Shown one piece after another: positions 1 to 64,000 of a stretch of DNA of 64,000 nt. Numbering within the stretch: the stretch's first letter is position 1; every line of letters begins with the position of its first letter. A program made the position numbers and the translations under genes. The stretch comes from Lentinus brumalis. Taxonomy: Eukaryota > Basidiomycota > Agaricomycetes > Polyporales > Polyporaceae. The stretch spans positions 124,001-188,000 of the forward strand of contig MARA01000001.1 of NCBI GenBank assembly GCA_001792895.1, given 5' to 3'. A model generated the notes under the pieces. The model was given only the letters and a program-made list of their open reading frames with translations. It searched no databases and had not been told where the DNA came from.

Positions 1-1366
1 CCTACCGGCGCGATCTCCCTCCACCGCGCATTATCCCCACTCGCCGGACAGACGTCTAACCAACCTGAAGGCCCGAAGCCGTATCGACATCTCCTTTTGT
101 TCCTGACGCACGCTGATGCTGAACCTTGCACTTAAGCAGCGCCACCAAGTGTTCTAGCTCCCCGAATCTGTCGACGCCTCTGGCGCGCTCGATCGAGGTA
201 GGCATAGCCTGTTTTTTATCAGCACGACCTATCTCGCCCTCGAACTTCTCAGCAGGGTCCCCCGCCCCGCGTGGAACAGTACCCGCCCGGGCGTACCGCT
301 GAGCGCGTCGGACACCGAAACCAAACGGCGCACGCCCCACGCCGCCCTCGGGTCCCCCCACACACGCCATCTGGGCACCGTCAAACGCCCCCACAAGTGA
401 CACACTCAAACGCGTCGCACGACCCCACCGAACCCCAGCTGCGATCGCCGTGTCCGCCGAGCTCGGAAACGGTAAACCCAGCCGGCCGCCCCGCCGACCG
501 TGCCGCTCCGCGATCGCCCAGCGTCCATCCTCCGCGGGAGCAAAACAATCAAGTCGACTGCCTTCCACGTATAGTCTGGCACCGAAGCCCTGTCCCGAAC
601 ATGCCGAAACAGTCCGCCTCGCACCCAGTCTACTTATGTGCGCCAGAGAATCAGAGATCCAGCCACATCGGAAGCCTCCTCCCTCGATCACCGATCTGGG
701 GAAGCCCGCGAGCCACGACACACAGGGGCCCCCGTCTCCCCGCTCGGTTTGTTTCGCGTTGTCAGCGCGGGTCGCCCACAGAGGTCGCACTCTTCCCGTT
801 CTGTGCGCAGGAGGACACGTGGCTACTCGACGCCGCGCATCTCAGAGCATCAGAGCGAACTGGACGTAGCCTCCAGGTCCTGCGCCGCGCGGTCGGTCCA
901 GTTGAGACCACACGGATGTTCTCACCGTCTGTCAGCCTAGCTGAACCTACCCTCGACCAGGCGTTTCGAGCGAGCGGGGCGTGTCCCTTGGCGTCAGTGT
1001 CCCCGGAGAGTCGGATGAGAAGTCATATTCAGTATATACTCAACATACATGGTTAGATGCTACAGACCGTGACGCATACGAGGGATCAGCGGAGGCGGGA
1101 CACGCAGTATGATACAAATCCGGGAGCGGTGGAGAGAGACTAGGAAGACTGCAGACTAGTGCGATCGCCAAACATAGTAAGGCGGTAAATAATGCTATCC
1201 AAGATGTGCGGGGTGGTGTCGATGATGAAGGGAAGGGAAGGGGATGGTGGGATGAATGCAGGCGGAGTCCATGATGATGATGATAATGCATAGGCCAAGG
1301 TCCGGAGCCAGGCCGTCGAACGCGGAGCGATGCCATAAGGGCAGCCAGAGCAAGAGAGGCTCGGAA
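1..1366. other. No supported gene
   Basis: The stretch is GC-rich and open in several frames on both strands, including a 261-codon plus-strand frame at 271-1056. The translations are Pro/Arg/Ser-rich with no recognisable motif and no convincing intron pattern, which is what random GC-rich sequence gives. I see no gene, repeat or RNA I can support here. Confidence 0.4.
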
Positions 1367-3478
1367 TCAGAGAGCCACGCCGGTTTTGTCACCGAGCCAC
1401 TCCTCCCAGAGCGCGCTCCGTGCGATATCGGTAGCCATGAGCTTCGCAAACTCGATCACGCGCCACACGTCCCTGAAGTCGCTGGCGAGGCCGAGGCTGA
1501 TGCGCACCACGCCGAGCTCGCGGCCCATCCGCTGCTCAAACGCACGAAGTGTCGCGTCGCATGGCAGGTCGGACATGGCCTGCCGCAGCCCCAGAAGAGC
1601 CGCGGCACCGCCGGGATTGCACATGCAGCCCGTGCGTAACGAAATGTTGTGCTGCTGTGCGGCGTACTCGACGAACGAGTTCGGGATCATCTGTCCGGAA
1701 GGCTGTTGACAGAAGCGTAAGCACGCTTGCGGACAGGTATCAGAATAGATCTGGACGTACGAAGAGGAAGAGAAGCGCGACGACCGAGCCGGAGTCGGAC
1801 TGTTCGCCGACACTTCGGACGACTTTGCTCGGTTGGCGGGAGAGGATCTGGACGACAGGTGCGCCAGTTGTGTCGTGTCGCAGTTCGGATAGTGACGTAA
1901 TGAGGTGGCGCGTGAGTGAAGAGAGGCGCAGAGGAAGGAAGGGGAGGTATGCGGAGAGGAAACGCAGGCCGTCGGTGATTGCAGGTAGGTTTAGATAGTT
2001 GATGGTGCCGTCCTGCGGGAAGAACAAGGCACGTCAACACAGGGTCCAGCTATCGCATTGACGGCGGCGCTACAACTCACCTCGAATCGCTCATGAAGTT
2101 CCGAAGTCAGCGTGACGATCGTCCCTGGGGCTTGGACGACATCGACTGTGCCGCCTGCGAACCACGGGCGCTCGAGACGAGCCAGGAACGACTCCTTGAC
2201 CACGAGGGCGCCGACGCCGGTCGGGAAGCCGAACATTTTGTAGAAGCTGACCGCCATCGCGTCGACGGGCGTGTCTGTCAGAGAGATCACAGACGACGGC
2301 GCTAGCGCGGCGGCATCGAGGAGGGTGGAGTAGCCTTGTGACGCGGCGAACTCAATGAGAGAAAGGGGGTTCTTCGCGTTGGAGATGTTCGATTGGCCAG
2401 TGAGGGCGAAGAGACATGGTGCGCGGTTTCCGCGTGGTCTGTGCTGGGTCAGAACGGCCTATCGCGCAAGAAACGTGTCAGCTGGGGGTGTCGACGAGGG
2501 CCGTCGAAGCATGTACGTACCTGCGCCTCGGACACGTCGACTCCACCGTGAGGTGTGGACTCGATGTAGTGCACGCCGGCGCCGCCGGCGGTGGCGAACT
2601 TGCGGATGCCGTGCACGCTGTTGTGGGAGTCGGCGCCGAGGACGTAGCTGCTGCCGTCCGTGAACGGGAAGGCCTCGCCGACGAGCTTGAGTGCGCCCGT
2701 GGCGTTGGCGGTGAACACGACGGTGTAGCCTGGGGGCGCACGAAAGAAGGCGAGGACGGCCTGCCGGGCCTCGGTCGCACACGCTGCGGAGAGGCGTGAC
2801 CTGCGCAGAAGAGATGGTGGTCAGAACGGAGGTAGACAGGCAGACGAAGCAGTGCAGAAGGAAATCGCGGCACTCGGTGCCGAGCCCTTGCCCCTTCCGG
2901 GCGGACCGGAGGCAGTTGGGAGGGGACGGATGCGGGAGAGCGGCGAAAGGCTGACGGCTAACTGGACACACGCGGAAGAGGCGCTACTCACGAGTTGCTG
3001 ACCGAGTGCGTGTTCCCCAGAATGCTCCGTGTCAGGAATCCGGCGTGCACGCGGATGAGGCTTTCCGGGTACAGCGAGCCCCCCATGTAGTCCACGTAGG
3101 TTTCGCCCGAGCGGTCTAGTCGCGCGAAGTCGCTCCGGCGCAGGGCATCGAGGATCCAGGTGAGCTGGTATTGCGGGCAGTGCTTGAGGAAGGCCTTGTA
3201 GGCCACCGCGGCGCCGTCCTCGAGAAGGTCGGGGGTCGTCGAGAGGGCATAGAGCGGCGGGGGTCGAAGCTTCGCTTCTCTTCACGATCGCTGACAGAGG
3301 CGTCCTCCCGGATGGGGTATTCTCGATAGCTGGGGAGAGATGGCGCATACGGGGTGGGTGCGCAGCCGAGGGTGAGAGTTGAGAAGGCCTGCGAGCGCTT
3401 GCGGGGCAGGGCGAGAGGACGCGGAGCACGGTGCATGTCCAGACCAGGTGCGGACGCGTGAGAGTGAGAGTTGCCCAT
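1367..3478 (-). CDS. MOCOS-like class-V aminotransferase / cysteine-desulfurase-fold PLP enzyme
   Basis: This gene resembles the N-terminal sulfurase domain of molybdenum-cofactor sulfurase, which moves sulfur from L-cysteine through an enzyme-bound persulfide. Exons read on the minus strand: about 3250-2992, 2800-2521, 2443-2081, 2012-1761 and 1702-1367, with gt..ag introns and frames that join exactly. Motifs in order: a YVDYMGG.LYPESLI start, GNTHS..SSRLS, YTVVFTANATGALKL, ADSHNSV, the PLP-lysine segment SFYKMFGFPTGVGALVV, and LRTGCMCNPGG, where the Cys matches the persulfide Cys of MOCOS. PVVQILSR lies between the last two. The protein ends about 85 residues after the Cys loop, so the C-terminal MOSC domain of full MOCOS is absent; fungi commonly carry such short homologues. 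The 5' end is uncertain: 3478 is the best upstream ATG, but it needs a further small intron near 3261-3340. The true substrate is unknown. Confidence 0.85.
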
Positions 3479-3559
3479 GAGTACAGCTGCCGGGTGACGC
3501 CTGAGGGTTGTGTATCGCAGTCGACAGCGAGCCTGAGTCCCAGTTCGAGCTGCACAACG

Positions 3560-6500
3560 CCCCGCCTTTATATGTTTTGGCCCAAGGTTCTAGAGTAAGC
3601 GGTTCCCAGCGCCCAGCATCCAGTTAAAGGAGATAAATTAGCCCCGCACATGAAGAAAATAGCCCCTTGTTGCGCGAGTCAGGCAGTGCCAGGACGAGAG
3701 ACGGTGGCGGTTAGCATCAGGGGACGTTCGCGGACAACCCCGGCGCGCGGGAACTCGTCTCAGAACGGCCATGGGAATCTGCGCGGAACCCAAAATACAA
3801 TTCGGGCCAGCCTCTTGTCACACATCCTCGGATCGACACTCTGCTCGGAATCTGCTCATCCCTCAGATCGTGGTCCCCGTCCGACGCTACAGCCAGCAGC
3901 CCAGCACAATCGCCGCCGCCCACGCTAATCTCAATCCGGCCCTCCGACCGTCCTCTGCGAGGCAGCGGCCTGTCCCGTGCACACCCACCACACACGCCCA
4001 GCGTGACGACTCCCAATTCCCCGCACATGCCCCCGCCGTGAGGACCGCAAGGAAAGGCAATCTCTCGGGAGAATCTGCGTAAACATAGGAGTGTGCACCC
4101 CGCTGCGCACGCGCAATGCAGCGACGACATCGATAAGAAGAACCAGAAGCGAAGCGTGTCCATACGTCAGCAGCGTGGCCTCTGCCGTCGTGGCAGGACC
4201 AGAACCCGACAGGCTCCAGGGCGGACGCTGAGCCAACCAGGTGTCATGCGCCCGAGCGTGGCATGCCTCCCCGGGTGCAGACCAGAGCGAGGCCGGGCCC
4301 ATGTCGGTTGTTGCGCGGTGCTCGGCCCGCGCCGTTCGTGATGAACGGGAAGGTTCAGCATCTGAATCGCCGCTGAACGCGTCCTGGCGCTCTGGCCGGC
4401 TATGCAGTACGAAGGGGCACTGCACCCGTCCTGCAGGGCGTTCAGCACTTCGCTCGCCGCTGCAGACGTCCAGGACATACCAGTTGGCAAGTGCCATGTG
4501 CTCACAGCATGGCGACCTTGTAGTCGCACCGGGAGCACCGCTGACGGCTGTGAGACGTCTATGGCAGTGGTAAAGAGACCGGACATTGTCCTGCGACTTC
4601 GCGCCTTCCCGCCGACCCCGAGGCATGCTCAGAACAGCACAGTGCAGCCCATACCTCCGCTCAAAGGTGCATGCACGGAGCCAGGTTCCCACACCGCGCC
4701 TGTTATCAGTGCGATCGATGGGAATCTGCGCCGTGCTAGCGGGAGTCGGAAGCCGCGGACTGGAAGGTTGAGCAGAAGCCTGAATGGCGCAAGCACGGAG
4801 TCCGCATAGCCAGCCTGCTGCAGGGTGTCGTCCAGCCTGGAATGAAAGCGGGGTACTAGGGTTTGCCGAGAGACCATGTCCGCCGGCTGCTGTCGTAGGA
4901 GCTGATGCGATGCCTGGGGGCCTTGGCTTTCCGTGCTAGGACGGAGGCCGAGTGCACCCATGCATGGGTCGATGACAGGAAGCGTCGACGAGAGCGCTGG
5001 AAGGGACAGTACCCGGTTGACATCCTCGCCGCACGGGATTTAAGCTATTCATGGGCGGGAACGGACCCGCCGCGTGCTCAAAGGTCGCCCTTGTAGTCGC
5101 CATTGGGAGAAGAAGCGACAGGATGGTGTGGCAAGCGCCTAGAAATAGAGATATGTTCAGAGCCGCACGTGAGGTGATTCGTAACAAAGGGAGAAGCTTA
5201 TGCATCTGCACCTTGTTGGGTGGCCACGACCGTAGCGAGGGACCACAAGCCATCTTACGAGTGCTGGTGATACACCCGCCGTGTCCCCACATATCAGAAC
5301 GCGCGATGAATGGGCCGGAAGGTCTGACCTTTCACGAGAACATGCTGATCACGATGCGACGCACGGAGCGACAGAGAATCGGTGATGCTGATACGGTTCA
5401 TTCCTCGTTCTGCGCAGCACACATCGTAGCTCCGAGGAGCAGAAAGCGCGGCCGCAAATTAAAGACGGTGCGCCGTTCACAGGATGACCGCATACTGCCA
5501 ACGAGGGTCTCCACTGTGAGCTGTGCATGAGCATACCGTCGGCCAATGAAGCATACGCCATATGCTTACCTGCCATGTGCAGTCGGGAGCGAAGAAGACC
5601 TGGTGGCGCCTTCTCGCCAATTGAAGCGAGGAAGCCTCGCTTCGCACGCTGGGCAGTGCAGGTGTGTCACTGTCAGGGGAGAGTTCGCATCAGCAGCATA
5701 CGTTCGAAGAGTGCTTTGGGCAGATTGACCCATCAGGACTGCAAGTTGACGTGCACCGTGTGACGGGATCGCTGCTGGTCAAGAGACGGCAGGGCCACCG
5801 ATCGGGCTCAAGAGGAGGTACGTACAAGTGGTGCGATGACGGACGGCCGAAGCGGACATGTGAACGGCTCTTGTTCCGCAAAAGTTGATCGCGACATTCG
5901 CCGACGAGGCTCAGAGCCCGGACGTGCGGGCGGCGAGGCGCGGGATGCCGACAGATCGCAAGAGCTTACGTTGACCGTTGACGGCTTGAACGTTGAACAC
6001 AAGTGGAAGTTCAGTAGCGTGCTGCCCGAGCTTCTGGTCGGCATGGCGTCGGGGGCACTGCGATGCTTCCTCGGCATCATGTGTTGGCGCGGGGCTTCTG
6101 CGATGTGTGATTAAGGTACGAGGTACACCGTGCCCAGGCGTGTTTTGAACAATGAACGGGTCGCTGTTAACGTTATGACGGGGCTTCGGTATCGTGATGT
6201 GCATCAATGCAGGAAGCTTACCTGGAAAGTCGCGCCTTGTTTGGCGGACGACTTGGCGCAATCCCGAGCCACAAATCTCGATGATCAGAGCGTAAGATTT
6301 CACAACAACGGTCTGGCGTTATCGGAGCTACGCACGATTTTCCGTTTCCCTTCTCCGTTCTCTTGGGGCAACTCCGGTCCAACTCCCCGACACAATGAAA
6401 GGAGTCGAACTGGGTACGTCTTCGCGAACCGCTGCACTTCTCCGAGGCGAGTCCGAGACATCTCTTGCAGTTCCTGTGCGTATAGGAGAGTAGAGCGATA

Positions 6501-7410
6501 GAAGTCGTCCGGGCCAGGTCGGATTGTATGACGTCGCAGAAGGTCGAAGAGGAGACGAGTGTGTGGGCGCTCCAGTAGACCGCCGACATTCAAGCGAGTG
6601 CGAGCCGTGCCTGGCTCGTTCAGCCCTGGCCTCGAGCATGTCCGTTCCTCCGCCATGCCGTGACTCGTCTCCTGTGTGGAAGGACTCCGACGAGGGAAAA
6701 AGCCTGGAAAGCGATGCAGCGTTGAGTAGGATGATCGCGATTTCTCCGATTAGGGTTAGTCTTGACCTCTTCCGCCCTTCGACGATCCCGGTCCGCTTCG
6801 GAATACTGTGCTCTCTAGATCGTCACTTGGATGACGCTCATAGCATCAGTTTCAATGCCGCCTTAAGGAGAGGCTCCTGTAAATCATTTTCGGTAAAACG
6901 CGAGGAGTCGACGACATAGGAGCTGCTTCTAGAGTTTGCGACGGTTATATTACTGCGAATTCCTGGAAGAAGGACTCACCCTGTCAAATGTTACCCGCAA
7001 CATGGACTCTCTTGTCCGACTCCCGAGTCATTCTCCAACGATTCTCCTTAACCAGACTCCAGGCTACTTACTGTCCTACATCGCAGTGAGGTCTCTTGTG
7101 GGAAAATTGTTCTGGCCCGTGTGGTAAGTAGTGTTTCATCTTGCAAACTGAGAAAAGCAGCGCATAGACGGCTGGTTAAGTGGTGGCCAAGGGTGGCCAC
7201 TGGCCTGTACCAACCGTTGTTAGCGAGGCTTGGCGCCTCTTGGGGAAGTGGGCGGCATGGGCGCCGCTGACACGTGGCTCCACGTGGCTCTTTAACGCCC
7301 GCAGTGTTCAGCGCCAAGTGCGCTCGAAGTCGCGAGCCGCCACCACCCTCACCAGAGTCACCACCAACTCCTCCTCCTTCTCCTCACCGAATCCCAACTG
7401 CTCTCTCTCG
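3560..7410. other. Intergenic stretch with no supported gene
   Basis: About 3.8 kb between the MOCOS-like gene and Cwc15. Open frames here, such as 3931-4692 on the minus strand and 5836-6114 on the plus strand, have no recognisable domains, splice chains or compositional sign of coding. A short phrase, GGGAATCTGCGC, occurs at about 3774 and again at about 4721, but I could not extend it into a repeat. Confidence 0.4.
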
Positions 7411-8464
7411 ATGTCTACAGCACACAGGCCGACATGGGAGCCCGCGCAGGCGAAGGATGTGAAAGGTGGTTCCCGCCAGTTCTCCGTGCGAGACATGGCG
7501 GCCCACACGAAGTTGAAGTTCCGGTGCGTACATGTTCCCATGGCCAAGTCACCAACCTTGTCCCTGTCCCTGACTAGATTGGTTCCACCATGAAGGCAAC
7601 CTGGTCAGACCTCGACTGCAGAGGTGGCGAAGCGTGACCTGAGGGCGGAACTGCTTGCGGCAGAGGCTGAGGCGCGCGAGAAGAAACGCAAGGCTGAGGG
7701 CAAGCCTGCGCTGACTGTCGAGAATGGGACGGCGGCGGCGGTCGAGGGGCAGGATGAGGAGTCAAATAAGCGGAGGAAGCTGCTTGCGGACGCGTTGGAG
7801 CTGGACAAGGATGACGACGACGACGAGGACAAGGACAAGGACAAGGACGAGTGCGTGATTCGTTTCTCGTACTACTTTTGTTGGCTCACCCTGGGGGTGG
7901 GTGTTGCTAGGGACGAGGATGAAGATGACGAGGACGACGAGGATGACGAGGATGATACTGCCGAGCTGCTGCGCGAGCTTGAGAAGATCAAGCGGGAGCG
8001 TGCGGAGGAGAAGGAGCGGCAGGAGCGAGAACAGTCGGAGGTATCACAAGCAGAACGGGACGCGGAGATTGCGACCGCGAACCCGTTGCTGAATCTCGCG
8101 GCTGCGCTCGGCCAGACACCGAACGGCGTCAACACGACGAAGCCGGGGACGTTTGCGGTGAAGAGGCGGTGGGATGACGGTGCGCTTCCTGCTCGTACAT
8201 GCTTCTGAGAGGACGCTCACGTAGGGCGCTCTGCTAGACCTCATCTTCAAGAACCAGGCGATGAGCTCGCGAGACAAGGGGAAGGAGCCTCAGTTTGTGA
8301 ACGATCTGCTGAGGACAGAGTTCCACAAGTACGTGCGCGCTTGCTGCCGTCCGCTGCATGATGCTCACGTTCTGGTAGGAAATTCATGTCCAAGTTCATC
8401 AAGGTATGTCGCTTCTCTGCGCATCGTTACCAAGCTAACGATGCCTCTTCCATTCATACAGTGA
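7411..8464 (+). CDS. CWC15: Pre-mRNA-splicing factor Cwc15 (Cwf15)
   Basis: Cwc15 is a small, mostly disordered protein of the Prp19/NTC-associated spliceosome and acts in the nucleus. Exons: 7411-7523, 7596-7850, 7911-8179, 8238-8328, 8379-8403 and 8462-8464. Every junction keeps frame. Family hallmarks in order are the start MSTAHRPTWEPAQ, GGSRQFSVRDM, HTKLKFRQPGQTST, VAKRDLRAELLAAE, a long Asp/Glu tract, NPLLN, VKRRWDDDLIFKNQA, and FVNDLLRTEFHKKFMSKFIK at the C-terminus. The start ATG is fixed by the conserved N-terminus. The last exon contributes only the TGA stop, directly after an acceptor ending in tacag, so the stop codon depends on splicing. Identification is firm because conserved N- and C-terminal blocks are both present in order. 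Confidence 0.96.
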
Positions 8465-8989
8465 TGACCGTGCTTTACGTCTGCTTTGTATCACCATCCT
8501 TTGCTTTGAGACCTTTTCTGTTGTGTTCAAAACATCCTGCGGGCGTCGCCCCGGCGTCGCAACGCGTTCACAGGCGGAAGAGAAGGTACGTCGTCCGCGA
8601 TAACCAGACCCATGTGCCTCCACATACCAGTTAGGACTGTTTCACGTCTCTTGAGCTCATCACCGCCAGAGCAACTCTGATCTTCACCAGGGATGTCATG
8701 GAGATCGCTCTCCGCATTGCTGCCAGGTTCTGCCCAAGTGAAGTTGTGTGCACCTTCGGCGCTTCGCCTGCGCCGCAACTTGAGACCCCACGTTCATCTC
8801 TCTGCTATGAACATCCCATGCTTTTCCGGCTCCATCGCCTGTGGGATGTCAAGCATATACCGACGGTGGCGATGATGTGCGGATGAAATGGGGCCAACAT
8901 CCACGCGGTCTCCTGTTAGTGCCCATATATGCGTCACGTCCTGCGAACACAAGTACGCTAGGTACCTTCTTCCCACATACTGTCTTACT
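8465..8989. other. No supported gene
   Basis: Short spacer after Cwc15. There is no splice chain or motif I can recognise, and it leads directly into the decayed oxidoreductase copy. Confidence 0.4.
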
Positions 8990-9830
8990 GCTGGGCACTC
9001 CTTGGGCGAGCGGGTGGACATTCTGGTGCTGGGTCCGACAGGTCAGTGGCAGCGCTGAAGTCAGTTCGCGTCCTCATGTCTTATGACTGATGTCGATAAT
9101 CCAGGTTTCACTCGCTGTCCAGCGGGACTATCTGTATCACGTTGACCCTGGGGTGCCCTTGTAGCCCCAGTAGAGGCATTCCAGAAGTCGCTGGGCATCG
9201 ATGCCACCGCCGCGCTGATGGAGGGCGACGAGGGTGACTACGTGAGCGTGGAGGCCGCAGTGCGGGAGGCGCGTGTCCAGATGAATATGGTCATTGGTTG
9301 GCCCGTACTGACTCTGCGGCGCAAAATGTCGTGAGGTGAGTGCCCAGCCCCCGTTGTTGTGCTGCTGGCATTCACACCAACGGCGCTGACAATGTTAGCA
9401 GACATGGAGACGGAGAGCTCTTCACGACCTAATAATCGTCAGAAATGCGACAATCACCGGATTAACCGGGTTCGCGGCCTCCCAGGACGACGTGCGCGTG
9501 TACGTCAAGTCCGTCATGCATCACAAGGGCGATCCGGGGTACCTCTTCACACCGTGTACGTGATAATACTCGTCCCACCGCCTGTATACACTTGGCCCTT
9601 GGGATTACCATTGATTGTGCCCCTCTCAGGGCTGACTTACTTGGCGTTGGCGTTGGACGACGTGTCTCCTCCGATCACCGCTCGTTCGGGCGGCGTGCTC
9701 GCCCCTGCTACTGTGCTTGGGCATGCGTTGGTTCGCCTACTAAGCGCAAACACTGCAAGAGCGACGGTGATGGCGAGAACAGGAAGGACCTGTGACGAGA
9801 TGCTCTCGCATAGTACCACGTATCGGTGCT
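8990..9830 (+). pseudogene. Decayed copy of a saccharopine-dehydrogenase-like oxidoreductase
   Basis: Segments align in order with the intact gene at 10506-12219 but cannot be joined into one frame. VDILVLGPTG (about 9014-9041) matches VDILVLGATG at the intact start and is followed by the same style of donor. FQKSLGIDA...VEAAVREARV (about 9178-9290) matches LKKSLGLDD...VEAAVKETKV. VKSVMHHKGDPGYLFT (about 9505-9555) matches AKSVMRGQGDPGYLLT. LALALDDVSPP...GGVLAPAT (about 9640-9715) matches LGLVLDDASLP...GGVLTPST. The central PGCGFDSIPADL block is missing, and stops or frame changes separate the parts. The order and spacing suggest a tandem duplicate that has degenerated and lost its middle, not a processed copy, because intron-like gaps remain. 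Confidence 0.7.
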
Positions 9831-10059
9831 ACAGTTCGAATTTGGCTGTCGGTGCGTTCGATGGCATCCGGCCGAGCCGAACATGATCGTGCATGTTCCA
9901 GGATATACGGTGTTTGGCTTCCAAGCCACGCTCGCTATGCATCCATGTATCGACGTACTAGTACGTATACGCGCACGGGACATCTACGCGGTGCAATGTC
10001 GTCCGTCCATCCTCCAATGCGATGCCCTAGTGGGTGACTGTGGGTGACATGGTGTAGTC

Positions 10060-10390
10060 AGATGTCGAGATGGTCATCGGTCAGGTGGGGTCCGACATCT
10101 GTGAGGGCAGAAGGACCAGTCAATGTCGCAACGCCTGCTGCTTCCGTACCGTCATGTACCACGACAAACGTCCAAGACACTTTCCTCCGCTTGCGCTTGA
10201 TTGTGGTCACCGTCGTCTCTTAGGCTTTGCGTCTTCCCAGCAGCATCTGCTCGTCGTCTCGAGCTTGGATGCCGTTGTACTCCGGGCATCTATGTTCGCT
10301 TTGAGACGGTGGGGACGTCGAGCTCGGTGCTGGGGGCGACAGGCACGGACGGCGCGTACGTCAAGGTACGTCATGGCTGAGAGGCACCGC
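10060..10390 (+). pseudogene. Possible second oxidoreductase remnant
   Basis: Two short stretches just upstream of the intact oxidoreductase recall it. One is a MVIGQVGSD-like stretch near 10070, comparable to VVINVVGPY. The other is a VLGATG motif near 10325 followed by a gtacgt donor. They are too short and too scattered to prove descent. I list them because a clearer decayed copy lies immediately upstream. Confidence 0.25.
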
Positions 10391-10505
10391 CTGCATGCGC
10401 ATTTGATGTGCATGGCCAGCAGCACTTCGCAGCTTCCAGTCACTCTTACCAGCTCTCTTACCCCCACCTCTTCTCTTGCAACGAGCCCGAACGCCGTGAA
10501 ACACA

Positions 10506-12219
10506 ATGCCGGTCGATATCCTCGTGCTAGGCGCGACAGGTCAGCAGGCCCCGCTCTGCAGACGCGAGTCTTGTCCCGATCTCACCGTGGTCGCTTGGCG
10601 CAGGTTTCACCGGACGCCTCATCACCCGCTATCTCTATAACCACCCACAGCGCGGCGCATTCACATTCGCCATTGGAATACGATCTCGGTCGAAAGGAGA
10701 AGAGCTGAAGAAGTCGCTCGGGCTAGACGACAGCGTGAAGATCGTGCAGGTTGACGTCAACAGGTACGAGGATGTCGAGGCAGCGGTGAAGGAGACGAAG
10801 GTGGTCATAAACGTGGTGGGCCCGTACTGGATTTGGGGAACGAACGTCGTCAGGTGAGCCCACAGCATTCTCTGCGTGTTGGCCAACGTCTGGAGCTTCG
10901 CTATGAAGAGCCTGTGCGGAGCATGGGAGGCGTTATGTGGACCTCTCGGGAGAGCCCCATTTCATGAAGAAGATCATTGAGCGGTGAGTGTGTGGGGCAT
11001 TCGTTTGGACATGCCGGATTCCTGGGCCTCATCGGATGCATATGTGCACAGATATGACTTCGTGAGCACCAAGACTGGCGCAATCATCATCCCTGGCTGT
11101 GGATTCGACTCTATCCCCGCAGACCTCTTGGTCTTCCTCTCAAACCGGACCCTCAAGAATGCCCTCGGCCCAGATGCGCAGCTCGGCCTCTCCCAGACCT
11201 TCTACTCCATGAAGGGTGGCATATCTGGTGGCACGCTTGCGACCTTGATGACGGAAGCTGAAATTGTTCCCAAATACAAGCGCCTCGAGGCGCAGAAGGA
11301 CTACGCCGTCTCTCAAGGTACGCCTTTTGGGGTCCTTCTGCCGTATAGTCGAATAACCCTACGGTAGCTCGCGGTCGTCCCAGCCCACCGCCCGCAGCCG
11401 CGGTGCGCATGCCCTTCTCATCCCAGTACGGCGCCTACTTTCCCATGTCTATCCCCAACCGCAGCGTCGTGCAGCGGACATTCGGCATTAATGCGCTTAC
11501 CGCATCGTATGGGCACCTGCTGTTTGGCGTGGACCAGGCGAAGGAGAAGGAGGCCGAGCTGCGCCCGCTCGTGTATGGCCCGGAGTTCCGCTACGCCGAG
11601 TACCTGACCGTTGGCAGCTCGAAACTGGTGGCGGTTGTCGTCAGCACGTTCGCGAAGCTTTTGTTGCTGCTCGTGTTCAACTTTGCGCCTGTGAGTCAAT
11701 TCCCTTCGGACATCTGCACTCCGCTGACGCTTCCTGCCAGGCGCGATGGCTCATGAAAATGTTCATGCCCAAGCCGGGCCAGGGCCCTTCGGATGAGTGA
11801 GCGACGTGATGCATCGCATTCGAACTTCATGCTGAATCTGCTATGTTAGGACAATGGAGAAAGGGTGGATGAACGTCACGAACTACACGGAATGCGCAAG
11901 TTCTCCAGGTCTATGGGCGAAGTCGGTTATGCGCGGCCAAGGTGACCCAGGGTATCTTCTTACTGCGTGTAAGTCCATGCCCACTGCGTATACGCTAATA
12001 CTCATTTGACACACGCGCCTCGCAGCGATGATCTCGGAGGCCGCCCTTGGGCTTGTGCTTGATGATGCGTCGCTCCCTTCGTCGGCACATCTTGGCGGCG
12101 TGCTGACACCCTCCACTGGCCTCGGTGGCGTCCTGATCAACCGCCTCAAAGCTACGGGACGCATACAGTTCGATAGTGAGATTGTACGCGCCGGCGAGGA
12201 GAGTAGGAAAGATCGGTAA
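10506..12219 (+). CDS. Saccharopine-dehydrogenase-like NAD(P)-binding oxidoreductase
   Basis: The protein belongs to the saccharopine-dehydrogenase-like / trans-acting enoyl reductase group, which has a Rossmann fold and usually an unknown substrate; it is not evidence for lysine synthesis. Exons: 10506-10539, 10604-10853, 10909-10983, 11052-11317, 11368-11690, 11741-11796, 11850-11968 and 12026-12219, giving 438 residues with every phase matching. Visible features are the N-terminal nucleotide-binding loop VDILVLGATGFTGRL, VINVVGPY, the family signature YVDLSGEPHFM, IIPGCGFDSIPADL in mid-protein, and a hydrophobic segment near VAVVVSTFAKLLLLLVF that probably associates with membrane. The C-terminus runs through MISEAALGLVLDD and GGVLTPSTGLG, typical of this group. 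The start ATG directly precedes the Rossmann strand and is well supported. Confidence 0.9.
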
Positions 12220-12712
12220 GGTTCCGACGGACTACAGCCTTGTGTGTTTGTGTAGCTCTGGATATGTGCTATGATGCTGTAAGTATCTACTACTGCTCTT
12301 TCTCTCTTCGCGCTGATGGTCTGAAAGTCATAGTGTCGGCCTGACAATGACATGTGGTGGCGCCTGTTCAACGTACCTGCGGGAGAACATCGGATATACC
12401 TCGGAAGCATGTTGGACTACTCGCCAACCTCTGAACAGTGACAGCGAGACCCACGATGTGTCGCAGACATCAGGCTAGAAGCCAGGGCTTGTGAGCGAGG
12501 AGATGCCTCCCGCGATGAGATAGCGTGGCCTGAACTTGCTTGCTGCACGACACGGTGATCAGCTGTTCAGCCTCGAGTGAGGTCGCTAGGACGCGCACCC
12601 ACAGCTGTGGACAGTGTGCGGCTTTGTTCAGGTATATATCTCACCGCGGTCGCATTCTTCTGACTCGTGTTCCTTCACCCATCTCGCTTGGAGTCACCAA
12701 CCTCACTTTCGC
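12220..12712. other. Intergenic spacer
   Basis: About 490 bp between the oxidoreductase and the DUF1479 gene. I see no coding signal; it presumably holds the terminator of one gene and the promoter of the next. Confidence 0.4.
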
Positions 12713-14654
12713 GATGTTGCGAGTCTCTAGCATAGCTACTCGTCCTCCCACGGGCATCAAGACAGCTCGCACGTACGCTCAGCTGGCCCGTAGCGGGAGC
12801 GAGAAGCACGCGCGGCGGGTGACAAAGAAAGAGGGCACGGTGGCGGAGTTCTTCGAGAACCTCATCTCGGAGGGCCCACCGCTGCCCCGCGCTTTGCGGG
12901 CCTGAAGAAGGAGATGTGTGTGGACAGGGGCGCGCTCGTGCATAGCTGGCGGGCCGTGCTGAGGGAGCTTGGGGACGCTACGGAGGAGATTGCGCAGCGC
13001 GGGAACGAGGTGTGTGCTGGGTCGGCTGGTCCGGTATGGGCCATTGGGTTGACTGGACATGGGCGCGGCGCAGATGGTCATGCAGGTTTCGTATGAGGAT
13101 ATTCAGCGTGGGCTGACGGAGGAGCAGCTGAGGATGTTGAAGAAGACGGGGGTTATCATCGTCAAAGGCGGAGTCCCGAAAGAGGTGAGGTAGACGGAAA
13201 TAAATAATATCTCGGACCTGCTGATACCGGTCGTTCTACGTAGGACGCGCTGCGTTGGTTGCAATCCATCAAAGAATATGTAGGCGCGAATGCGGATAAG
13301 GTCAAAGGCCAGTATATTCAGCGCACACGGTCGCCGGTACTTGCTCATAGCTCTGCAGGCGCACCCCCGGACAAGATCGTCTTCTACGAGATATACAACT
13401 CGAAGGCACAGCTCTTCGCACGCACTCATCCTGCGCTCATCGCAACTCAGAAGTACTTGCTCTCGCTTTGGCACACCTCGGTACCCGACACGCCCGTCAG
13501 TGTGCGCACCCCAGTCTCGTACTTCGACCGGTTCCGTATCCGGGGCCCGGGTCCCAGCGTGTTCACACTTGGGGCGCACATCGACGGAGGCAGCATAGAG
13601 CGCTGGGAGGACCCGGCGTTCAGGGCGGTATGGAGGCGCATACTGGAGGGCGGCGACGCGTGGCGGCGGCACGACCCGTTCGACATCTCGCCGCGGCTTG
13701 ATGCGAATCAAGATCTATACAATGCGCCGTGGGTCCTCTCATATCCCTTCCAGTTCTGTAGTTTGGTTGACATGGTGGTCTTCTCCCCCAGAAACCAGTG
13801 CACCATCTTCCGCCCGTGGCAAGGGTGGACTGCGTTGTCGCATACGGGGCCGGGAGAGGGCACGCTGCGTGTGTTGCCTATGCTCTCGCTCGCGACTGCA
13901 TACATCATCCTGCGCCCGTTCTTCAGTCTGCGGCCAGAGCTTGCTTCCACGATAACCAGTGCCGCCGACATTCCCCTGGATGCGGACGCTTGGGTGCTCG
14001 ACCTGGACAACCCAGCGTTCCCGGGGAGTACCCCAGGGAAGACGCAGGCGATCACGCCCGCCACGCACCCGCACCTTCGGATCGACAAAACGGTGGTCTC
14101 GATCCCGCGCGTCGAGCCCGGTGATCAGGTTTATTGTAAGTTGCACAATCGAGGAAGTACGAGCACGGGAAGACTGACGTGGTGCGTTGCAGGGCATACA
14201 GACGTTGTTCACGCGGGGAAGCGGAGCACAATGGAACGGAAGACTCCTCGGTGATGTACATCCCCGCCGTGCCCCTCACGGAACGGAAGTAAGTCTCTGC
14301 CTTCTAGCGCCGCTCAGCCCACGCCCAGACGAGGACGAGTCGCGCTAATTTCTCTCTCAGTGCGGCATATCTGCGTGATCAGCGCGATGCATTCCTTCAG
14401 GGTCTGCCTTCCCCGTAAGTGTCCTGTCGTGCGGTTGACGTGCCCGTCATCGCTCACGCTTCCGCCCCTTCCATCAAAGGGACTTCCCGGGTGGCGAGGG
14501 CGAGTCCCAATTCGTTGGTCGTGCAACGCTTGAAGACATCACGCATGCGGATGGAAGGCGCATCCTGGGTTTCGAGCCCTTGGAGGTCGGCCGTTTTGTC
14601 AACGAGGGAGAACGGAAGGCTGTCATCAGTGCTAACGATATTCTTGGCTTTTGA
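12713..14654 (+). CDS. DUF1479-family oxygenase-like protein, frame broken twice
   Basis: DUF1479 proteins are predicted Fe(II)/2-oxoglutarate-type oxygenases of unknown substrate. Exons: 12713-13009, 13074-13184, 13244-13307, 13359-13732, 13799-14135, 14193-14288, 14361-14414 and 14480-14654. Family features in order are TVAEFFENLIS, LKKTGVIIVKGGVPKE, YFDRFRIRGPGPSVFTLGAH, the first metal site HID in GAHIDGG, FRPWQGW, PGEGTLRVLPML, HPHL near the C-terminus, the distal His in WHTDVVHA, and a MYIPAVPLT tail. The first 25 residues are Arg/Ser-rich without acids, compatible with a mitochondrial signal (inference). Two breaks interrupt an otherwise perfect fit. In CCCC at 12885-12888 one more C would restore PPRFAGLKKEM, and in the GGG run near 14217 one more G would restore the frame leading into SSVMYIPAVP. 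Either the gene is decaying or the assembly undercounts homopolymers. Confidence 0.82.
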
Positions 14655-15761
14655 GAGGAATTGACGGTTTCTTCTTGCAGGAGCGAGTGTATGATGTGCA
14701 GCTTGATACAGGAGCACATCCGCGCGCGCTGCGTGATACGGGACTGGCTCGAAAGTGTGAGCGCCGGTATGTCACGACTCCGGGCTTGCATTGAAGATGA
14801 TACAAGTTGGGTGGCATACTATGCGGCGTCGATAGCCCCACCTTAGATGGCGCAAGGCAGCGAGAGGAAAGTCCCCGTCAGGCAGCTCTTGTCTGTCGAT
14901 TCTAAGGTATGTCAGCACACGCTCGTGGCGATCGTGTTTGGAAGACCTAAGCGGGCAGTTGAACTGGTCGGTCGTAGCCAGCGTGATGGTCACAAAGCTG
15001 CCGCACTGAGCTTCGACAAGGCCTCCCCTTCTCATGTGATGAAGTACCTACAAGAGTTGGGGACACGAGCACCAGGCTCAGTAGGTTTGGCAATCCCATC
15101 TGTGGCGTCGTCTTGCGAGATTGAAGTATGACTGCGCTTGGTCGTGGGGTGGCAATGTATAAGCCACATCAAGTTAAGGAGCACGTTGACTATGTTCACT
15201 TTTGAAGGGGAAGACGAGGCCGGAGCGTGTAAGAGCTGGGCGAGGCTCGAGAGAGACGGACGCCCACTTGGGCGCATGTCCCTTCCTCGCCAGTGTTGAG
15301 TTTCGAGGTCAACGAGCAGATTGCACTCCTCCACGATCAACAACCAAGAGACACGACATGCTCGTACCGACGCTAACACACGTGCTATAATAGGTTACTT
15401 GCGCGGCAGCGCTCAATGTTCCTTGTGCACATATCTGCCAACTTGGAACAAGGCGGATACAAGAGTACAACACATCCGGATCACTGCCCACGAGACCTAT
15501 GACAACTATTGTTTCAACGGGGAACGGTGCCTTCTTCTATCATCCAGCGACGGCCCACTGTTACCAAGGCCACCGTCGGACAACGGGAGAGGTTTCAATT
15601 GTGTTAGCAGCGCCCAAGGGTGGGCGGTGTCTCCAAGTATCTAAACTCGCGCATGTGCAACAATCCTAATCAACTCCCTCGCCCATCTCGCACTTCGCCC
15701 CACTCGCCTCAACGCTGCCCCTTCTATATCACTGGACGTATAATTCGCCTCTAGCACCCAC
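14655..15761. other. No supported gene
   Basis: About 1.1 kb following the DUF1479 gene. Open frames on both strands are short, unrelated to known motifs and not joined by plausible splice sites. Confidence 0.4.
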
Positions 15762-16489
15762 ATGAATCAATTTGCACTGCTGAACAAATACGCTGTGTTA
15801 CAATTCCGCGGATCATATCAGCGCCATCTCGTCTCTCTGGTGGTACGTGTAATACGCTCTGCAGATGTCATTAGAAAGATTTACTGATTATTGCCACGCA
15901 GGCAATAGAGAAAAAGGGTAGAAAGTGGAGATGCCTTATCCGTCCGGTGTGCAAAGGTGAACCTCACCCGCTAGACAAGACCGGCACCCTCTCAGTCCGC
16001 TGCGAAAACGACCCCAACCTTGCCGACTTCGTTCATTGCGTTGGTAGTGAATGTGTCGTGGAGATAGACGCGCTGCCGGTTGAGGGGACAACGCTCATGG
16101 CTGTCAATCCTGGAGATGTGATATCGTGCATCGAAGGCTATGTGGCCATAATGACGGGAGAACCTTCCAACCAGGGATGGACGACCCCTGAAGTGAAAAA
16201 CATAGTCGAAGCCCTCGAATCCTCCACTCATGGCGCCCTTGAACTCGAGACACCAATTCCCGCCACACTCAATTTCGTTGTCACTGGGGAGCATCCAAGT
16301 TTCTCTACCAGCGGCTATGGCGACTTGGCGATCTTCGAGGCCGAGCGGGACAAAGTGTACGTTTGGGTGTTTGTTCTGTGGTCATGCAGCAGTCTGACAA
16401 CGCTCCTCGTGCTTAGACCCAAAGACTTGGCGGGAGCGCGTGGTGTGGTCGCTCGAGTCCTGTCCCACCTGTCGCGGGGTCGCCGGTGA
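15762..16489 (+). CDS. Small protein of unknown function, paralogue of the gene at 17692
   Basis: Proposed exons are 15762-15842, 15902 to about 16359 and about 16419-16489, giving roughly 200 residues. I do not recognise the family. The support is internal: the protein shares order and intron position with the gene at 17692-18313. Both have an N-terminal KYAVLQF / AYAVLRF segment, then HLVSLV / HLVSIM ending exactly at the first intron, then a TGT.S. segment, FVHC, and a Glu-rich region before a short Arg-rich tail after the last intron. No signal peptide, membrane span or metal-binding motif is evident. The last intron could be spliced differently (two donors, gtgtac and gtacgt, lie side by side); I chose gtacgt because it keeps the longer tail. 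Confidence 0.5.
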
Positions 16490-17691
16490 CCTGACGACAC
16501 TCATAGTAGAGAGAGGTACTGGTACCAGTCGCGTTAGCATTGTACTTTGCACAACGGCCCGGGGGGTGCCCGTCCGCCACAGCAATCAACACATGGTAGT
16601 GGTTGTGAAGTACAATCGTCAATTCGTGCTATTCCCCAAGCATCTCGCACCTCGCACGTCGGACGGCTGTGGTATGTTGCGGTACGTGTACTCGATGTCC
16701 TTCGATGCCCCTGGTACCGTTGTGTCTACTGCGCGGGGCCTCGATTGACATATTGCCATTTCTGCAATGTATGTAGCACCGAATTCCTTGCTCGCGTGGA
16801 GGCGGCGGCCAACGTCGCACTATGGAGTCGACGACAACGGGTATCCTTGCTGTGATTCTGGGAGCCGCCGTGTATGTATCCCTGGTGACCATAGTTGTTT
16901 GCCCTAGCGACATTCTCGAGGGCGTTCTGCGGCTTAGCAACATAGGATTCAGAGATTGTCAATCGAGCCCGAGAGGAGACCGACCTTCGGAGACGGTTGA
17001 TTGCTCAGTATTCTGAGGGACTAGGAACTGCATACTGGTAGGCGAGCTCAGGCGGAAAAGGCGGGCCTCATCTGAGCAAGACTGCAACGATGGACGCTCC
17101 GACCACGTGGCCCCGGGCCGAATGTCCTCGGACTCACCTCCCGCCACACTTGCATCGAAGCCGCGAAAGCTCGTCGCTCATTGATGTTTCTACGCACCTA
17201 GGACTCATCTTCTCTTACGGCTCAATGCTGAGATTACAGCGAGATGACGATACAGCTTCAGCGAATGCCTGAGTGCATCCGCAACTTGACCTCTCCTCCG
17301 TTCACAAGCTCACTTGTCGACCGAATGTCACGACTTGTTGAATGTTGGTGGTCAATATAGGTATAAATTAAAGCTAGTCGGGCAGCGCATACTCCGATAA
17401 CCTGATGATGCATTTTGGAAGGTTTCGTCAAGATGCTCAGATGCTTTCTCGGAGGCCGACTCTAGCGGAGCCGCTCGCCACACATAGCCCCGGAGGCTTG
17501 TGGCGAGGGTCCGATTGTGTTACCATAGTGAGTGCAGACGATATTGTACTCTTGAGAGATATAAGAGTGTGTCCAATACTCTGACCTCCTTACGTTGTCT
17601 TCTCCGAGTATTGCCCACCTTGCGCGACCAGTCTCGCCAGATTGCTTGTTGCCCCCGCCTTCTACCTTCGCCAAACTCGATCATTGTTGCC
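16490..17691. other. Spacer between the two small paralogues
   Basis: About 1.2 kb. A frame at 16440-16748 overlaps the end of the upstream gene and looks like a shadow. No other gene or repeat is supported. Confidence 0.35.
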
Positions 17692-18313
17692 ATGAGCTTT
17701 ACGCCTGAAGAACACATTGGAGCCTACGCTGTCCTACGGTTCTGCAATCACAGTGACGTGAATTGCGAATCATTAGCTGCACGTAGACACCTTGTCTCAA
17801 TCATGGTATGTGCCGCATATCGCTGAACATTCTGTGCAGACTTAATTGATCTCGCGGCCCAGGATATGTCGCAAGGCGGCCATGGAAAACCAACAACATG
17901 TCGCGTACGAGTCCTTTGCCGAGGGCGACCTGAAAGTCAGACAGGAACATCAATCAGTGCGGTCCCATCCAGGGACGCCGCCTTCGATGGTTTCGTCCAC
18001 TGCGATTGGGAAGAAGCTTGGGTTGAGCTTTACCCCGTCACCATATACGGAGGAAGCTTCCTCAAGGTCTCATCCTGCGACCAGCGACTCGTCTTCAAAG
18101 GCCGGAGGACATGCGATGGACTATCACTCCCTATTGCTGCCCTGAACTTCAATCTCTCGAGCCAATATGCGGAGGATATCGCGGGGGACTTCCAAGCCTT
18201 CGAGGAGGACTTTCGTTTAGCGTGGGTCACAATCCTGCTCAAGTGGTGTGTATGCTGATTCGATCCTCCTCCGTCTCAGTAAGTGCCGCAGGCAATACGC
18301 TCGTCGTTGGTAG
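17692..18313 (+). CDS. Small protein of unknown function, paralogue of the gene at 15762
   Basis: Exons 17692-17805, 17863 to about 18221 and about 18280-18313 give a protein of roughly 170 residues. The first intron follows HLVSIM, the homologous position to the intron after HLVSLV in the upstream paralogue. FVHC is shared (AFDGFVHC here, LADFVHC upstream). The middle region is a mix of beta-type hydrophobic stretches (WVELYPVTIYGGSFLKV), and the end is acidic (EDIAGDFQAFEEDF) then basic. No known domain is recognised. The tandem arrangement and shared intron say duplication; function cannot be inferred. Confidence 0.5.
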
Positions 18314-19068
18314 GCACATAGGGCACGAGATGGTCGGACGTGTCCGCGGCATTTCACCAGCCCCCGCTAGTTGATATTCGGGACATGAGGGTAGATGTAG
18401 ACATAGCTTGGCACAGTGTTTGGATATATACTGGATTCTGTCCGTTCCGTAAGTCATGGCAACTCAAGTGTCGTGAAATTACATAGCGTAGTACTTGACG
18501 TCCAGTTGACATCTTAACGCATATTCTGGGCGACAGATACCGACTTGTTGCACTCCGGCCTGTACGCATCGGCTGTCCCTGTGGCGCGAGGGTGGACTGT
18601 TCGGCGTCCTTGACGGGTGGTCCAGCACCTCGCGGTGGCTCCAAGGCTGGCATGAGATCAAGATGTCGATACGTATACCATGCGCTATAACAATCGCAGA
18701 AGGGATTTGCGAGATTCGGCACTCGGCGACGTACACAAAAATGTCAGCGTACCTCCGCTACATTGTCGACTCAACTGCAGTATTCGGGTTCCGAGTCAGA
18801 TCCTAGATCCTTCTCGCAGCGCGTGCGATACTCACACAATTGGTCCCTGGCGCAAGTCATCGAGAAAGCCTTACGGAAACTCAGGCGGAGGTGACTGGGA
18901 TATGTGAAGCCGGCACAGTTTTGCTCGTTCGAGTCATCGCGGTTTGGTCGAGAGGGCCAGAGGCTGAGAAGCGCCTACCATTCCGGCAATCGGCGTTCGG
19001 CACGTACCTCCGAAGCTTGACTCTTTACCACCATCATTCATCGTCCGTAGTTTCGTGACCCACGAAAA
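18314..19068. other. No supported gene
   Basis: About 750 bp upstream of the FSH1 gene without a coding signal I can defend. Confidence 0.4.
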
Positions 19069-20253
19069 ATGTCCAAGAAAGTGCTTGTGCTACATGGGTG
19101 CGTGCTCTGAGTGGTAAAAAAGAGCATTCGTCGCTCCGGCTTACTCTAATCCTCCAGGTACGCCCAGAATGCGCTGATATTCAGCAAGAGAGTCAGTCCC
19201 GACTTTGTCCGTGCAGCAATGCTTTGACTCATTCGCGGTAGATGTCAGCACTACGAAAGGCGTGCGGAAAGGATATCGAGCTCGGTATGCCTGCTCAACA
19301 CGGAGTCACGGACAGGATGCCTCCTTTAACTCATGCGATCCACCGCAGTTTTCGTGGATGCTCCCCATGTCTTGACGCCCGCCGACCTCGCGGCGGCTTT
19401 CAACAAGTCGGAGGAGTCATCACTCAACGATCTGGGGGCACCGGAGGCCTCGACAGACTCCGATCCTGCGCTTGCTCCGCGGGGCTGGTGGAAGACCGAC
19501 GCAACCCGTACTGAGACTGTCGGACTGGAAGATTCGATACTTTATCTCCGAGACGTCTTTAGGAAGGACCGGTACGACGGGATCTTTGGATTTAGGTGGG
19601 CTCGAGGGATTTTACTCTGATGATTTGATACTATCGCACATCCTTCTCATGTTGGTCAAGTCAGGGTGCGGGTATGGCTGCGATCATGGCAGCATTGGTG
19701 AGCACGCTCTAGCAGCCATCTGCTCGTCGTCTACTGACGATACAACAGCTTGAGAAGCCGGATGTCTTTCCACCTTTCCTAGTGGACGGAAAGCCGCCGC
19801 ACCCTCCGGTGTGAGTGTTCAACTGCCTTCCGCCTACTTCTACCTGACCCACCGTCATCTCCCAGGACATTTTGCATATCTGCCGCTGGCTTCCGGCAGG
19901 AGAGTCTGCTATGCGACTCCATCTTCCTCCCAAGCTACTCGACGCCAACTCTCCATATCATCGGACGCGCCGACACACTCGTTTCCGAGGACAAGTCGCA
20001 GAGACTAGTCGACATCTCCGCGAACAAGCGTGTCGAGTACCACGATGGGGGTAAGTGAAGGCTACCTACCGGGTGATGCAGCGGGTTTGAGCTCTGGTGT
20101 TGAGCAGGTCACTTCGTCCCCTCGAAAGCGAGCTGGCGCAACTTCCTGAAGGCGTACATGAAGGACCCTCTGGGAGACGTTCCACCACCTGCGCCCGCCA
20201 CCGAATCGCAGCCTACCTCTGGAGCAGCAACGCCCATGACGCCGTCATCATGA
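19069..20253 (+). CDS. FSH1-family serine hydrolase (alpha/beta hydrolase)
   Basis: The protein belongs to the FSH1/FSH2/FSH3 (ovarian-cancer-gene-2-like) serine hydrolases, small cytosolic esterases. Exons: 19069-19097, 19158-19191, 19242-19284, 19349-19595, 19661-19697, 19749-19810, 19866-20050 and 20108-20253. Every splice phase matches. Features in order are KKVLVLHGYAQNA at the N-terminus (oxyanion side), FVDAPHVL, a GWW..D segment, YDGIFGFSQGAGMAAIMA containing the nucleophile Ser in GFSQG, PTLHIIGRADTLV carrying the acid Asp, and VEYHDGGHFVPS carrying the catalytic His. The nucleophile Ser codon is split by an intron (AG before, T after). The C-terminus adds a Pro/Ala/Thr-rich tail of about 25 residues. 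All three triad residues are present, so the enzyme should be active. Confidence 0.93.
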
Positions 20254-22402
20254 TAGTAGGTGGAGGGCGGAGGGAGGAGGTTGGACACGTATCACATAGA
20301 GGTGAGTCGAGTTAGCGCATGGGCACCGCGTCCGCTGAGACGACTTGCATCACAGATAGAGTTGGAACTATAGATCGGGTCCCAGTCGTATACTGACCGC
20401 GTCCGAGTCGTATATTGACCGCGCTACCACTGTGTTACTCACACTACATCCAATTCGAGAAGGCGACACCATATGTTGGTGACAGCATTGGCTGCTAGAG
20501 GATTGCGCCGCGGGTCGAGGTGCTCGCCCGACGGCGATGGGGCATGCCAAAGAATTCAGGTGAGTTATACCTGTCTCAAATTCAGTCAAAATTCAGTCGC
20601 TTGACAACCAGCGGACTCAAGTGCTCCGGTGCTACGAGGAGAAGTTGCTTGTCGCCGCTCATCCTGCGACAGGCGAGTTTTGAAGTGTGCCGTCGCCTCT
20701 CCGTCCGCTCCCTCCTCACCCCACACATGATGCAGTCAAGCCATCCTTCCAGCCTCCCATCTGACTCGACGCTCACGCGATCGCCGCAATCTGGCTGGAC
20801 AGATCCTGACGAAGTTCGCCGGACACGGCGGTCTGACATGCTGCGATACGGGCCATGCACGCGCCGCACGGCGAGGTGCACGGACGTCAGCAGTTCCACT
20901 GCACACCCACCCACGCCAGCCTGGATGGCGTATACCTTCAAGTTGAGACATTCCACCGGTCGCCCGGACGTCCACATGCAAGGATTCAGGAAAGGCCTGA
21001 CGAAGTCCAATAGGCGTATCACGGTGCGTTTCCTACTCTTTAGGATGGCTGAAGTGTATTGAACTCGTCTCCGCGCGTCATGAACCGAACTTTCCCTGAT
21101 TATATCACGTTATGCTTCGGGACCGCCGCTCTTAGCGCGGATTCAGCCCTTCGAGCCATCCACGCCGTTCAAGCCGACATATACGACGGTCTGGCTTGTC
21201 GGGTGCAACGAGCCGTCTAAGACGGCTGTCTCTGCACCATATGTGTGGCGGTTAGCTTCCACACTCCCCGCCTCCCCTGCTAGTGTCCTGTCCACCTCCA
21301 GCTTGCTCCGCGCGCCGCGAGCACCAGCGCAACGCACCGTCGCCGCTGGTATCCCTTCCTTCCTACCATGATATCGTCTTCCGTTCTGTCTCCAGCCTCG
21401 GATGTCGCCGCCGACGACACTAATACTTATGCATGATATCTTGTCGATGCTTCAATCTTGATGGGAATATTGTGGGGTCGTTGTCGTACATAGACCACAT
21501 CAAGACATACAGCGCACGACCGTCGCCAGACGAGCAACGATAAATACAACCCAATTAACCGGGACGTGTGTACGTCCTTGCGAACACACATATCGTACAT
21601 CACTGATCAGTCGACCTCCCAGGCTTGCTAGGAGTTCCCGCACATTGCAAGACAACAGTGCGCTCACTTGTGTGATTTCGCCGTTTGACTTTTCGTGCCG
21701 CTCACGTGCTCGCCAACCCATTCTAACAGCTTGAGCCCGGAGAGCGTCCGAGTACGCTGGCGCTTCTTCTTTTGCTTGCTGGTCTTCTTATACGTGACCA
21801 CCTCAAAGCCTTCTTCATCTTCGTGGACAGTGGGCTATGATGGCGTTGGAACGGCGTCGGTGAGTGGCTGAACAGTTTCATACCGGCAGAACACTGACCA
21901 TGCCGCTATTCTCCTGTGTCGCCTCCACGATGCTGTGTTGAATCGGACTGCCCTGTGCATCATGAGGCGCCGATGATAAGTATGCGAACGGCCTCTGCGG
22001 CTGTGCGTATCTGGACTATGAACGTTCTACTCACGGAGAGTTTAGGTTCAGCGGAGGAACTTGCCAAAATTGTAGGGGTGGAGGGGATACCGCTCGAAGC
22101 GTCCGGGTTGGTTCGTGCTTCGCTCTTCGTTTTGGCGGCCTTGTTAACCTGTGCGAACCGCCGCATGTATTTAGTAGGTTCCGACTCTAAAAGTCTGCAT
22201 ACCGACCTCTCGTGCAGGTGTAGCGTCCGACCGAGGTGCGTCGCCCAGGTTGTCTTCTGCAAACTGTACCGAGATGCACGATCAGATGAAGCTGGTCCGT
22301 GGCTAGTAAATTCGTGCTCACTTCTCCGGCTATGGCAGCTAGGTACCTCTCCCAGCGTTGCGGCTCTCTGAAAATCTGCGGCAGTGTGAGTCGATGTCTG
22401 TG
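20254..22402. other. No supported gene
   Basis: About 2.1 kb. At 20385-20425 a short motif, GTCGTATA(C/T)TGACCGCG, occurs twice in tandem. Frames at 20520-21062 and 21916-22418 lack recognisable motifs and are open on both strands. I see no supportable gene. Confidence 0.4.
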
Positions 22403-23182
22403 TCACCTGGAACGCCAACTACTCACATCGTACTGCTCTCTGCAGGCCTTGTGGTACGCCTTCTTTGCCGAACAAGAATGGTTCCAGCCCATCATCCTGG
22501 AGTGGATGGTGGCCATGAGTTGAGCGTGAGCGTTTTCCTCTATCTTGAAGGACAAATCGTCCCGGTGCGTATGAGTGTCGTCCTTCCAACCCCATCGTTT
22601 CACGACGGTGCCGGCCGATTGGAATGGAAGCACAAGGAGCCAAATATGGCGGTTCTGCCACTCGGGACTCGTATGCAGGTGCTCGTCCCCCGGACGAATC
22701 TCGCAGTGCGGAGACACCGGGACAGCGAAGTGGCTTCTGAGAACATCGGGGAGGGAGTCGTAGGTGTAGGTGTCCTTGTAGGATGCCATGAGTAAATACC
22801 ACATGGGTCCCGCCGACTCGTCGTCTTCTGATTCTCCGACTTCCCAGACTATTGCTGATCTGTCCTTACCAGGGACCGTTCCCATGTTCGACGGAGGGCT
22901 ACTCCCCTTGTCTCTCGACTCGGCAACTTTTCCGAACCCCAGGACCTGATCGACGGGCGCATGGATGGACTCGTGAAGAATGACAACATCTCCGACTTCC
23001 CAGGCCCTTGACCTCGGATCGACTTGATAGGGAGCTCTTGGAGGATTCCTGCAGGTCTGACAAGTTGGATCGCGGTTGATACGGGGCTTTGGGTGCGTCT
23101 GAGTGGTCTGTGTTGGTGCACCGGCGGGCTGACTGCGAGTCGTAGCCTGTGAATGTGAAGGCTGAGATGCGCCGCGAGCCAT
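22403..23182 (-). CDS. Uncharacterised protein, single-exon reading frame
   Basis: A continuous 259-codon minus-strand frame begins at an ATG at 23182. It has a Ser/Thr/Gln/Pro-rich N-terminus with a CQTC motif, then a structured-looking centre (AWEVGDVVILHESI, GPMWYLLMASYKDTYTYDSLPDVL, HIWLLVLPFQSAGTVVKRWGW). It ends in a His/Lys-rich stretch with two Cys residues. Composition is protein-like, unlike the overlapping frames on the other strand, but I do not recognise a family and see no intron. It could be a lineage-specific gene or a fragment of an element. Confidence 0.5.
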   Translation of the reverse strand: MARGASQPSHSQATTRSQPAGAPTQTTQTHPKPRINRDPTCQTCRNPPRAPYQVDPRSRAWEVGDVVILHESIHAPVDQVLGFGKVAESRDKGSSPPSNMGTVPGKDRSAIVWEVGESEDDESAGPMWYLLMASYKDTYTYDSLPDVLRSHFAVPVSPHCEIRPGDEHLHTSPEWQNRHIWLLVLPFQSAGTVVKRWGWKDDTHTHRDDLSFKIEENAHAQLMATIHSRMMGWNHSCSAKKAYHKACREQYDVSSWRSR

Positions 23183-23585
23183 AGTAAGCAGAACAATGCG
23201 GGATCAGGCGAGATACCATTGACACGCATGCCTCTTATATGTGTCTTCCAGATGATCATGTCTGCGTCCCAGTATGAGCTGGGAATAAGGAACGCAGACC
23301 TTGTGCCCATCGTGTCACAAGGCTTCGCTTGCGGGCGCGCACCCACGCCGGCGCCTGACGCCTACGTAGACTAACAATGGTACACAAACAGGCGCTGCAG
23401 CGCGAGTCTACCAAAGCCCCCATCTCGTTCGTACCCCATCTACATAGCCCCGTCTAGCTTCTTGCCTTTCTCCAGCTTTTGTCCCTATTCGTGCTCACTG
23501 TCATTGTTGCTATCTTCGTGACCTTGTCAGTACTGCTATCCGTGCCCTCTTGCCAACGCATCGTGTATCCACGTCCAACCTCAGT
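23183..23585. other. Spacer and presumed 5' region of the first family copy
   Basis: About 400 bp with pyrimidine-rich stretches just upstream of the first cluster gene, consistent with a fungal promoter/5'-UTR. No gene is seen. Confidence 0.35.
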
Positions 23586-25345
23586 ATGTCGACAGTGGGT
23601 GTGGCCCCTGGGCCCAACTACTACGCCGTCATCCGTCTGGATCCTATAGCCATGGTCATGGATCTAGGACTGGACGATCCCGTCACGCTGGCTGAGGCGA
23701 AGCAGATGGTGACCAAGCGGTATCTTGTCTACTTGCACTGGGTACGCTCCGCTCTGTAACACTCATTTCTATCTCACTGACCTACTCTTGCGCTCAGCCT
23801 TTCGAACTGTTCATGCCGGATATGAGATGGTGCCGCTACGATGCCGAAATAATCGGGACTACTCTGCGCCCCCCGGATGAGGGCAGTGGCATCACTTCCG
23901 ACATGGTCATCCCGATCGCGCCCAACAAGAACTACACAGGCGAGCGGCGCCCTGTACATCCTCATCCTTCTTTCCCCTTCTCCAACTGCTACCACTGGTT
24001 TCGGAACCATATCAAAATACGTATACGTACCAGGGAGGGCGGGTTCGATCACGACGGTGGCTTCATGTTACCTGGGGCGGAGCACCTCGCTCTCAGCCAT
24101 GGGTTTTCTCAAGACCGCAAGCGGCTTGCTGCCTTCCGTGTGGCGAAGGAAGAGCTCTCCGCCGCCGCCACCCCCGCCATGACCGTGCCTGCGGAAGGCG
24201 GTTCCAGCGCCAAGCCGGCCCCGAAGCGACAAGACTCGATGAATAGCGCCCGGTCGGCCCTGGGAGCACTTGCGGAAGGCGAACCGTCTATCCGTCCGGA
24301 TGTCCTTGCGGAGACATACCTCAGGCTTGTGACGGCCAGGGGTCTGAAGACTTCTGACCCTCCTAGCGAGATCGACTCAGAACTGAATGCTGACGGCTCA
24401 GACATGGTAACATCGGCATCAACTATGAGTTCGCTCGCGGGGTTGGACCTTTTCGGATGGGACCCAGATCCTTCTACCGCCTTGATACCTCTAGTCGATG
24501 CCTGGCTCGATGTTGGTCAGTACCTCAGCGAGGACGAGATTCCAAATCCTCTTGAGCTGAGAGAGGAGGTCGAGAAGATCAAATCGTACGTCAGCGCCAT
24601 CTCATATGTTCTGCAGAACTGACCGAACAACAGAATCATCAAGCAAGGGCTCGTGAGGCTCGCGTCATCACAAAAGACGGAGTCGCAGATTAAGGAAGAA
24701 CATCCGGTCATCAGCACCGACTCAGATCTGACCATCGAGCCAGAAAACTACTGGCCAGAGGGACATCCTTCCAGCATGACGGAGTTGGACGCTCTATTCA
24801 AGCATATCCAACGGTTGAATTCCCCTGCGGCATCAGCACGTTCAGCCTCCACTTCATCGGTCCGAACACCTCTACCCGGATCGCCGGAACTCAGGCCTCA
24901 CGCTGCACCCAGAATTGTCTCCTCCGACATCGACGATGTAAATGGCCAGAGGACGATATCATCTTCCATCGGAACATCTCCGGCTCATCTCACTCGATCT
25001 CCGAAGATCCGCCCTACAGACCCATCTATGCGAATCTCTGACGCGCCCCCGTCTGCTTACAGAGGCAGGAGACCGTCTGATGCGATATTGCAGCCCTCAC
25101 GGGCGTATCGAAGGGCTGCGCGGGCGTTGTTGTTACAATCACGTACGTTTCTGTGGGCGCCGTCTTCGTTTGCGTGTGCTTACCCGGATCAACAGAGACT
25201 GCAAGTAGCACCGCGTCTAGGATCTACCGTCGAGTGCACTCCAAAGCCACATCCGTCTTGCAGCACTTCTCGTGATACTTGCACTCGAACGAACGTCATG
25301 GTAAGCGATGAACGGTGCCTCGCCACTCTAGTTGACCGGGGCTGA
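23586..25345 (+). CDS. Clustered unknown family (RWCRY/NCYHW), copy 1
   Basis: Exons 23586-23741, 23798-24585 and 24634 onward. The first exon carries YYAVIRLDPIAMVMDLGLDD and ends at RYLVYLHW. The second carries MPDMRWCRY, IIGTTLRPPDE, GITSDMVIPIAPN, HPSFPFSNCYHW, FDHDGGF, a low-complexity spacer, then GWDPDPSTALIPLVDAWLDV. The third begins SIIKQGLVRLA and continues Ser/Pro-rich. I do not recognise the family. No catalytic signature is evident; the invariant RWCRY and NC.HW residues suggest a folded globular core. In the exon-3 frame the protein ends at 25345, but a neighbouring frame at about 25120-25275 encodes a strongly hydrophobic stretch (VVVTITYVSVGAVFVCVCL) like the membrane spans of copies 3 and 5. 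A missed intron or frame break may separate the gene from its natural C-terminus. The start is set by alignment with the other copies. Confidence 0.75.
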
Positions 25346-25639
25346 TCATGGCTTCTAGACTTACGAACATGATTAGAGTAAGCCGCATAGCGCACTGTAT
25401 TATTCAAGTTGTTTGTATCGTTATTGTGCCCCGACGGAATGCGCGCGCCTTTCGCCTACTGAGCATAACGAGTAGCAACGCGTTTCACGGCCATGCCGCC
25501 ACAGTGCGTGACCGTCCCTCTTTCCATCTTCTCTCCTCATCTCCTTCTCTTCCATCATCCTCTCCCTTCTTCCGACTTATCATTGAGCCCTCTGTGAGTC
25601 AGGACTCCCATCCTCGCTCGCGTGTCCTCCTAAGTCAGG
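25346..25639. other. Spacer between copy 1 and the fragment
   Basis: About 300 bp with no gene seen. Confidence 0.3.
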
Positions 25640-25965
25640 TCAATATACGCGCACCTTCGAGCCGTAGCACCTCTGCCTGGCCACTACGCGGTGTTGCGCA
25701 TGGACCCCGAGGCCATGCTCAAGGATCTTGGGCTCGACGATGCTGCGACCCTTGAAGAGGTCCAACGGATGTCCGTCAAGAAATTTCTGGTGTATCTCGA
25801 CTGGGTACGTTGTTCGAAACAAATCCCACACCGATGAGCGCCGCCCAATTCACCCTAAGTCGCCCATCCCATACTCGAACTGCTACCACTGGATACAGGC
25901 CAGCACCTCGGTTGCGCGTGCGTGTCCATGAGGAAGGCGTTGAGCATGACGGCACCATCAGGTCA
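25640..25965 (+). pseudogene. Truncated fragment of the RWCRY/NCYHW family
   Basis: Exon 1 is recognisable at about 25660-25804: GHYAVLRMDPEAMLKDLGLDD to KFLVYLDW, followed by the usual gtacgt donor. The first part of exon 2 (RWCRY to APN) is then missing. Sequence resumes with ERRPIHP..PIPYSNCYHW at about 25835-25900, and a frame change precedes RVRVHEEGVEHDG. The rest of the gene is absent. It lies directly upstream of copy 2 and is probably a deletion derivative of a tandem duplicate. Confidence 0.8.
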
Positions 25966-26294
25966 TGTTGTTTGTATCTTTATTGTTTATGTAACAACGT
26001 CGTTCTGATTGTACTTCGGGTCGTGAACAAGGAGTGCAGGGCTTGTGGCTTGTCCATCGCCGCTCATTGTTCTTCTATCACGGTCGGCGTCTGTCACCTA
26101 CGCAAGCTCACAAGCGTCAACAGGGTGCCACCGCCGCAGTGCCCCCATATGTTGTCCTCTGACTCGTTCTCCCTCCTCTCTCCCTGCCAGCTTCGCGAAA
26201 TTTGCAGATAGCAACTCCTCCAGCTCTCATCTCCCTCGCAGCACCTTCTAATTTCCGCCTGTAGCCACTAGCACCCCGCTCCTCGTCGCGCGAA

Positions 26295-27761
26295 ATGGCT
26301 CGACTTCTGATTCCTCAGCCTAGTCACTATGCGGTAATTCGCATCGATCCAGAAGCGATGGTTGAGGACCTAGGATTGCAGGACACCAAAACGCTTCTAG
26401 AGGTCAGAAGTATGTCGAGGAAGAGATATCTGGTGTTCTTGGAATGGGTAGGCTTCATCGAGACTGTTACGCGGCTGCATCGCTGAATACTTCACTTGCA
26501 GCCCGAAGAGCTTCCGATGTCCGGCATGAGGTGGTGTCGGTACGAGGTGGCTACAATCGGGACCACGCTTCGCCCGCCAGACGAAGCTAAAGGCATTACT
26601 TCCGACATGGTCACCCCATCGCTCCCAACAAACACTACACCGGAGGACGCCGCCCACTATACCCTACTCCCTCCTTCCCATTCTCCAACTGCTATCACTG
26701 GATTATGAACAGTATATCTGTGCGCATCCGCGTGCACGAAGACGGTGTCGAGCATGATGGTGCTTTCAAGCTGCCCCCGGCGGAGAGCTACGCCCTGAAC
26801 GAGGGTTTCTTCCCGGACTGTCAACGCATCGGTAGATTTCTGCGTGAGAAGAATGGCCCGACGCCGTCGGCCGCGAACGCGGATCTCGCGGAACCCTTCG
26901 CCGCCGCCATGGCCTCTTCCGCGCTTCCGGAGACAACCCTAAGGAGCCGGGGCTCTTCAACATGGAACCATCAGTACAAGACGATGCTCGCGTTGACGTA
27001 CTTACCGACACATACCTACGGCTTGTCACACAGCGGGGCCTGCGGAGATCCGGTCCTCCCAGCCAGAGCGATGGGTCTGAACGGAGTCGCAACCGGCGTG
27101 AGCACTCGTCCGATGTCGTACCGGGCTCCCACGAAGCGCAGAAGCAGTCGCCTGTGACTCCAATGTCTTCTAGAGACCCGGGGCTGGATATGTTCGGTTG
27201 GGACCCTGATCCGAACACGGCTAGGATTCCGTTGGTTGACGCTTGGCTCGACGTCGACAAACATCTCACAGAAGACGACATTGCGAGCCCACTAGAGCTT
27301 CAAAAGGAGTTCGAACGGATCGCTTCGTAAGTCGTCCTGTCTTCATGCTTTAATGATGTCTCATGGCGATCACGAATCACAGTATAATCTCGCGAGGGCT
27401 CGCACGGTTTGCATCAGCTCAGAAGACCTTTGTGCAGATTCAGGAGGAGCACCCGGTCAGCGACTCCGACCTTCCTGTGGGGCCCGGAGAACTGGAAGAG
27501 ACCGACGACTGTGTGCGAGCCCTCAACGGTCTCTGGCAGGACCTCCGAGCGCAATTAGAACACTCGCCTTCTTCCGGAGACCCTCCGTTTCCAGTGATTA
27601 CAATCCCGGCCTCTGCAGATCTGGGCGACGTCGTGTCTGTACCGCCGCTCTCAGCCGAGTCTGGTGACTTTGTCCCGCTGTCTCCTCTCCCCGAGGATGA
27701 CACCGTACCACCTCCCGATGACGTTGCAGCGGGATCTGATATCCTTCGTCAGGTCTGTTGA
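26295..27761 (+). CDS. RWCRY/NCYHW family, copy 2 (frame broken)
   Basis: Exons 26295-26447, 26502-27326 and 27382-27761. The N-terminus MARLLIPQPSHYAVIRIDP matches copies 3 and 6, and exon 1 ends at RYLVFLEW. Exon 2 begins PEELPMSGMRWCRYEV. At about 26613-26620 one base is missing after DMVTP, so the expected APN...FPFSNCYHW block continues one frame over. A second frame change lies in the low-complexity spacer near 26900-26960, before DVLTDTYLRLVTQRG and GWDPDPNTARIPLVDAWLDV. The last exon begins SIISRGLARFASAQK and ends in an acidic Pro-rich tail without a membrane span. Two frame breaks make it a likely pseudogene unless they are assembly errors. Confidence 0.72.
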
Positions 27762-28509
27762 TCACCTGCAGACCTCATGGGCAATACGTGTCTTCCAGTA
27801 CACTGTGTCCTTCTCGCTCTCCATAGGTTTCCTCGCACCCTCTCCCACCACTCGTTGCCCTCCTGTTACGCGCGCTGCTGCGTTGACGGCTCTGCACGAC
27901 CACACAAGTGCATGTATTGTTACTCAATGATCTGTATTTTTGTTGTCTGCTATCTGACGACATTGAAAGATTGCAATGGATAGGTTTCGACGTTTCGTCA
28001 CTCGACCGATATGCAATGAGCAATCTCCACTGCAAATATCTGCAAGCCGCATGCGTTGGACTGATCGCGGTCTCGCGCTCCGATGTCCACAATGTCTCAA
28101 GTCCTCCCCGCCGATCCCGCTTCGTCAAGAGGTGACTTTCACCCATTGGTGCACACGAGTACAAGTCCACCAAGGGCATGGGACTATGTACGACATAAGT
28201 AGCCGCCTGCCCTCGCCGTCGAAACAGTGAAGGTCCAGACGAGGTATGTATCCGCGCCTTCTCGGTACGCGACCAGTCAGCCTCATGCGCCTTTGGCACA
28301 TGTCGTTCAGCGAAGCTGAATAGGAATAGCCCCCTAACCCACCAACCCATACCGAGGTCTCCACCCGTGGGGGTGTATTGAATTACAGTATCGTGCGACG
28401 ACGCTCCAAAGAGACGCCCGACGACGTACAAAGTCATTCTATGGATCATGCGTCTAGTCGTACAACAACATGCTTGAGCTTCTGCCAGATGGCCTCGTGT
28501 GGCTAGTTT
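27762..28509. other. No supported gene
   Basis: About 750 bp between copy 2 and the 3' end of ELP1. The overlapping frames on both strands have no recognisable feature. Confidence 0.4.
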
Positions 28510-31500
28510 CTACTTCACGTCAGCCAGCTTCAACTTCCATTCCTGCTTCGCCAGCTCAGGCTTGACGATGTTATCCACCGGGTTGACGTTCTTGCGTTTC
28601 TCGTACGCTTCCATGCGTGCGGCCCATCCGCCCTCGTGGGCCACGCCGCCCTCCGCGCCGCCCTCCTCGCCCTCGGGAGCCCTCTTCCAAATCTCCTCGA
28701 CAGCGCCGCTCAGCTCCTCAGAGAACTCACGGACTTCCTCCTGCAGGGAAGCAGCTTCGGCGCGGTGCTCCTCCGTGAACTGAAGGAGATGCGGGAGAAG
28801 TGCGGAAGTATCAGCTGCAGACATGAAGGAATGTGTCATGAGGAGCGTTAGCGTATTTCAGCAGAGCCGTTTGGGTCCTAGGACTGACCTTGGGCTGTAT
28901 TGAACCTCGCCACAAGCTTGGTGACCGACTTGAGGAGGTACTCTTCCTCGTCGACCGTTCCTTTCCGCCCGGAGCCGACCTTGCGCTCAAGCTTCCTCTT
29001 GGAACGCGAGCTGCGCCTAGAGCAAATTAGAGCGTGAGACACGTCACAACGCCGAAAACGGAGCAATCTTAGACCCACTTGGAAGACGTCTTCGAGACCG
29101 CTGAAGGCGCCACCGTGTAGCGCGTGAACATTGTCGGTGCCATTGAGATGTCCGTCATGACGTCCACATTGTGGAGATCTGTATCTTCCACACCGTAGAA
29201 CGCGTCTTAAAGATAGAGTCGCGCGCATGTCAGCATCTGAGCCAGGCATTTGACAGGTGTAACGCACCTGGTTCCTCGACCTTGCGGACCCGTAGCTCCC
29301 GAATGCGGGCCAGTTGCTTCCGCAGCTGCTCCCGCATCTCTGCAAGTTCCTCAGCAATGTGCGCGCGGCACTCGAGAGTTCCTGGATGGACAATCTCTTC
29401 CAGAAGCTCGGGCTGACGCTTCAAGGTGATCTGTAACGTGACGACGGTCAGCGAAGTCGAAGTCGTAGCGAGTTCGATGTGTGGAGCTCACGATGCGTCT
29501 TGCTTCGGAGAAGTGGCTGCCTTCGACTAAAGCAATCACGGCCTGACGGACATCGTCGGCATAGTCGAGCAAGACAGTAGCCGCGTCCGAGAATCGCTTT
29601 TTCGACGTCAGCTCCTCTGGAGAGTCCGTGAGCATCGTACAAAGGATCAACGAACGGATACGTACCAGCGACACGGTATGCAATATCAGAGGTCGGCAGT
29701 TCCTGTTGGCTAACCAGCTCGAAGAGCTCTTGCCAGTCTAACGCTTTCTCGTGGGCGATCAACGCTCTTTCGGGCTTGTTTGCTTGTCGGAACACTGCAA
29801 AGAAGATCAACATTTTGGTAGCGCAAGAACGTGTTATGGATCGTACCGAACGCTGCCTCTCGGAAGTCTCTGCGTTCGAACAGCCATTCACCGTACAGAT
29901 TCAGCACGGCCTGTGAAAGATCGTGCTTGGTAAGTGTTATCCGCCACATTCACATCCTCGCGTTGGACATACCTCGTACTTGTCGGTGCCGCGCCATATT
30001 GAGAGGGCGTGATCGTATAGGCTGTGCTTTTCCACATAGGCAAGTGCCTCTTCGAAACGCTCAGGGCCTGCGATACTTCATTCAACACGACAGCATCACG
30101 CGTATACGAGGACTTCCTACCCGCAAGACTTAGGTCTGTCAACGCCTTCTCATAGCGCTTGAGGTGATCGTCTATCCTGAAGCGTTGGTAATACTGGTCC
30201 AATGCGCGAAGCTCCCGTAAGAAGGGCAAGTACTCTCTCGGGTCCTGGTGCAGCGTCAGATCGGAAGTCGCCTGAAAGCGAATGCGGCTTACCTTCTGCG
30301 CATGCTGAGCAACCATCAGCACCAGAGAGAAGTCGTACATTCCGAGGGCGGTGTCGAACAGCTTGTCCGCATCGACCAGGAAGATGATGTACTTCACCGC
30401 ATCTTCAACGAGGTCCGGCTCCGTCTCTACGTGGTCGAGGGTCAGTGATCCCCTGGCTGTACAATTGACACTCCACGCACCCTTGAGACGCAAGAGTACG
30501 GCGAGACCAGCCTCGTGATCCGGAGGCGTCTTCACGACGTGAGCAGTCAATATCGAGTTGATATACTTCTTCAGGTCCTTCCGCTCAAGCTCGACGCGGA
30601 TCTTGTCGCATATCTGCGAAACGAGTTCGGACGGTAGAGAACCCTGGCTGGATACAACGGTTAGTCATCAGCGAGCAGCGCGTCCTTGTCTCGCACACAC
30701 CCAAGGCTGGTCAAGAAGAGGTTGATGTAGTCGACGTCGGGCACCTGCTCGAGGAACGACGGGATTCCCTGCAGAAACGCGTCCCGGTTGTGCTCGACGA
30801 ACACGTTCAGGTCGACCCGATGCTTCCTGCATGCCGTAAAGGCCTTCCCGTAGTTCCCACTACGAACGCAAGTCAGCTTTGAATCGCAGCATAACAAGTG
30901 CACGGAGAGACTGACCTGTCAATGTCCTGCTTGACGATCTCCATGACGAGCGGCCGCGGGTTGATTGTCTCGAGGTTGCCTCTCGGCATCTGCAGCACGA
31001 GGCTCATGTTGCTCGGGACGGCGGTCACGATCCTCGACCCGCGCTCGACACGCCGCGTCTCGAACTCCGGTAGCGGAGCATCCGGCGTCGAGAGGACCTT
31101 CGCCAACTCTGCGAGCGGCGCGAAGTGGGCGACGTGCGCCGTCGTAGTGTAGATTAGGAATCCAGGGGTGGTCGTGAAAGAGTTGGCGTTTGTGGCGAGC
31201 GTGCGCGTCGTTTCGCCGTTCGTGACGTGCAATTTGCCTGAGTGCGAGAGGCCGATGTATAGTCGCGACTCGCCAGTGGAAGCCTGCGCGGTCCAAAAGC
31301 AAAACTCAGGGAAGTAAGCGACTTCTGTGACATCATTGCTCTCGAGGTCAACTGCGAGAACGTCAGAAACGCTTACAAGGAAGTATCAACAAAGAACATT
31401 TGCGGACCTTGATAAATCCTGGCATCCGGACCCTGCCACAAGAATCCCAGACCCGCAATGAGTCTTCCGTTCCGCGCGGGAAGTGGAACAACCGTCTGCT

Positions 31501-34302
31501 TGCTCTCTTGTCCCTGGATGTCAAGAACGCAGAGGATGTCGTGCGTATCGCCACTTGGGTCCGCGCCTAGGAATGCGAGACGCATTGCGCCTTCAGGGCT
31601 GATGCTCTGGTCGAAGACAGCCTGCCGATAGCTCCTTGATCCTGCACCTTCAAGGACCCCAGACCAGACAGAAACAGGATCGAGGACTTTGCCACGACCG
31701 GGACCCAGTCGCGTCTTCAGATCGAAGATTTCGACGATCCCTGACTCCCAGAGCGCTGCAAGGACGTCGCTGTGCGACGCGAACGCAGCATAGACAGGAG
31801 CAGGAGATCGTCGGAGAAGGGACGGCAGCGAGACGTCGGGGACCTTGAGAGGAAGCTCGTGCGAAGACATGGGCGGAGGGATGTTCTGTGTCCGGAACGG
31901 GGTGAGAAGGAGGCTCGCTGCAAGTGTCGTGTGTGAGCGTGTAAGCAATGGACAATCGTGGTGTCGACGTACTGCCGTCGACGACAGCTACAGAGCCGGA
32001 ATCCGCAGGTGGTCTGCTGGGGGATGCTAGCGTGTCCCATGCGTACGTACGCTGGATGACTTCCGCTGTAAGATCAGACGATCAGCGAAGATGCCACCGC
32101 GGCAATGTCATGAACACCTACTAGGAGTGGTCAAAATGATCCGAAGCGGGTCCTCAGGGTGCCACTTGACGGTTGTAAAGCGACCGGGGGCCCCATCAGG
32201 ACCCTTCGGAGCAACGATCTCCTGCTTGAGGTACCTATGTCCAAGTCAGCACACGCTGAGAGATCTTTCGCAAGGAATATACCAATGATAATTCCCGGAC
32301 GTCCATAGTTGCACTGCAAGTTCTGTGAGGCATAGGAAGCACGCATCTGGAGATCACACGTACCGACGTCGCCGTCATCCCGCTCTATCCAGACACTCAG
32401 CACGTTCGAATCCGAGCTCCATCCCACTTCGCGCACACGGTATCCCCACTTGCGCTCGCCTGTCGCCTTGTGTTCGGGGCTCCACTCGCGCAGCGTGAAC
32501 TCCCCGTGGCGCAGGCCGTTACGCTCAAAGAACACGATGTCATGTCGCCCGTCGCGCCCCTGTCCCAGACCGGATCCGCCGCCGGACTGCGGCGTTGACT
32601 CCCCAGGGATGTTTCCGAAGCGCTGTGTGCCGACGATGAGGTTGCCGGAGGGACGCCAGGAGAGCGCGTGTTCCAAGCCGGGTACGGGTTCCGCAGTGCT
32701 TTGCAACGCTGCTTCGCGGGAGTACACCCGGACCTTACGATGAGGTCTTGTTTCCGTCTGCCACACGAGTCAGGGAGGGGATGGAGAGGATAAACCACAC
32801 AGTAGGGGTACCTCGTTCGCGCCCTCGAGGACGCTGACAGTAAAATAGGCACCGTCTCCTCGCCAGCTGATGCGGACGTGGCCGTCGTCGTCCGGGCTTG
32901 CGCCGATGGCTGCAGCGGGGACCGTGGAGGTCGCAGCAGCCTTACCCAACGAGCCGTGGAACTGTGTGTGTTTGGCCCCCCAACCGACGTTTATCGGTGC
33001 CTCTGTGGCGATTGGTTCAGTCTAGGAGGAGGGTGAAGTTGAGACTTGCACAGACCTTCACCGAAGTCCGATGGATGGAGAGGTCCCTCGGAAAGGACGT
33101 CGAAAGTCGAGGTCATCACGAGCAGCTTGTCCTCTCCTGAAGCACAATTGATGTCAAGGTATAGAAATAATTCACCCTGGACACGGCGAGATTTCGCACT
33201 CGATTGTAGGCGTCGGGCCTACCAGGGCTGCTCAATTCATCTAAACGCTGGACGCTGGACGCACTGCAAACTCGTTGATGGAGGTGATGGCCACAAGCGA
33301 CAGTAGCCGAGCACCTCCTCCGACTTTGCGGGCGCTCCCTGAGTTCCTCGCTGAACACACTGCTCCCGCCGTTCATACGCAACGTCGTATCGTGCAGAGG
33401 ATGTTCACGAATACAGCCGTTTTTCTGCATGTTCCGACGGTCTTTCCAACGGCTCATGCAGCCTCTCGTTGAGGCCACAGCACGAAAAGCAAGCATCCTC
33501 GCCGCCTTGCCGAGTCGTCGGCTCGTCTCGCGTACGCCCATCAAAGGGCTCTGAGGACGTCCAGCGTCCAGCGTCCAGAAGAATTGAGCAGCCCTAGTCG
33601 GGCTGCTCGCCTTCCGAGCCAATACTGACCGCGTCCCGTCCTGTGCCAAATCCGCCATTGTCTGGGGTGTCAGGAAAACAAAACTGACCTGTGACGAGGA
33701 CAAGTAGCGTGTCGTCAGGACTCCACGCGGCGCTCATGATACCGCCTTCGACAGAGCCGACAACGTCGGCCTGATACGACTCGGTCAGTGTTTAAAGGAC
33801 TCGTTCTAGATGCCAGGAACGTACAGTGGGTTGGTCTTCGTCCAAGGGAGCCGTGGTTATGTCGCCCGCACGAGTAATGACGACTACGGATCGACTATCC
33901 GGAAGGACATGGAGAGAGAGTACTTCCGGGTCGGACCATAATCCGTAAGGAGTCTTCTTGGATGGCCCCGAGGACCATGGGTTATTCGAAGCCATCGTAG
34001 GTGTCTGAAAAATCGTCACCAGGGACGGCGTGACCTGAGCAAGATCTGGTCAGCTATAGTGACTTGGGATCTACGGTTGGACATACACCATGATGAAGCT
34101 CAGTTTCTTCAGGAAGAAGCCAGAGTTCGACACGGGCACCCCCCTCATGCGAGCTGCTTCTGCTTTCGGTCGTTAGCAAGAGCGCATTCTGGTCGAGGTC
34201 TACAGCCACTGCTGTAAGACTGCCGGATGCCTCCGTTGACGATGAAAATTCTGCTTCAGTGAGAGATACACTTGAAAGCTTCCATAACGATAGGCTGCGC
34301 AT
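28510..34302 (-). CDS. ELP1: Elongator complex protein 1 (ELP1/IKI3)
   Basis: ELP1 is the dimerising scaffold of Elongator, which forms the wobble-uridine cm5U tRNA modification; it is cytoplasmic. The gene has many exons with short introns. The N-terminal beta-propeller part runs from [12 protein letters not shown] (34302) through [65 protein letters not shown], the family signature [16 protein letters not shown] (spanning a splice near 32285-32240) and [12 protein letters not shown] second propeller region follows (31950-30900). Then comes an alpha-helical TPR-like part ([46 protein letters not shown]). The C-terminal dimerisation region ends [15 protein letters not shown] at 28510. The length, over 1,200 residues, fits the family. 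No coding break was noticed. One intron (33137-33688) is 552 nt against the usual 50-70, because it holds a MITE-like insertion. Confidence 0.95.
33224..33595. mobile_element. MITE-like insertion inside an ELP1 intron
   Basis: The sequence AGGGCTGCTCAATTC at 33224-33238 reappears inverted at 33581-33595. Just inside each arm is a matching inverted GGACGCTGGACG-type repeat (about 33244-33261 and 33558-33578). The arms extend imperfectly outward, both sides sharing an AGGCG near the outer edge. The 372-bp interior has no coding capacity. The whole lies in the oversized ELP1 intron at 33137-33688. I could not fix a target-site duplication, so the exact ends and superfamily are undecided. Confidence 0.75.
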
Positions 34303-35720
34303 TAGTCCGAGCAGTTGCTGAAAGGCCTGATGCGCGTCAGGATAAGTCGAATGGGCGGAAGAAGGAAGGGGGTTAAGTATTAGTCACAAGTTAGCGCAGC
34401 TAAGTTTGCCTAGGGCGTCTATCAAGATCGCAACTGTCGGCAATTGCCGGATGTTCGTTTAGAATAAGTAGAGTAAGTCTTACCTCAGGCTGTCGTGACT
34501 CTTCATACTCTTACGCTTCCTCGAAATGCTCCAACCTCTTGAGTCTCGAACAGTCGTACGAACGATCTCTAGCCATTATACTCCAGTCCTCCGGTTTTGA
34601 GTCGTCAGGAGACAGATAGCGATTACAGGCTTCAGCCTTAGCAGAGCTCTACAAGCCTCAGGCTTGCGATTCATTCGACGCCTGTTGATACGAACGTCAT
34701 TCAGCTTTGAGCCCTACTCGACACCAGGTGAGCTCTACCCACACCACGCATCGAGTCACTTACGAACTGGTGTTCGTTCCGACATTCTCTGGGGCGCCCT
34801 TTCAGCCAGCGGCCAGCGGATCGCGACTGCTGTTTGCACCAGGAATGCGACAGTGCATCATGTACCGGGACAACTAGGTGAGTCTGCAAGTTGTGCCTCT
34901 TAGCAACGCGTCCGACCGCGTCTTCGTCTGGCGTTGACATTTCACGTAGCAGCCAGAATCTATGTCCGACGTTTCGCGACCTCTAGGTGCTAGTTGGCCT
35001 ACACCCCGGATTGCTTGCTCGTAGCAAATACTCGACGACCAGTTGCCGACGACGCATCCACTGAAGATAGTCAAAGCACTCAAAACTCGAACGCATATAC
35101 GACAACACGACAGAGAGGTCCCGACATGTAATGCAACCCATGTCCGTTATCATGTCCGACCCAACCATGCACTGTTTCGAGGTAAGTCAACCCAACTCGT
35201 TCTGAATCTGAAGGACTGTCTCGCTGCGCCGTATTCTTGTGCGAGCAAAACGAGGGCAATAATGTCAGTCTTCTCCGCACAAAGCAATCGCGATAGAAGT
35301 CATCAAGCGGAGATGGCGGGATGAAGTCCGGGCCCTGAGAGGGCTGCTTCATCTCTTTATCTTGCGTTAGTGACTCGTAACACACCAATATGATTCTATA
35401 CTCACCGTGGAGGAACCTTCTCATTTATGGAACGGCATGGTGAGGTGAAGGGATGGGGCATTGATGGGGCGATGCCAGGACGCCGCCTCTCACGGCCGGC
35501 GTCGGGCGTACACATGGACTCACACATGTAAACACCGTTCATGGGGTCCAGCCAGCTCAAAACGCTCCCCCAACTTGACCTCCCTCATCGCCACGTATCA
35601 CTCGTCTGTGGCGTGTTGCTCATCAGATCCTGCCTATCCGCACATCGCAGCTACTCCTTGACCCTCTGAACTTCTGCAGCCTATCGATATCGTCGCCTCT
35701 CACATTCACCGTAGAACATC
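34303..35720. other. No supported gene; divergent promoter region
   Basis: About 1.4 kb separating the 5' end of ELP1 (minus strand) from family copy 3 (plus strand), so it must contain both promoters. Short frames here lack motifs. No repeat was identified. Confidence 0.4.
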
Positions 35721-37563
35721 ATGGTCCGACGTCTCATTCCCTCACCTCTTCACTATCTCGCCATACAAATGAACCCTACAGCCATGCTGGAGGACCTGGC
35801 TCTCGATGATCCGGCGACCATGGCTGAGGCGCGTGCGATACGCACAAAGACCTACCTAGTGCATCTGGTCTGGGTGAGCTACCCCGTATAACTGCACTTC
35901 GTCGAGAGCAGCACTGATTCAATATTCCTCAGCCTGGGGAGCGTCCTGTCTCGAGGATGCGCTGGTGCCGGTATCAAGTAGAGCCCATCGGGACTACGCT
36001 GCGGACGGAGGTGCCCGAAGTGGGGATCACTGCGGACATGGTCCTCCCGATAGCCCCAAACACTGCAGAGGGGAGAGGTATCCAGCCGGTCACCCCCAAC
36101 AAACCGTTTCCTTTTCCGAACTGCTATCACTGGCTGGAAAACAGTGTTGTTGTGCGCATACGAGTTCCTCACGGTGGCTTCGAACATGACGGGGCCTTCT
36201 CGTTGACCAGGGAAGAACGCAACTTGATGAACGAGAAGTTCGCGCCTGACCGTGAGCGGATTGCATCCTTCCTGGACCGGCAGGAGAAGTCACCCCCGGC
36301 TCCTTCACCCTCGGTTCACGCCACACGGGCGTCCACTCCTCTCGACGCCTTCGGCACTACCATTCACTCTCAGTCGGGATTTCCAGACCCCCAATCAGTC
36401 CCGAGCACGGCGGGAATACCTGTCGGAGTCTTATCTGACGCCTATCTTCGTATCGTGAAAGAGAAAGGTGTCATGACATCAACGCCCTCAAAGAGGCCCA
36501 GAGGCACTGCTGGGAGCTCGAAGAGACGCAGAGGCACTCTTGGGAGCGACACTCACGGTCGCGGAGCTACGGCGGCTCCTTCACCGTCCAATCCCAAGGC
36601 CGGCGAGATCGTCGAGGTCTTCGGACGAGCTCCCGATCCTATCACCCCAATGATACCGCTCGTTGATGCTTGGCTCGATATCGAGAACCATCTGACGGCT
36701 GATACCATTGCCGATCCTCGTGAATTACAGAAGGAGGTGCAGCTCATCGTCCGGTGAGCTTCATTCGAGCGTTGTTATGGTTTCGGACTGACATATACAC
36801 AGAATCATCAAACGTGGTATTGCGAGGCAACTGCTCTCCGAGGAGGCCCGGAGAGACGCTCTTGACGCCGCGTATGAATCCCAGAACAGTTGCGCGTCCG
36901 ACCCCTCTGTACCGCCCATGGCTTCAAGACGAGGAGTTCGGGGCACTTCGGATCACAGGATGACCCTCGCGTCTACCCCATCCGATGACGCGGGTCGTTC
37001 GGACTCGGACTCGGCGAAGGACACAAGTGATGAGGGTGCTGATCAGTCGCGGGGAGATCATTATGCTTCCGGTATGTCGCTGTTTTGGCACCACTCCCCT
37101 GGCATGCCCAAACATTGAACCTCGCCCAGCAGGACGGTTCAAAAGGAAACTGTCAGGGATTCACTCTGATGCTCTGACAGGTCTAGCCGTGACCGATGAG
37201 AATCGATTCATAGGAAAGTTGAAAGTTGGAGTCCAGGTTGCCATGTTGGCGGCGGTACGCCCCGAAGACGTACTCATTGAGTTTGTTAGTTTGATCGTTG
37301 GACGACTTGTGATGGGAATCGTCGTCTGGTGTGTGCTCCAATTCATGTATGCGTGGGCGCGACTTATCAATTCTTGTGCACAGTTGTTACTTGCTCGTGT
37401 TCAGTATCTTGTACTTCATGGCAACGGGCAAAGTAGGCGAGTTGACCGCTCCCATAGAAGGAGATGTGGGGGTATGAGAAAGGCGCATCGCGCCGCATAT
37501 GATGGGTTACACGCGATGGCCTATACCACCATGATTTCCAGAATGAATCTCGTACGAAGGTGA
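35721..37563 (+). CDS. RWCRY/NCYHW family, copy 3, with C-terminal membrane segment
   Basis: This is the most complete copy. Exons 35721-35873, 35933-36753, 36803-37071 and 37133-37563 give 557 residues with all phases matching. Exon 1: MVRRLIPSPLHYLAIQMNP to TYLVHLVW. Exon 2: SRMRWCRYQVEPIGTTLR, GITADMVLPIAPN, FPFPNCYHW, RIRVPHGGFEHDGAF, a basic spacer with two near-identical KRPRGTAGS / KRRRGTLGS units, VFGRAPDP, IPLVDAWLDI. Exon 3: RIIKRGIARQLLSEEARR then an acidic/Ser stretch. Exon 4: about 60 polar residues, then a long hydrophobic region (LIEFVSLIVGRLVMGIVVWC followed by VLQFMYAW) and a basic tail. The arrangement looks like a soluble N-terminal domain on a C-terminal membrane anchor, topology unproven. 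Function is unknown. Confidence 0.82.
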
Positions 37564-38092
37564 GCCCACATCTATTCAGATTCTCATTGTTTGAATGTTC
37601 TGATGACTTGTATATTCAGCGGCCTCGGTCTATCCCGAGTGGTCACCGTGGAGGGCGGGTCAAAGCTTATCTTCTCCTTCTCGGCCGACGGCCGGCGAAC
37701 CAATTCCCGCTGATGTCTCCGCATGCACAGTGTCTTGTAGTTGTAACGCAATGCATCCCAGAACAATCGGTATTGTTATGCGCTTGTGGACTCGTTGTAG
37801 CAAGTACTCAAGTGGTCCATGGTCGTTGGCGGTGCGTAGAGCGCGACTATCCACGTCGGGCGTTAACCACCCACCTTGCATAACAAGTATCAACAGTGAT
37901 TTCCAGCGCGTGGTGCCTTCTCCGCCCTGGCTTCTACTTTCCCCATCATCACCCCGCTACTCTTGGTACCTCTTCGTCCTCGCTATCCGTTGCATCGTCT
38001 CCCGCGACTTGTGTCCATCCCAGCCTGTGCCCCGCGCTGCATTGGTCGAAGCTTCAACAACGTTGTTCTTCCGGAGTACCCCCGTATCTGAC

Positions 38093-39255
38093 ATGACGGA
38101 CGATCTATTGGTTCCCTTGCCTTGCCACTATGCCTTGATCCGTCTGAATCCTACGGCGATGCTGGGGGACCTTCGCCTCGACGATGCCATCACATTAGCG
38201 GAGGCTGAAAAGTTCAAGCCGAAGACATATCTGGCATTCCTACTCTGGGTGAGTGGACCATGTCGCTCTTGCCTCCCGTTCAATGGTGCTAACTGTACGA
38301 TGCCTCAAAGCCCGAGGAGCTTCCTTTGCCCGGGATGCGTTGGTGCCGATACAGTGTCGAGCCCCTCGGCGCCACACTGCGTACGCCCATTCAAGAGCAA
38401 GGCATCACCTCTGACATGGTGATTCCCATCGCCCCAAACGACTCTCATCCCCGTGGACGCATCCCAGTTCATCCATCCCCATCATTCCCTTTCGCAAACT
38501 GCTTCCATTGGATCGAAAGTAATGTCACCGTTCGCATCCGCGTGCGGGAGGACGGCTTCGTACACGATCAGGCGGTCTCGCTGAGCGCCAAAGAACGCGT
38601 CGCACTCATGAGGAGGTTCGAGGAAGATTACGAGCGCATCGGCACTTTCCACGCTGAACAGGAGGTGCAGCTTCCTCACTGCAGCGGGATGGAAAGAGTC
38701 GACAACGCACAGTGCTTACAGACCCCGCCGACCACAGCCTCTGGCGGAGTCCAGCGGCTCACACAGGGCTTCTCGGACGAGCTCCTCTCAGCTGCCTATC
38801 TGCGTTACGCGCGCGAGGAGGGCATGCTGACGTCCATGCCCATGTCGGACAGTAGCACAGGCTGGGATTTCGGCGGCGACTCGGGTCTGGGCAATTACAC
38901 TGATAGTCCGCCAGCATCTCCTGCCTCGGCTTCGGACGACGACTTCGTTGACGTCTTTGGACGTGCTCCAGATCCGACCACCGGATTGATACCGCTGGTG
39001 GACGCTTGGATGGACATCGACCAGCACTTGTCCGCTGATAGCATACCGAGCCCGGATGAGCTAGAGAACGAAGTCGAGGAGATGATACAGTGAGTGCGCC
39101 ACGTGAATGTCGACTGCCAAAGACACTCACTTGCGTTGATTGATCGTAGAATCATCAAGCGTGGTGTTGCAAGGCGACTTCTTGCAGAGAAGGCGGGAGC
39201 ATCAATCGGCAGAGTCGAGGCATCCCGCGGGATATCTCTCGGTTCAGCAAGATAG
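38093..39255 (+). CDS. RWCRY/NCFHW family, copy 4 (short form)
   Basis: Exons 38093-38248, 38311-39089 and 39150-39255 give 346 residues, all phases matching. Exon 1: CHYALIRLNPTAMLGDLRLDD to TYLAFLLW. Exon 2: LPGMRWCRYSVEPLGATLR, GITSDMVIPIAPN, SFPFANCFHW, RIRVREDGFVHD, FEEDYERIGTF, LRYAREEGMLTSM, DVFGRAPDPTTGLIPLVDAW, then MDIDQHL. Exon 3: QIIKRGVARRLLAEKAG and a stop soon after. There is no membrane segment, unlike copies 3 and 5. It is closest to copy 6, sharing NCFHW rather than NCYHW, LRYA.EEG and VDAWMDI. It may be a soluble family member, or the last exon may continue by splicing past the stop I chose. Confidence 0.8.
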
Positions 39256-39987
39256 TCCCTCCGCATCCTGTCGGATGCGACTCGGAGTCGTCGCAAAGTG
39301 TCTCCGTTCCCACCACCCAACACGTCGCTCTTTGGCATCCAGTCCTCTGGTCGGCGCAGGTTGGACTGCTGTGGTCCATAACCGGATACTTTATGCCCCT
39401 GGTGCGGTGGCACGTCGGCCGTGGGGCCGCTCCGCTGTTCCACTGGTTGGGACAAGCAGCTGCGAAAGCATGCAGTTGCTGAGCCACTCGGACGCTCGCG
39501 TGGTATACCCGCATGCTTGACTGCGTCTGACAGGCTGATTACTCTATTAGATGTCTCGGAGCCCTTCCTTGCCTCCCATGGTTGGCTTCACGTCATGACC
39601 GTGACTCGGACTATTGTCCCGTTGCGGCCCGCAGCCTCTACGTCTGGGGGTTGTAGCTGCGAGGAAAGTGCAGACGCATAGTGGTCATAACCTAGATGGT
39701 TGACCTCTGCGTATTGATTTCTGCGCTTCCTGGTGCCGTACATGCCCCCATCTTCTCGCATTCCCTGTTGAGGTGGCGACGCATGCAAGCCCGCGGTCCA
39801 TGCGGGTCGCGTTGATACTACTTACGATATAGTATACATATTTGTATAACAGTGTACAATGAGTCCCGACTGCGTTGTACTTGAGCGTATGTCATGACGA
39901 ATCTAGCCTCGCCTGCGACTTTTGCACGAGGGGACTGCGGCGAGAGTGACGGCGGGACTGAACAGAGTGCAGTCATTCATGGCATGT
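39256..39987. other. No supported gene; left flank of the large transposon
   Basis: About 730 bp between copy 4 and the transposon. No frame with recognisable motifs. It ends at the target-site copy CAAGGC. Confidence 0.4.
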
Positions 39988-39993
39988 CAAGGC
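39988..39993. repeat. Left target-site duplication CAAGGC
   Basis: CAAGGC lies directly outside the left TATGACG terminus. The identical hexamer lies directly outside the inverted right terminus at 60888-60893. Confidence 0.85.
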
Positions 39994-40032
39994 TATGACG
40001 AGAGTTATAGGACAATATTAAGTGACATCGTG

Positions 40033-40256
40033 TTTTGCAGTGGCTTGCAGCCGCTTGCATTCCCTTGCAGCCATTTGCCGCCATTTGCGACCGTTTGCAC
40101 CGATCTGCACTCATTTTGCAGTGCTTTGACGTCCTTTGCAGCCCTTTTGCAGATCTCCACCAGTCCAACGTCGCTCTGCGCCACCATTTGGCATTACGCA
40201 TCTCCTTTGCAGTCCTTTGCAGATACTTGCAGCCCGGTTGCAGTCATTTGCAGCCA
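40033..40256. repeat. Left subterminal TTGCAG array
   Basis: About eighteen TTTGCAG/CTTGCAG-like cores occur at 10-12-base spacing, with a gap around 40155-40200. The right end of the element has the same motif in opposite orientation. This is typical of subterminal transposase-binding repeats. Confidence 0.85.
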
Positions 40257-40833
40257 GGCACACCCCTCGACATTTTTAGACAGGAGACGCCGGGAAGCAA
40301 CGTTCAGGCGCGGGGGATGGTTTCACTCCCTCCCCAACACAGCCACCCGTACGACTTCAACCACTCCGCTCAACGAGCCACTCTCCCCGCCAAGGTTACG
40401 TGCCGCCCGCCGATCTGCGTCAAAGCTTTTCCATGACAGGCCATCGATAATGTGCCCTGGACAGGCCGATGCAAGTCCGAAGGCCTGAACGGCACCCCAA
40501 TACCGCCGCGCTAAGTCTCGTCCCCCTGCGGTTGCGCGGCTTGCCTCTCACCTCCACCTTCCGTCCGTCCCCAGTCTTCTCTCCCCGTTTTCGCGCATCC
40601 ACCCATGTCCGCAGTCATTCCTCCCATGTCCGGCATGTGTCCTCCCCGAGACGGCTGCCTCCATCATGAATGCCTCAGTGACCCTCTTGGGGCATGCGCC
40701 TATTTTGCGGTCACAGACAATCACGTCGAACGTCGGGTGCGTTATATTGTTGGCCGACCGCCACCTTTTCTACTGACGTTCTCCGGTCAGTCTGCTCTCC
40801 GTCCCGACGAAGTCTGTCACCAGTGTGGCCATA

Positions 40834-41110
40834 CTGTACCATTTCGAATTGTTCGACCAGTCACGCATAACAGGCCCCCGAATTGGTCGGAATTTGGGCG
40901 CCTGTCACGCGTCACTCAGAGGCTGGTCGAAACCACCCGGCCGGCGCTAACATATGCCGGGGGCGGCGCGCTGTCGCGCGCCCTATTTGTGGCTAATTTT
41001 GGTCGAATTTTCGCCCAATGTCACGGTCACCGGCCGGTTGGTCGAATATGTTCGACGAAATCGGCCTGTCACGGGTCACAGGGCTGGTCGAACAATTCGA
41101 AATGGTACAG
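40834..41110. mobile_element. Nested 277-bp MITE with TA target duplication
   Basis: A 27-bp perfect terminal inverted repeat runs inward from CTGTACCATTTCGAATTG at 40834 and from its complement ending at 41110. TA dinucleotides stand at 40832-40833 and 41111-41112. The interior repeats GGTCGAA/TTCGACC-like motifs and has no coding capacity. TA duplication and short inverted ends point to a Tc1/mariner (Stowaway-like) non-autonomous element. It lies inside the larger transposon, so it inserted later or was carried along. Confidence 0.9.
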
Positions 41111-41401
41111 TAACTGGATTCATCATCAGGCGAAACATTCAGAGACTGCGACTCATCCTGAGCACTGTGCTCGCGGTGGATGTCCGACCAGCGGCTGTGG
41201 TGGTTTCTTCGCGGTGCGTTTGTTCTGAGTGGTCACCTGGAACTCCATTTTTATGTGCCGTCTAGCTTGAGCATCACGCCCGGTGGGCTCCATCCACTCC
41301 TTGCGTCTGCGGCCGGGCCTTGCGTGCTCACGTCTCTGCACAATCTCCCCCCGGATCCTGGTACGTGAGTTCCACTGAACTTCCTTTCCCGCACATTGAA
41401 C

Positions 41402-44400
41402 ATGTCTCTCAGTCATACCATGAGTTCCGCGGCGCCGCCGCAATTTGCCACGACGCATCCCTCGCTCGCCACCATCCCTTCCGCTTTCCGCGCCCCTTCG
41501 ACGCTTCCCGACTCGTCCCTCCCTCCATCGTTCCCCTTAGCCCCTCCCGCCACCGCGTACTCCGCAGTGCGTGCGCACGATCAAGGGTCGACGTATGCGA
41601 TACGCAACGCTGCGGCTGAACGTCACCGCACGACGGATCCCACCTCCCGCGTCGGCGGTGCGAACGTGTCTCGTCCTCGCACGGCAGTCCTCGCGCCCCT
41701 CCCTCCAGCGGCTCCACTTCTGTCCCTTCGCCGGTTCTCCAGCTTCACACCCCCGGGGCCTCGGGCTCCTCGTCTTCGAACGCGTGTGGCCCCGGTCAAG
41801 AGACGTTCGCGGTGTGTTGCTTCCCATTTGTGGTGAGTATCCTTGTCGCGCTGTGGCCGTCTCCCGTCAATCCTCATGTTCCATTTGTTACTCGTAGCAT
41901 CCTAGCATTCAGGATCGAGGCAAATATCCGCGCACCACCATGTCGTTCACCACGGAGGAGTTCAAAAATGTCGTCAAGTCTCTCATGCATTGGGGTCTTG
42001 TATTCAAGGTACGCCTCGCCACTTCTGGCCCGGTGTTCCGTTCCCTCGGCGAGCAGGTGGTTGCGCACTTGGAATCTCTCGGCATCATCCTGCCCGGGTA
42101 CGATGCCACCAAGCCCTGGGAGACCCCGCAGGATCTACCCTTCGTGCTGCTCGCCGGGCAGCAGAAAGACATGTTCACGAAGGTTCACACACCGTACGAT
42201 TCGTTCAACGGCGTGCAGTTCACATACAAGGCTCTCACTGGAGCAAGGCCGCCGCTGACCCGCATCGCGTGCCCCGTCGGCGACGAGCTCATGCCACTAA
42301 AACTTTTGCGCATCAGTATGTCTTTCATTCCTTGGCTCCATGACGCTCAGGTGACTGAACCCCATCTCCTAGCGCCTCGCTTCGGCGACTTGCAGGGCCC
42401 GCTAGACAACCATACAGCGTATCTGGCGGGCGCCCCGGGCATCGACGACTTCCTTACCATTCCCCACCGCGAGCGCCCTCATCCTTGCTTTCCTCGTCGT
42501 CTGCTCGCCTCGATTCTTCGGGATCGCTTGACTGCTGCCTGTTTACGCACCTGCCCTCGTGCCACACCTCCGCCCTCCCCTTCCTCCACCTCTCCTCCGG
42601 GGTCACCGGTGGCCACGTCAGCCCCAATTCCGGTGCCGGCTCCACGTCTTTCCTTGACGGCTCTTTTGGAAGCCGAGGGCAGTCCTTCCCCGCCGGAGAA
42701 TCCCTTCGAGGAATGGTTGCCTAGTCGTCGCGCACCAGCAGATGTTCCACCCCTCTTCCTTCCCGAGCCCTTGGATCATCAGGATGTCGCTCCGTCTTCT
42801 GGCCCGTCGGATACACCCATCGATTCAGCCGACACCACGGCAAACGAGGACTCTGCGACCGCTTCGTCTTCGGCCTCGAGAGTGAGTGTGCATCCCTGTT
42901 CGAGACTCACGCAACCTTACTGATGACTCGGACATATGCTTGCAGGGCCGTCGTCGTCGTCGGACGACGGCTAGGATGACAGCGTACGTACGGCCGCCTG
43001 GCGCGTCGCGGCGGTCTTCGCGCTTGCGGGCGGAATCGAGTCACAGAGGACAGGCAGACGACAGTGATGACCCTGTACTGGCATCGGCTCCCGTTGAGCC
43101 TGTTCCAGCTCCGTCCTCTGTGGAACCTGACCCTCCCAGCTGCGGTCAACGTCGCACTCACGCTGAAGCGGCGTCTCCTGAGGTGCGCCCAATCGCCTAG
43201 CTATGTAAAAAGTCTCACGGCGACCGTGTCCCTTGACAGACATTGGCTGCATTACCGCCATCGAACAGGCGACGCACGGAGGCGAGTGCTCAAGCGCATT
43301 CCACGTCCGCCAGGAGCTCTTCCCGCCTGACTGAGGTATGTTTGCGCCTGTCGTTCTCTTGCATCATGCATCGTGTTGATGTATCTCGATCCCTGCAGGA
43401 TGTCTCTGTCCTCCGAGCACCCTTGCGTCCGATGCAAAAATTCGAGCTGACGGGGTGGTCCGATCGCGCCATCGCCGCGCTGCCTCCCCCGTCTCCGCCC
43501 GATGACGATGCCATCTTCCGTCCGTGCATTCGCGGCAACGACGTGAAGGAGGCTGCGAACATCTTAATCTTCCAAGTCCAGTGGCTGTTCAATCATGCAC
43601 CTGGAGGGGTGATTACTCGTCAACTACGCACGGCATTCCAGGCCGAGCTCAGGCAGCAGTTCCCGGGGTCGGGTGTAGTGTGCCATCTCGTACCACTATC
43701 TGAGCTGCTACGCCACGCCCGTCATCTCGATGTCGAAGTGTGAGTTGCGGTCGTTATTATTGGTACATCCCATTAACGTAGTCACCGACTGTTGTCGGCC
43801 TGTCATCCAGGTCGTTCGCCATCGGGGATAGCCCTATTCGTGCCGTCATGCGCGCGTGCGTGAAAACCCTCGTCGAGCAGGAGCAGTTTTGGCAGCCTCG
43901 GGGGCGCTTTCAGGTCCCTAGGTGGCGGTTGAAGCGCGGCCCGCGTGCTGATCGTGACACCGCGTTGCGAACCGCTGGGTTCATCTCGCTGCTTCATTTG
44001 CTGAACCTCGACTGCGGCCCCGATCCTGTCTCGCCCGTCCTGCTGCTCAACATCATCCTCGAGCGTGCTTGGTTCTCCCCTATCGATATCGCGTTCCTGG
44101 CCCACATCGATCCAGGATTGCTCGAGGTCCTGCGGCCTTGGATCGACTTCGACCCCTCCATGCCTCTACCGCGAAACACCAATGATCCTTTGTACGGGCT
44201 TCTTGTCGGAGCCGATATAGACGTACGTACGTTCATCACCCGATTCGTCATTCTGGTACTTATATGTTCCGTGCGCGCTCGTTAGCCTGCGCCTTACGGT
44301 GCCGGCCCGCTCGCCGCGCAAGACCTCGCTGAGGTCGAAGAGACCATTGTGTCCCATACTACCATGGGCGCCGCCTCGTTGCTGGACGAACTCGACTTGA

Positions 44401-45252
44401 CTGCGTTCTCGGATGGCTTCTTCGCAGGGTACGCCGACCACGGTGCTCTTCGTCAGGTACGTCGTTTCGCCATATCAGCCGTGGGATGCCACGCTTATGG
44501 TTCTTGGCAGACGTTCCGTGGGCGGGAACGTGACATCATCGCGGGGATGTGCAACCAGAGGTTAGACAGCGTCGATGAACTTCTCGCCCATATCGCCATT
44601 AATAGCGGGATCAACCACCACGACGTCGATCTCACCTTCCTTTCGTCTGACGACGAGAAGGACAGGGGAGGCAAGGGTAAGAAACGCGAGCTTCCCGACG
44701 CTGTCTGGGACACGACGAATGAGACTGATTTCGATTTGGCTTTCCGCCATTACCTTTCGGAGCCGGGCCATCCTGATGTCCCCGTCATCCAGGAGATGGT
44801 CGGTGAGGAGGCTTTCGTGAGGGATGCCGCGGACCCTTTGCTGCGCGCTCGTTTGTTCTTGGCCTTCCTGTCGGGCAGCGACCTGAAACCAATCGATCCC
44901 AATTGGAACATCAAGGTTCGTTGACGCATGCTCTCCATCTCGCGCATCGCGTGGCACGTCGCTGATATTTACTCGCACAGATGTCCTTCGTCCACACCGG
45001 CGATCGGGAGTATGAACCGGCGCCGGGCGAGCATTTAATCCCTGCCCCGGTGCGTAATCCTCACTTCACTCTCTGATGCTTTCCTGTTCTCATGCAGCTT
45101 CACAGATTGATGTACACGCCTGTTTCTACGACTGCACGGTCACGATTGATGAGGGTGTGCGTAACTTGTTGTCGCAGGGGTACCCTTGGCTCTCCTTCCA
45201 GGCTTGGTTTCACGGTGGACTCCTAAACGCCGATGATTTCAATCAGGTGTAG
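41402..45252 (+). CDS. Transposon-borne large protein with HECT-E3-like C-terminus
   Basis: A chain of about a dozen exons with matching gt..ag junctions runs from a Ser/Pro/Thr-rich N-terminus (about 41402-41830) through a folded block (MSFTTEEFKNVVKSLMHWG, 41940; PWETPQDLPFVLLAGQQKD, about 42116). A disordered acidic/basic linker follows (42590-43340), then a helical region (LRPMQKFELTGWSDRAIAA, FQVQWLFNHAPGG, GFISLLHLLNLDCGPDPVSP). The end resembles the HECT catalytic domain: FRGRERDIIAGM.....VDELLAHI, LLRARLFLAFLSGSDLKPID, and, after two introns, IDVHACFYDCTVTIDEGVRN. There VHACF corresponds to the AHTCF active-site Cys motif. HECT ligases pass ubiquitin through that Cys to substrates. 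Only the C-terminal third resembles HECT, so ligase activity is inference. The exon 5' of 41830 is the least certain; the stop is at 45250-45252. Confidence 0.72.
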
Positions 45253-45432
45253 CTATTGATCGTGTTTGAGTTTGTACATGGACGACTTCGAGGGACTTGC
45301 AGCACCGTGTGACCAAAGAAATATATCATTTTATGGCTTGGCGTACAGCGTGCATATCTCATAGCGCGATTTCGCGGGACTTTATACCTCTGGTGCATTT
45401 GCGATAATCACCTCGCAGTTCGGTGACGACAA

Positions 45433-46348
45433 TGTCTACTAACGTACCTAAGACTCCGCCCGAGCTCCGCCACCCGTGGTGTGACAGTGGACGTCCCATT
45501 CGACGTGCTACCTTCTTGCCGCTTGTTCACAAGTTCCACCCTCCTTGCCAACTTCATGACATTTCCGTCGCAATCTCTCGAGAACTCGCTGCGAATTCTA
45601 TACCACGACGTGAGCGCTGCGGCCCTTCTGCCCGCTGGTACAAGGTGTACTGATGACCTGCTGTCATACGTAACTCACATCCAGCTGCGATCGGTGGTCC
45701 AACAGGTTGCGGAGTTCGCGACAGTTATGGGGGGTGAGTGTCAGCACTCGAGCCACGCTAGCGGAGTGCATGGCATGTCACTGACGATCGTCCAGATGAG
45801 CCAGATCCCTTCGAGTACACCGCCTGCGCCGAGTTTCGTGACCGTGTGTTTGGTCAGTGTGGGCTGCGACTCCTCCGGATGGGATGCGGTTACTGATCGC
45901 ACGCGTGCTCGCAGCGGCCATGCGTGAGATCCGGATGGAACTGCATTTTCGCCGGGAGGTTGGGGTGCATTCGTACTCCGTGCTGGAAGAAACCTTCGGG
46001 GACGACATGGTTTCTGAGGCGCCGCCAAGTGAATACGATCGCCTCAGCTCAGATGCACACACCGAGGACCACCCCGCGGCCGCCCCGTCACCTCCTCCCC
46101 CTTGGGAAGATTATGATCCGCACGATCATGACGGTTTCGACAGATCCTGGCTCCCTTTAGGTCGACAATTCGACAACGCGGATGACGACGACTGGTGGTG
46201 GCCCCCGCCGGGCCTCTTGGCCTTGGAGCGAGAGATGATGTTGGCGCAGGGAACGGATGAGGATCGGATTCAGGCGGAGGTTGACGAGTACTTGGAGGAT
46301 CTGGAGGAGTCGCTGCCCCCCGGCGTGACGGTGCGCATGTTGACCTAG
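45433..46348 (+). CDS. Unrecognised acidic protein of the transposon
   Basis: Reading continues from about 45486 (VPFDVLPSCRLFTSSTLLANF) to an intron after VMGG (about 45731). A small exon DEPDPFEYTACAEFRDRVF follows (about 45796-45855), then after another intron AAMREIRMELHFRREVGVHSY to the stop at 46348. The C-terminal half is very acidic with a Trp cluster (DDDDWWWPPPGLLALEREMM) and a Glu-rich helix. The first exon and start are not settled: the ATG at 45433 needs an additional intron to reach this frame. I do not recognise a family. Confidence 0.45.
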
Positions 46349-46681
46349 GTGAATACGAGCGCCGAGAGTGGCCGGACGAGGCGAGGTCACTGTCCCCGCC
46401 GGACGAGAGATGTAGTAACCATTAACTCGATGTGCTTCTTGCGGTACGGCTGACCCAAAGTGGGGAAGCATCTGCCGCAATGAAACAGGCCCGGCTCGTT
46501 TCGGCTAGCCGTGGTTATTTTGTGTGGCTAGTGCGAAGGGGTTCCGATTCGCAAGAATGCCCTGTTAATCGTGTTTGTTACCGGGTGCCGGGGGGGGCTG
46601 GCCAGCGCCAAATGCACTCACGGCTTCACCGTGATCGTGCACTTGCTCACTCCAATCCCGCCTCCTTGCCCCCTGTACATC

Positions 46682-47523
46682 ATGCCCGGACTAGTCATGC
46701 CGCCGCTCGTCAGCTCGTGGGGAGAGCCATTTTCGTCGGAGCCGTGGGATCTGCCCATCGCGACAGTTCGGGGCGACGGAGTCCTACGCGTGGTGGATAG
46801 CGTCAAAGTCGAAAAGGTCAACCGCATGGAAAGGCTGGGACTGCAGCTGGACGTACCATGTCATGAGGGGGCTATCCCGGGACAGAACGGTGCTTCGACG
46901 GTACGGCATCCGCTGCACTCAAATATCACGCCAGACTTCGCCTGACCGAGTGTTTTGCAGATCCCATTTCCTCCTCGCCGGGACGCGGCGAAGTACTGGA
47001 GAGAATATCGGCCGTTCGACATAGACCTCAAACAGCTTCGAGAAGAACACGAGGAGGCATTCGTGGCTCTTCACAGTGTCCTGTCATATTTCGGGTCGCG
47101 GCATCCCCCTTGGGATGAAGTTATCATTGATCGGCAATGGCATACGTTCACTATCGCCGTGTGGGCCATCATCGAGGACCCCGCGGAAACAGAGGACAGC
47201 AGGGCCATAGCTATCGCACGGTGGGCCCGAGACAACATGCCGGTGAGATGGCGGGCTCCTGTGCAGCGTCCGGGCCAAAAGCTGACTAAGTTCCCTCACA
47301 GGATGAGGTTTTTGATCATCCATGGTGGCACGGTCGATGGAACTGGTATCCCCCGTCACCTCGGGAGATCGAGTGTGTGGACGAGGAAGATGGGTCGGAG
47401 TTCGAGTTTGGGGAAGGGTTAGACGGCCTGCCGGTCCCCGACGGGATGTTCCTCCCCAGTCGGTGGTCGGCGTGGGCCGCAGACGGGGTCGGGCCAGTGA
47501 CGGACAACCGGCAGTTCTCCTAG
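46682..47523 (+). CDS. Unrecognised Trp/Asp-rich protein of the transposon
   Basis: Exons 46682-46900, 46961-47242 and 47302-47523 give 240 residues with phase 0 at both junctions. Visible stretches are LVSSWGEPFSSEPWDLPI, RRDAAKYWREYRPFDIDLKQ, HTFTIAVWAIIEDPAE, ARWARDNMP, then DEVFDHPWWHGRWNWYPPSP and an acidic end with LPSRWSAWAAD. Trp content is unusually high. No family is recognised. The regular three-exon structure and even phases make it a convincing gene. It belongs to the plus-strand set of the element's left half. Confidence 0.62.
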
Positions 47524-48035
47524 CGGCGACGTTTCTTCATCCATGTCCCGATGCCTGGTCCGCGTTTTGGAGTGATTATGAAAGGGTTGTCCGTCGTTCG
47601 CCCAAGGCCTCCCGGCTTTTGGACAATGCGCCGCTTCTCCTGCTCGACCCCCGTAACAGACTGCTTGACACGAGCCGTTAGATGAACACGGCGCGTGCTT
47701 CAATCAAGAGGGTGCATGCGACGAAGGCGATTGATAATTAGCAAACGCCACTTACTATGATGAGTGTCATGACGTGGTCATTCTCTTGTCGCATGTTGAC
47801 GGGGTTAGAGCGCAAAGCCACTTGACATTGGCGACTTCGAATAGACATCGCTGTCTCGTTCATACAACTATCACTACTACACGACCGCGCTAATACTGGC
47901 GTCATATCGTACGGGCAGGTATATCACTCACAATCGTGGTGGGCAATGTCTCGATGCCGCCGGAGTTGGCCATGCGTCTGTCCGGGACGTAGTGATCAGC
48001 GGGCACATTTGTAACACCTGAACGACTACTCCATC
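47524..48035. other. No supported gene
   Basis: About 500 bp inside the transposon before the tandem-repeat frame. It is AT-richer than its neighbours, with no gene seen. Confidence 0.4.
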
Positions 48036-48866
48036 GTGGCACCTCCGGTCTTGTCACAGCGACACTGCCCAGCGGACTACATAGCCCGAACCCGGAGCAT
48101 CACCAAGGTGCGTTGGAACAACGCGAGCCTCGGGACGGAGCCGGGACCGCGAGACTCGTCGCTGGAACAGCGCGCGAGTCAGCAGTGGGCAGTAGACTTC
48201 GCAGCCCAACCCCGGAGCATCACCAAGGTGCGTTGGAACAACGCGAGCCTCGGGACGGAGCCGGGACCGCGAGACTCGTCACTGGAACAGCGCGCGAGTC
48301 AGCAGTGGGCAGTAGACTTCGCAGCCCAACCCCGGAGCATCACCAAGGTGCGTTGGAACAACGCGAGCCTCGGGACGGAGCCGGGACCGCGAGACTCGTC
48401 GCTGGAACAGCGCGCGAGTCAGCAGTGGGCAGTAGACTTCGCAGCCCAACCCCGGAGCATCACCAAGGTGCGTTGGAACAACGCGAGCCTCGGGACGGAG
48501 CCGGGACCGCAAGACTCGTCGCTGGAACAGCGCGCGAGTCAGCAGTGGGCAGTGGACTTCGCAGCCCAACCCCGGGGCATCACCAAGGTGCGTTGGAACA
48601 ACGCGAGCCTCGGGACGGAGCCGGGACCGCGAGACTCGTCGCTGGAACAGCGCGCGAGTCAGCAGTGGGCAGTAGACTTCACAACCCAACCCCGGGGCAT
48701 CACCAAGGGTGCGTTGGAACAACGCGAGCCTCGGGACGGAGCCGGGACCGCGAGACTCGTCGCTGGAACAGCGCGCGAGTCGGCAGTGGCGGGTGACCAC
48801 CTCAACGTCACCACCCAGCAAGGAGAGGGAGGTGCGCATACAAAGTATCTCCATGATGATAATTGA
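48036..48866 (+). CDS. Possible protein made of 40-residue tandem repeats
   Basis: A 276-codon frame beginning at an ATG contains five full copies of a 40-residue unit (beginning RSITKVRWNNASLGTEPGP and ending QQWAVDFAAQP). A sixth copy follows in which an inserted G near 48707 shifts the frame. The 120-bp period is divisible by three, so all frames stay open through the repeat. A second plus frame and a minus frame are equally long. Coding status is therefore unproven: the open frame is a consequence of the repeat. No known repeat domain is recognised. Confidence 0.35.
   Translation: MAPPVLSQRHCPADYIARTRSITKVRWNNASLGTEPGPRDSSLEQRASQQWAVDFAAQPRSITKVRWNNASLGTEPGPRDSSLEQRASQQWAVDFAAQPRSITKVRWNNASLGTEPGPRDSSLEQRASQQWAVDFAAQPRSITKVRWNNASLGTEPGPQDSSLEQRASQQWAVDFAAQPRGITKVRWNNASLGTEPGPRDSSLEQRASQQWAVDFTTQPRGITKGALEQREPRDGAGTARLVAGTARESAVAGDHLNVTTQQGEGGAHTKYLHDDN
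48091..48805. repeat. Six-unit 120-bp tandem repeat
   Basis: Unit starts are at 48091, 48211, 48331, 48451, 48571 and 48691. The units are nearly identical: differences are single substitutions such as GGAGC to GGGGC in the last two, plus one extra G in the sixth. The near identity indicates recent expansion. Confidence 0.97.
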
Positions 48867-49376
48867 ACACTCACGATTCAGTTCTCCTTGTCACCGCCCA
48901 TCCTGAGCCCCATATGTCCGTCGCCCCAGCGAGGTCTCGGCTTCTCCGTGCCCGTGCTTGGAAACTTGGCAATATGCGGACGCGAGATGTTGGGGCTGGT
49001 CACCGAGTCAGACGCCGTTGGCACCACTATGTTGGAGTGGTGCAGCGAACGTACATGCTGTTAGATCGGGAAGGGTTGACGCGAAGCGATCGTTCCAAGT
49101 TGAGCAGTTAGGAGCAAGATTGTAGGAGGAAGTAGGAAGGGAGGGTGTCTAGTCTGACAAGACAACAATGGCCGTGCAGACGCCCGAACCTGCTTACATA
49201 ATCTCGGCGAACAGTGGTCATTGTCCTGTCCTTGCTTGCACACCCCACATCCACCGTCGTCTTCCACCCCGCCCTCAAGGCCTCATCACCTGTGGCTGGC
49301 CTGTCTTCCTACTCTCGCAGGTAACCTAGCTTATATACGCAGGCTACCAGCACTTACTTACATACGCGCCACAGCA

Positions 49377-50987
49377 ATGCCCGTTCAACGTCGAGGGCAC
49401 GGCTCTCAACATCTCGGTCCTCCGCCGGACGGTCCTGGTGGTGATCTTGGCCCCTCACCCCACCGCGTCCAAACCCGCTCTCAAGTGACAGCAGCGCGCA
49501 CCGTTCGCGCACCTCAGACTCGGTCCCGAACAGCGTTGGGACAGTCGGCCGTGAAGTCCGCGGTGAGTGGCTCATCTGCGCCTGCCCACCTTCTCATTCC
49601 CCATGCTCTCTCCCAACAAGGTGGCCGCTCCTGTCACTGTCGGCGGCGATTCTAACCGGGTGCAGTCGGCTTCCGCGGATGTGGGGAGGCTCCGGGCGCA
49701 TCTGGATATGGAGGTTGACATGGATCAGATGAGCGATTTGTCGGACAACGAGTGAGTGCCGCACATATCTCACGTCACCGCGGTGGTTCACCCCTCGCAA
49801 TCCATGATATGTTTTACCAGAGGGGCTGCTACATGGATTCGCCGCTCAAAGAATGCGAAACGAGCCTCCGTGGTGAAGGGCGCCGGTCGGCTGGCCAAAG
49901 CTCACGCGCGTGCCGCGCAAACCCGGTCATCCACCAGTACGTACATTGTGTGTCTGCCCGCCCCTCGCACCCGACCGCTGATTCACGTCGTAGCCCAAAT
50001 GAAGGCATTTTCACTGAGCATAGCGGTTAAGGCGCCCCATGGGCGACCGTCCGCTGTTGAAGAGGTGGAGCCTGCCGGATCTCAGACGGTGTTTGCAGGA
50101 GATAGACCTCGCCGTTTGACCAGCGTGGATGGGTATGATCTATTGTATCACCTGCCGGGAGGTTTGAACGGGAGAAATCTGGTGCGTACAACATATCTTG
50201 TTCGTCTGCAACTACGCCACCTGATCTGTTACCGCGAAGGAGGAACTCTTCGAAGCCGCTCGCCAATGGGGTAGGGCTTGCAAACCCTCTCAGGCGGTAT
50301 CCAACGATAAGAAGGGCGGGTACAAGCAGGTGGGCGAGTTGGTAGGTACGACGCGCATCGTCCTCGCCTGGCAGGCCATCGGACATCCGGTGAGCGCATC
50401 GCCTATGTCTGGCTATTCTTCGACTGAATTGCATGCGGCGGCTCTAGCATGAAGAGCCGGGTGTGTGCGCGGACGTCCGCCGCAACTCCTCCACGTTCAA
50501 AGGGGCATGTGAGCTCCTGGAGAAGCTCGACGTGGTCAACTCGTACGTCATGAAGCTTCTGGCCGCCATCGACCCCGACCAGTATCGGTCAATGGAGAAG
50601 CTCTACCACTGGCGACTCGAACGCTATGCTAGTTCCCGTGCGCTGGCCGGCCTCGCTGAGCCGCAGCTCTTCTTTGAGGGACGGGAGATCCAGTTCAACC
50701 GTTTCTCGCGGGCACATTGGGACAACCAGGACCCGCATTGGGCATGGGCTATCATTATCTACTTTGGAACCTTCGGGAGTTGCCGCCTGAAGTTCAAACA
50801 GCTCCGGGCTGAGGTCGTCCTGCGACCCGGGGACGTCATTGCGATCCGCGGTCAGGATCTTCTTCATGAGGCTGAGGACTGGGACTTCGGGGAGCGGCAT
50901 CTCCTTGTTCACTTCACGCACCGTGCTTTGTGGCGCCAGGCCAACATCAAGTGCGAGACGAGCGCGGCAGCACCGTTCAGCGACTAG
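49377..50987 (+). CDS. TET/JBP-like 2-oxoglutarate/Fe(II) dioxygenase
   Basis: Fungal TET/JBP proteins oxidise methylated bases in nucleic acid, and in basidiomycetes they are known to be carried by DNA transposons. The gene starts at 49377 with a basic disordered N-terminus. It then has exons near 49618-49752, 49822-49937, 50029-50180, about 50237 to 50391 (with VGELVGTTRIVLAWQAIGHP) and about 50450-50987. The last exon gives ADVRRNSSTFKGACELLEKL, ASRALAGL, FEGREIQFNRFSRAHWDNQD, LRPGDVIAIRGQDLLHEAED and ERHLLVHFTHRALW. In these, H.D (HWD) and the distal His (LLHEAE) fit the iron triad, and the Arg of GERHLLVHF fits the 2-oxoglutarate contact. The core is intact, so catalysis is plausible. 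Its target base and its role in the element's life are unknown. Internal exon edges are approximate. Confidence 0.8.
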
Positions 50988-51276
50988 GGGAAGAGGGCGG
51001 GCATCCGTGCTGTAGTACTTTCCTTGTATGATACCATTTGGGCCGCTTCTACGCCGCATGTACGTTATGCAATTGCTGTTATATATGATCACCGAGGGTG
51101 GCGAAGAACAGCGCGGAACTATTCAAGACCATAGTGGACGATAGCGTCTTACTGCCTGTCAAAGCCAGGCGCGGGAGCTGGCAAAGGCACCGCTCCGAAT
51201 ATAAGACACCGCGCGAGCGCGCAGCGTCTTACTCCTGAGCGTCGACCACCTCCCTCCCAACCTGCGACTTTCTACC

Positions 51277-52073
51277 ATGGCTCACGCGCGACAGTCTGGT
51301 GACACCGGCGCAGACGACTCCAAGCGGCGCAAGGCGCGCCCTGTCAAGAACAGTACGCTCACGAAGAGACAGAAGCTACTACGTCAGGCGCGCAACCGCC
51401 GATACTATCAACGGCGCAAGATGTGAGTCCCTTGTGGTCTTCCCCGCATGTTACATGCTTTCCGTGGCTGATGAATGACATCAGGCGCAACGGCGCTGCT
51501 CTGAGCGAACATGCCGGACATCGAGGCCTACAGCAGCAAGTACGAACATCGCACGCCGGTGACGCTACGCAGCCTCAGAATAACCGCATGACGGGGCACC
51601 CGAAGGACAGCAATGACAAGGTGGCACATGGAGGGACAGGGAAGCGAAGGGGAGGGAATGCGGGCCTTAGTCTCAACGACACACCGTGGTGAGTTCTGCC
51701 GCCTCCGTGTTTGAACGAGGACCGACGCCCACCCGACAGTCCAGGACCAGTGGGCATCGCGCATGGCAGCTCCGTCGGCAACATGGCGCACATTGACACG
51801 CTCAACCAGGAGTTGCTGTCCTGGGGCTACATGGACGATCGAGTCAAATATTGCCGTGCCCTCGACAAAAACCTCGCTCGCGCCCTCCGGGCTTCACCTG
51901 TCACGCGGGCAGCTTGGATTGCCGACATGGAGGAATGGCTAGCAGACGGGGACGACTTCGCCGAGGAACTGTGTGCGATCGCCGAGCGCGGAGTGAGTCC
52001 GACTATCCTATCCGTCATCTTCACTGTACAGTATATGATCGCCGCCGTCGAGGCCCAGCTTGAAATGTTGTGA
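51277..52073 (+). CDS. Small protein with a highly basic N-terminal segment
   Basis: Exons 51277-51422, 51485-51688 and 51740-52073 give 227 residues with all phases matching. The N-terminus is strongly basic (KRRKARPVKN, TKRQKLLRQARNRRYYQRRK), resembling the basic region of small fungal DNA-binding proteins. The centre is polar and Gly/Gln-rich. The C-terminal 110 residues look helical (HIDTLNQELLSWGYMDDRVK, RAAWIADMEEWLADGDDF, FTVQYMIAAVEAQLEML). A nuclear, DNA-binding role is inference from charge only. I do not recognise a family. Confidence 0.55.
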
Positions 52074-52157
52074 TCTACGATGTAATGCGACATCGGTGAA
52101 TCGGATGGACATTGCGTGCAAGTACAGGGTGACATACGAGCAGGGGAGAGGTGTACT

Positions 52158-54371
52158 CTAAACAATGGCGTCGTAAAAATCAGGAGACACGGGGAGATTC
52201 AACTTTTTCACCAACTCATAACGCGTCATAATCGTATCTGCCCACCCCACAAATGTCGCGCATGGTTCCCAGAGGGCGTCGTGAATTCCGGCAGGGTGTG
52301 GTTCTGGAGGGGTAACTCGGCGATTCGGCAACGGGGTTGGACCAAATAACGCCTTCATGGCTTCGAACGCCCGATGTTCCACTGAGAGCAATCGCTTGCG
52401 CGTGGTGGATTCTTCCCAGATGTCTTTGTTCTGACCTAGCCAAGTGTAGACGGCTTGGACCTTGTCCATGCGCGAGCGAACTGACTGATAGGTACTGGGA
52501 CGCATGCCTAAGGTGACCATGACGTCGTCAGGGTGGATGTGAATTTCCTGCCCTCGAACCTCCACCGTGATGAAATCGCGTTCGGTCTTCGAGGTCCCGA
52601 TGCCCAAGTCTGCAAGGGCACCTCCAATGCCGCGCAGGCGTAGAACATCGCGATATGCCACACCATACGGTGACGGCGTGGCACTGAGCTCGCGGGCCCG
52701 GGTGACCCGCCGAGGAAAGCGGCTACAGATGTACTCGACGATGAGTGGGTCTACGTAAGGCAAGGGCTTGGGACGGGCGGGTTTGCCTCTTCTGGGAGGC
52801 GGTTCGTCGTCCTCTTCTTCCACGGGAGGCACAGGAGATGTGTGATGGTCCAGATCTAAGGCGGAGGGGGAGTTGAAGCATGACAGTAGACCGGCACCAC
52901 TAACAGAAATAATCACCTAGCTCACTGACTGAATCGCCGTCGGACATCGATAGAGGCGGCGAGTGGGCCGGCGGCGGCGACGCACGAGATACTGGCAGAA
53001 CCGGAGACGTACGAGTACTAGTGCCCGATTGTACGCTCGACGGTGCGACGGGAGGAGGGCGGGAGGGCGCCGTAGGAGCGGCTGCAATATCAGGGAGGCT
53101 CGCAGTGCGTGCGCTGTTAACCTGTGTTCTGAACTGCGAGTGCATGTGTGAGTATCGCGCATAATGATATGGGTCTGGGCTGGCGGCGAACTTACCTGTC
53201 TTCGGATGGCGCGATGGTGGATGAGGGCGAGATCAGGCGGGACAGGCTGAAAGGCCGGACGCCGTGACTGCACGTACGCCCGCATGTTCTGCACCAGCGT
53301 AGCGGGATCTGCATGACCTAACGGCATCTCCACCCGTACCCTGGGCAGCCATGAGCCCACGAACATGCCTGACTGACAGTGCACTAAGCTCACCGAGATG
53401 CTCCTTCAGACGTTGCTGGCCGTATGGCAGAGATCAAAGAGGTTGAAGGGGGAGGGGCCGGCCGCGCCGTACTCTGGCGGAGACATGTTGACTATAAGAC
53501 TATGAAGTGCGAGACACAAATGGCGGGATCTTACGACCATGGGGAAGTCGACGTCCATATGGGCGGAGATATTGGGACTGCGGCAGGGACGTCCACCATC
53601 CTCAGCCGTGCCACTCCGGTCTGATACTGCCAAGCGAATGCAGGTGGGCATGCGCAAAACGGGCTTGTGTGAATGTGAGACGTACCATGAGGGGGATAGG
53701 GCTCGCCGTCTGACCTGCCTGTGCCCGTAACATCCCGGCCCTGTTCAGCAGAGTCGCCTTGTGGAGTAGCCTCTGAGGGAGCGAGGCAGGTGTTCAATTG
53801 AAGCGCGGTGCCGAAAGTGTCCTCGGTGTCACGGTGGTGTGCCACGCTCACCCCTGGTGAGCTGTTCTGCTCTGGGGTGTGCGCGCCCAAATGCGCCCTG
53901 GAGGCTTTGGGGACGTTGTATGTCAGTGAACGCAAATGGTATCGGGATTCGTCTCACCTCTGGGACTAGCCTCACATGCAGACGCGATAGCGGCGCTGGG
54001 CGGGTCGCGCCGAGAGGTGGGGTCTTGCCTGTCTGGAGGCTCTGAATCGGCTGATTATAAGAATTTGAGCACCAAGTACAACACGACAGACGATGGGTAC
54101 GCACAATCGCCCTTGACGGAGACATTGCGACGACGTCGGCGGCGACACGTCGCGGGGCCGGAGGAGTGGCCTCGCGCACCCTTTCCCTCGTCTCGTTCCT
54201 ACGTTGGTACCTCCGAGCGCGAGAAGTCAGAAGGGTGCTTGGGTCATTCGCGGCTGGTTCATATGTATCAGCAACTACTGCGGGATTGAATGGGCCGCGT
54301 GGAGTAGGCGGGAGCGCATGCACGGTGCGATCTGCCTCAGGCTCACCTGGCTCGTCTTGCGCGTCGTCCAT
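52158..54371 (-). CDS. Unrecognised multi-exon protein of the transposon
   Basis: The minus-strand chain starts MDDAQDEPGEPEADRTVHAL at 54371. It continues through a basic Arg-rich stretch (RARRYQRRNETRERVRE), smaller exons near 53400-53930, GSWLPRVRVEMPLGHADP (about 53370-53320), a Pro/Ser-rich segment ending SDGDSVSEL (about 52922), and after a roughly 60-nt intron DLDHHTSPVPPVEEEDDE. The last exon reads VDPLIVEYICSRFPRRVTR, IHIHPDDVMVTLGMRPSTYQ and ends PVSPDFYDAIV at 52158. The final 200 residues look globular and the front half disordered. No family is recognised. Exon limits in 53400-54300 are tentative. Confidence 0.5.
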
Positions 54372-54733
54372 CGCCAGACGAGGAGATTATCTCAGCGATA
54401 GTAGTAGGATAAACAAGAGTCACAGTCGAGAGCGCAGTGAGGCACGACGTGGTAAGAGGAGCGTCTTATTCTTGCCACAGGCGCTGAGACGCAATGTCAC
54501 TTGTTACTGATATGACTTACTTACAGTAGCGTCGTCAGTTCTTATAAATCTGTAATCCTGTTCTCCATGTGCGACGCCTGCGCAAGGCGCCACGGCATCC
54601 TTGACTTAACCCTGTCGCGCGGTAGGATGCAGCACACAATGTTACATTGACGTAAGACGTAGGTACGAGGCGTACTGCCGAAGGCCTGACATGCCGTAAT
54701 ATCACTGCGCCAGATCACGATGGGGGTTGGGAA

Positions 54734-54747
54734 CCCCCCCCCCCCCC
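54734..54747. repeat. Run of 14 C
   Basis: An uninterrupted C14 tract lies between the two minus-strand genes of the transposon. Its length is likely to be unreliable in any assembly. Confidence 0.9.
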
Positions 54748-54895
54748 TCGCCCTACCTCCGCCATCACGCGGACTGCGTCAAATTGTGGTTATCACACAT
54801 GGTCACCGGCGGCCTGCTGCGTACACCCACAGCGCAGAAGCTACTATCGAGCACATGCACTACATGAACACACCCGGGCGTCGGTGAGAACGGCT

Positions 54896-55917
54896 TCACG
54901 CCCCCAAGGACGCGAAATCTTGGGGCACCGAGGACACCCCTCTCCACCGCACGATCCTGCGCGCCATGTATGGATGGTTCCTTTGAGGTCTGCGTGTGTG
55001 CGTGAGTATGCCGACTATGCCAACTTGGAGAACCACGGGAAGGACATACGGTGGAGCTGATGCGCAACTCATTGGCGCGTATTCATGGCCGTCCGGTCTG
55101 CGTGATGGCCGCAGACGACGACGAACGTGCGGGGGCCGACGGGGAGGGGACCCAGGCCGATGCGCCCTCGAGAGTGTGCCCACTGAGAGGTCGGTTGATG
55201 CGTCTGACGACGTATCAGATCCATGTGAAAGCGCGCGGCGACGACGCTTGCGTGCAGATGGGTCATCGGTGGGCGGGGAATGCAGTCCACCGAGTGGCAT
55301 ATGGGCGGCATAGACATCTATTTTGCCCAGAGCATTGACGGCAGCCTTAAGATGGAACACACTGACGCGAAGAAAGTAACAACTCACCAGCTGGACGCGT
55401 CCGCGCGATGAGCTCGCGTGCCAAGTCCTTGACATCACGCAACTCCTCTTCAAGCCCTGCCAGCCGTTGCTCCAGCCCTCCGAAGTGTGTAACCACCCTC
55501 AATTCCATCGCCTGCCAGAGCGCGTCGAGATGTGCGGTCAAGCGTACGCTCTGCTCACCGCTGGCGACGATCTGATCGATGGCGACTACACGGTCACCCA
55601 TCTGTCGGGACTGGTCAAGTAGGTGGCGAGTGTGCTCGAGCACCAAAGACAGTGACCCTTCCACACTGCGGATGAGTTGCGGCACATCGAAGTCGTGCGG
55701 AGTTGCAGCCGCCCCTGGAACAGGTGAGCATGCACCAGGGCAACGTGGAAGTGTACTGACCAGTTCGGTAGGAGCAAGCCAGGCGCTGCGCGTTGCAGCG
55801 CACGCATCCAATCGTCCGTCGGTTCTGCGAGCACCCCTCCGCCACCCCGGCTTGTGCACACTGCACGCATGGAGCCTTGCGTCTAGGCGGAGTAGACGTG
55901 GCACGGTCGTCAACCAC
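54896..55917 (-). CDS. Cys-rich motif plus coiled coil, putative DNA-binding regulator
   Basis: From an ATG at 55917 the first exon gives a compact Cys motif, PCVQC...EGC......GCVRC......CSY, like the zinc-finger-like motifs common in basidiomycete transposon and regulator proteins. After an intron (gtcagt donor, acceptor near 55718) follows a helical region: RSVEGSLSLVLEHTRHLLDQ, then HLDALWQAMELRVVTHFGGL and EQRLAGLEEELRDVKDLARE, a clear coiled coil. After about 55390 the reading is ambiguous. One frame runs through RKRRRR and a Ser/Arg-rich tail to 54896. The phase-correct one stops near 55263. Zinc binding and DNA binding are inference. Confidence 0.5.
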
Positions 55918-56577
55918 ATCGAATGGCGTGGTGTCGACAGACTGCTCGCGTCGTCTCTTGATGCCTGCAGCGGAGGAACCCGTTACACACTGGCGGTCTT
56001 CGGGGGGTAGGGGTCGTAGCTGGAGTTTGCGCTGATACGCCAGGTGTCGTGTGCGGGTCGGAGGGCGAAGGGTGCAGAAGAAGGTGCCCGTTCAGGAGGA
56101 CTGAGACAACCGGGGACCGCTGTCGGACAATCATATGTGGACATTGTCGTAGAGAAGGGGCAGAGAGTGAGACTCGGGACGGAGAGGAGGTAATACGCCT
56201 TGCCAAGTGTGTAGCTTAGTCATCATTTGTAACAACAAATGATCAATAATCTCTTATAGCGCGATTTCAATATGTGGCGGTCCTCGCCCGCGACATTGGT
56301 CAGTCTTTACTGGTCGACCGACCTGCACACTGCGCCGTCTGGAAACGATTGACATCGGTCAGTACTACGTCGCGCTATGTATGAGTTCACACCCTCTTGC
56401 TGACAATTGAGTAGAGACCCCCTCTCCGTGCACAATCTGGGTGGCTACTGCGACGGCCGCATCTCGTGCTGCGAATCCGGAAAGGTGAGAGCGAGACTCA
56501 AAGCAGACACTCGGAGTGCGACTGACGCGGCGATATGCCCGCACCCAGTTACTACAGTTTCACCGACGACAGACTGA
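55918..56577. other. No supported gene
   Basis: About 660 bp between divergent genes of the element, presumably promoter sequence for both. It includes an AT-rich patch near 56215-56265. No gene is seen. Confidence 0.4.
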
Positions 56578-57085
56578 ATGCCTGAAGTCATGAACGGTCA
56601 ACTGGTTCTCTCGGCCGGCGCCCCGGTCTCCTGGATTTACACGGTGTATATCTGGTCGGAGGTAAGCTTTATTACCCACATGGTGTTCGACGCGTTATGA
56701 CATGTAGCTGTAATGTTTGCTTCAGAGTGGACAGCATCCACATGTAGCGTACATCGACGTTGCGCCCGGACAGACGCATGTACGGCTAGAGGACGAGGCG
56801 GCGTTCATGGCTATATGGCGGCGTGTCGGTATGTGGGGCTATGAAGTATGGGTCGCCGAACACGACAGGTGGGTGCGGGGATATCACGCGCTGCCGGTGA
56901 CAGCGTGCCTGTATCGCAAACCGTTCATACTCGTCCGAGTTGATGAGGTGGAGATATGCCCTGGGATGGAGGGGATAATGGCGGAGGCGATAGGATGTTT
57001 GTCGCGCGAGATACCGAAGGCTGTCGAAACCGCACCGGCACCAACACTCGACTGGGATGACGAGGAGACCGACGAGGGGGAATAG
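56578..57085 (+). CDS. Unrecognised small acidic-tailed protein of the transposon
   Basis: Exons 56578-56661 and 56726-57085 encode 147 residues in phase 0. The protein reads GQLVLSAGAPVSWIYTVYIW, a beta-like domain (HPHVAYIDVAPGQTHVRLED, FMAIWRRVGMWGYEVWVAEH) and VTACLYRKPFILVRVDEVEI, then an acidic tail DWDDEETDEGE. No family is recognised. It is the only plus-strand gene among minus-strand neighbours and converges on the second HECT-like gene. Confidence 0.55.
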
Positions 57086-57237
57086 GCGGGCTACGTGAGC
57101 AAGGAAGGCCGCGGCAGGCGGCAGTGTACCTTGTTGTAGAACGAATATGGCCGGATACAAGTGGGAGGAGCGGTCGCCGAGGCAAATGTGTGATTCGTAG
57201 CTGCTGGCGTACAAGACATAATACACGACAACAACAT

Positions 57238-58003
57238 TCACATGTAGTCGTAGTACTCCTCCATGTCCATGACGGCCGAATGAAGCCAGACCTGGAACAT
57301 ATGGTACGGGGCACCCTCGTTCAATAAATTGCGCACGCATTCGTTGATGGTGATGGTGCAGTGTGCGAAACAAGCGTGCATCTCGATCTGCACACCAAAG
57401 GTCAGGTCAACGAATGCACCAATGGCGTACAGGAACTGAAATCTCACAGGCGGAGGCAATGGCAGCAAACTGGAGCAGTCGAGAGCGAGAGGTTCTCTAG
57501 AGCCGCAATGGGAGAAAAAAACCTGCACATGCCGTGCGGACGGAGAGGATAGTACGCAGTCAGGACGGGGGGATTGAGCCTCAGTGAGAGCAAGGACATA
57601 CCACTGGAACCCGCGGGGAATGCCCATCGCGCTGAATGACCTCGTCGCCAGTGACGGAGCGCAGAAAGAGGCGAGAACGGAGCAGCGGGTCGGGACGCTC
57701 GCTTGCGAATCGGGTGTCGCCCACGAACGCCCGGATGGTGGGGTTCTCTGGATGTCCGCTGCCACGCAGGTACATCTTGATGGCCTCTTGGGCTTCGGAC
57801 TCGAAGAACACATCGATCTCGTGCTCGGGGACGAAGATGTCGGACACTGGCTGGATAGGAACCACGGCGGGGCTTGCATGCGACACCCCGCTGCGAAATT
57901 CGATATGATTGATGATGTCTTCAACCTGTTGCCCGGGATCGATAGCCAGATTTTGGACACTGTTAGTGAGGTGTTGAACGTCCTGGACAGGGTCGGTAGC
58001 CAT
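57238..58003 (-). CDS. Short HECT-E3-like C-terminal protein, second copy
   Basis: From MATDPVQDVQHLTNSVQNLA (58003) the first exon contains VEDIINHIEFRSGVSHASP, then EIDVFFESEAQEAIKMYLRG, then FVGDTRFASERPDPLLRSRL followed by FLRSVTGDEV. These align with LAHIAINSGI, FDLAFRHYLSEPGHPD and DPLLRARLFLAFLSGSD of the larger gene at 41402-45252. After introns the end reads IEMHACFAHCTITINECVRN to a stop at 57238, matching IDVHACFYDCTVTIDEGVRN and keeping the presumptive active-site Cys in HACF. The protein lacks the long N-terminal region of the other copy, so it is either an independent small gene or a 5'-truncated remnant. The middle exon (about 57560-57400) is not firmly delimited. Confidence 0.62.
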
Positions 58004-58259
58004 CTTGTTTCGGAGCAACGACGTCTTCGATAGTGGGAGGAGCTTACTGAGTCCGTCGCAAGCGCTCTCGCCGTGACGAGCGCTCTCGGGCAAATTCCCT
58101 CTCGGCCTGCCGTCGGGAACTACCTTCGGGGCATGTACATACATAGATGAGAAGTTCATATAACCCCGGAGTACTGCGCACGAGCTGGTAGGAGATGGGT
58201 AGAGCGCGCGAAAACATGTAGTCAAATATTCATACTCTGTGACGTACATAGGACTCGTA

Positions 58260-60062
58260 CTACGTAAACCAAGGGTGGCAGAAAGCCAGGGCGGATCGCC
58301 ACAGCTCGCGCCGAACCAGCATATCACGCGACGACAGATCAAAGTGGTGACTGAGGTGTAGATTGAGCATGGCTACTACGTCGAGTGAGAGCGGACAGCG
58401 CGGCGGGTCGCAAGTCACCTCCGACAGGCGGCATGGGACTCCCGCGACAACGGCCTCCGTGTCCACGCCCTCCTGGTTGTGTTCGCGATGGTGGCGCATA
58501 AGTACGGGGTCGTTCGCGGCGTCCCAGTCCACCCGTAGTGGACGATGTCGTCGACTTGTTCCTCGACAGCAACTGGAGCGGCGGGAGGGGCGACATGAGA
58601 GAGTCCGCGGGCGCCATGCTCGGCGACTCCGAACATGAACAGTTCGTGCGGAGTGGCGGCGGGCTCGCCTTTGACGTGGAGGGTGTGCGCGTTCCAGATG
58701 TCAGCCCATTCTTGGGCGTCTTGATTGATGGCGTGCAGGAACAGATGATGCACAAGCCAGATGTGGCGAGGATCGTCGGCGTCCAAGTCATCGTTATGTT
58801 CCAACTCCAGGAAGAAAATCTTCCATTTGCCACCGAAGCCCACGGTGACGTCGAACCAGAGACGTTCGATGCGCGTGTTGTGCACGCTCCTGAGGTGAGA
58901 TGGTGAGTTACGGTGTCACCGTGACCAACATGACAGACGCGTACCTGCCCCAAATGTAGGAACCACGGTTCCGCCCTCTTGTGGTCTCCATCCAACCTGC
59001 GACGGCAAGGTTTTCTGTGCCGTGATCCCCGCGCACTCGACTTGGCAAACCGTGCCGACTGACGGCGACCTGGAAAAGCTCCAAGACGGTCTGCGCTCGG
59101 TTGTTGGTGTGAACGCGAATGCCGGTAACGAAACGGGAGAAGCCGTCGACAAAGCAATGAATGACGAACTTCCATCGTATCAAACCTGCTCGTGGTGGTG
59201 AGGGACTGCCAGAAGACAGAGATACGCACACAAGACGTACCGTGTTGACCATCATGGTGGACGAGGGCGAGTGGACCTGCAACCTTGTACTTTTTGCGGA
59301 TGATACGATGCCGAGCGAAATCGGGAGGCGCGCCGCGAATGCGCACGCACGCCATGCGGACGCGAGCCTCGGGTACACGATGTCCCCTGGAACGGAGCGC
59401 ACCGACGAGCATGACATGGCCAAAGCGGGGGAACGAGGACAGAATGTCCGTGAGCAGCATGTCTAGCTGTTCATCGGTAAGCGTGGAGACGGGGGCGGTT
59501 TGCGTTGTGTGAACACGAGACGTGGTCCCGTCGGGGTTGTCCACGACACGGAATACGGGCGGGGCGGGCTCGACGAGTCCGTGACGAAGAGCCTCGCGGC
59601 GGACATGGCGAGCGGAGCACTTGAGCACCTTCGCCACGCGAGCGGGACCTCGAATTCTGAGGGCTTCGGCGAGAAACGTGGGGTCGATCGGTTTCGCAGG
59701 GCGTCCTCATTGGCCAGTGTGAATGGTTTCGATGATGGGCAGGTGAGGCTCGTCAGGTGGATCCCTCAACTTGTGCCGCGCGTCGTCGAGGTCTTCAATC
59801 ATCTTCTCAAGGCTCGTGCGGAGGGTATGAAGCTCCCCTGCAGCAACAACATGACGGTGCTGAGGTGGAATCAGTCAAAGCAACATGTACCGTGACCAAT
59901 ACGACGCACCTGCTGAACTGCCGCAAGGAGGGAGGTAGCGAGAGTCCTCACCTGCGCGAGACGCGGCGCGTCGCCGACGTAGGCGCGAAGAGCAATGTTT
60001 ACCTGGTCGAATATGTGCCAATACGATGCTCGAATGTTGTTCAGTTGCGTCGCGGGGTCCAT
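58260..60062 (-). CDS. rve-type integrase/transposase, interrupted
   Basis: This is the presumed transposase. Exons run from [20 protein letters not shown] (60062) across an intron ending near 59833. Then come [20 protein letters not shown] and IETIHTGQ, a TGA (59707-59709) in the same frame, [20 protein letters not shown], a helix-turn-helix-like [20 protein letters not shown], and [20 protein letters not shown]. The catalytic core follows: VHHDGQHG (first Asp), [33 protein letters not shown] (second Asp) and, after a third intron, [11 protein letters not shown] (Glu), completing D,D,E. Near 58532-58534 one base is missing in a GGG run, after which the conserved tail [27 protein letters not shown] and [13 protein letters not shown] continues one frame over to 58260. 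The TGA equals CGA with one C-to-T change. Active-site residues are all present despite the two breaks. Confidence 0.88.
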
Positions 60063-60483
60063 GACTAGCGAGCGGCCTTGGGGCGGGTGGAGGAGACGCT
60101 GGTGTACACAGGGATGAGGCGCGGGCCGGCACGCGAAAAGCGAAAACGCGGGAGGGTGTGTGGACAGGCGTAAAACTGGAGAAGGGGGAGGACGGGCTGG
60201 AAGGAGGTCCTCCTGGTGAACAGCGAGGAAGGAGTTTCTGAGCTGAGTGTGCAGGGTGTATGTGCGAAGGCCGGTATGGGCGCATCGGCGCAGGCAAGGA
60301 AGGGGGATGGGCCAGGAGGTCGGCGGTCGGCCGAAGGAGCCATCGATGGGCGCAGGGTTTTGGGAACCTGTGGGGGATCCTACATCAGCGGCGTCACTGC
60401 CAAGCCCCAGTGGCGGATAGCGGGGTCGTCAAGAGATTCCGAGAGAAAGCAAACTTGCGTGGTTGGACTTGAGTGTGGCAGAC
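60063..60483. other. No supported gene
   Basis: About 420 bp between the integrase start and the right subterminal array, presumably the integrase promoter. Overlapping frames have no motif. Confidence 0.4.
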
Positions 60484-60846
60484 GCCCGGCCTCGCACCGT
60501 GAGCGTGGTTGCTGCAAAGGTCTGCATATGTCTGCAAAGATGAGCCAATGAGTGGTACTCTCTGCAAAGGTAGAAAGACTAGAAAAACGCCACGTACTGG
60601 GAACGATTGATGGTCCGGTCTGCAAACCTCTGCAACGTAGCTGCAAAGCCGCATCGAATGACTGCAAAGATGGTTGAAGTCTATTTTTGGCGCTCGCAGG
60701 GCGCCAAAAAGACGAATCTCCTTGTTGACTGCAAAGCACTGCAAACCGTTGCAAATGGCCGCAAACCATTGCAAGTGGCTGCAAAACGGGGCTAACTACT
60801 GCAAATCACTGCAAGGGTGTGCAAACCACTGCAAACGGCTGCATTC
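60484..60846. repeat. Right subterminal CTGCAA array
   Basis: About twenty CTGCAAA-type units occur, denser toward the outer end (60728-60846) with 10-12-base spacing. This is the inverse of the left array at 40033-40256. Confidence 0.88.
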
Positions 60847-60887
60847 GGGAGGTGAGACACTATTATTGTCCAGGAAATCGCGTCATA

Positions 60888-60893
60888 CAAGGC
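60888..60893. repeat. Right target-site duplication CAAGGC
   Basis: The hexamer directly follows the inverted terminus CGTCATA (60881-60887) and equals the left flank hexamer at 39988-39993. Confidence 0.85.
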
Positions 60894-61107
60894 TCTCACT
60901 CGAGCGTCTGTCACCCACATCGACTAACAATTGTCAACAAAAGTGACCGAGCCTCGCCCACGTCCCTCTCGTCCCTCCTCTCAGTCGTCCACTCAGTCTA
61001 CCCGGCTCTTTACTCCAGTGACGCTACGTACCCATTTGATAATCCGCTCGTCGAGCCTCTTCGTTGACCATCTAAGTACCGCCACTCCCAATCCAGCGCC
61101 CACCAGC

Positions 61108-62445
61108 ATGGTCGTCCGGATCGTCCCCTCGAGGCTGAATTATGCCGCAATTCGCATCAACTCTACAGCGATGGTTCAAAATCTTGGTCTTGACGACTCG
61201 CACACTTTTGCAGAGGCCCAAGGATTGACGAACAAGACATACTTGGTGCTCCTGACCATGGTAAGTGCTATGTCCCGCAGTGGGTTGTACTGGAACTGAC
61301 TTCGAATGCTCATAGCCCGGAGAACTACCAATGCCGGGCATGCGCTGGTGTAGATATACCATTGAGCCCATAGGTACCTCCCTCCGCAATACAGTTCCGG
61401 AGAGCGGCATCACCGCTGACATGGTCGTTCCGATTGCCCCAAATACTGCTCACGCGAGAGGTTACGAGCCTGTACATCCATCGTTGTCCTTCCCGTTTCC
61501 GAACTGCTACCACTGGATAGACAACGATGTGGTGGTGCGCATCCGTGTGCCGCCATGTGGCGGGTTTGAGCACGATGGCGCCATCAGGTTGAGCGTGAAG
61601 GAGCGTAGTGCGCTGATTCGGAAGTTTGAGGGAGACTACGACAGGATTGGTGACTTCGTTCGCCACTCTCAACTGAGGTCGTGCCAGGTATGTGCAGGGT
61701 CATCTTTACGAATGTACCGCTCACGCAATCCCTCGTGTAGTGCTCAGAAGAACCCGACACTCAGGACGTCTCAGACCCCATCATTGGAGGTTGCTCTACA
61801 CAAGAGTTGTCCGAAGCCTATTGCCGTTACGCCGAGGAAGAGGCTGTGATGAGCTCTTCTCCCCTAGCGAGACTTCTGTCGCGCCGCTCGGACAGCGTTT
61901 CTGACAGTGACCGAGCAAGCGCATCGGCGGCGAAGGATGCATGTTCTGCAAATCTGCTGGACTCGGACTTCGTCAACCTCTTCGGACAGGCCATAGACCC
62001 AGCGAACGGATTGATTCCGCTCGTCGACTGCTGGCTTGACATTGACAAGCACCTCACCACGGAGACCATCCCGAGCCCGGACGAACTGGAAAGAGAAGTC
62101 GAACAGGTCGTCGAGTGAGTCGCTTTCCCTAACGCCATATTTCCTTACTCATCCGAGTCTTTGTATCACAGGATCATCAAACGTGGCATTGCGCGGCGGC
62201 TTCTGTCCGAGAGGCAAGCGCGAGCCCGGATGCAGAGTGTCCTTCTCCATATCGGCCACCACATCAGAATGATCGGTTCCGAGCAGATAGTGCCTTTCGC
62301 ACTATACAAGATGAGGCAGGTCTGGAAGATTGTCGGCAGCGCGGTGCTGCTGCCATTTACCCGGATGATGTGGGCGGGGCCCTTGATATTTGTACATCGA
62401 TTGAAGCACCTGGCTATGGTCTCCGCCGCTCGTCATCGTGCATGA
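61108..62445 (+). CDS. RWCRY/NCYHW family, copy 5, with C-terminal membrane segment
   Basis: Exons 61108-61260, 61316-61687, 61741-62114 and 62172-62445 encode 390 residues, all phases matching. Exon 1: NYAAIRINSTAMVQNLGLDD to TYLVLLTM, where the usual terminal Trp is replaced by Met. Exon 2: MPGMRWCRYTIEPIGTSLR, GITADMVVPIAPN, SFPFPNCYHW, FEHDGAIRL, FEGDYDRIGDF. An extra 53-nt intron, absent from copies 3 and 4, splits the spacer. Exon 3: ELSEAYCRYAEEEAV, LFGQAIDPANGLIPLVDCWL, with DC instead of DA. Exon 4: EIIKRGIARRLLSERQARAR, then VWKIVGSAVLLPF and MMWAGPLIFV, a hydrophobic segment, and a short basic tail. It most resembles copy 3. Confidence 0.82.
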
Positions 62446-63053
62446 CTTGTCCCACTCTTTGTGGCACCCGTGAGGTGAGTATCGGCCATTGCATGACGCC
62501 ATTAGCGTAGTGTTGAACTTGAACACGCTAACTCACGAACATCGTTTCAAGCGTCGTTTCATTTGTGGTTCACCCGGTGGCTTACGTCGCGTCGGTGAGT
62601 AGAACTGGCATCAGTCTTACGCTCGCATGTGTACTCACACCTGCATCACAGCGCTTTCCTGTCCGGAGAAGGCTGGTCCCGAGGAGACGGACTGACCCGT
62701 AGGGCTCGAGATTTATTCTTTGCATCTCGTAGTGTATGTTGTATTTGTGCTGCAATTCATCTTCGCCTCTTCCCAGTTCTAGCGCGGGCGACACGTCGGG
62801 CGTTAACCATCCATCGCACCAAACAAGTGACAACAGATCTCGGTGAGTGTCTCGCCACAGTTTCCACGCCTCGCCTCGTCTCTCCTGTAGCTATATTATC
62901 TCCTCTCCGCTGTACTTACCTCGCACCGCCCACGTCCGCCTGCCTGGCGTCCACTGTGTCCTCCTCCCTTCGTTAAGATCTGTGCTGCCTTCCGACACTC
63001 TGCGTACTAGTGAAGACCATCGAGGCCGCGAACGAAACCCTCCGTATTACACC
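62446..63053. other. Spacer conserved between two intergenic regions
   Basis: About 600 bp between copies 5 and 6. Near 62790-62830 it reads CGTCGGGCGTTAACCATCCA followed by an ACAAGTGACAAC stretch. Near 37855-37895, between copies 3 and 4, it reads CGTCGGGCGTTAACCACCCA followed by AACAAGTATCAAC. This shared non-coding sequence supports block duplication. No gene is seen. Confidence 0.6.
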
Positions 63054-64000
63054 ATGGTTAGGAAGCTGATTATTCCTTCTCCATCTCACTATGCTGCTAT
63101 CCGTCTCAACCCTGTCGCGATGGTGGAAGATCTTGGCCTAACTGACCAGGCCACACTGGCGGAGGCAAATAGACTTGAAACGAAGACATACCTGGCGTAT
63201 CTGGTGTGGGTAAGTCGACGACAACCTCCAGTTTGTCAGTTCGAGCTGACTATGTTTCTATCATCTACAGCCTGCAGAGCTACCACTTCCCAGAATGCGC
63301 TGGTGTCGGTACAACATCGAGGTCATCAGCACGACGCTACGCAAACCTGACCCCGAAGCAGGCATTACCGCAGACATGGTGGTACCCATCGCGCCGAACA
63401 CCTCCCATCCCGCAGGGCGCGAGCCCATACATACGACCCCGCCTTTTCCTTTCCCGAACTGCTTCCACTGGATCAATAATCACGCCGCTGTGCGCATTCG
63501 CACCAGGCGAGAATGCTTCGAACTCCACGACGGGCTGTGCCAGCTCAGCGGGGAGGAACAGGTCGCTCTCACCGATAGATTTTCAGAGGATCACGAGCGC
63601 ATCGGCGCCTTCTTCCTTGAACAGGAGCAGAAAGTACAGGCTTGTTCCCCACCCGAGTCGCGCCCAGACTCACCGGCGAGCGTGGCGACGGATACGCACG
63701 AGAAGCCGACAACGGGGGACCTCTTGAACAAGCTCCTTTCGACCGCCTATCTCCGGTATGCGAAGGAGGAGGGTGTCATGACATCACGAAGGGATGATGC
63801 AAGCTCGCGCTCGAACAGCGCCACAGATAACAGCGCTGCTCCCGCTTCGTCGACGTCCTCATTGCCAGTGGGCAGCGATCTGGACGACGTCTTCGGACGT
63901 ACACCAGACCCGACAACTGGCTTGATCCCGCTCGTCGATGCTTGGATGGACATAACTGAGCATCTGAGGGCTGATGCCATCCCGAGCCCAGATGAGCTGG
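63054..64000 (+). CDS. RWCRY/NCFHW family, copy 6, cut by the window end
   Basis: Exon 1 63054-63209 (MVRKLIIPSPSHYAAIRLNP to TYLAYLVW) and exon 2 from 63271, running off the window. Exon 2 reads LPRMRWCRYNIEVISTTLR, GITADMVVPIAPN, PPFPFPNCFHW, RIRTRRECFELHDG, FSEDHERIGAF, a spacer, LLSTAYLRYAKEEGVMTS, DDVFGRTPDPTTGLIPLVDA and WMDI at the end. The NCFHW, LRYA.EEG and VDAWMDI forms place it with copy 4. No frame break is seen in the visible part. The IIKRG exon and any membrane segment would lie beyond the window. Confidence 0.82.

Follow-up and report, generated by a model that had tools for sequence, protein, structure and literature searches.

The window analysed here, 64,000 nucleotides of a contig of the Agaricomycete Lentinus brumalis, contains 20.9 kb enclosed by two copies of the hexamer CAAGGC, which raises the question of whether this is one complete transposon, to which family it belongs, and whether its genes are cargo. 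A preliminary description, made from the window alone, had proposed a complete giant DNA transposon with a 6-bp duplication. According to our analysis, the element is very probably a member of an Agaricomycete family of giant (about 21–30 kb) IS3EU-type DNA transposons with a core gene set.

The two CAAGGC copies define the limits of the element proper (Table 1). Its termini are TATGACG..CGTCATA, and GGACAATA is common to both ends; the flanking hexamers, inverted TATGACG termini and second shared block first noticed in the window were all confirmed. The inverted TTGCAG arrays were likewise borne out by motif counts, with 11 TTGCAG and no CTGCAA in the first 350 bp and no TTGCAG and 13 CTGCAA in the last 450 bp. 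In the family, the TTGC arrays are one-sided and phased at 10 bp: when TTGC pairs at 9–11 bp were scored against 500 dinucleotide shuffles per end, 8 of the 10 ends of five full copies exceeded all shuffles, while both ends of the C44 copy did not.

Table 1. Features of the element, in window coordinates.
Feature	Position	Strand	Remarks
Left target-site duplication	39988..39993	.	CAAGGC
Element proper	39994..60887		20,894 bp, between the two CAAGGC copies
Left terminal inverted repeat	39994..40017	+	TATGACGAGAGTTATAGGACAATA; from end-pattern search and end pairing; similar in other copies
Left subterminal array	40030..40262	+	TTGC motifs in one orientation, spacing mostly 10 bp; limits approximate
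Palindromic MITE-like nested insert	40832..41112	.	281 bp, 29-bp perfect arms
Gene A0	41402..42558	+	model approximate; no assigned function
Gene H1	43366..45252	+	about 530–560 aa, model approximate; earlier labelled HECT
Gene B	46697..47523	+	about 240 aa, model approximate; conserved in five full copies
Tandem repeat	48083..48789	.	120 bp x 5.9, between B and TET
TET/JBP-type 2-oxoglutarate/iron dioxygenase gene	49603..50987	+	catalytic exon 50448–50987
Gene D	52158..53327	-	no assigned function
Gene E	55347..55989	-	small cysteine-rich protein, zinc-cluster-like by eye
Gene H2	57238..58003	-	paralogous to H1 in its C-terminal part
rve/rva_4 DDE transposase gene	58260..60062	-	PF24764 match; DDE triad
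Right subterminal array	60516..60850	-	same TTGC motif as left array, inverted; limits approximate
Right terminal inverted repeat	60864..60887	-	TATGACGCGATTTCCTGGACAATA (minus-strand reading); from end-pattern search and end pairing
Right target-site duplication	60888..60893	.	CAAGGC

A search of the 53.4-Mb genome with the end pattern TATGACGMGNNTTNNNGGANAATA, allowing up to 2 mismatches, gave 20 places, compared to 0 for the reversed control. Both ends could be paired for 10 insertions, all of which carry TATGACG..CGTCATA or a variant starting TATGA. Exactly 6 identical flanking bases, different in every case, were found for 9 of these 10 (one assembled from the two contigs C87 and C101), the exception being the C104 insertion with 7. 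The idea of a complete giant transposon with a 6-bp duplication thus stood, and the objection that no other locus shares both ends falls away, since other loci do. Five copies are full, with lengths of 20.9–30.0 kb, and full copies other than that of the window, with the same gene set and different 6-bp duplications, which the preliminary description had suggested looking for, exist within this genome. The genome also contains short elements whose ends resemble these, at least 14 of them with both ends paired. For the C82:463350 copy, no right end was found within the locus examined. An empty site was searched for and not found for the window's own insertion, whereas paralogous empty sites were found for two others, C13 and C126. 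One paralogous empty site aligned without gaps over 186 bp and contained a single CCCTGG; in the alignment of the C126 empty sites, gaps adjoin the junction.

The family shows evidence of recent movement. Over the three stretches compared (2201, 848 and 1525 bp; 4.6 kb altogether), the C93 copy and the split C87/C101 copy show a single mismatch each time, hence 3 bases in total, yet their duplications and flanks are different. The ratio of observed to expected CpG was 1.0–1.07 in six copies and 1.03–1.05 in their flanks, values that speak neither for nor against decay driven by methylation.

The integrase-like (rve) transposase proposed for the window was borne out by its PF24764 match; the model of the C13 copy matched PF24764 (rva_4) with E 6.7e-59 and, below the cut-off of that profile, rve with E 1.9e-5; no match to PDB sequences was obtained at E<=0.1. 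Compared with the other copies, the window gene is broken by an in-frame TGA at 59707–59709 and a frameshift near 58532. The gene predictor can bypass stops via false introns and did so in this gene, whose model entered none of the conclusions; its other models are approximate, and the open reading frame in other copies is supported by separate translated matches, apart from the models. In C93 the first transposase exon is interrupted by a 4.8-kb insertion. The window copy thus has a defective transposase and would depend on a helper copy. Relatives of the transposase were listed from several Agaricomycete orders, and a tree that included 32 of the 120 listed placed Lentinus brumalis P0016 inside the family clade, adjoining the C13 copy. 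At 15 of 17 rve loci (at least 46% identity), the contig also carries a TET match no more than 28 kb away; five of these loci score almost identically and cannot count as independent. The two loci without a nearby TET are the C66 deletion form and C82:296480.

The TET/JBP gene itself was also upheld, although its similarity to known enzymes is remote overall. It matched PF12851 with E 6.1e-7, below the curated cut-off, and a profile of the five copies matched Naegleria Tet with E 0.0056. The catalytic exon, 74–85% identical at the amino acid level among the five copies, contains the H-x-D motif (AHWD) and the distal H and R; AHWD, LHE and GERH are invariant in the five copies and align to Naegleria Tet, so that the iron ligands and the 2-oxoglutarate-binding arginine are all present.

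The five full copies have nearly the same plan, consisting of the rve transposase, the TET/JBP dioxygenase, A0, B, D and the paralogs H1 and H2. Ratios of dN/dS were 0.03–0.10 for TET, 0.06–0.12 for D and 0.05–0.10 for rve, indicating purifying selection; they derive from the 20 of 30 comparisons with unsaturated dS and are rough, because dS is high (1.4–4.2). The gene set recurs in all five full copies, with rve, TET and D under purifying selection, and "cargo", the word chosen at first, is therefore wrong: TET/JBP, H1/H2, D, B and A0 form an old core set, by recurrence for all of them and additionally by selection for TET and D, as for the transposase. In A0, which had no Pfam match, the block 41898–42554 is kept in the four other full copies. 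D shows 61–69% identity over 195 aa among the five copies, and its AlphaFold model (mean pLDDT 64) is mostly helical. The plan varies at its edges: the block from E to H2 is inverted in C44, E has counterparts in three of the four remaining full copies, with the reverse orientation in C44, and had no match in C93, and gene F had matches in only two other copies, both inverted.

H1 and H2 are related to each other (99.9% probability by hhalign), and ACF near the H1 C-terminus is invariant in 5 aligned sequences. The HECT identity first given to them found no support. The gene models so labelled had no Pfam HECT match, PF00632 gave 15 matches genome-wide with none inside element copies even at E<=10, hhalign against three host HECT domains yielded probabilities of 0.2% and 1.3%, and a PDB sequence search gave no support. 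A short HECT-like resemblance (RLFL..SGSD..P, then HACF) lies within shuffled noise, as 17 of 60 column shuffles scored as good. By these sequence and profile comparisons, the HECT assignment of H1/H2 is unsupported. All 30 genome matches of H1/H2 belong to copies with paired ends or are found on the inner side of a lone recognised end; several H1 loci depend on such single ends, obtained with a loose pattern (18 matches for the control vs 96), and no H1 match came from the subtelomeric rve group or from C53. A search scoring the 7,995 candidates that shared most words found one H1 homolog.

A named superfamily, thought unassignable at first, can now be proposed. GingerRoot/IS3EU elements have 6-bp duplications, TA..TA termini (GingerRoot mostly), no HHCC motif and an rve-type DDE core (PMC10045372). 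The window family has TA..TA termini, the 6-bp duplication in 9 of 10 insertions and an rve-type DDE transposase in which the HHCC pattern was absent from all four N-terminal regions examined (that of C93 is incomplete); its giant, multi-gene build may set it apart from GingerRoot/IS3EU in general. Termini, duplication length and transposase features thus appear to fit IS3EU/GingerRoot, the IS3EU families being compared by description. In the available text of Kojima (2025, PMC12730594), TET-positive IS3EU families, which share with ours the 6-bp duplications, TA..TA termini and a transposase with TET/JBP in one element, are reported from Pucciniales (rusts) and Tuber indicum, not from Agaricomycetes. 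All of them have an alpha-kinase gene; in the rust families, which end TAYGG..CCRTA, TET is placed between transposase and kinase. The window family differs in its TATGACG termini, its H1/H2, D, B and A0 genes and the lack of the TET-kinase arrangement, as none of the 8 genome matches of alpha-kinase (PF02816) falls in an element copy. HECT and ubiquitin are absent from the main text of that paper, and the accessible part of PMC8955403 annotates IS3EU in Ganoderma leucocontextum without mention of TET. The TET-positive Kyakuja, Zisupton and Plavaka elements of Agaricomycetes also place TET/JBP on a mushroom DNA transposon, but they belong to other transposase superfamilies (Kyakuja with 7-bp duplications and CA..TG ends without TIRs, PlavakaB with 2–3-bp duplications).

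The family could instead form a new superfamily whose relation to IS3EU goes no further than convergent ends and a shared DDE fold. Its giant size, unassigned gene set and missing alpha-kinase would suit this, as would its subterminal repeats, which the available text of PMC12730594 does not mention, and IS3EU is known here by description; we nevertheless consider it unlikely, as every IS3EU feature tested was found and Kojima, in the same text, assigns other TET elements with several genes to IS3EU. A degenerate Polinton/Maverick or integrated large DNA virus that has lost its replication and capsid genes would account for the rve integrase, the 6-bp duplications, the size of about 20 kb and the several unassigned genes. 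However, no Pfam match to polymerase B, ATPase, protease or capsid was found in the selected window ORFs (a subset of 104) and gene models, in agreement with the preliminary description, the other copies retain the same non-Polinton gene set, and TA..TA termini, a short TIR and the missing HHCC finger point elsewhere; this origin deserves hardly any credence.

Capture of host genes, as true cargo, by a small integrase transposon is only slightly less improbable. A passage of TET/JBP genes from one transposon superfamily to another is reported (PMC12730594, available text), and the full copies vary in length; the length differences examined were nevertheless traced at least partly to nested transposons and tandem repeats, and among 10 variable-region ORFs of the four other copies, convincing Pfam matches came only from a nested LTR retrotransposon in C126. 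Capture is also opposed by the recurrence of the same genes, in almost the same arrangement, in five copies that have diverged deeply, by the purifying selection on three of these genes, and by H1 matches in element copies only.

For the preferred IS3EU-type element, the DDE transposase would recognise the TATGACG termini together with the adjoining helically phased TTGC arrays and insert the element at target cuts with a 6-bp stagger, which would leave the 6-bp duplications; transposition is presumably of the cut-and-paste mode. The TET/JBP enzyme, as its family and published proposals indicate, most likely relieves silencing by oxidising methylcytosine in the DNA of the element itself, which suggests that the element is equipped for escape from host DNA silencing. 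H1 would, rather tentatively, most likely be a second factor for transposition or anti-silencing.

Starships are giant multi-gene transposons of Ascomycota that use a tyrosine recombinase. The window family is likewise giant, multi-gene and fungal, but its transposase is DDE integrase-like. It is quite possible, if still short of probable, that it represents a separate Agaricomycete lineage with phased end arrays in which the transposase and a fixed H1/H2-D-B-A0-TET/JBP module act as a mobility and anti-silencing machine, a DDE counterpart of Starships with its own DNA demethylation. The literature covered, mostly outside subscription papers and without bioRxiv preprints, contained no giant element with this gene set.

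TET-positive IS3EU elements being known from rusts and a truffle (PMC12730594, available text), the window family would extend the combination to Agaricomycetes, where it is embedded in a conserved set of several genes that shows signs of having moved recently. A single genome offers near-identical copies in different target sites, one deletion derivative and the paired short elements, which makes the idea of methylation escape by TET/JBP directly testable; H1, D, B and A0 can be added to the candidate factors in transposition or anti-silencing.

The window element spans 39994-60887 and both flanks carry CAAGGC (39988-39993 and 60888-60893), which bears out the 6-bp target-site duplication claimed in the preliminary description. 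Two similar genes lie on opposite sides of the insertion (window 38293-39093 and 61316-62118; likeness judged by eye, function unassigned), with no Pfam match for either. Across the 53.4-Mb assembly of 136 contigs, in which the window is C1:124001-188000, the end pattern was found at 20 places with up to two mismatches and at none in the reversed control; loosening the pattern raised these numbers to 96 in the genome and 18 in the control. Paired ends defined ten insertions, named here by contig (table). Nine had exactly 6 bp of flanking identity and nine distinct sequences; at C104 the identity was 7 bp (ACTTACC). C87 and C101 appear to be halves of one insertion, because they have GACAAC in common and are nearly identical to C93. 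Among the unpaired ends, C22 and C83 had an identical flank.

Features within the window element, and paired and unpaired ends of the family in the genome
Feature	Location	Size	Details
Palindromic insert	window 40832-41112	281 bp	29-bp perfect arms; within left part of element
Tandem repeat	window 48083-48789	120 bp, 5.9 copies	within element
Paired copy	C1 (window)	20.9 kb	
Paired copy	C13	25.7 kb	
Paired copy	C44	24.2 kb	
Paired copy	C66	2.1 kb	
Paired copy	C93	29.4 kb	
Paired copy	C126	30.0 kb	
Paired copy	C55	21.8 kb	
Paired copy	C82:295345-315929	20.6 kb	
Paired copy	C104	21.2 kb	
Paired copy	C87 + C101		pieced together from two contigs
Nine 6-bp duplications			CAAGGC, CCCTGG, GGCGAG, AGGCTC, GTTATC, GACAAC, CAATGG, GGGCAC, CCTCGA
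Eleven unpaired ends	C13:187642, C46, C82:463350, C53, C22, C83, C35, C68, C72, C76, C49:34801		

Seven joined flanks were used as an empty-site query, and paralogous unoccupied sites were found for two insertions. The C13 site matched C35:11556-11746, gap-free over 186 bp with 146 identical bases and a single CCCTGG. For C126, two paralogs were present on the same contig (133 of 186 bases identical, 16 gap columns, one gap adjoining the junction), as well as a third, partial match. C93 and the C87/C101 copy differed by one mismatch in each of three stretches (2201, 848, and 1525 bp), yet their duplications and flanks differ; a recent move is the simplest reading. C66, which has a duplication of its own, represents the C44 type with an internal deletion (98.7% identity across 1.5 kb).

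A search for the same gene set in other full copies had been proposed as a check, and four other full copies held the conserved blocks in nearly the window's plan: four plus-strand blocks (A0, H1, B, and TET) followed by four of minus orientation (D, E, H2, and rve). C93 gave no match for E, C44 had E and H2 together in inverted orientation, and a further block, F, was matched in C126 and C44 alone, inverted each time. As in the window element, the interval between B and TET in C13 holds repeated stretches. The surplus length of C126 is due in part to a nested LTR retrotransposon (L061, 4706-9307) with gag, RT, and RNase H matches and weak rve and chromo matches. Of 30 comparisons for TET, D, and rve, 20 gave dN/dS values from 0.03 to 0.12, ratios that are rough because dS was high (1.4-4.2); the other ten were saturated, and the window's broken rve was among the sequences used. 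Of 17 rve loci matched at 46% identity or more, 15 had a TET match no farther than 28 kb away on their contig; the two without one were C82:296480 and the deletion form C66. Five of the 15 (C45, C49, C95, C109, and C110) have nearly equal rve scores and are not independent. These five loci (that on C49 at 3155 kb) lie within about 10-17 kb of contig ends. Near-equal scores together with this position suggest that the group spread with subtelomeres.

H1 and H2 are clearly paralogous (99.9% in hhalign). All 30 of their genome matches fell within paired copies or on the inner side of a lone recognised end, those of H1 at 4 to 12.5 kb from a left end. The HECT identity given to these genes in the preliminary description found no support in Pfam, PDB sequence, or hhalign comparisons. 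By eye, RLFL..SGSDL.P with HACF about 40 residues on recalls the HECT C-lobe; the alignment score of this resemblance did not rise above the shuffled background, 17 of the 60 shuffles scoring equally well. The TET catalytic exon matched PF12851 (E 6.1e-7), short of the curated cut-off, and a five-copy profile matched Naegleria Tet (4lt5) at E 0.0056, to which its iron ligands align, and CcTet (7vpn) at 0.47.

The C13 rve model gave E 6.7e-59 for rva_4 (PF24764) and 1.9e-5 for rve, the second value falling short of the Pfam cut-off. The triad includes RIERLW, with 34 residues between the second D and the E once a mis-spliced stretch is removed. Long open models were present in C13, C44, and C126. 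In C93 (L066) the first rve exon is split by a nested, hAT-like 4.8-kb insertion with TAGGGACC.. termini; the otherwise near-identical C101 copy is without it. The window gene has a frameshift near 58532 and an in-frame TGA at 59707-59709, where other copies encode Arg or Lys (CGG, AAG, AGA, or CGA); the TGA may have come from CGA by a C to T (CpG) transition, or possibly from AGA.

The inverted TTGCAG arrays noted previously were recovered as TTGC motifs, nearly all in one orientation at each end, inverted between ends, and mostly spaced 10, 20, or 30 bp. Across five full copies, eight of the ten ends had more pairs at 9-11 bp than any of 500 dinucleotide shuffles. Both exceptions were in C44: its left end equalled the highest shuffle, and its right end, where an inserted palindrome sits, had no such pairs. 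By eye, the terminal sequence of that insert resembles that of the window palindrome. A 10-bp phase would set the motifs on one helix face, as for an array of protein binding sites, and we infer such a putative array here.

A high-copy short element has TATGAGGGGCGCCAGCGGACAA ends (e.g., L071, C88:134520-136760; also L082-L101). Counted from the looser-pattern places, 14 plus/minus end pairs lay 1.7-2.9 kb apart. Duplications of 6 bp flanked the C88 copy and all ten further pairs checked, and the C88 copy had no stop-to-stop ORF above 172 codons. These short elements are probably non-autonomous relatives.

Among the matches listed, named protein relatives belonged to Agaricomycetes; those most similar came from Polyporales such as Ganoderma, Trametes, Lentinus, and Cerioporus, which makes a polypore-like host likely. 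When 37 transposases were placed in a tree (five from this genome and 32 chosen from 120 relatives listed), the partial Lentinus brumalis protein P0016 nested within the clade of this genome's copies, adjoining C13. Because of this nesting the copies are probably old lineages; transfer between species is the alternative reading.

According to PMC12730594 (Kojima 2025), where TET genes are sorted into PU, AG, and PE types, such genes have been proposed, without experimental proof, to aid transposon escape from methylation; the TET-positive groups given there for Agaricomycotina are Kyakuja, Zisupton, EnSpm, Plavaka, and Helitron2, and TET-positive IS3EU, with an alpha-kinase gene, is given for Pucciniales and Tuber indicum only. 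Unlike the rust elements, the window family is without alpha-kinase: none was found in the element copies, and all eight genome matches lie elsewhere. It shares with IS3EU/GingerRoot, as described in PMC10045372, the TA..TA ends, 6-bp duplications, and absence of HHCC. Judged from these sequence traits, the element appears to work like an IS3EU transposon, fitting every general IS3EU feature tested.
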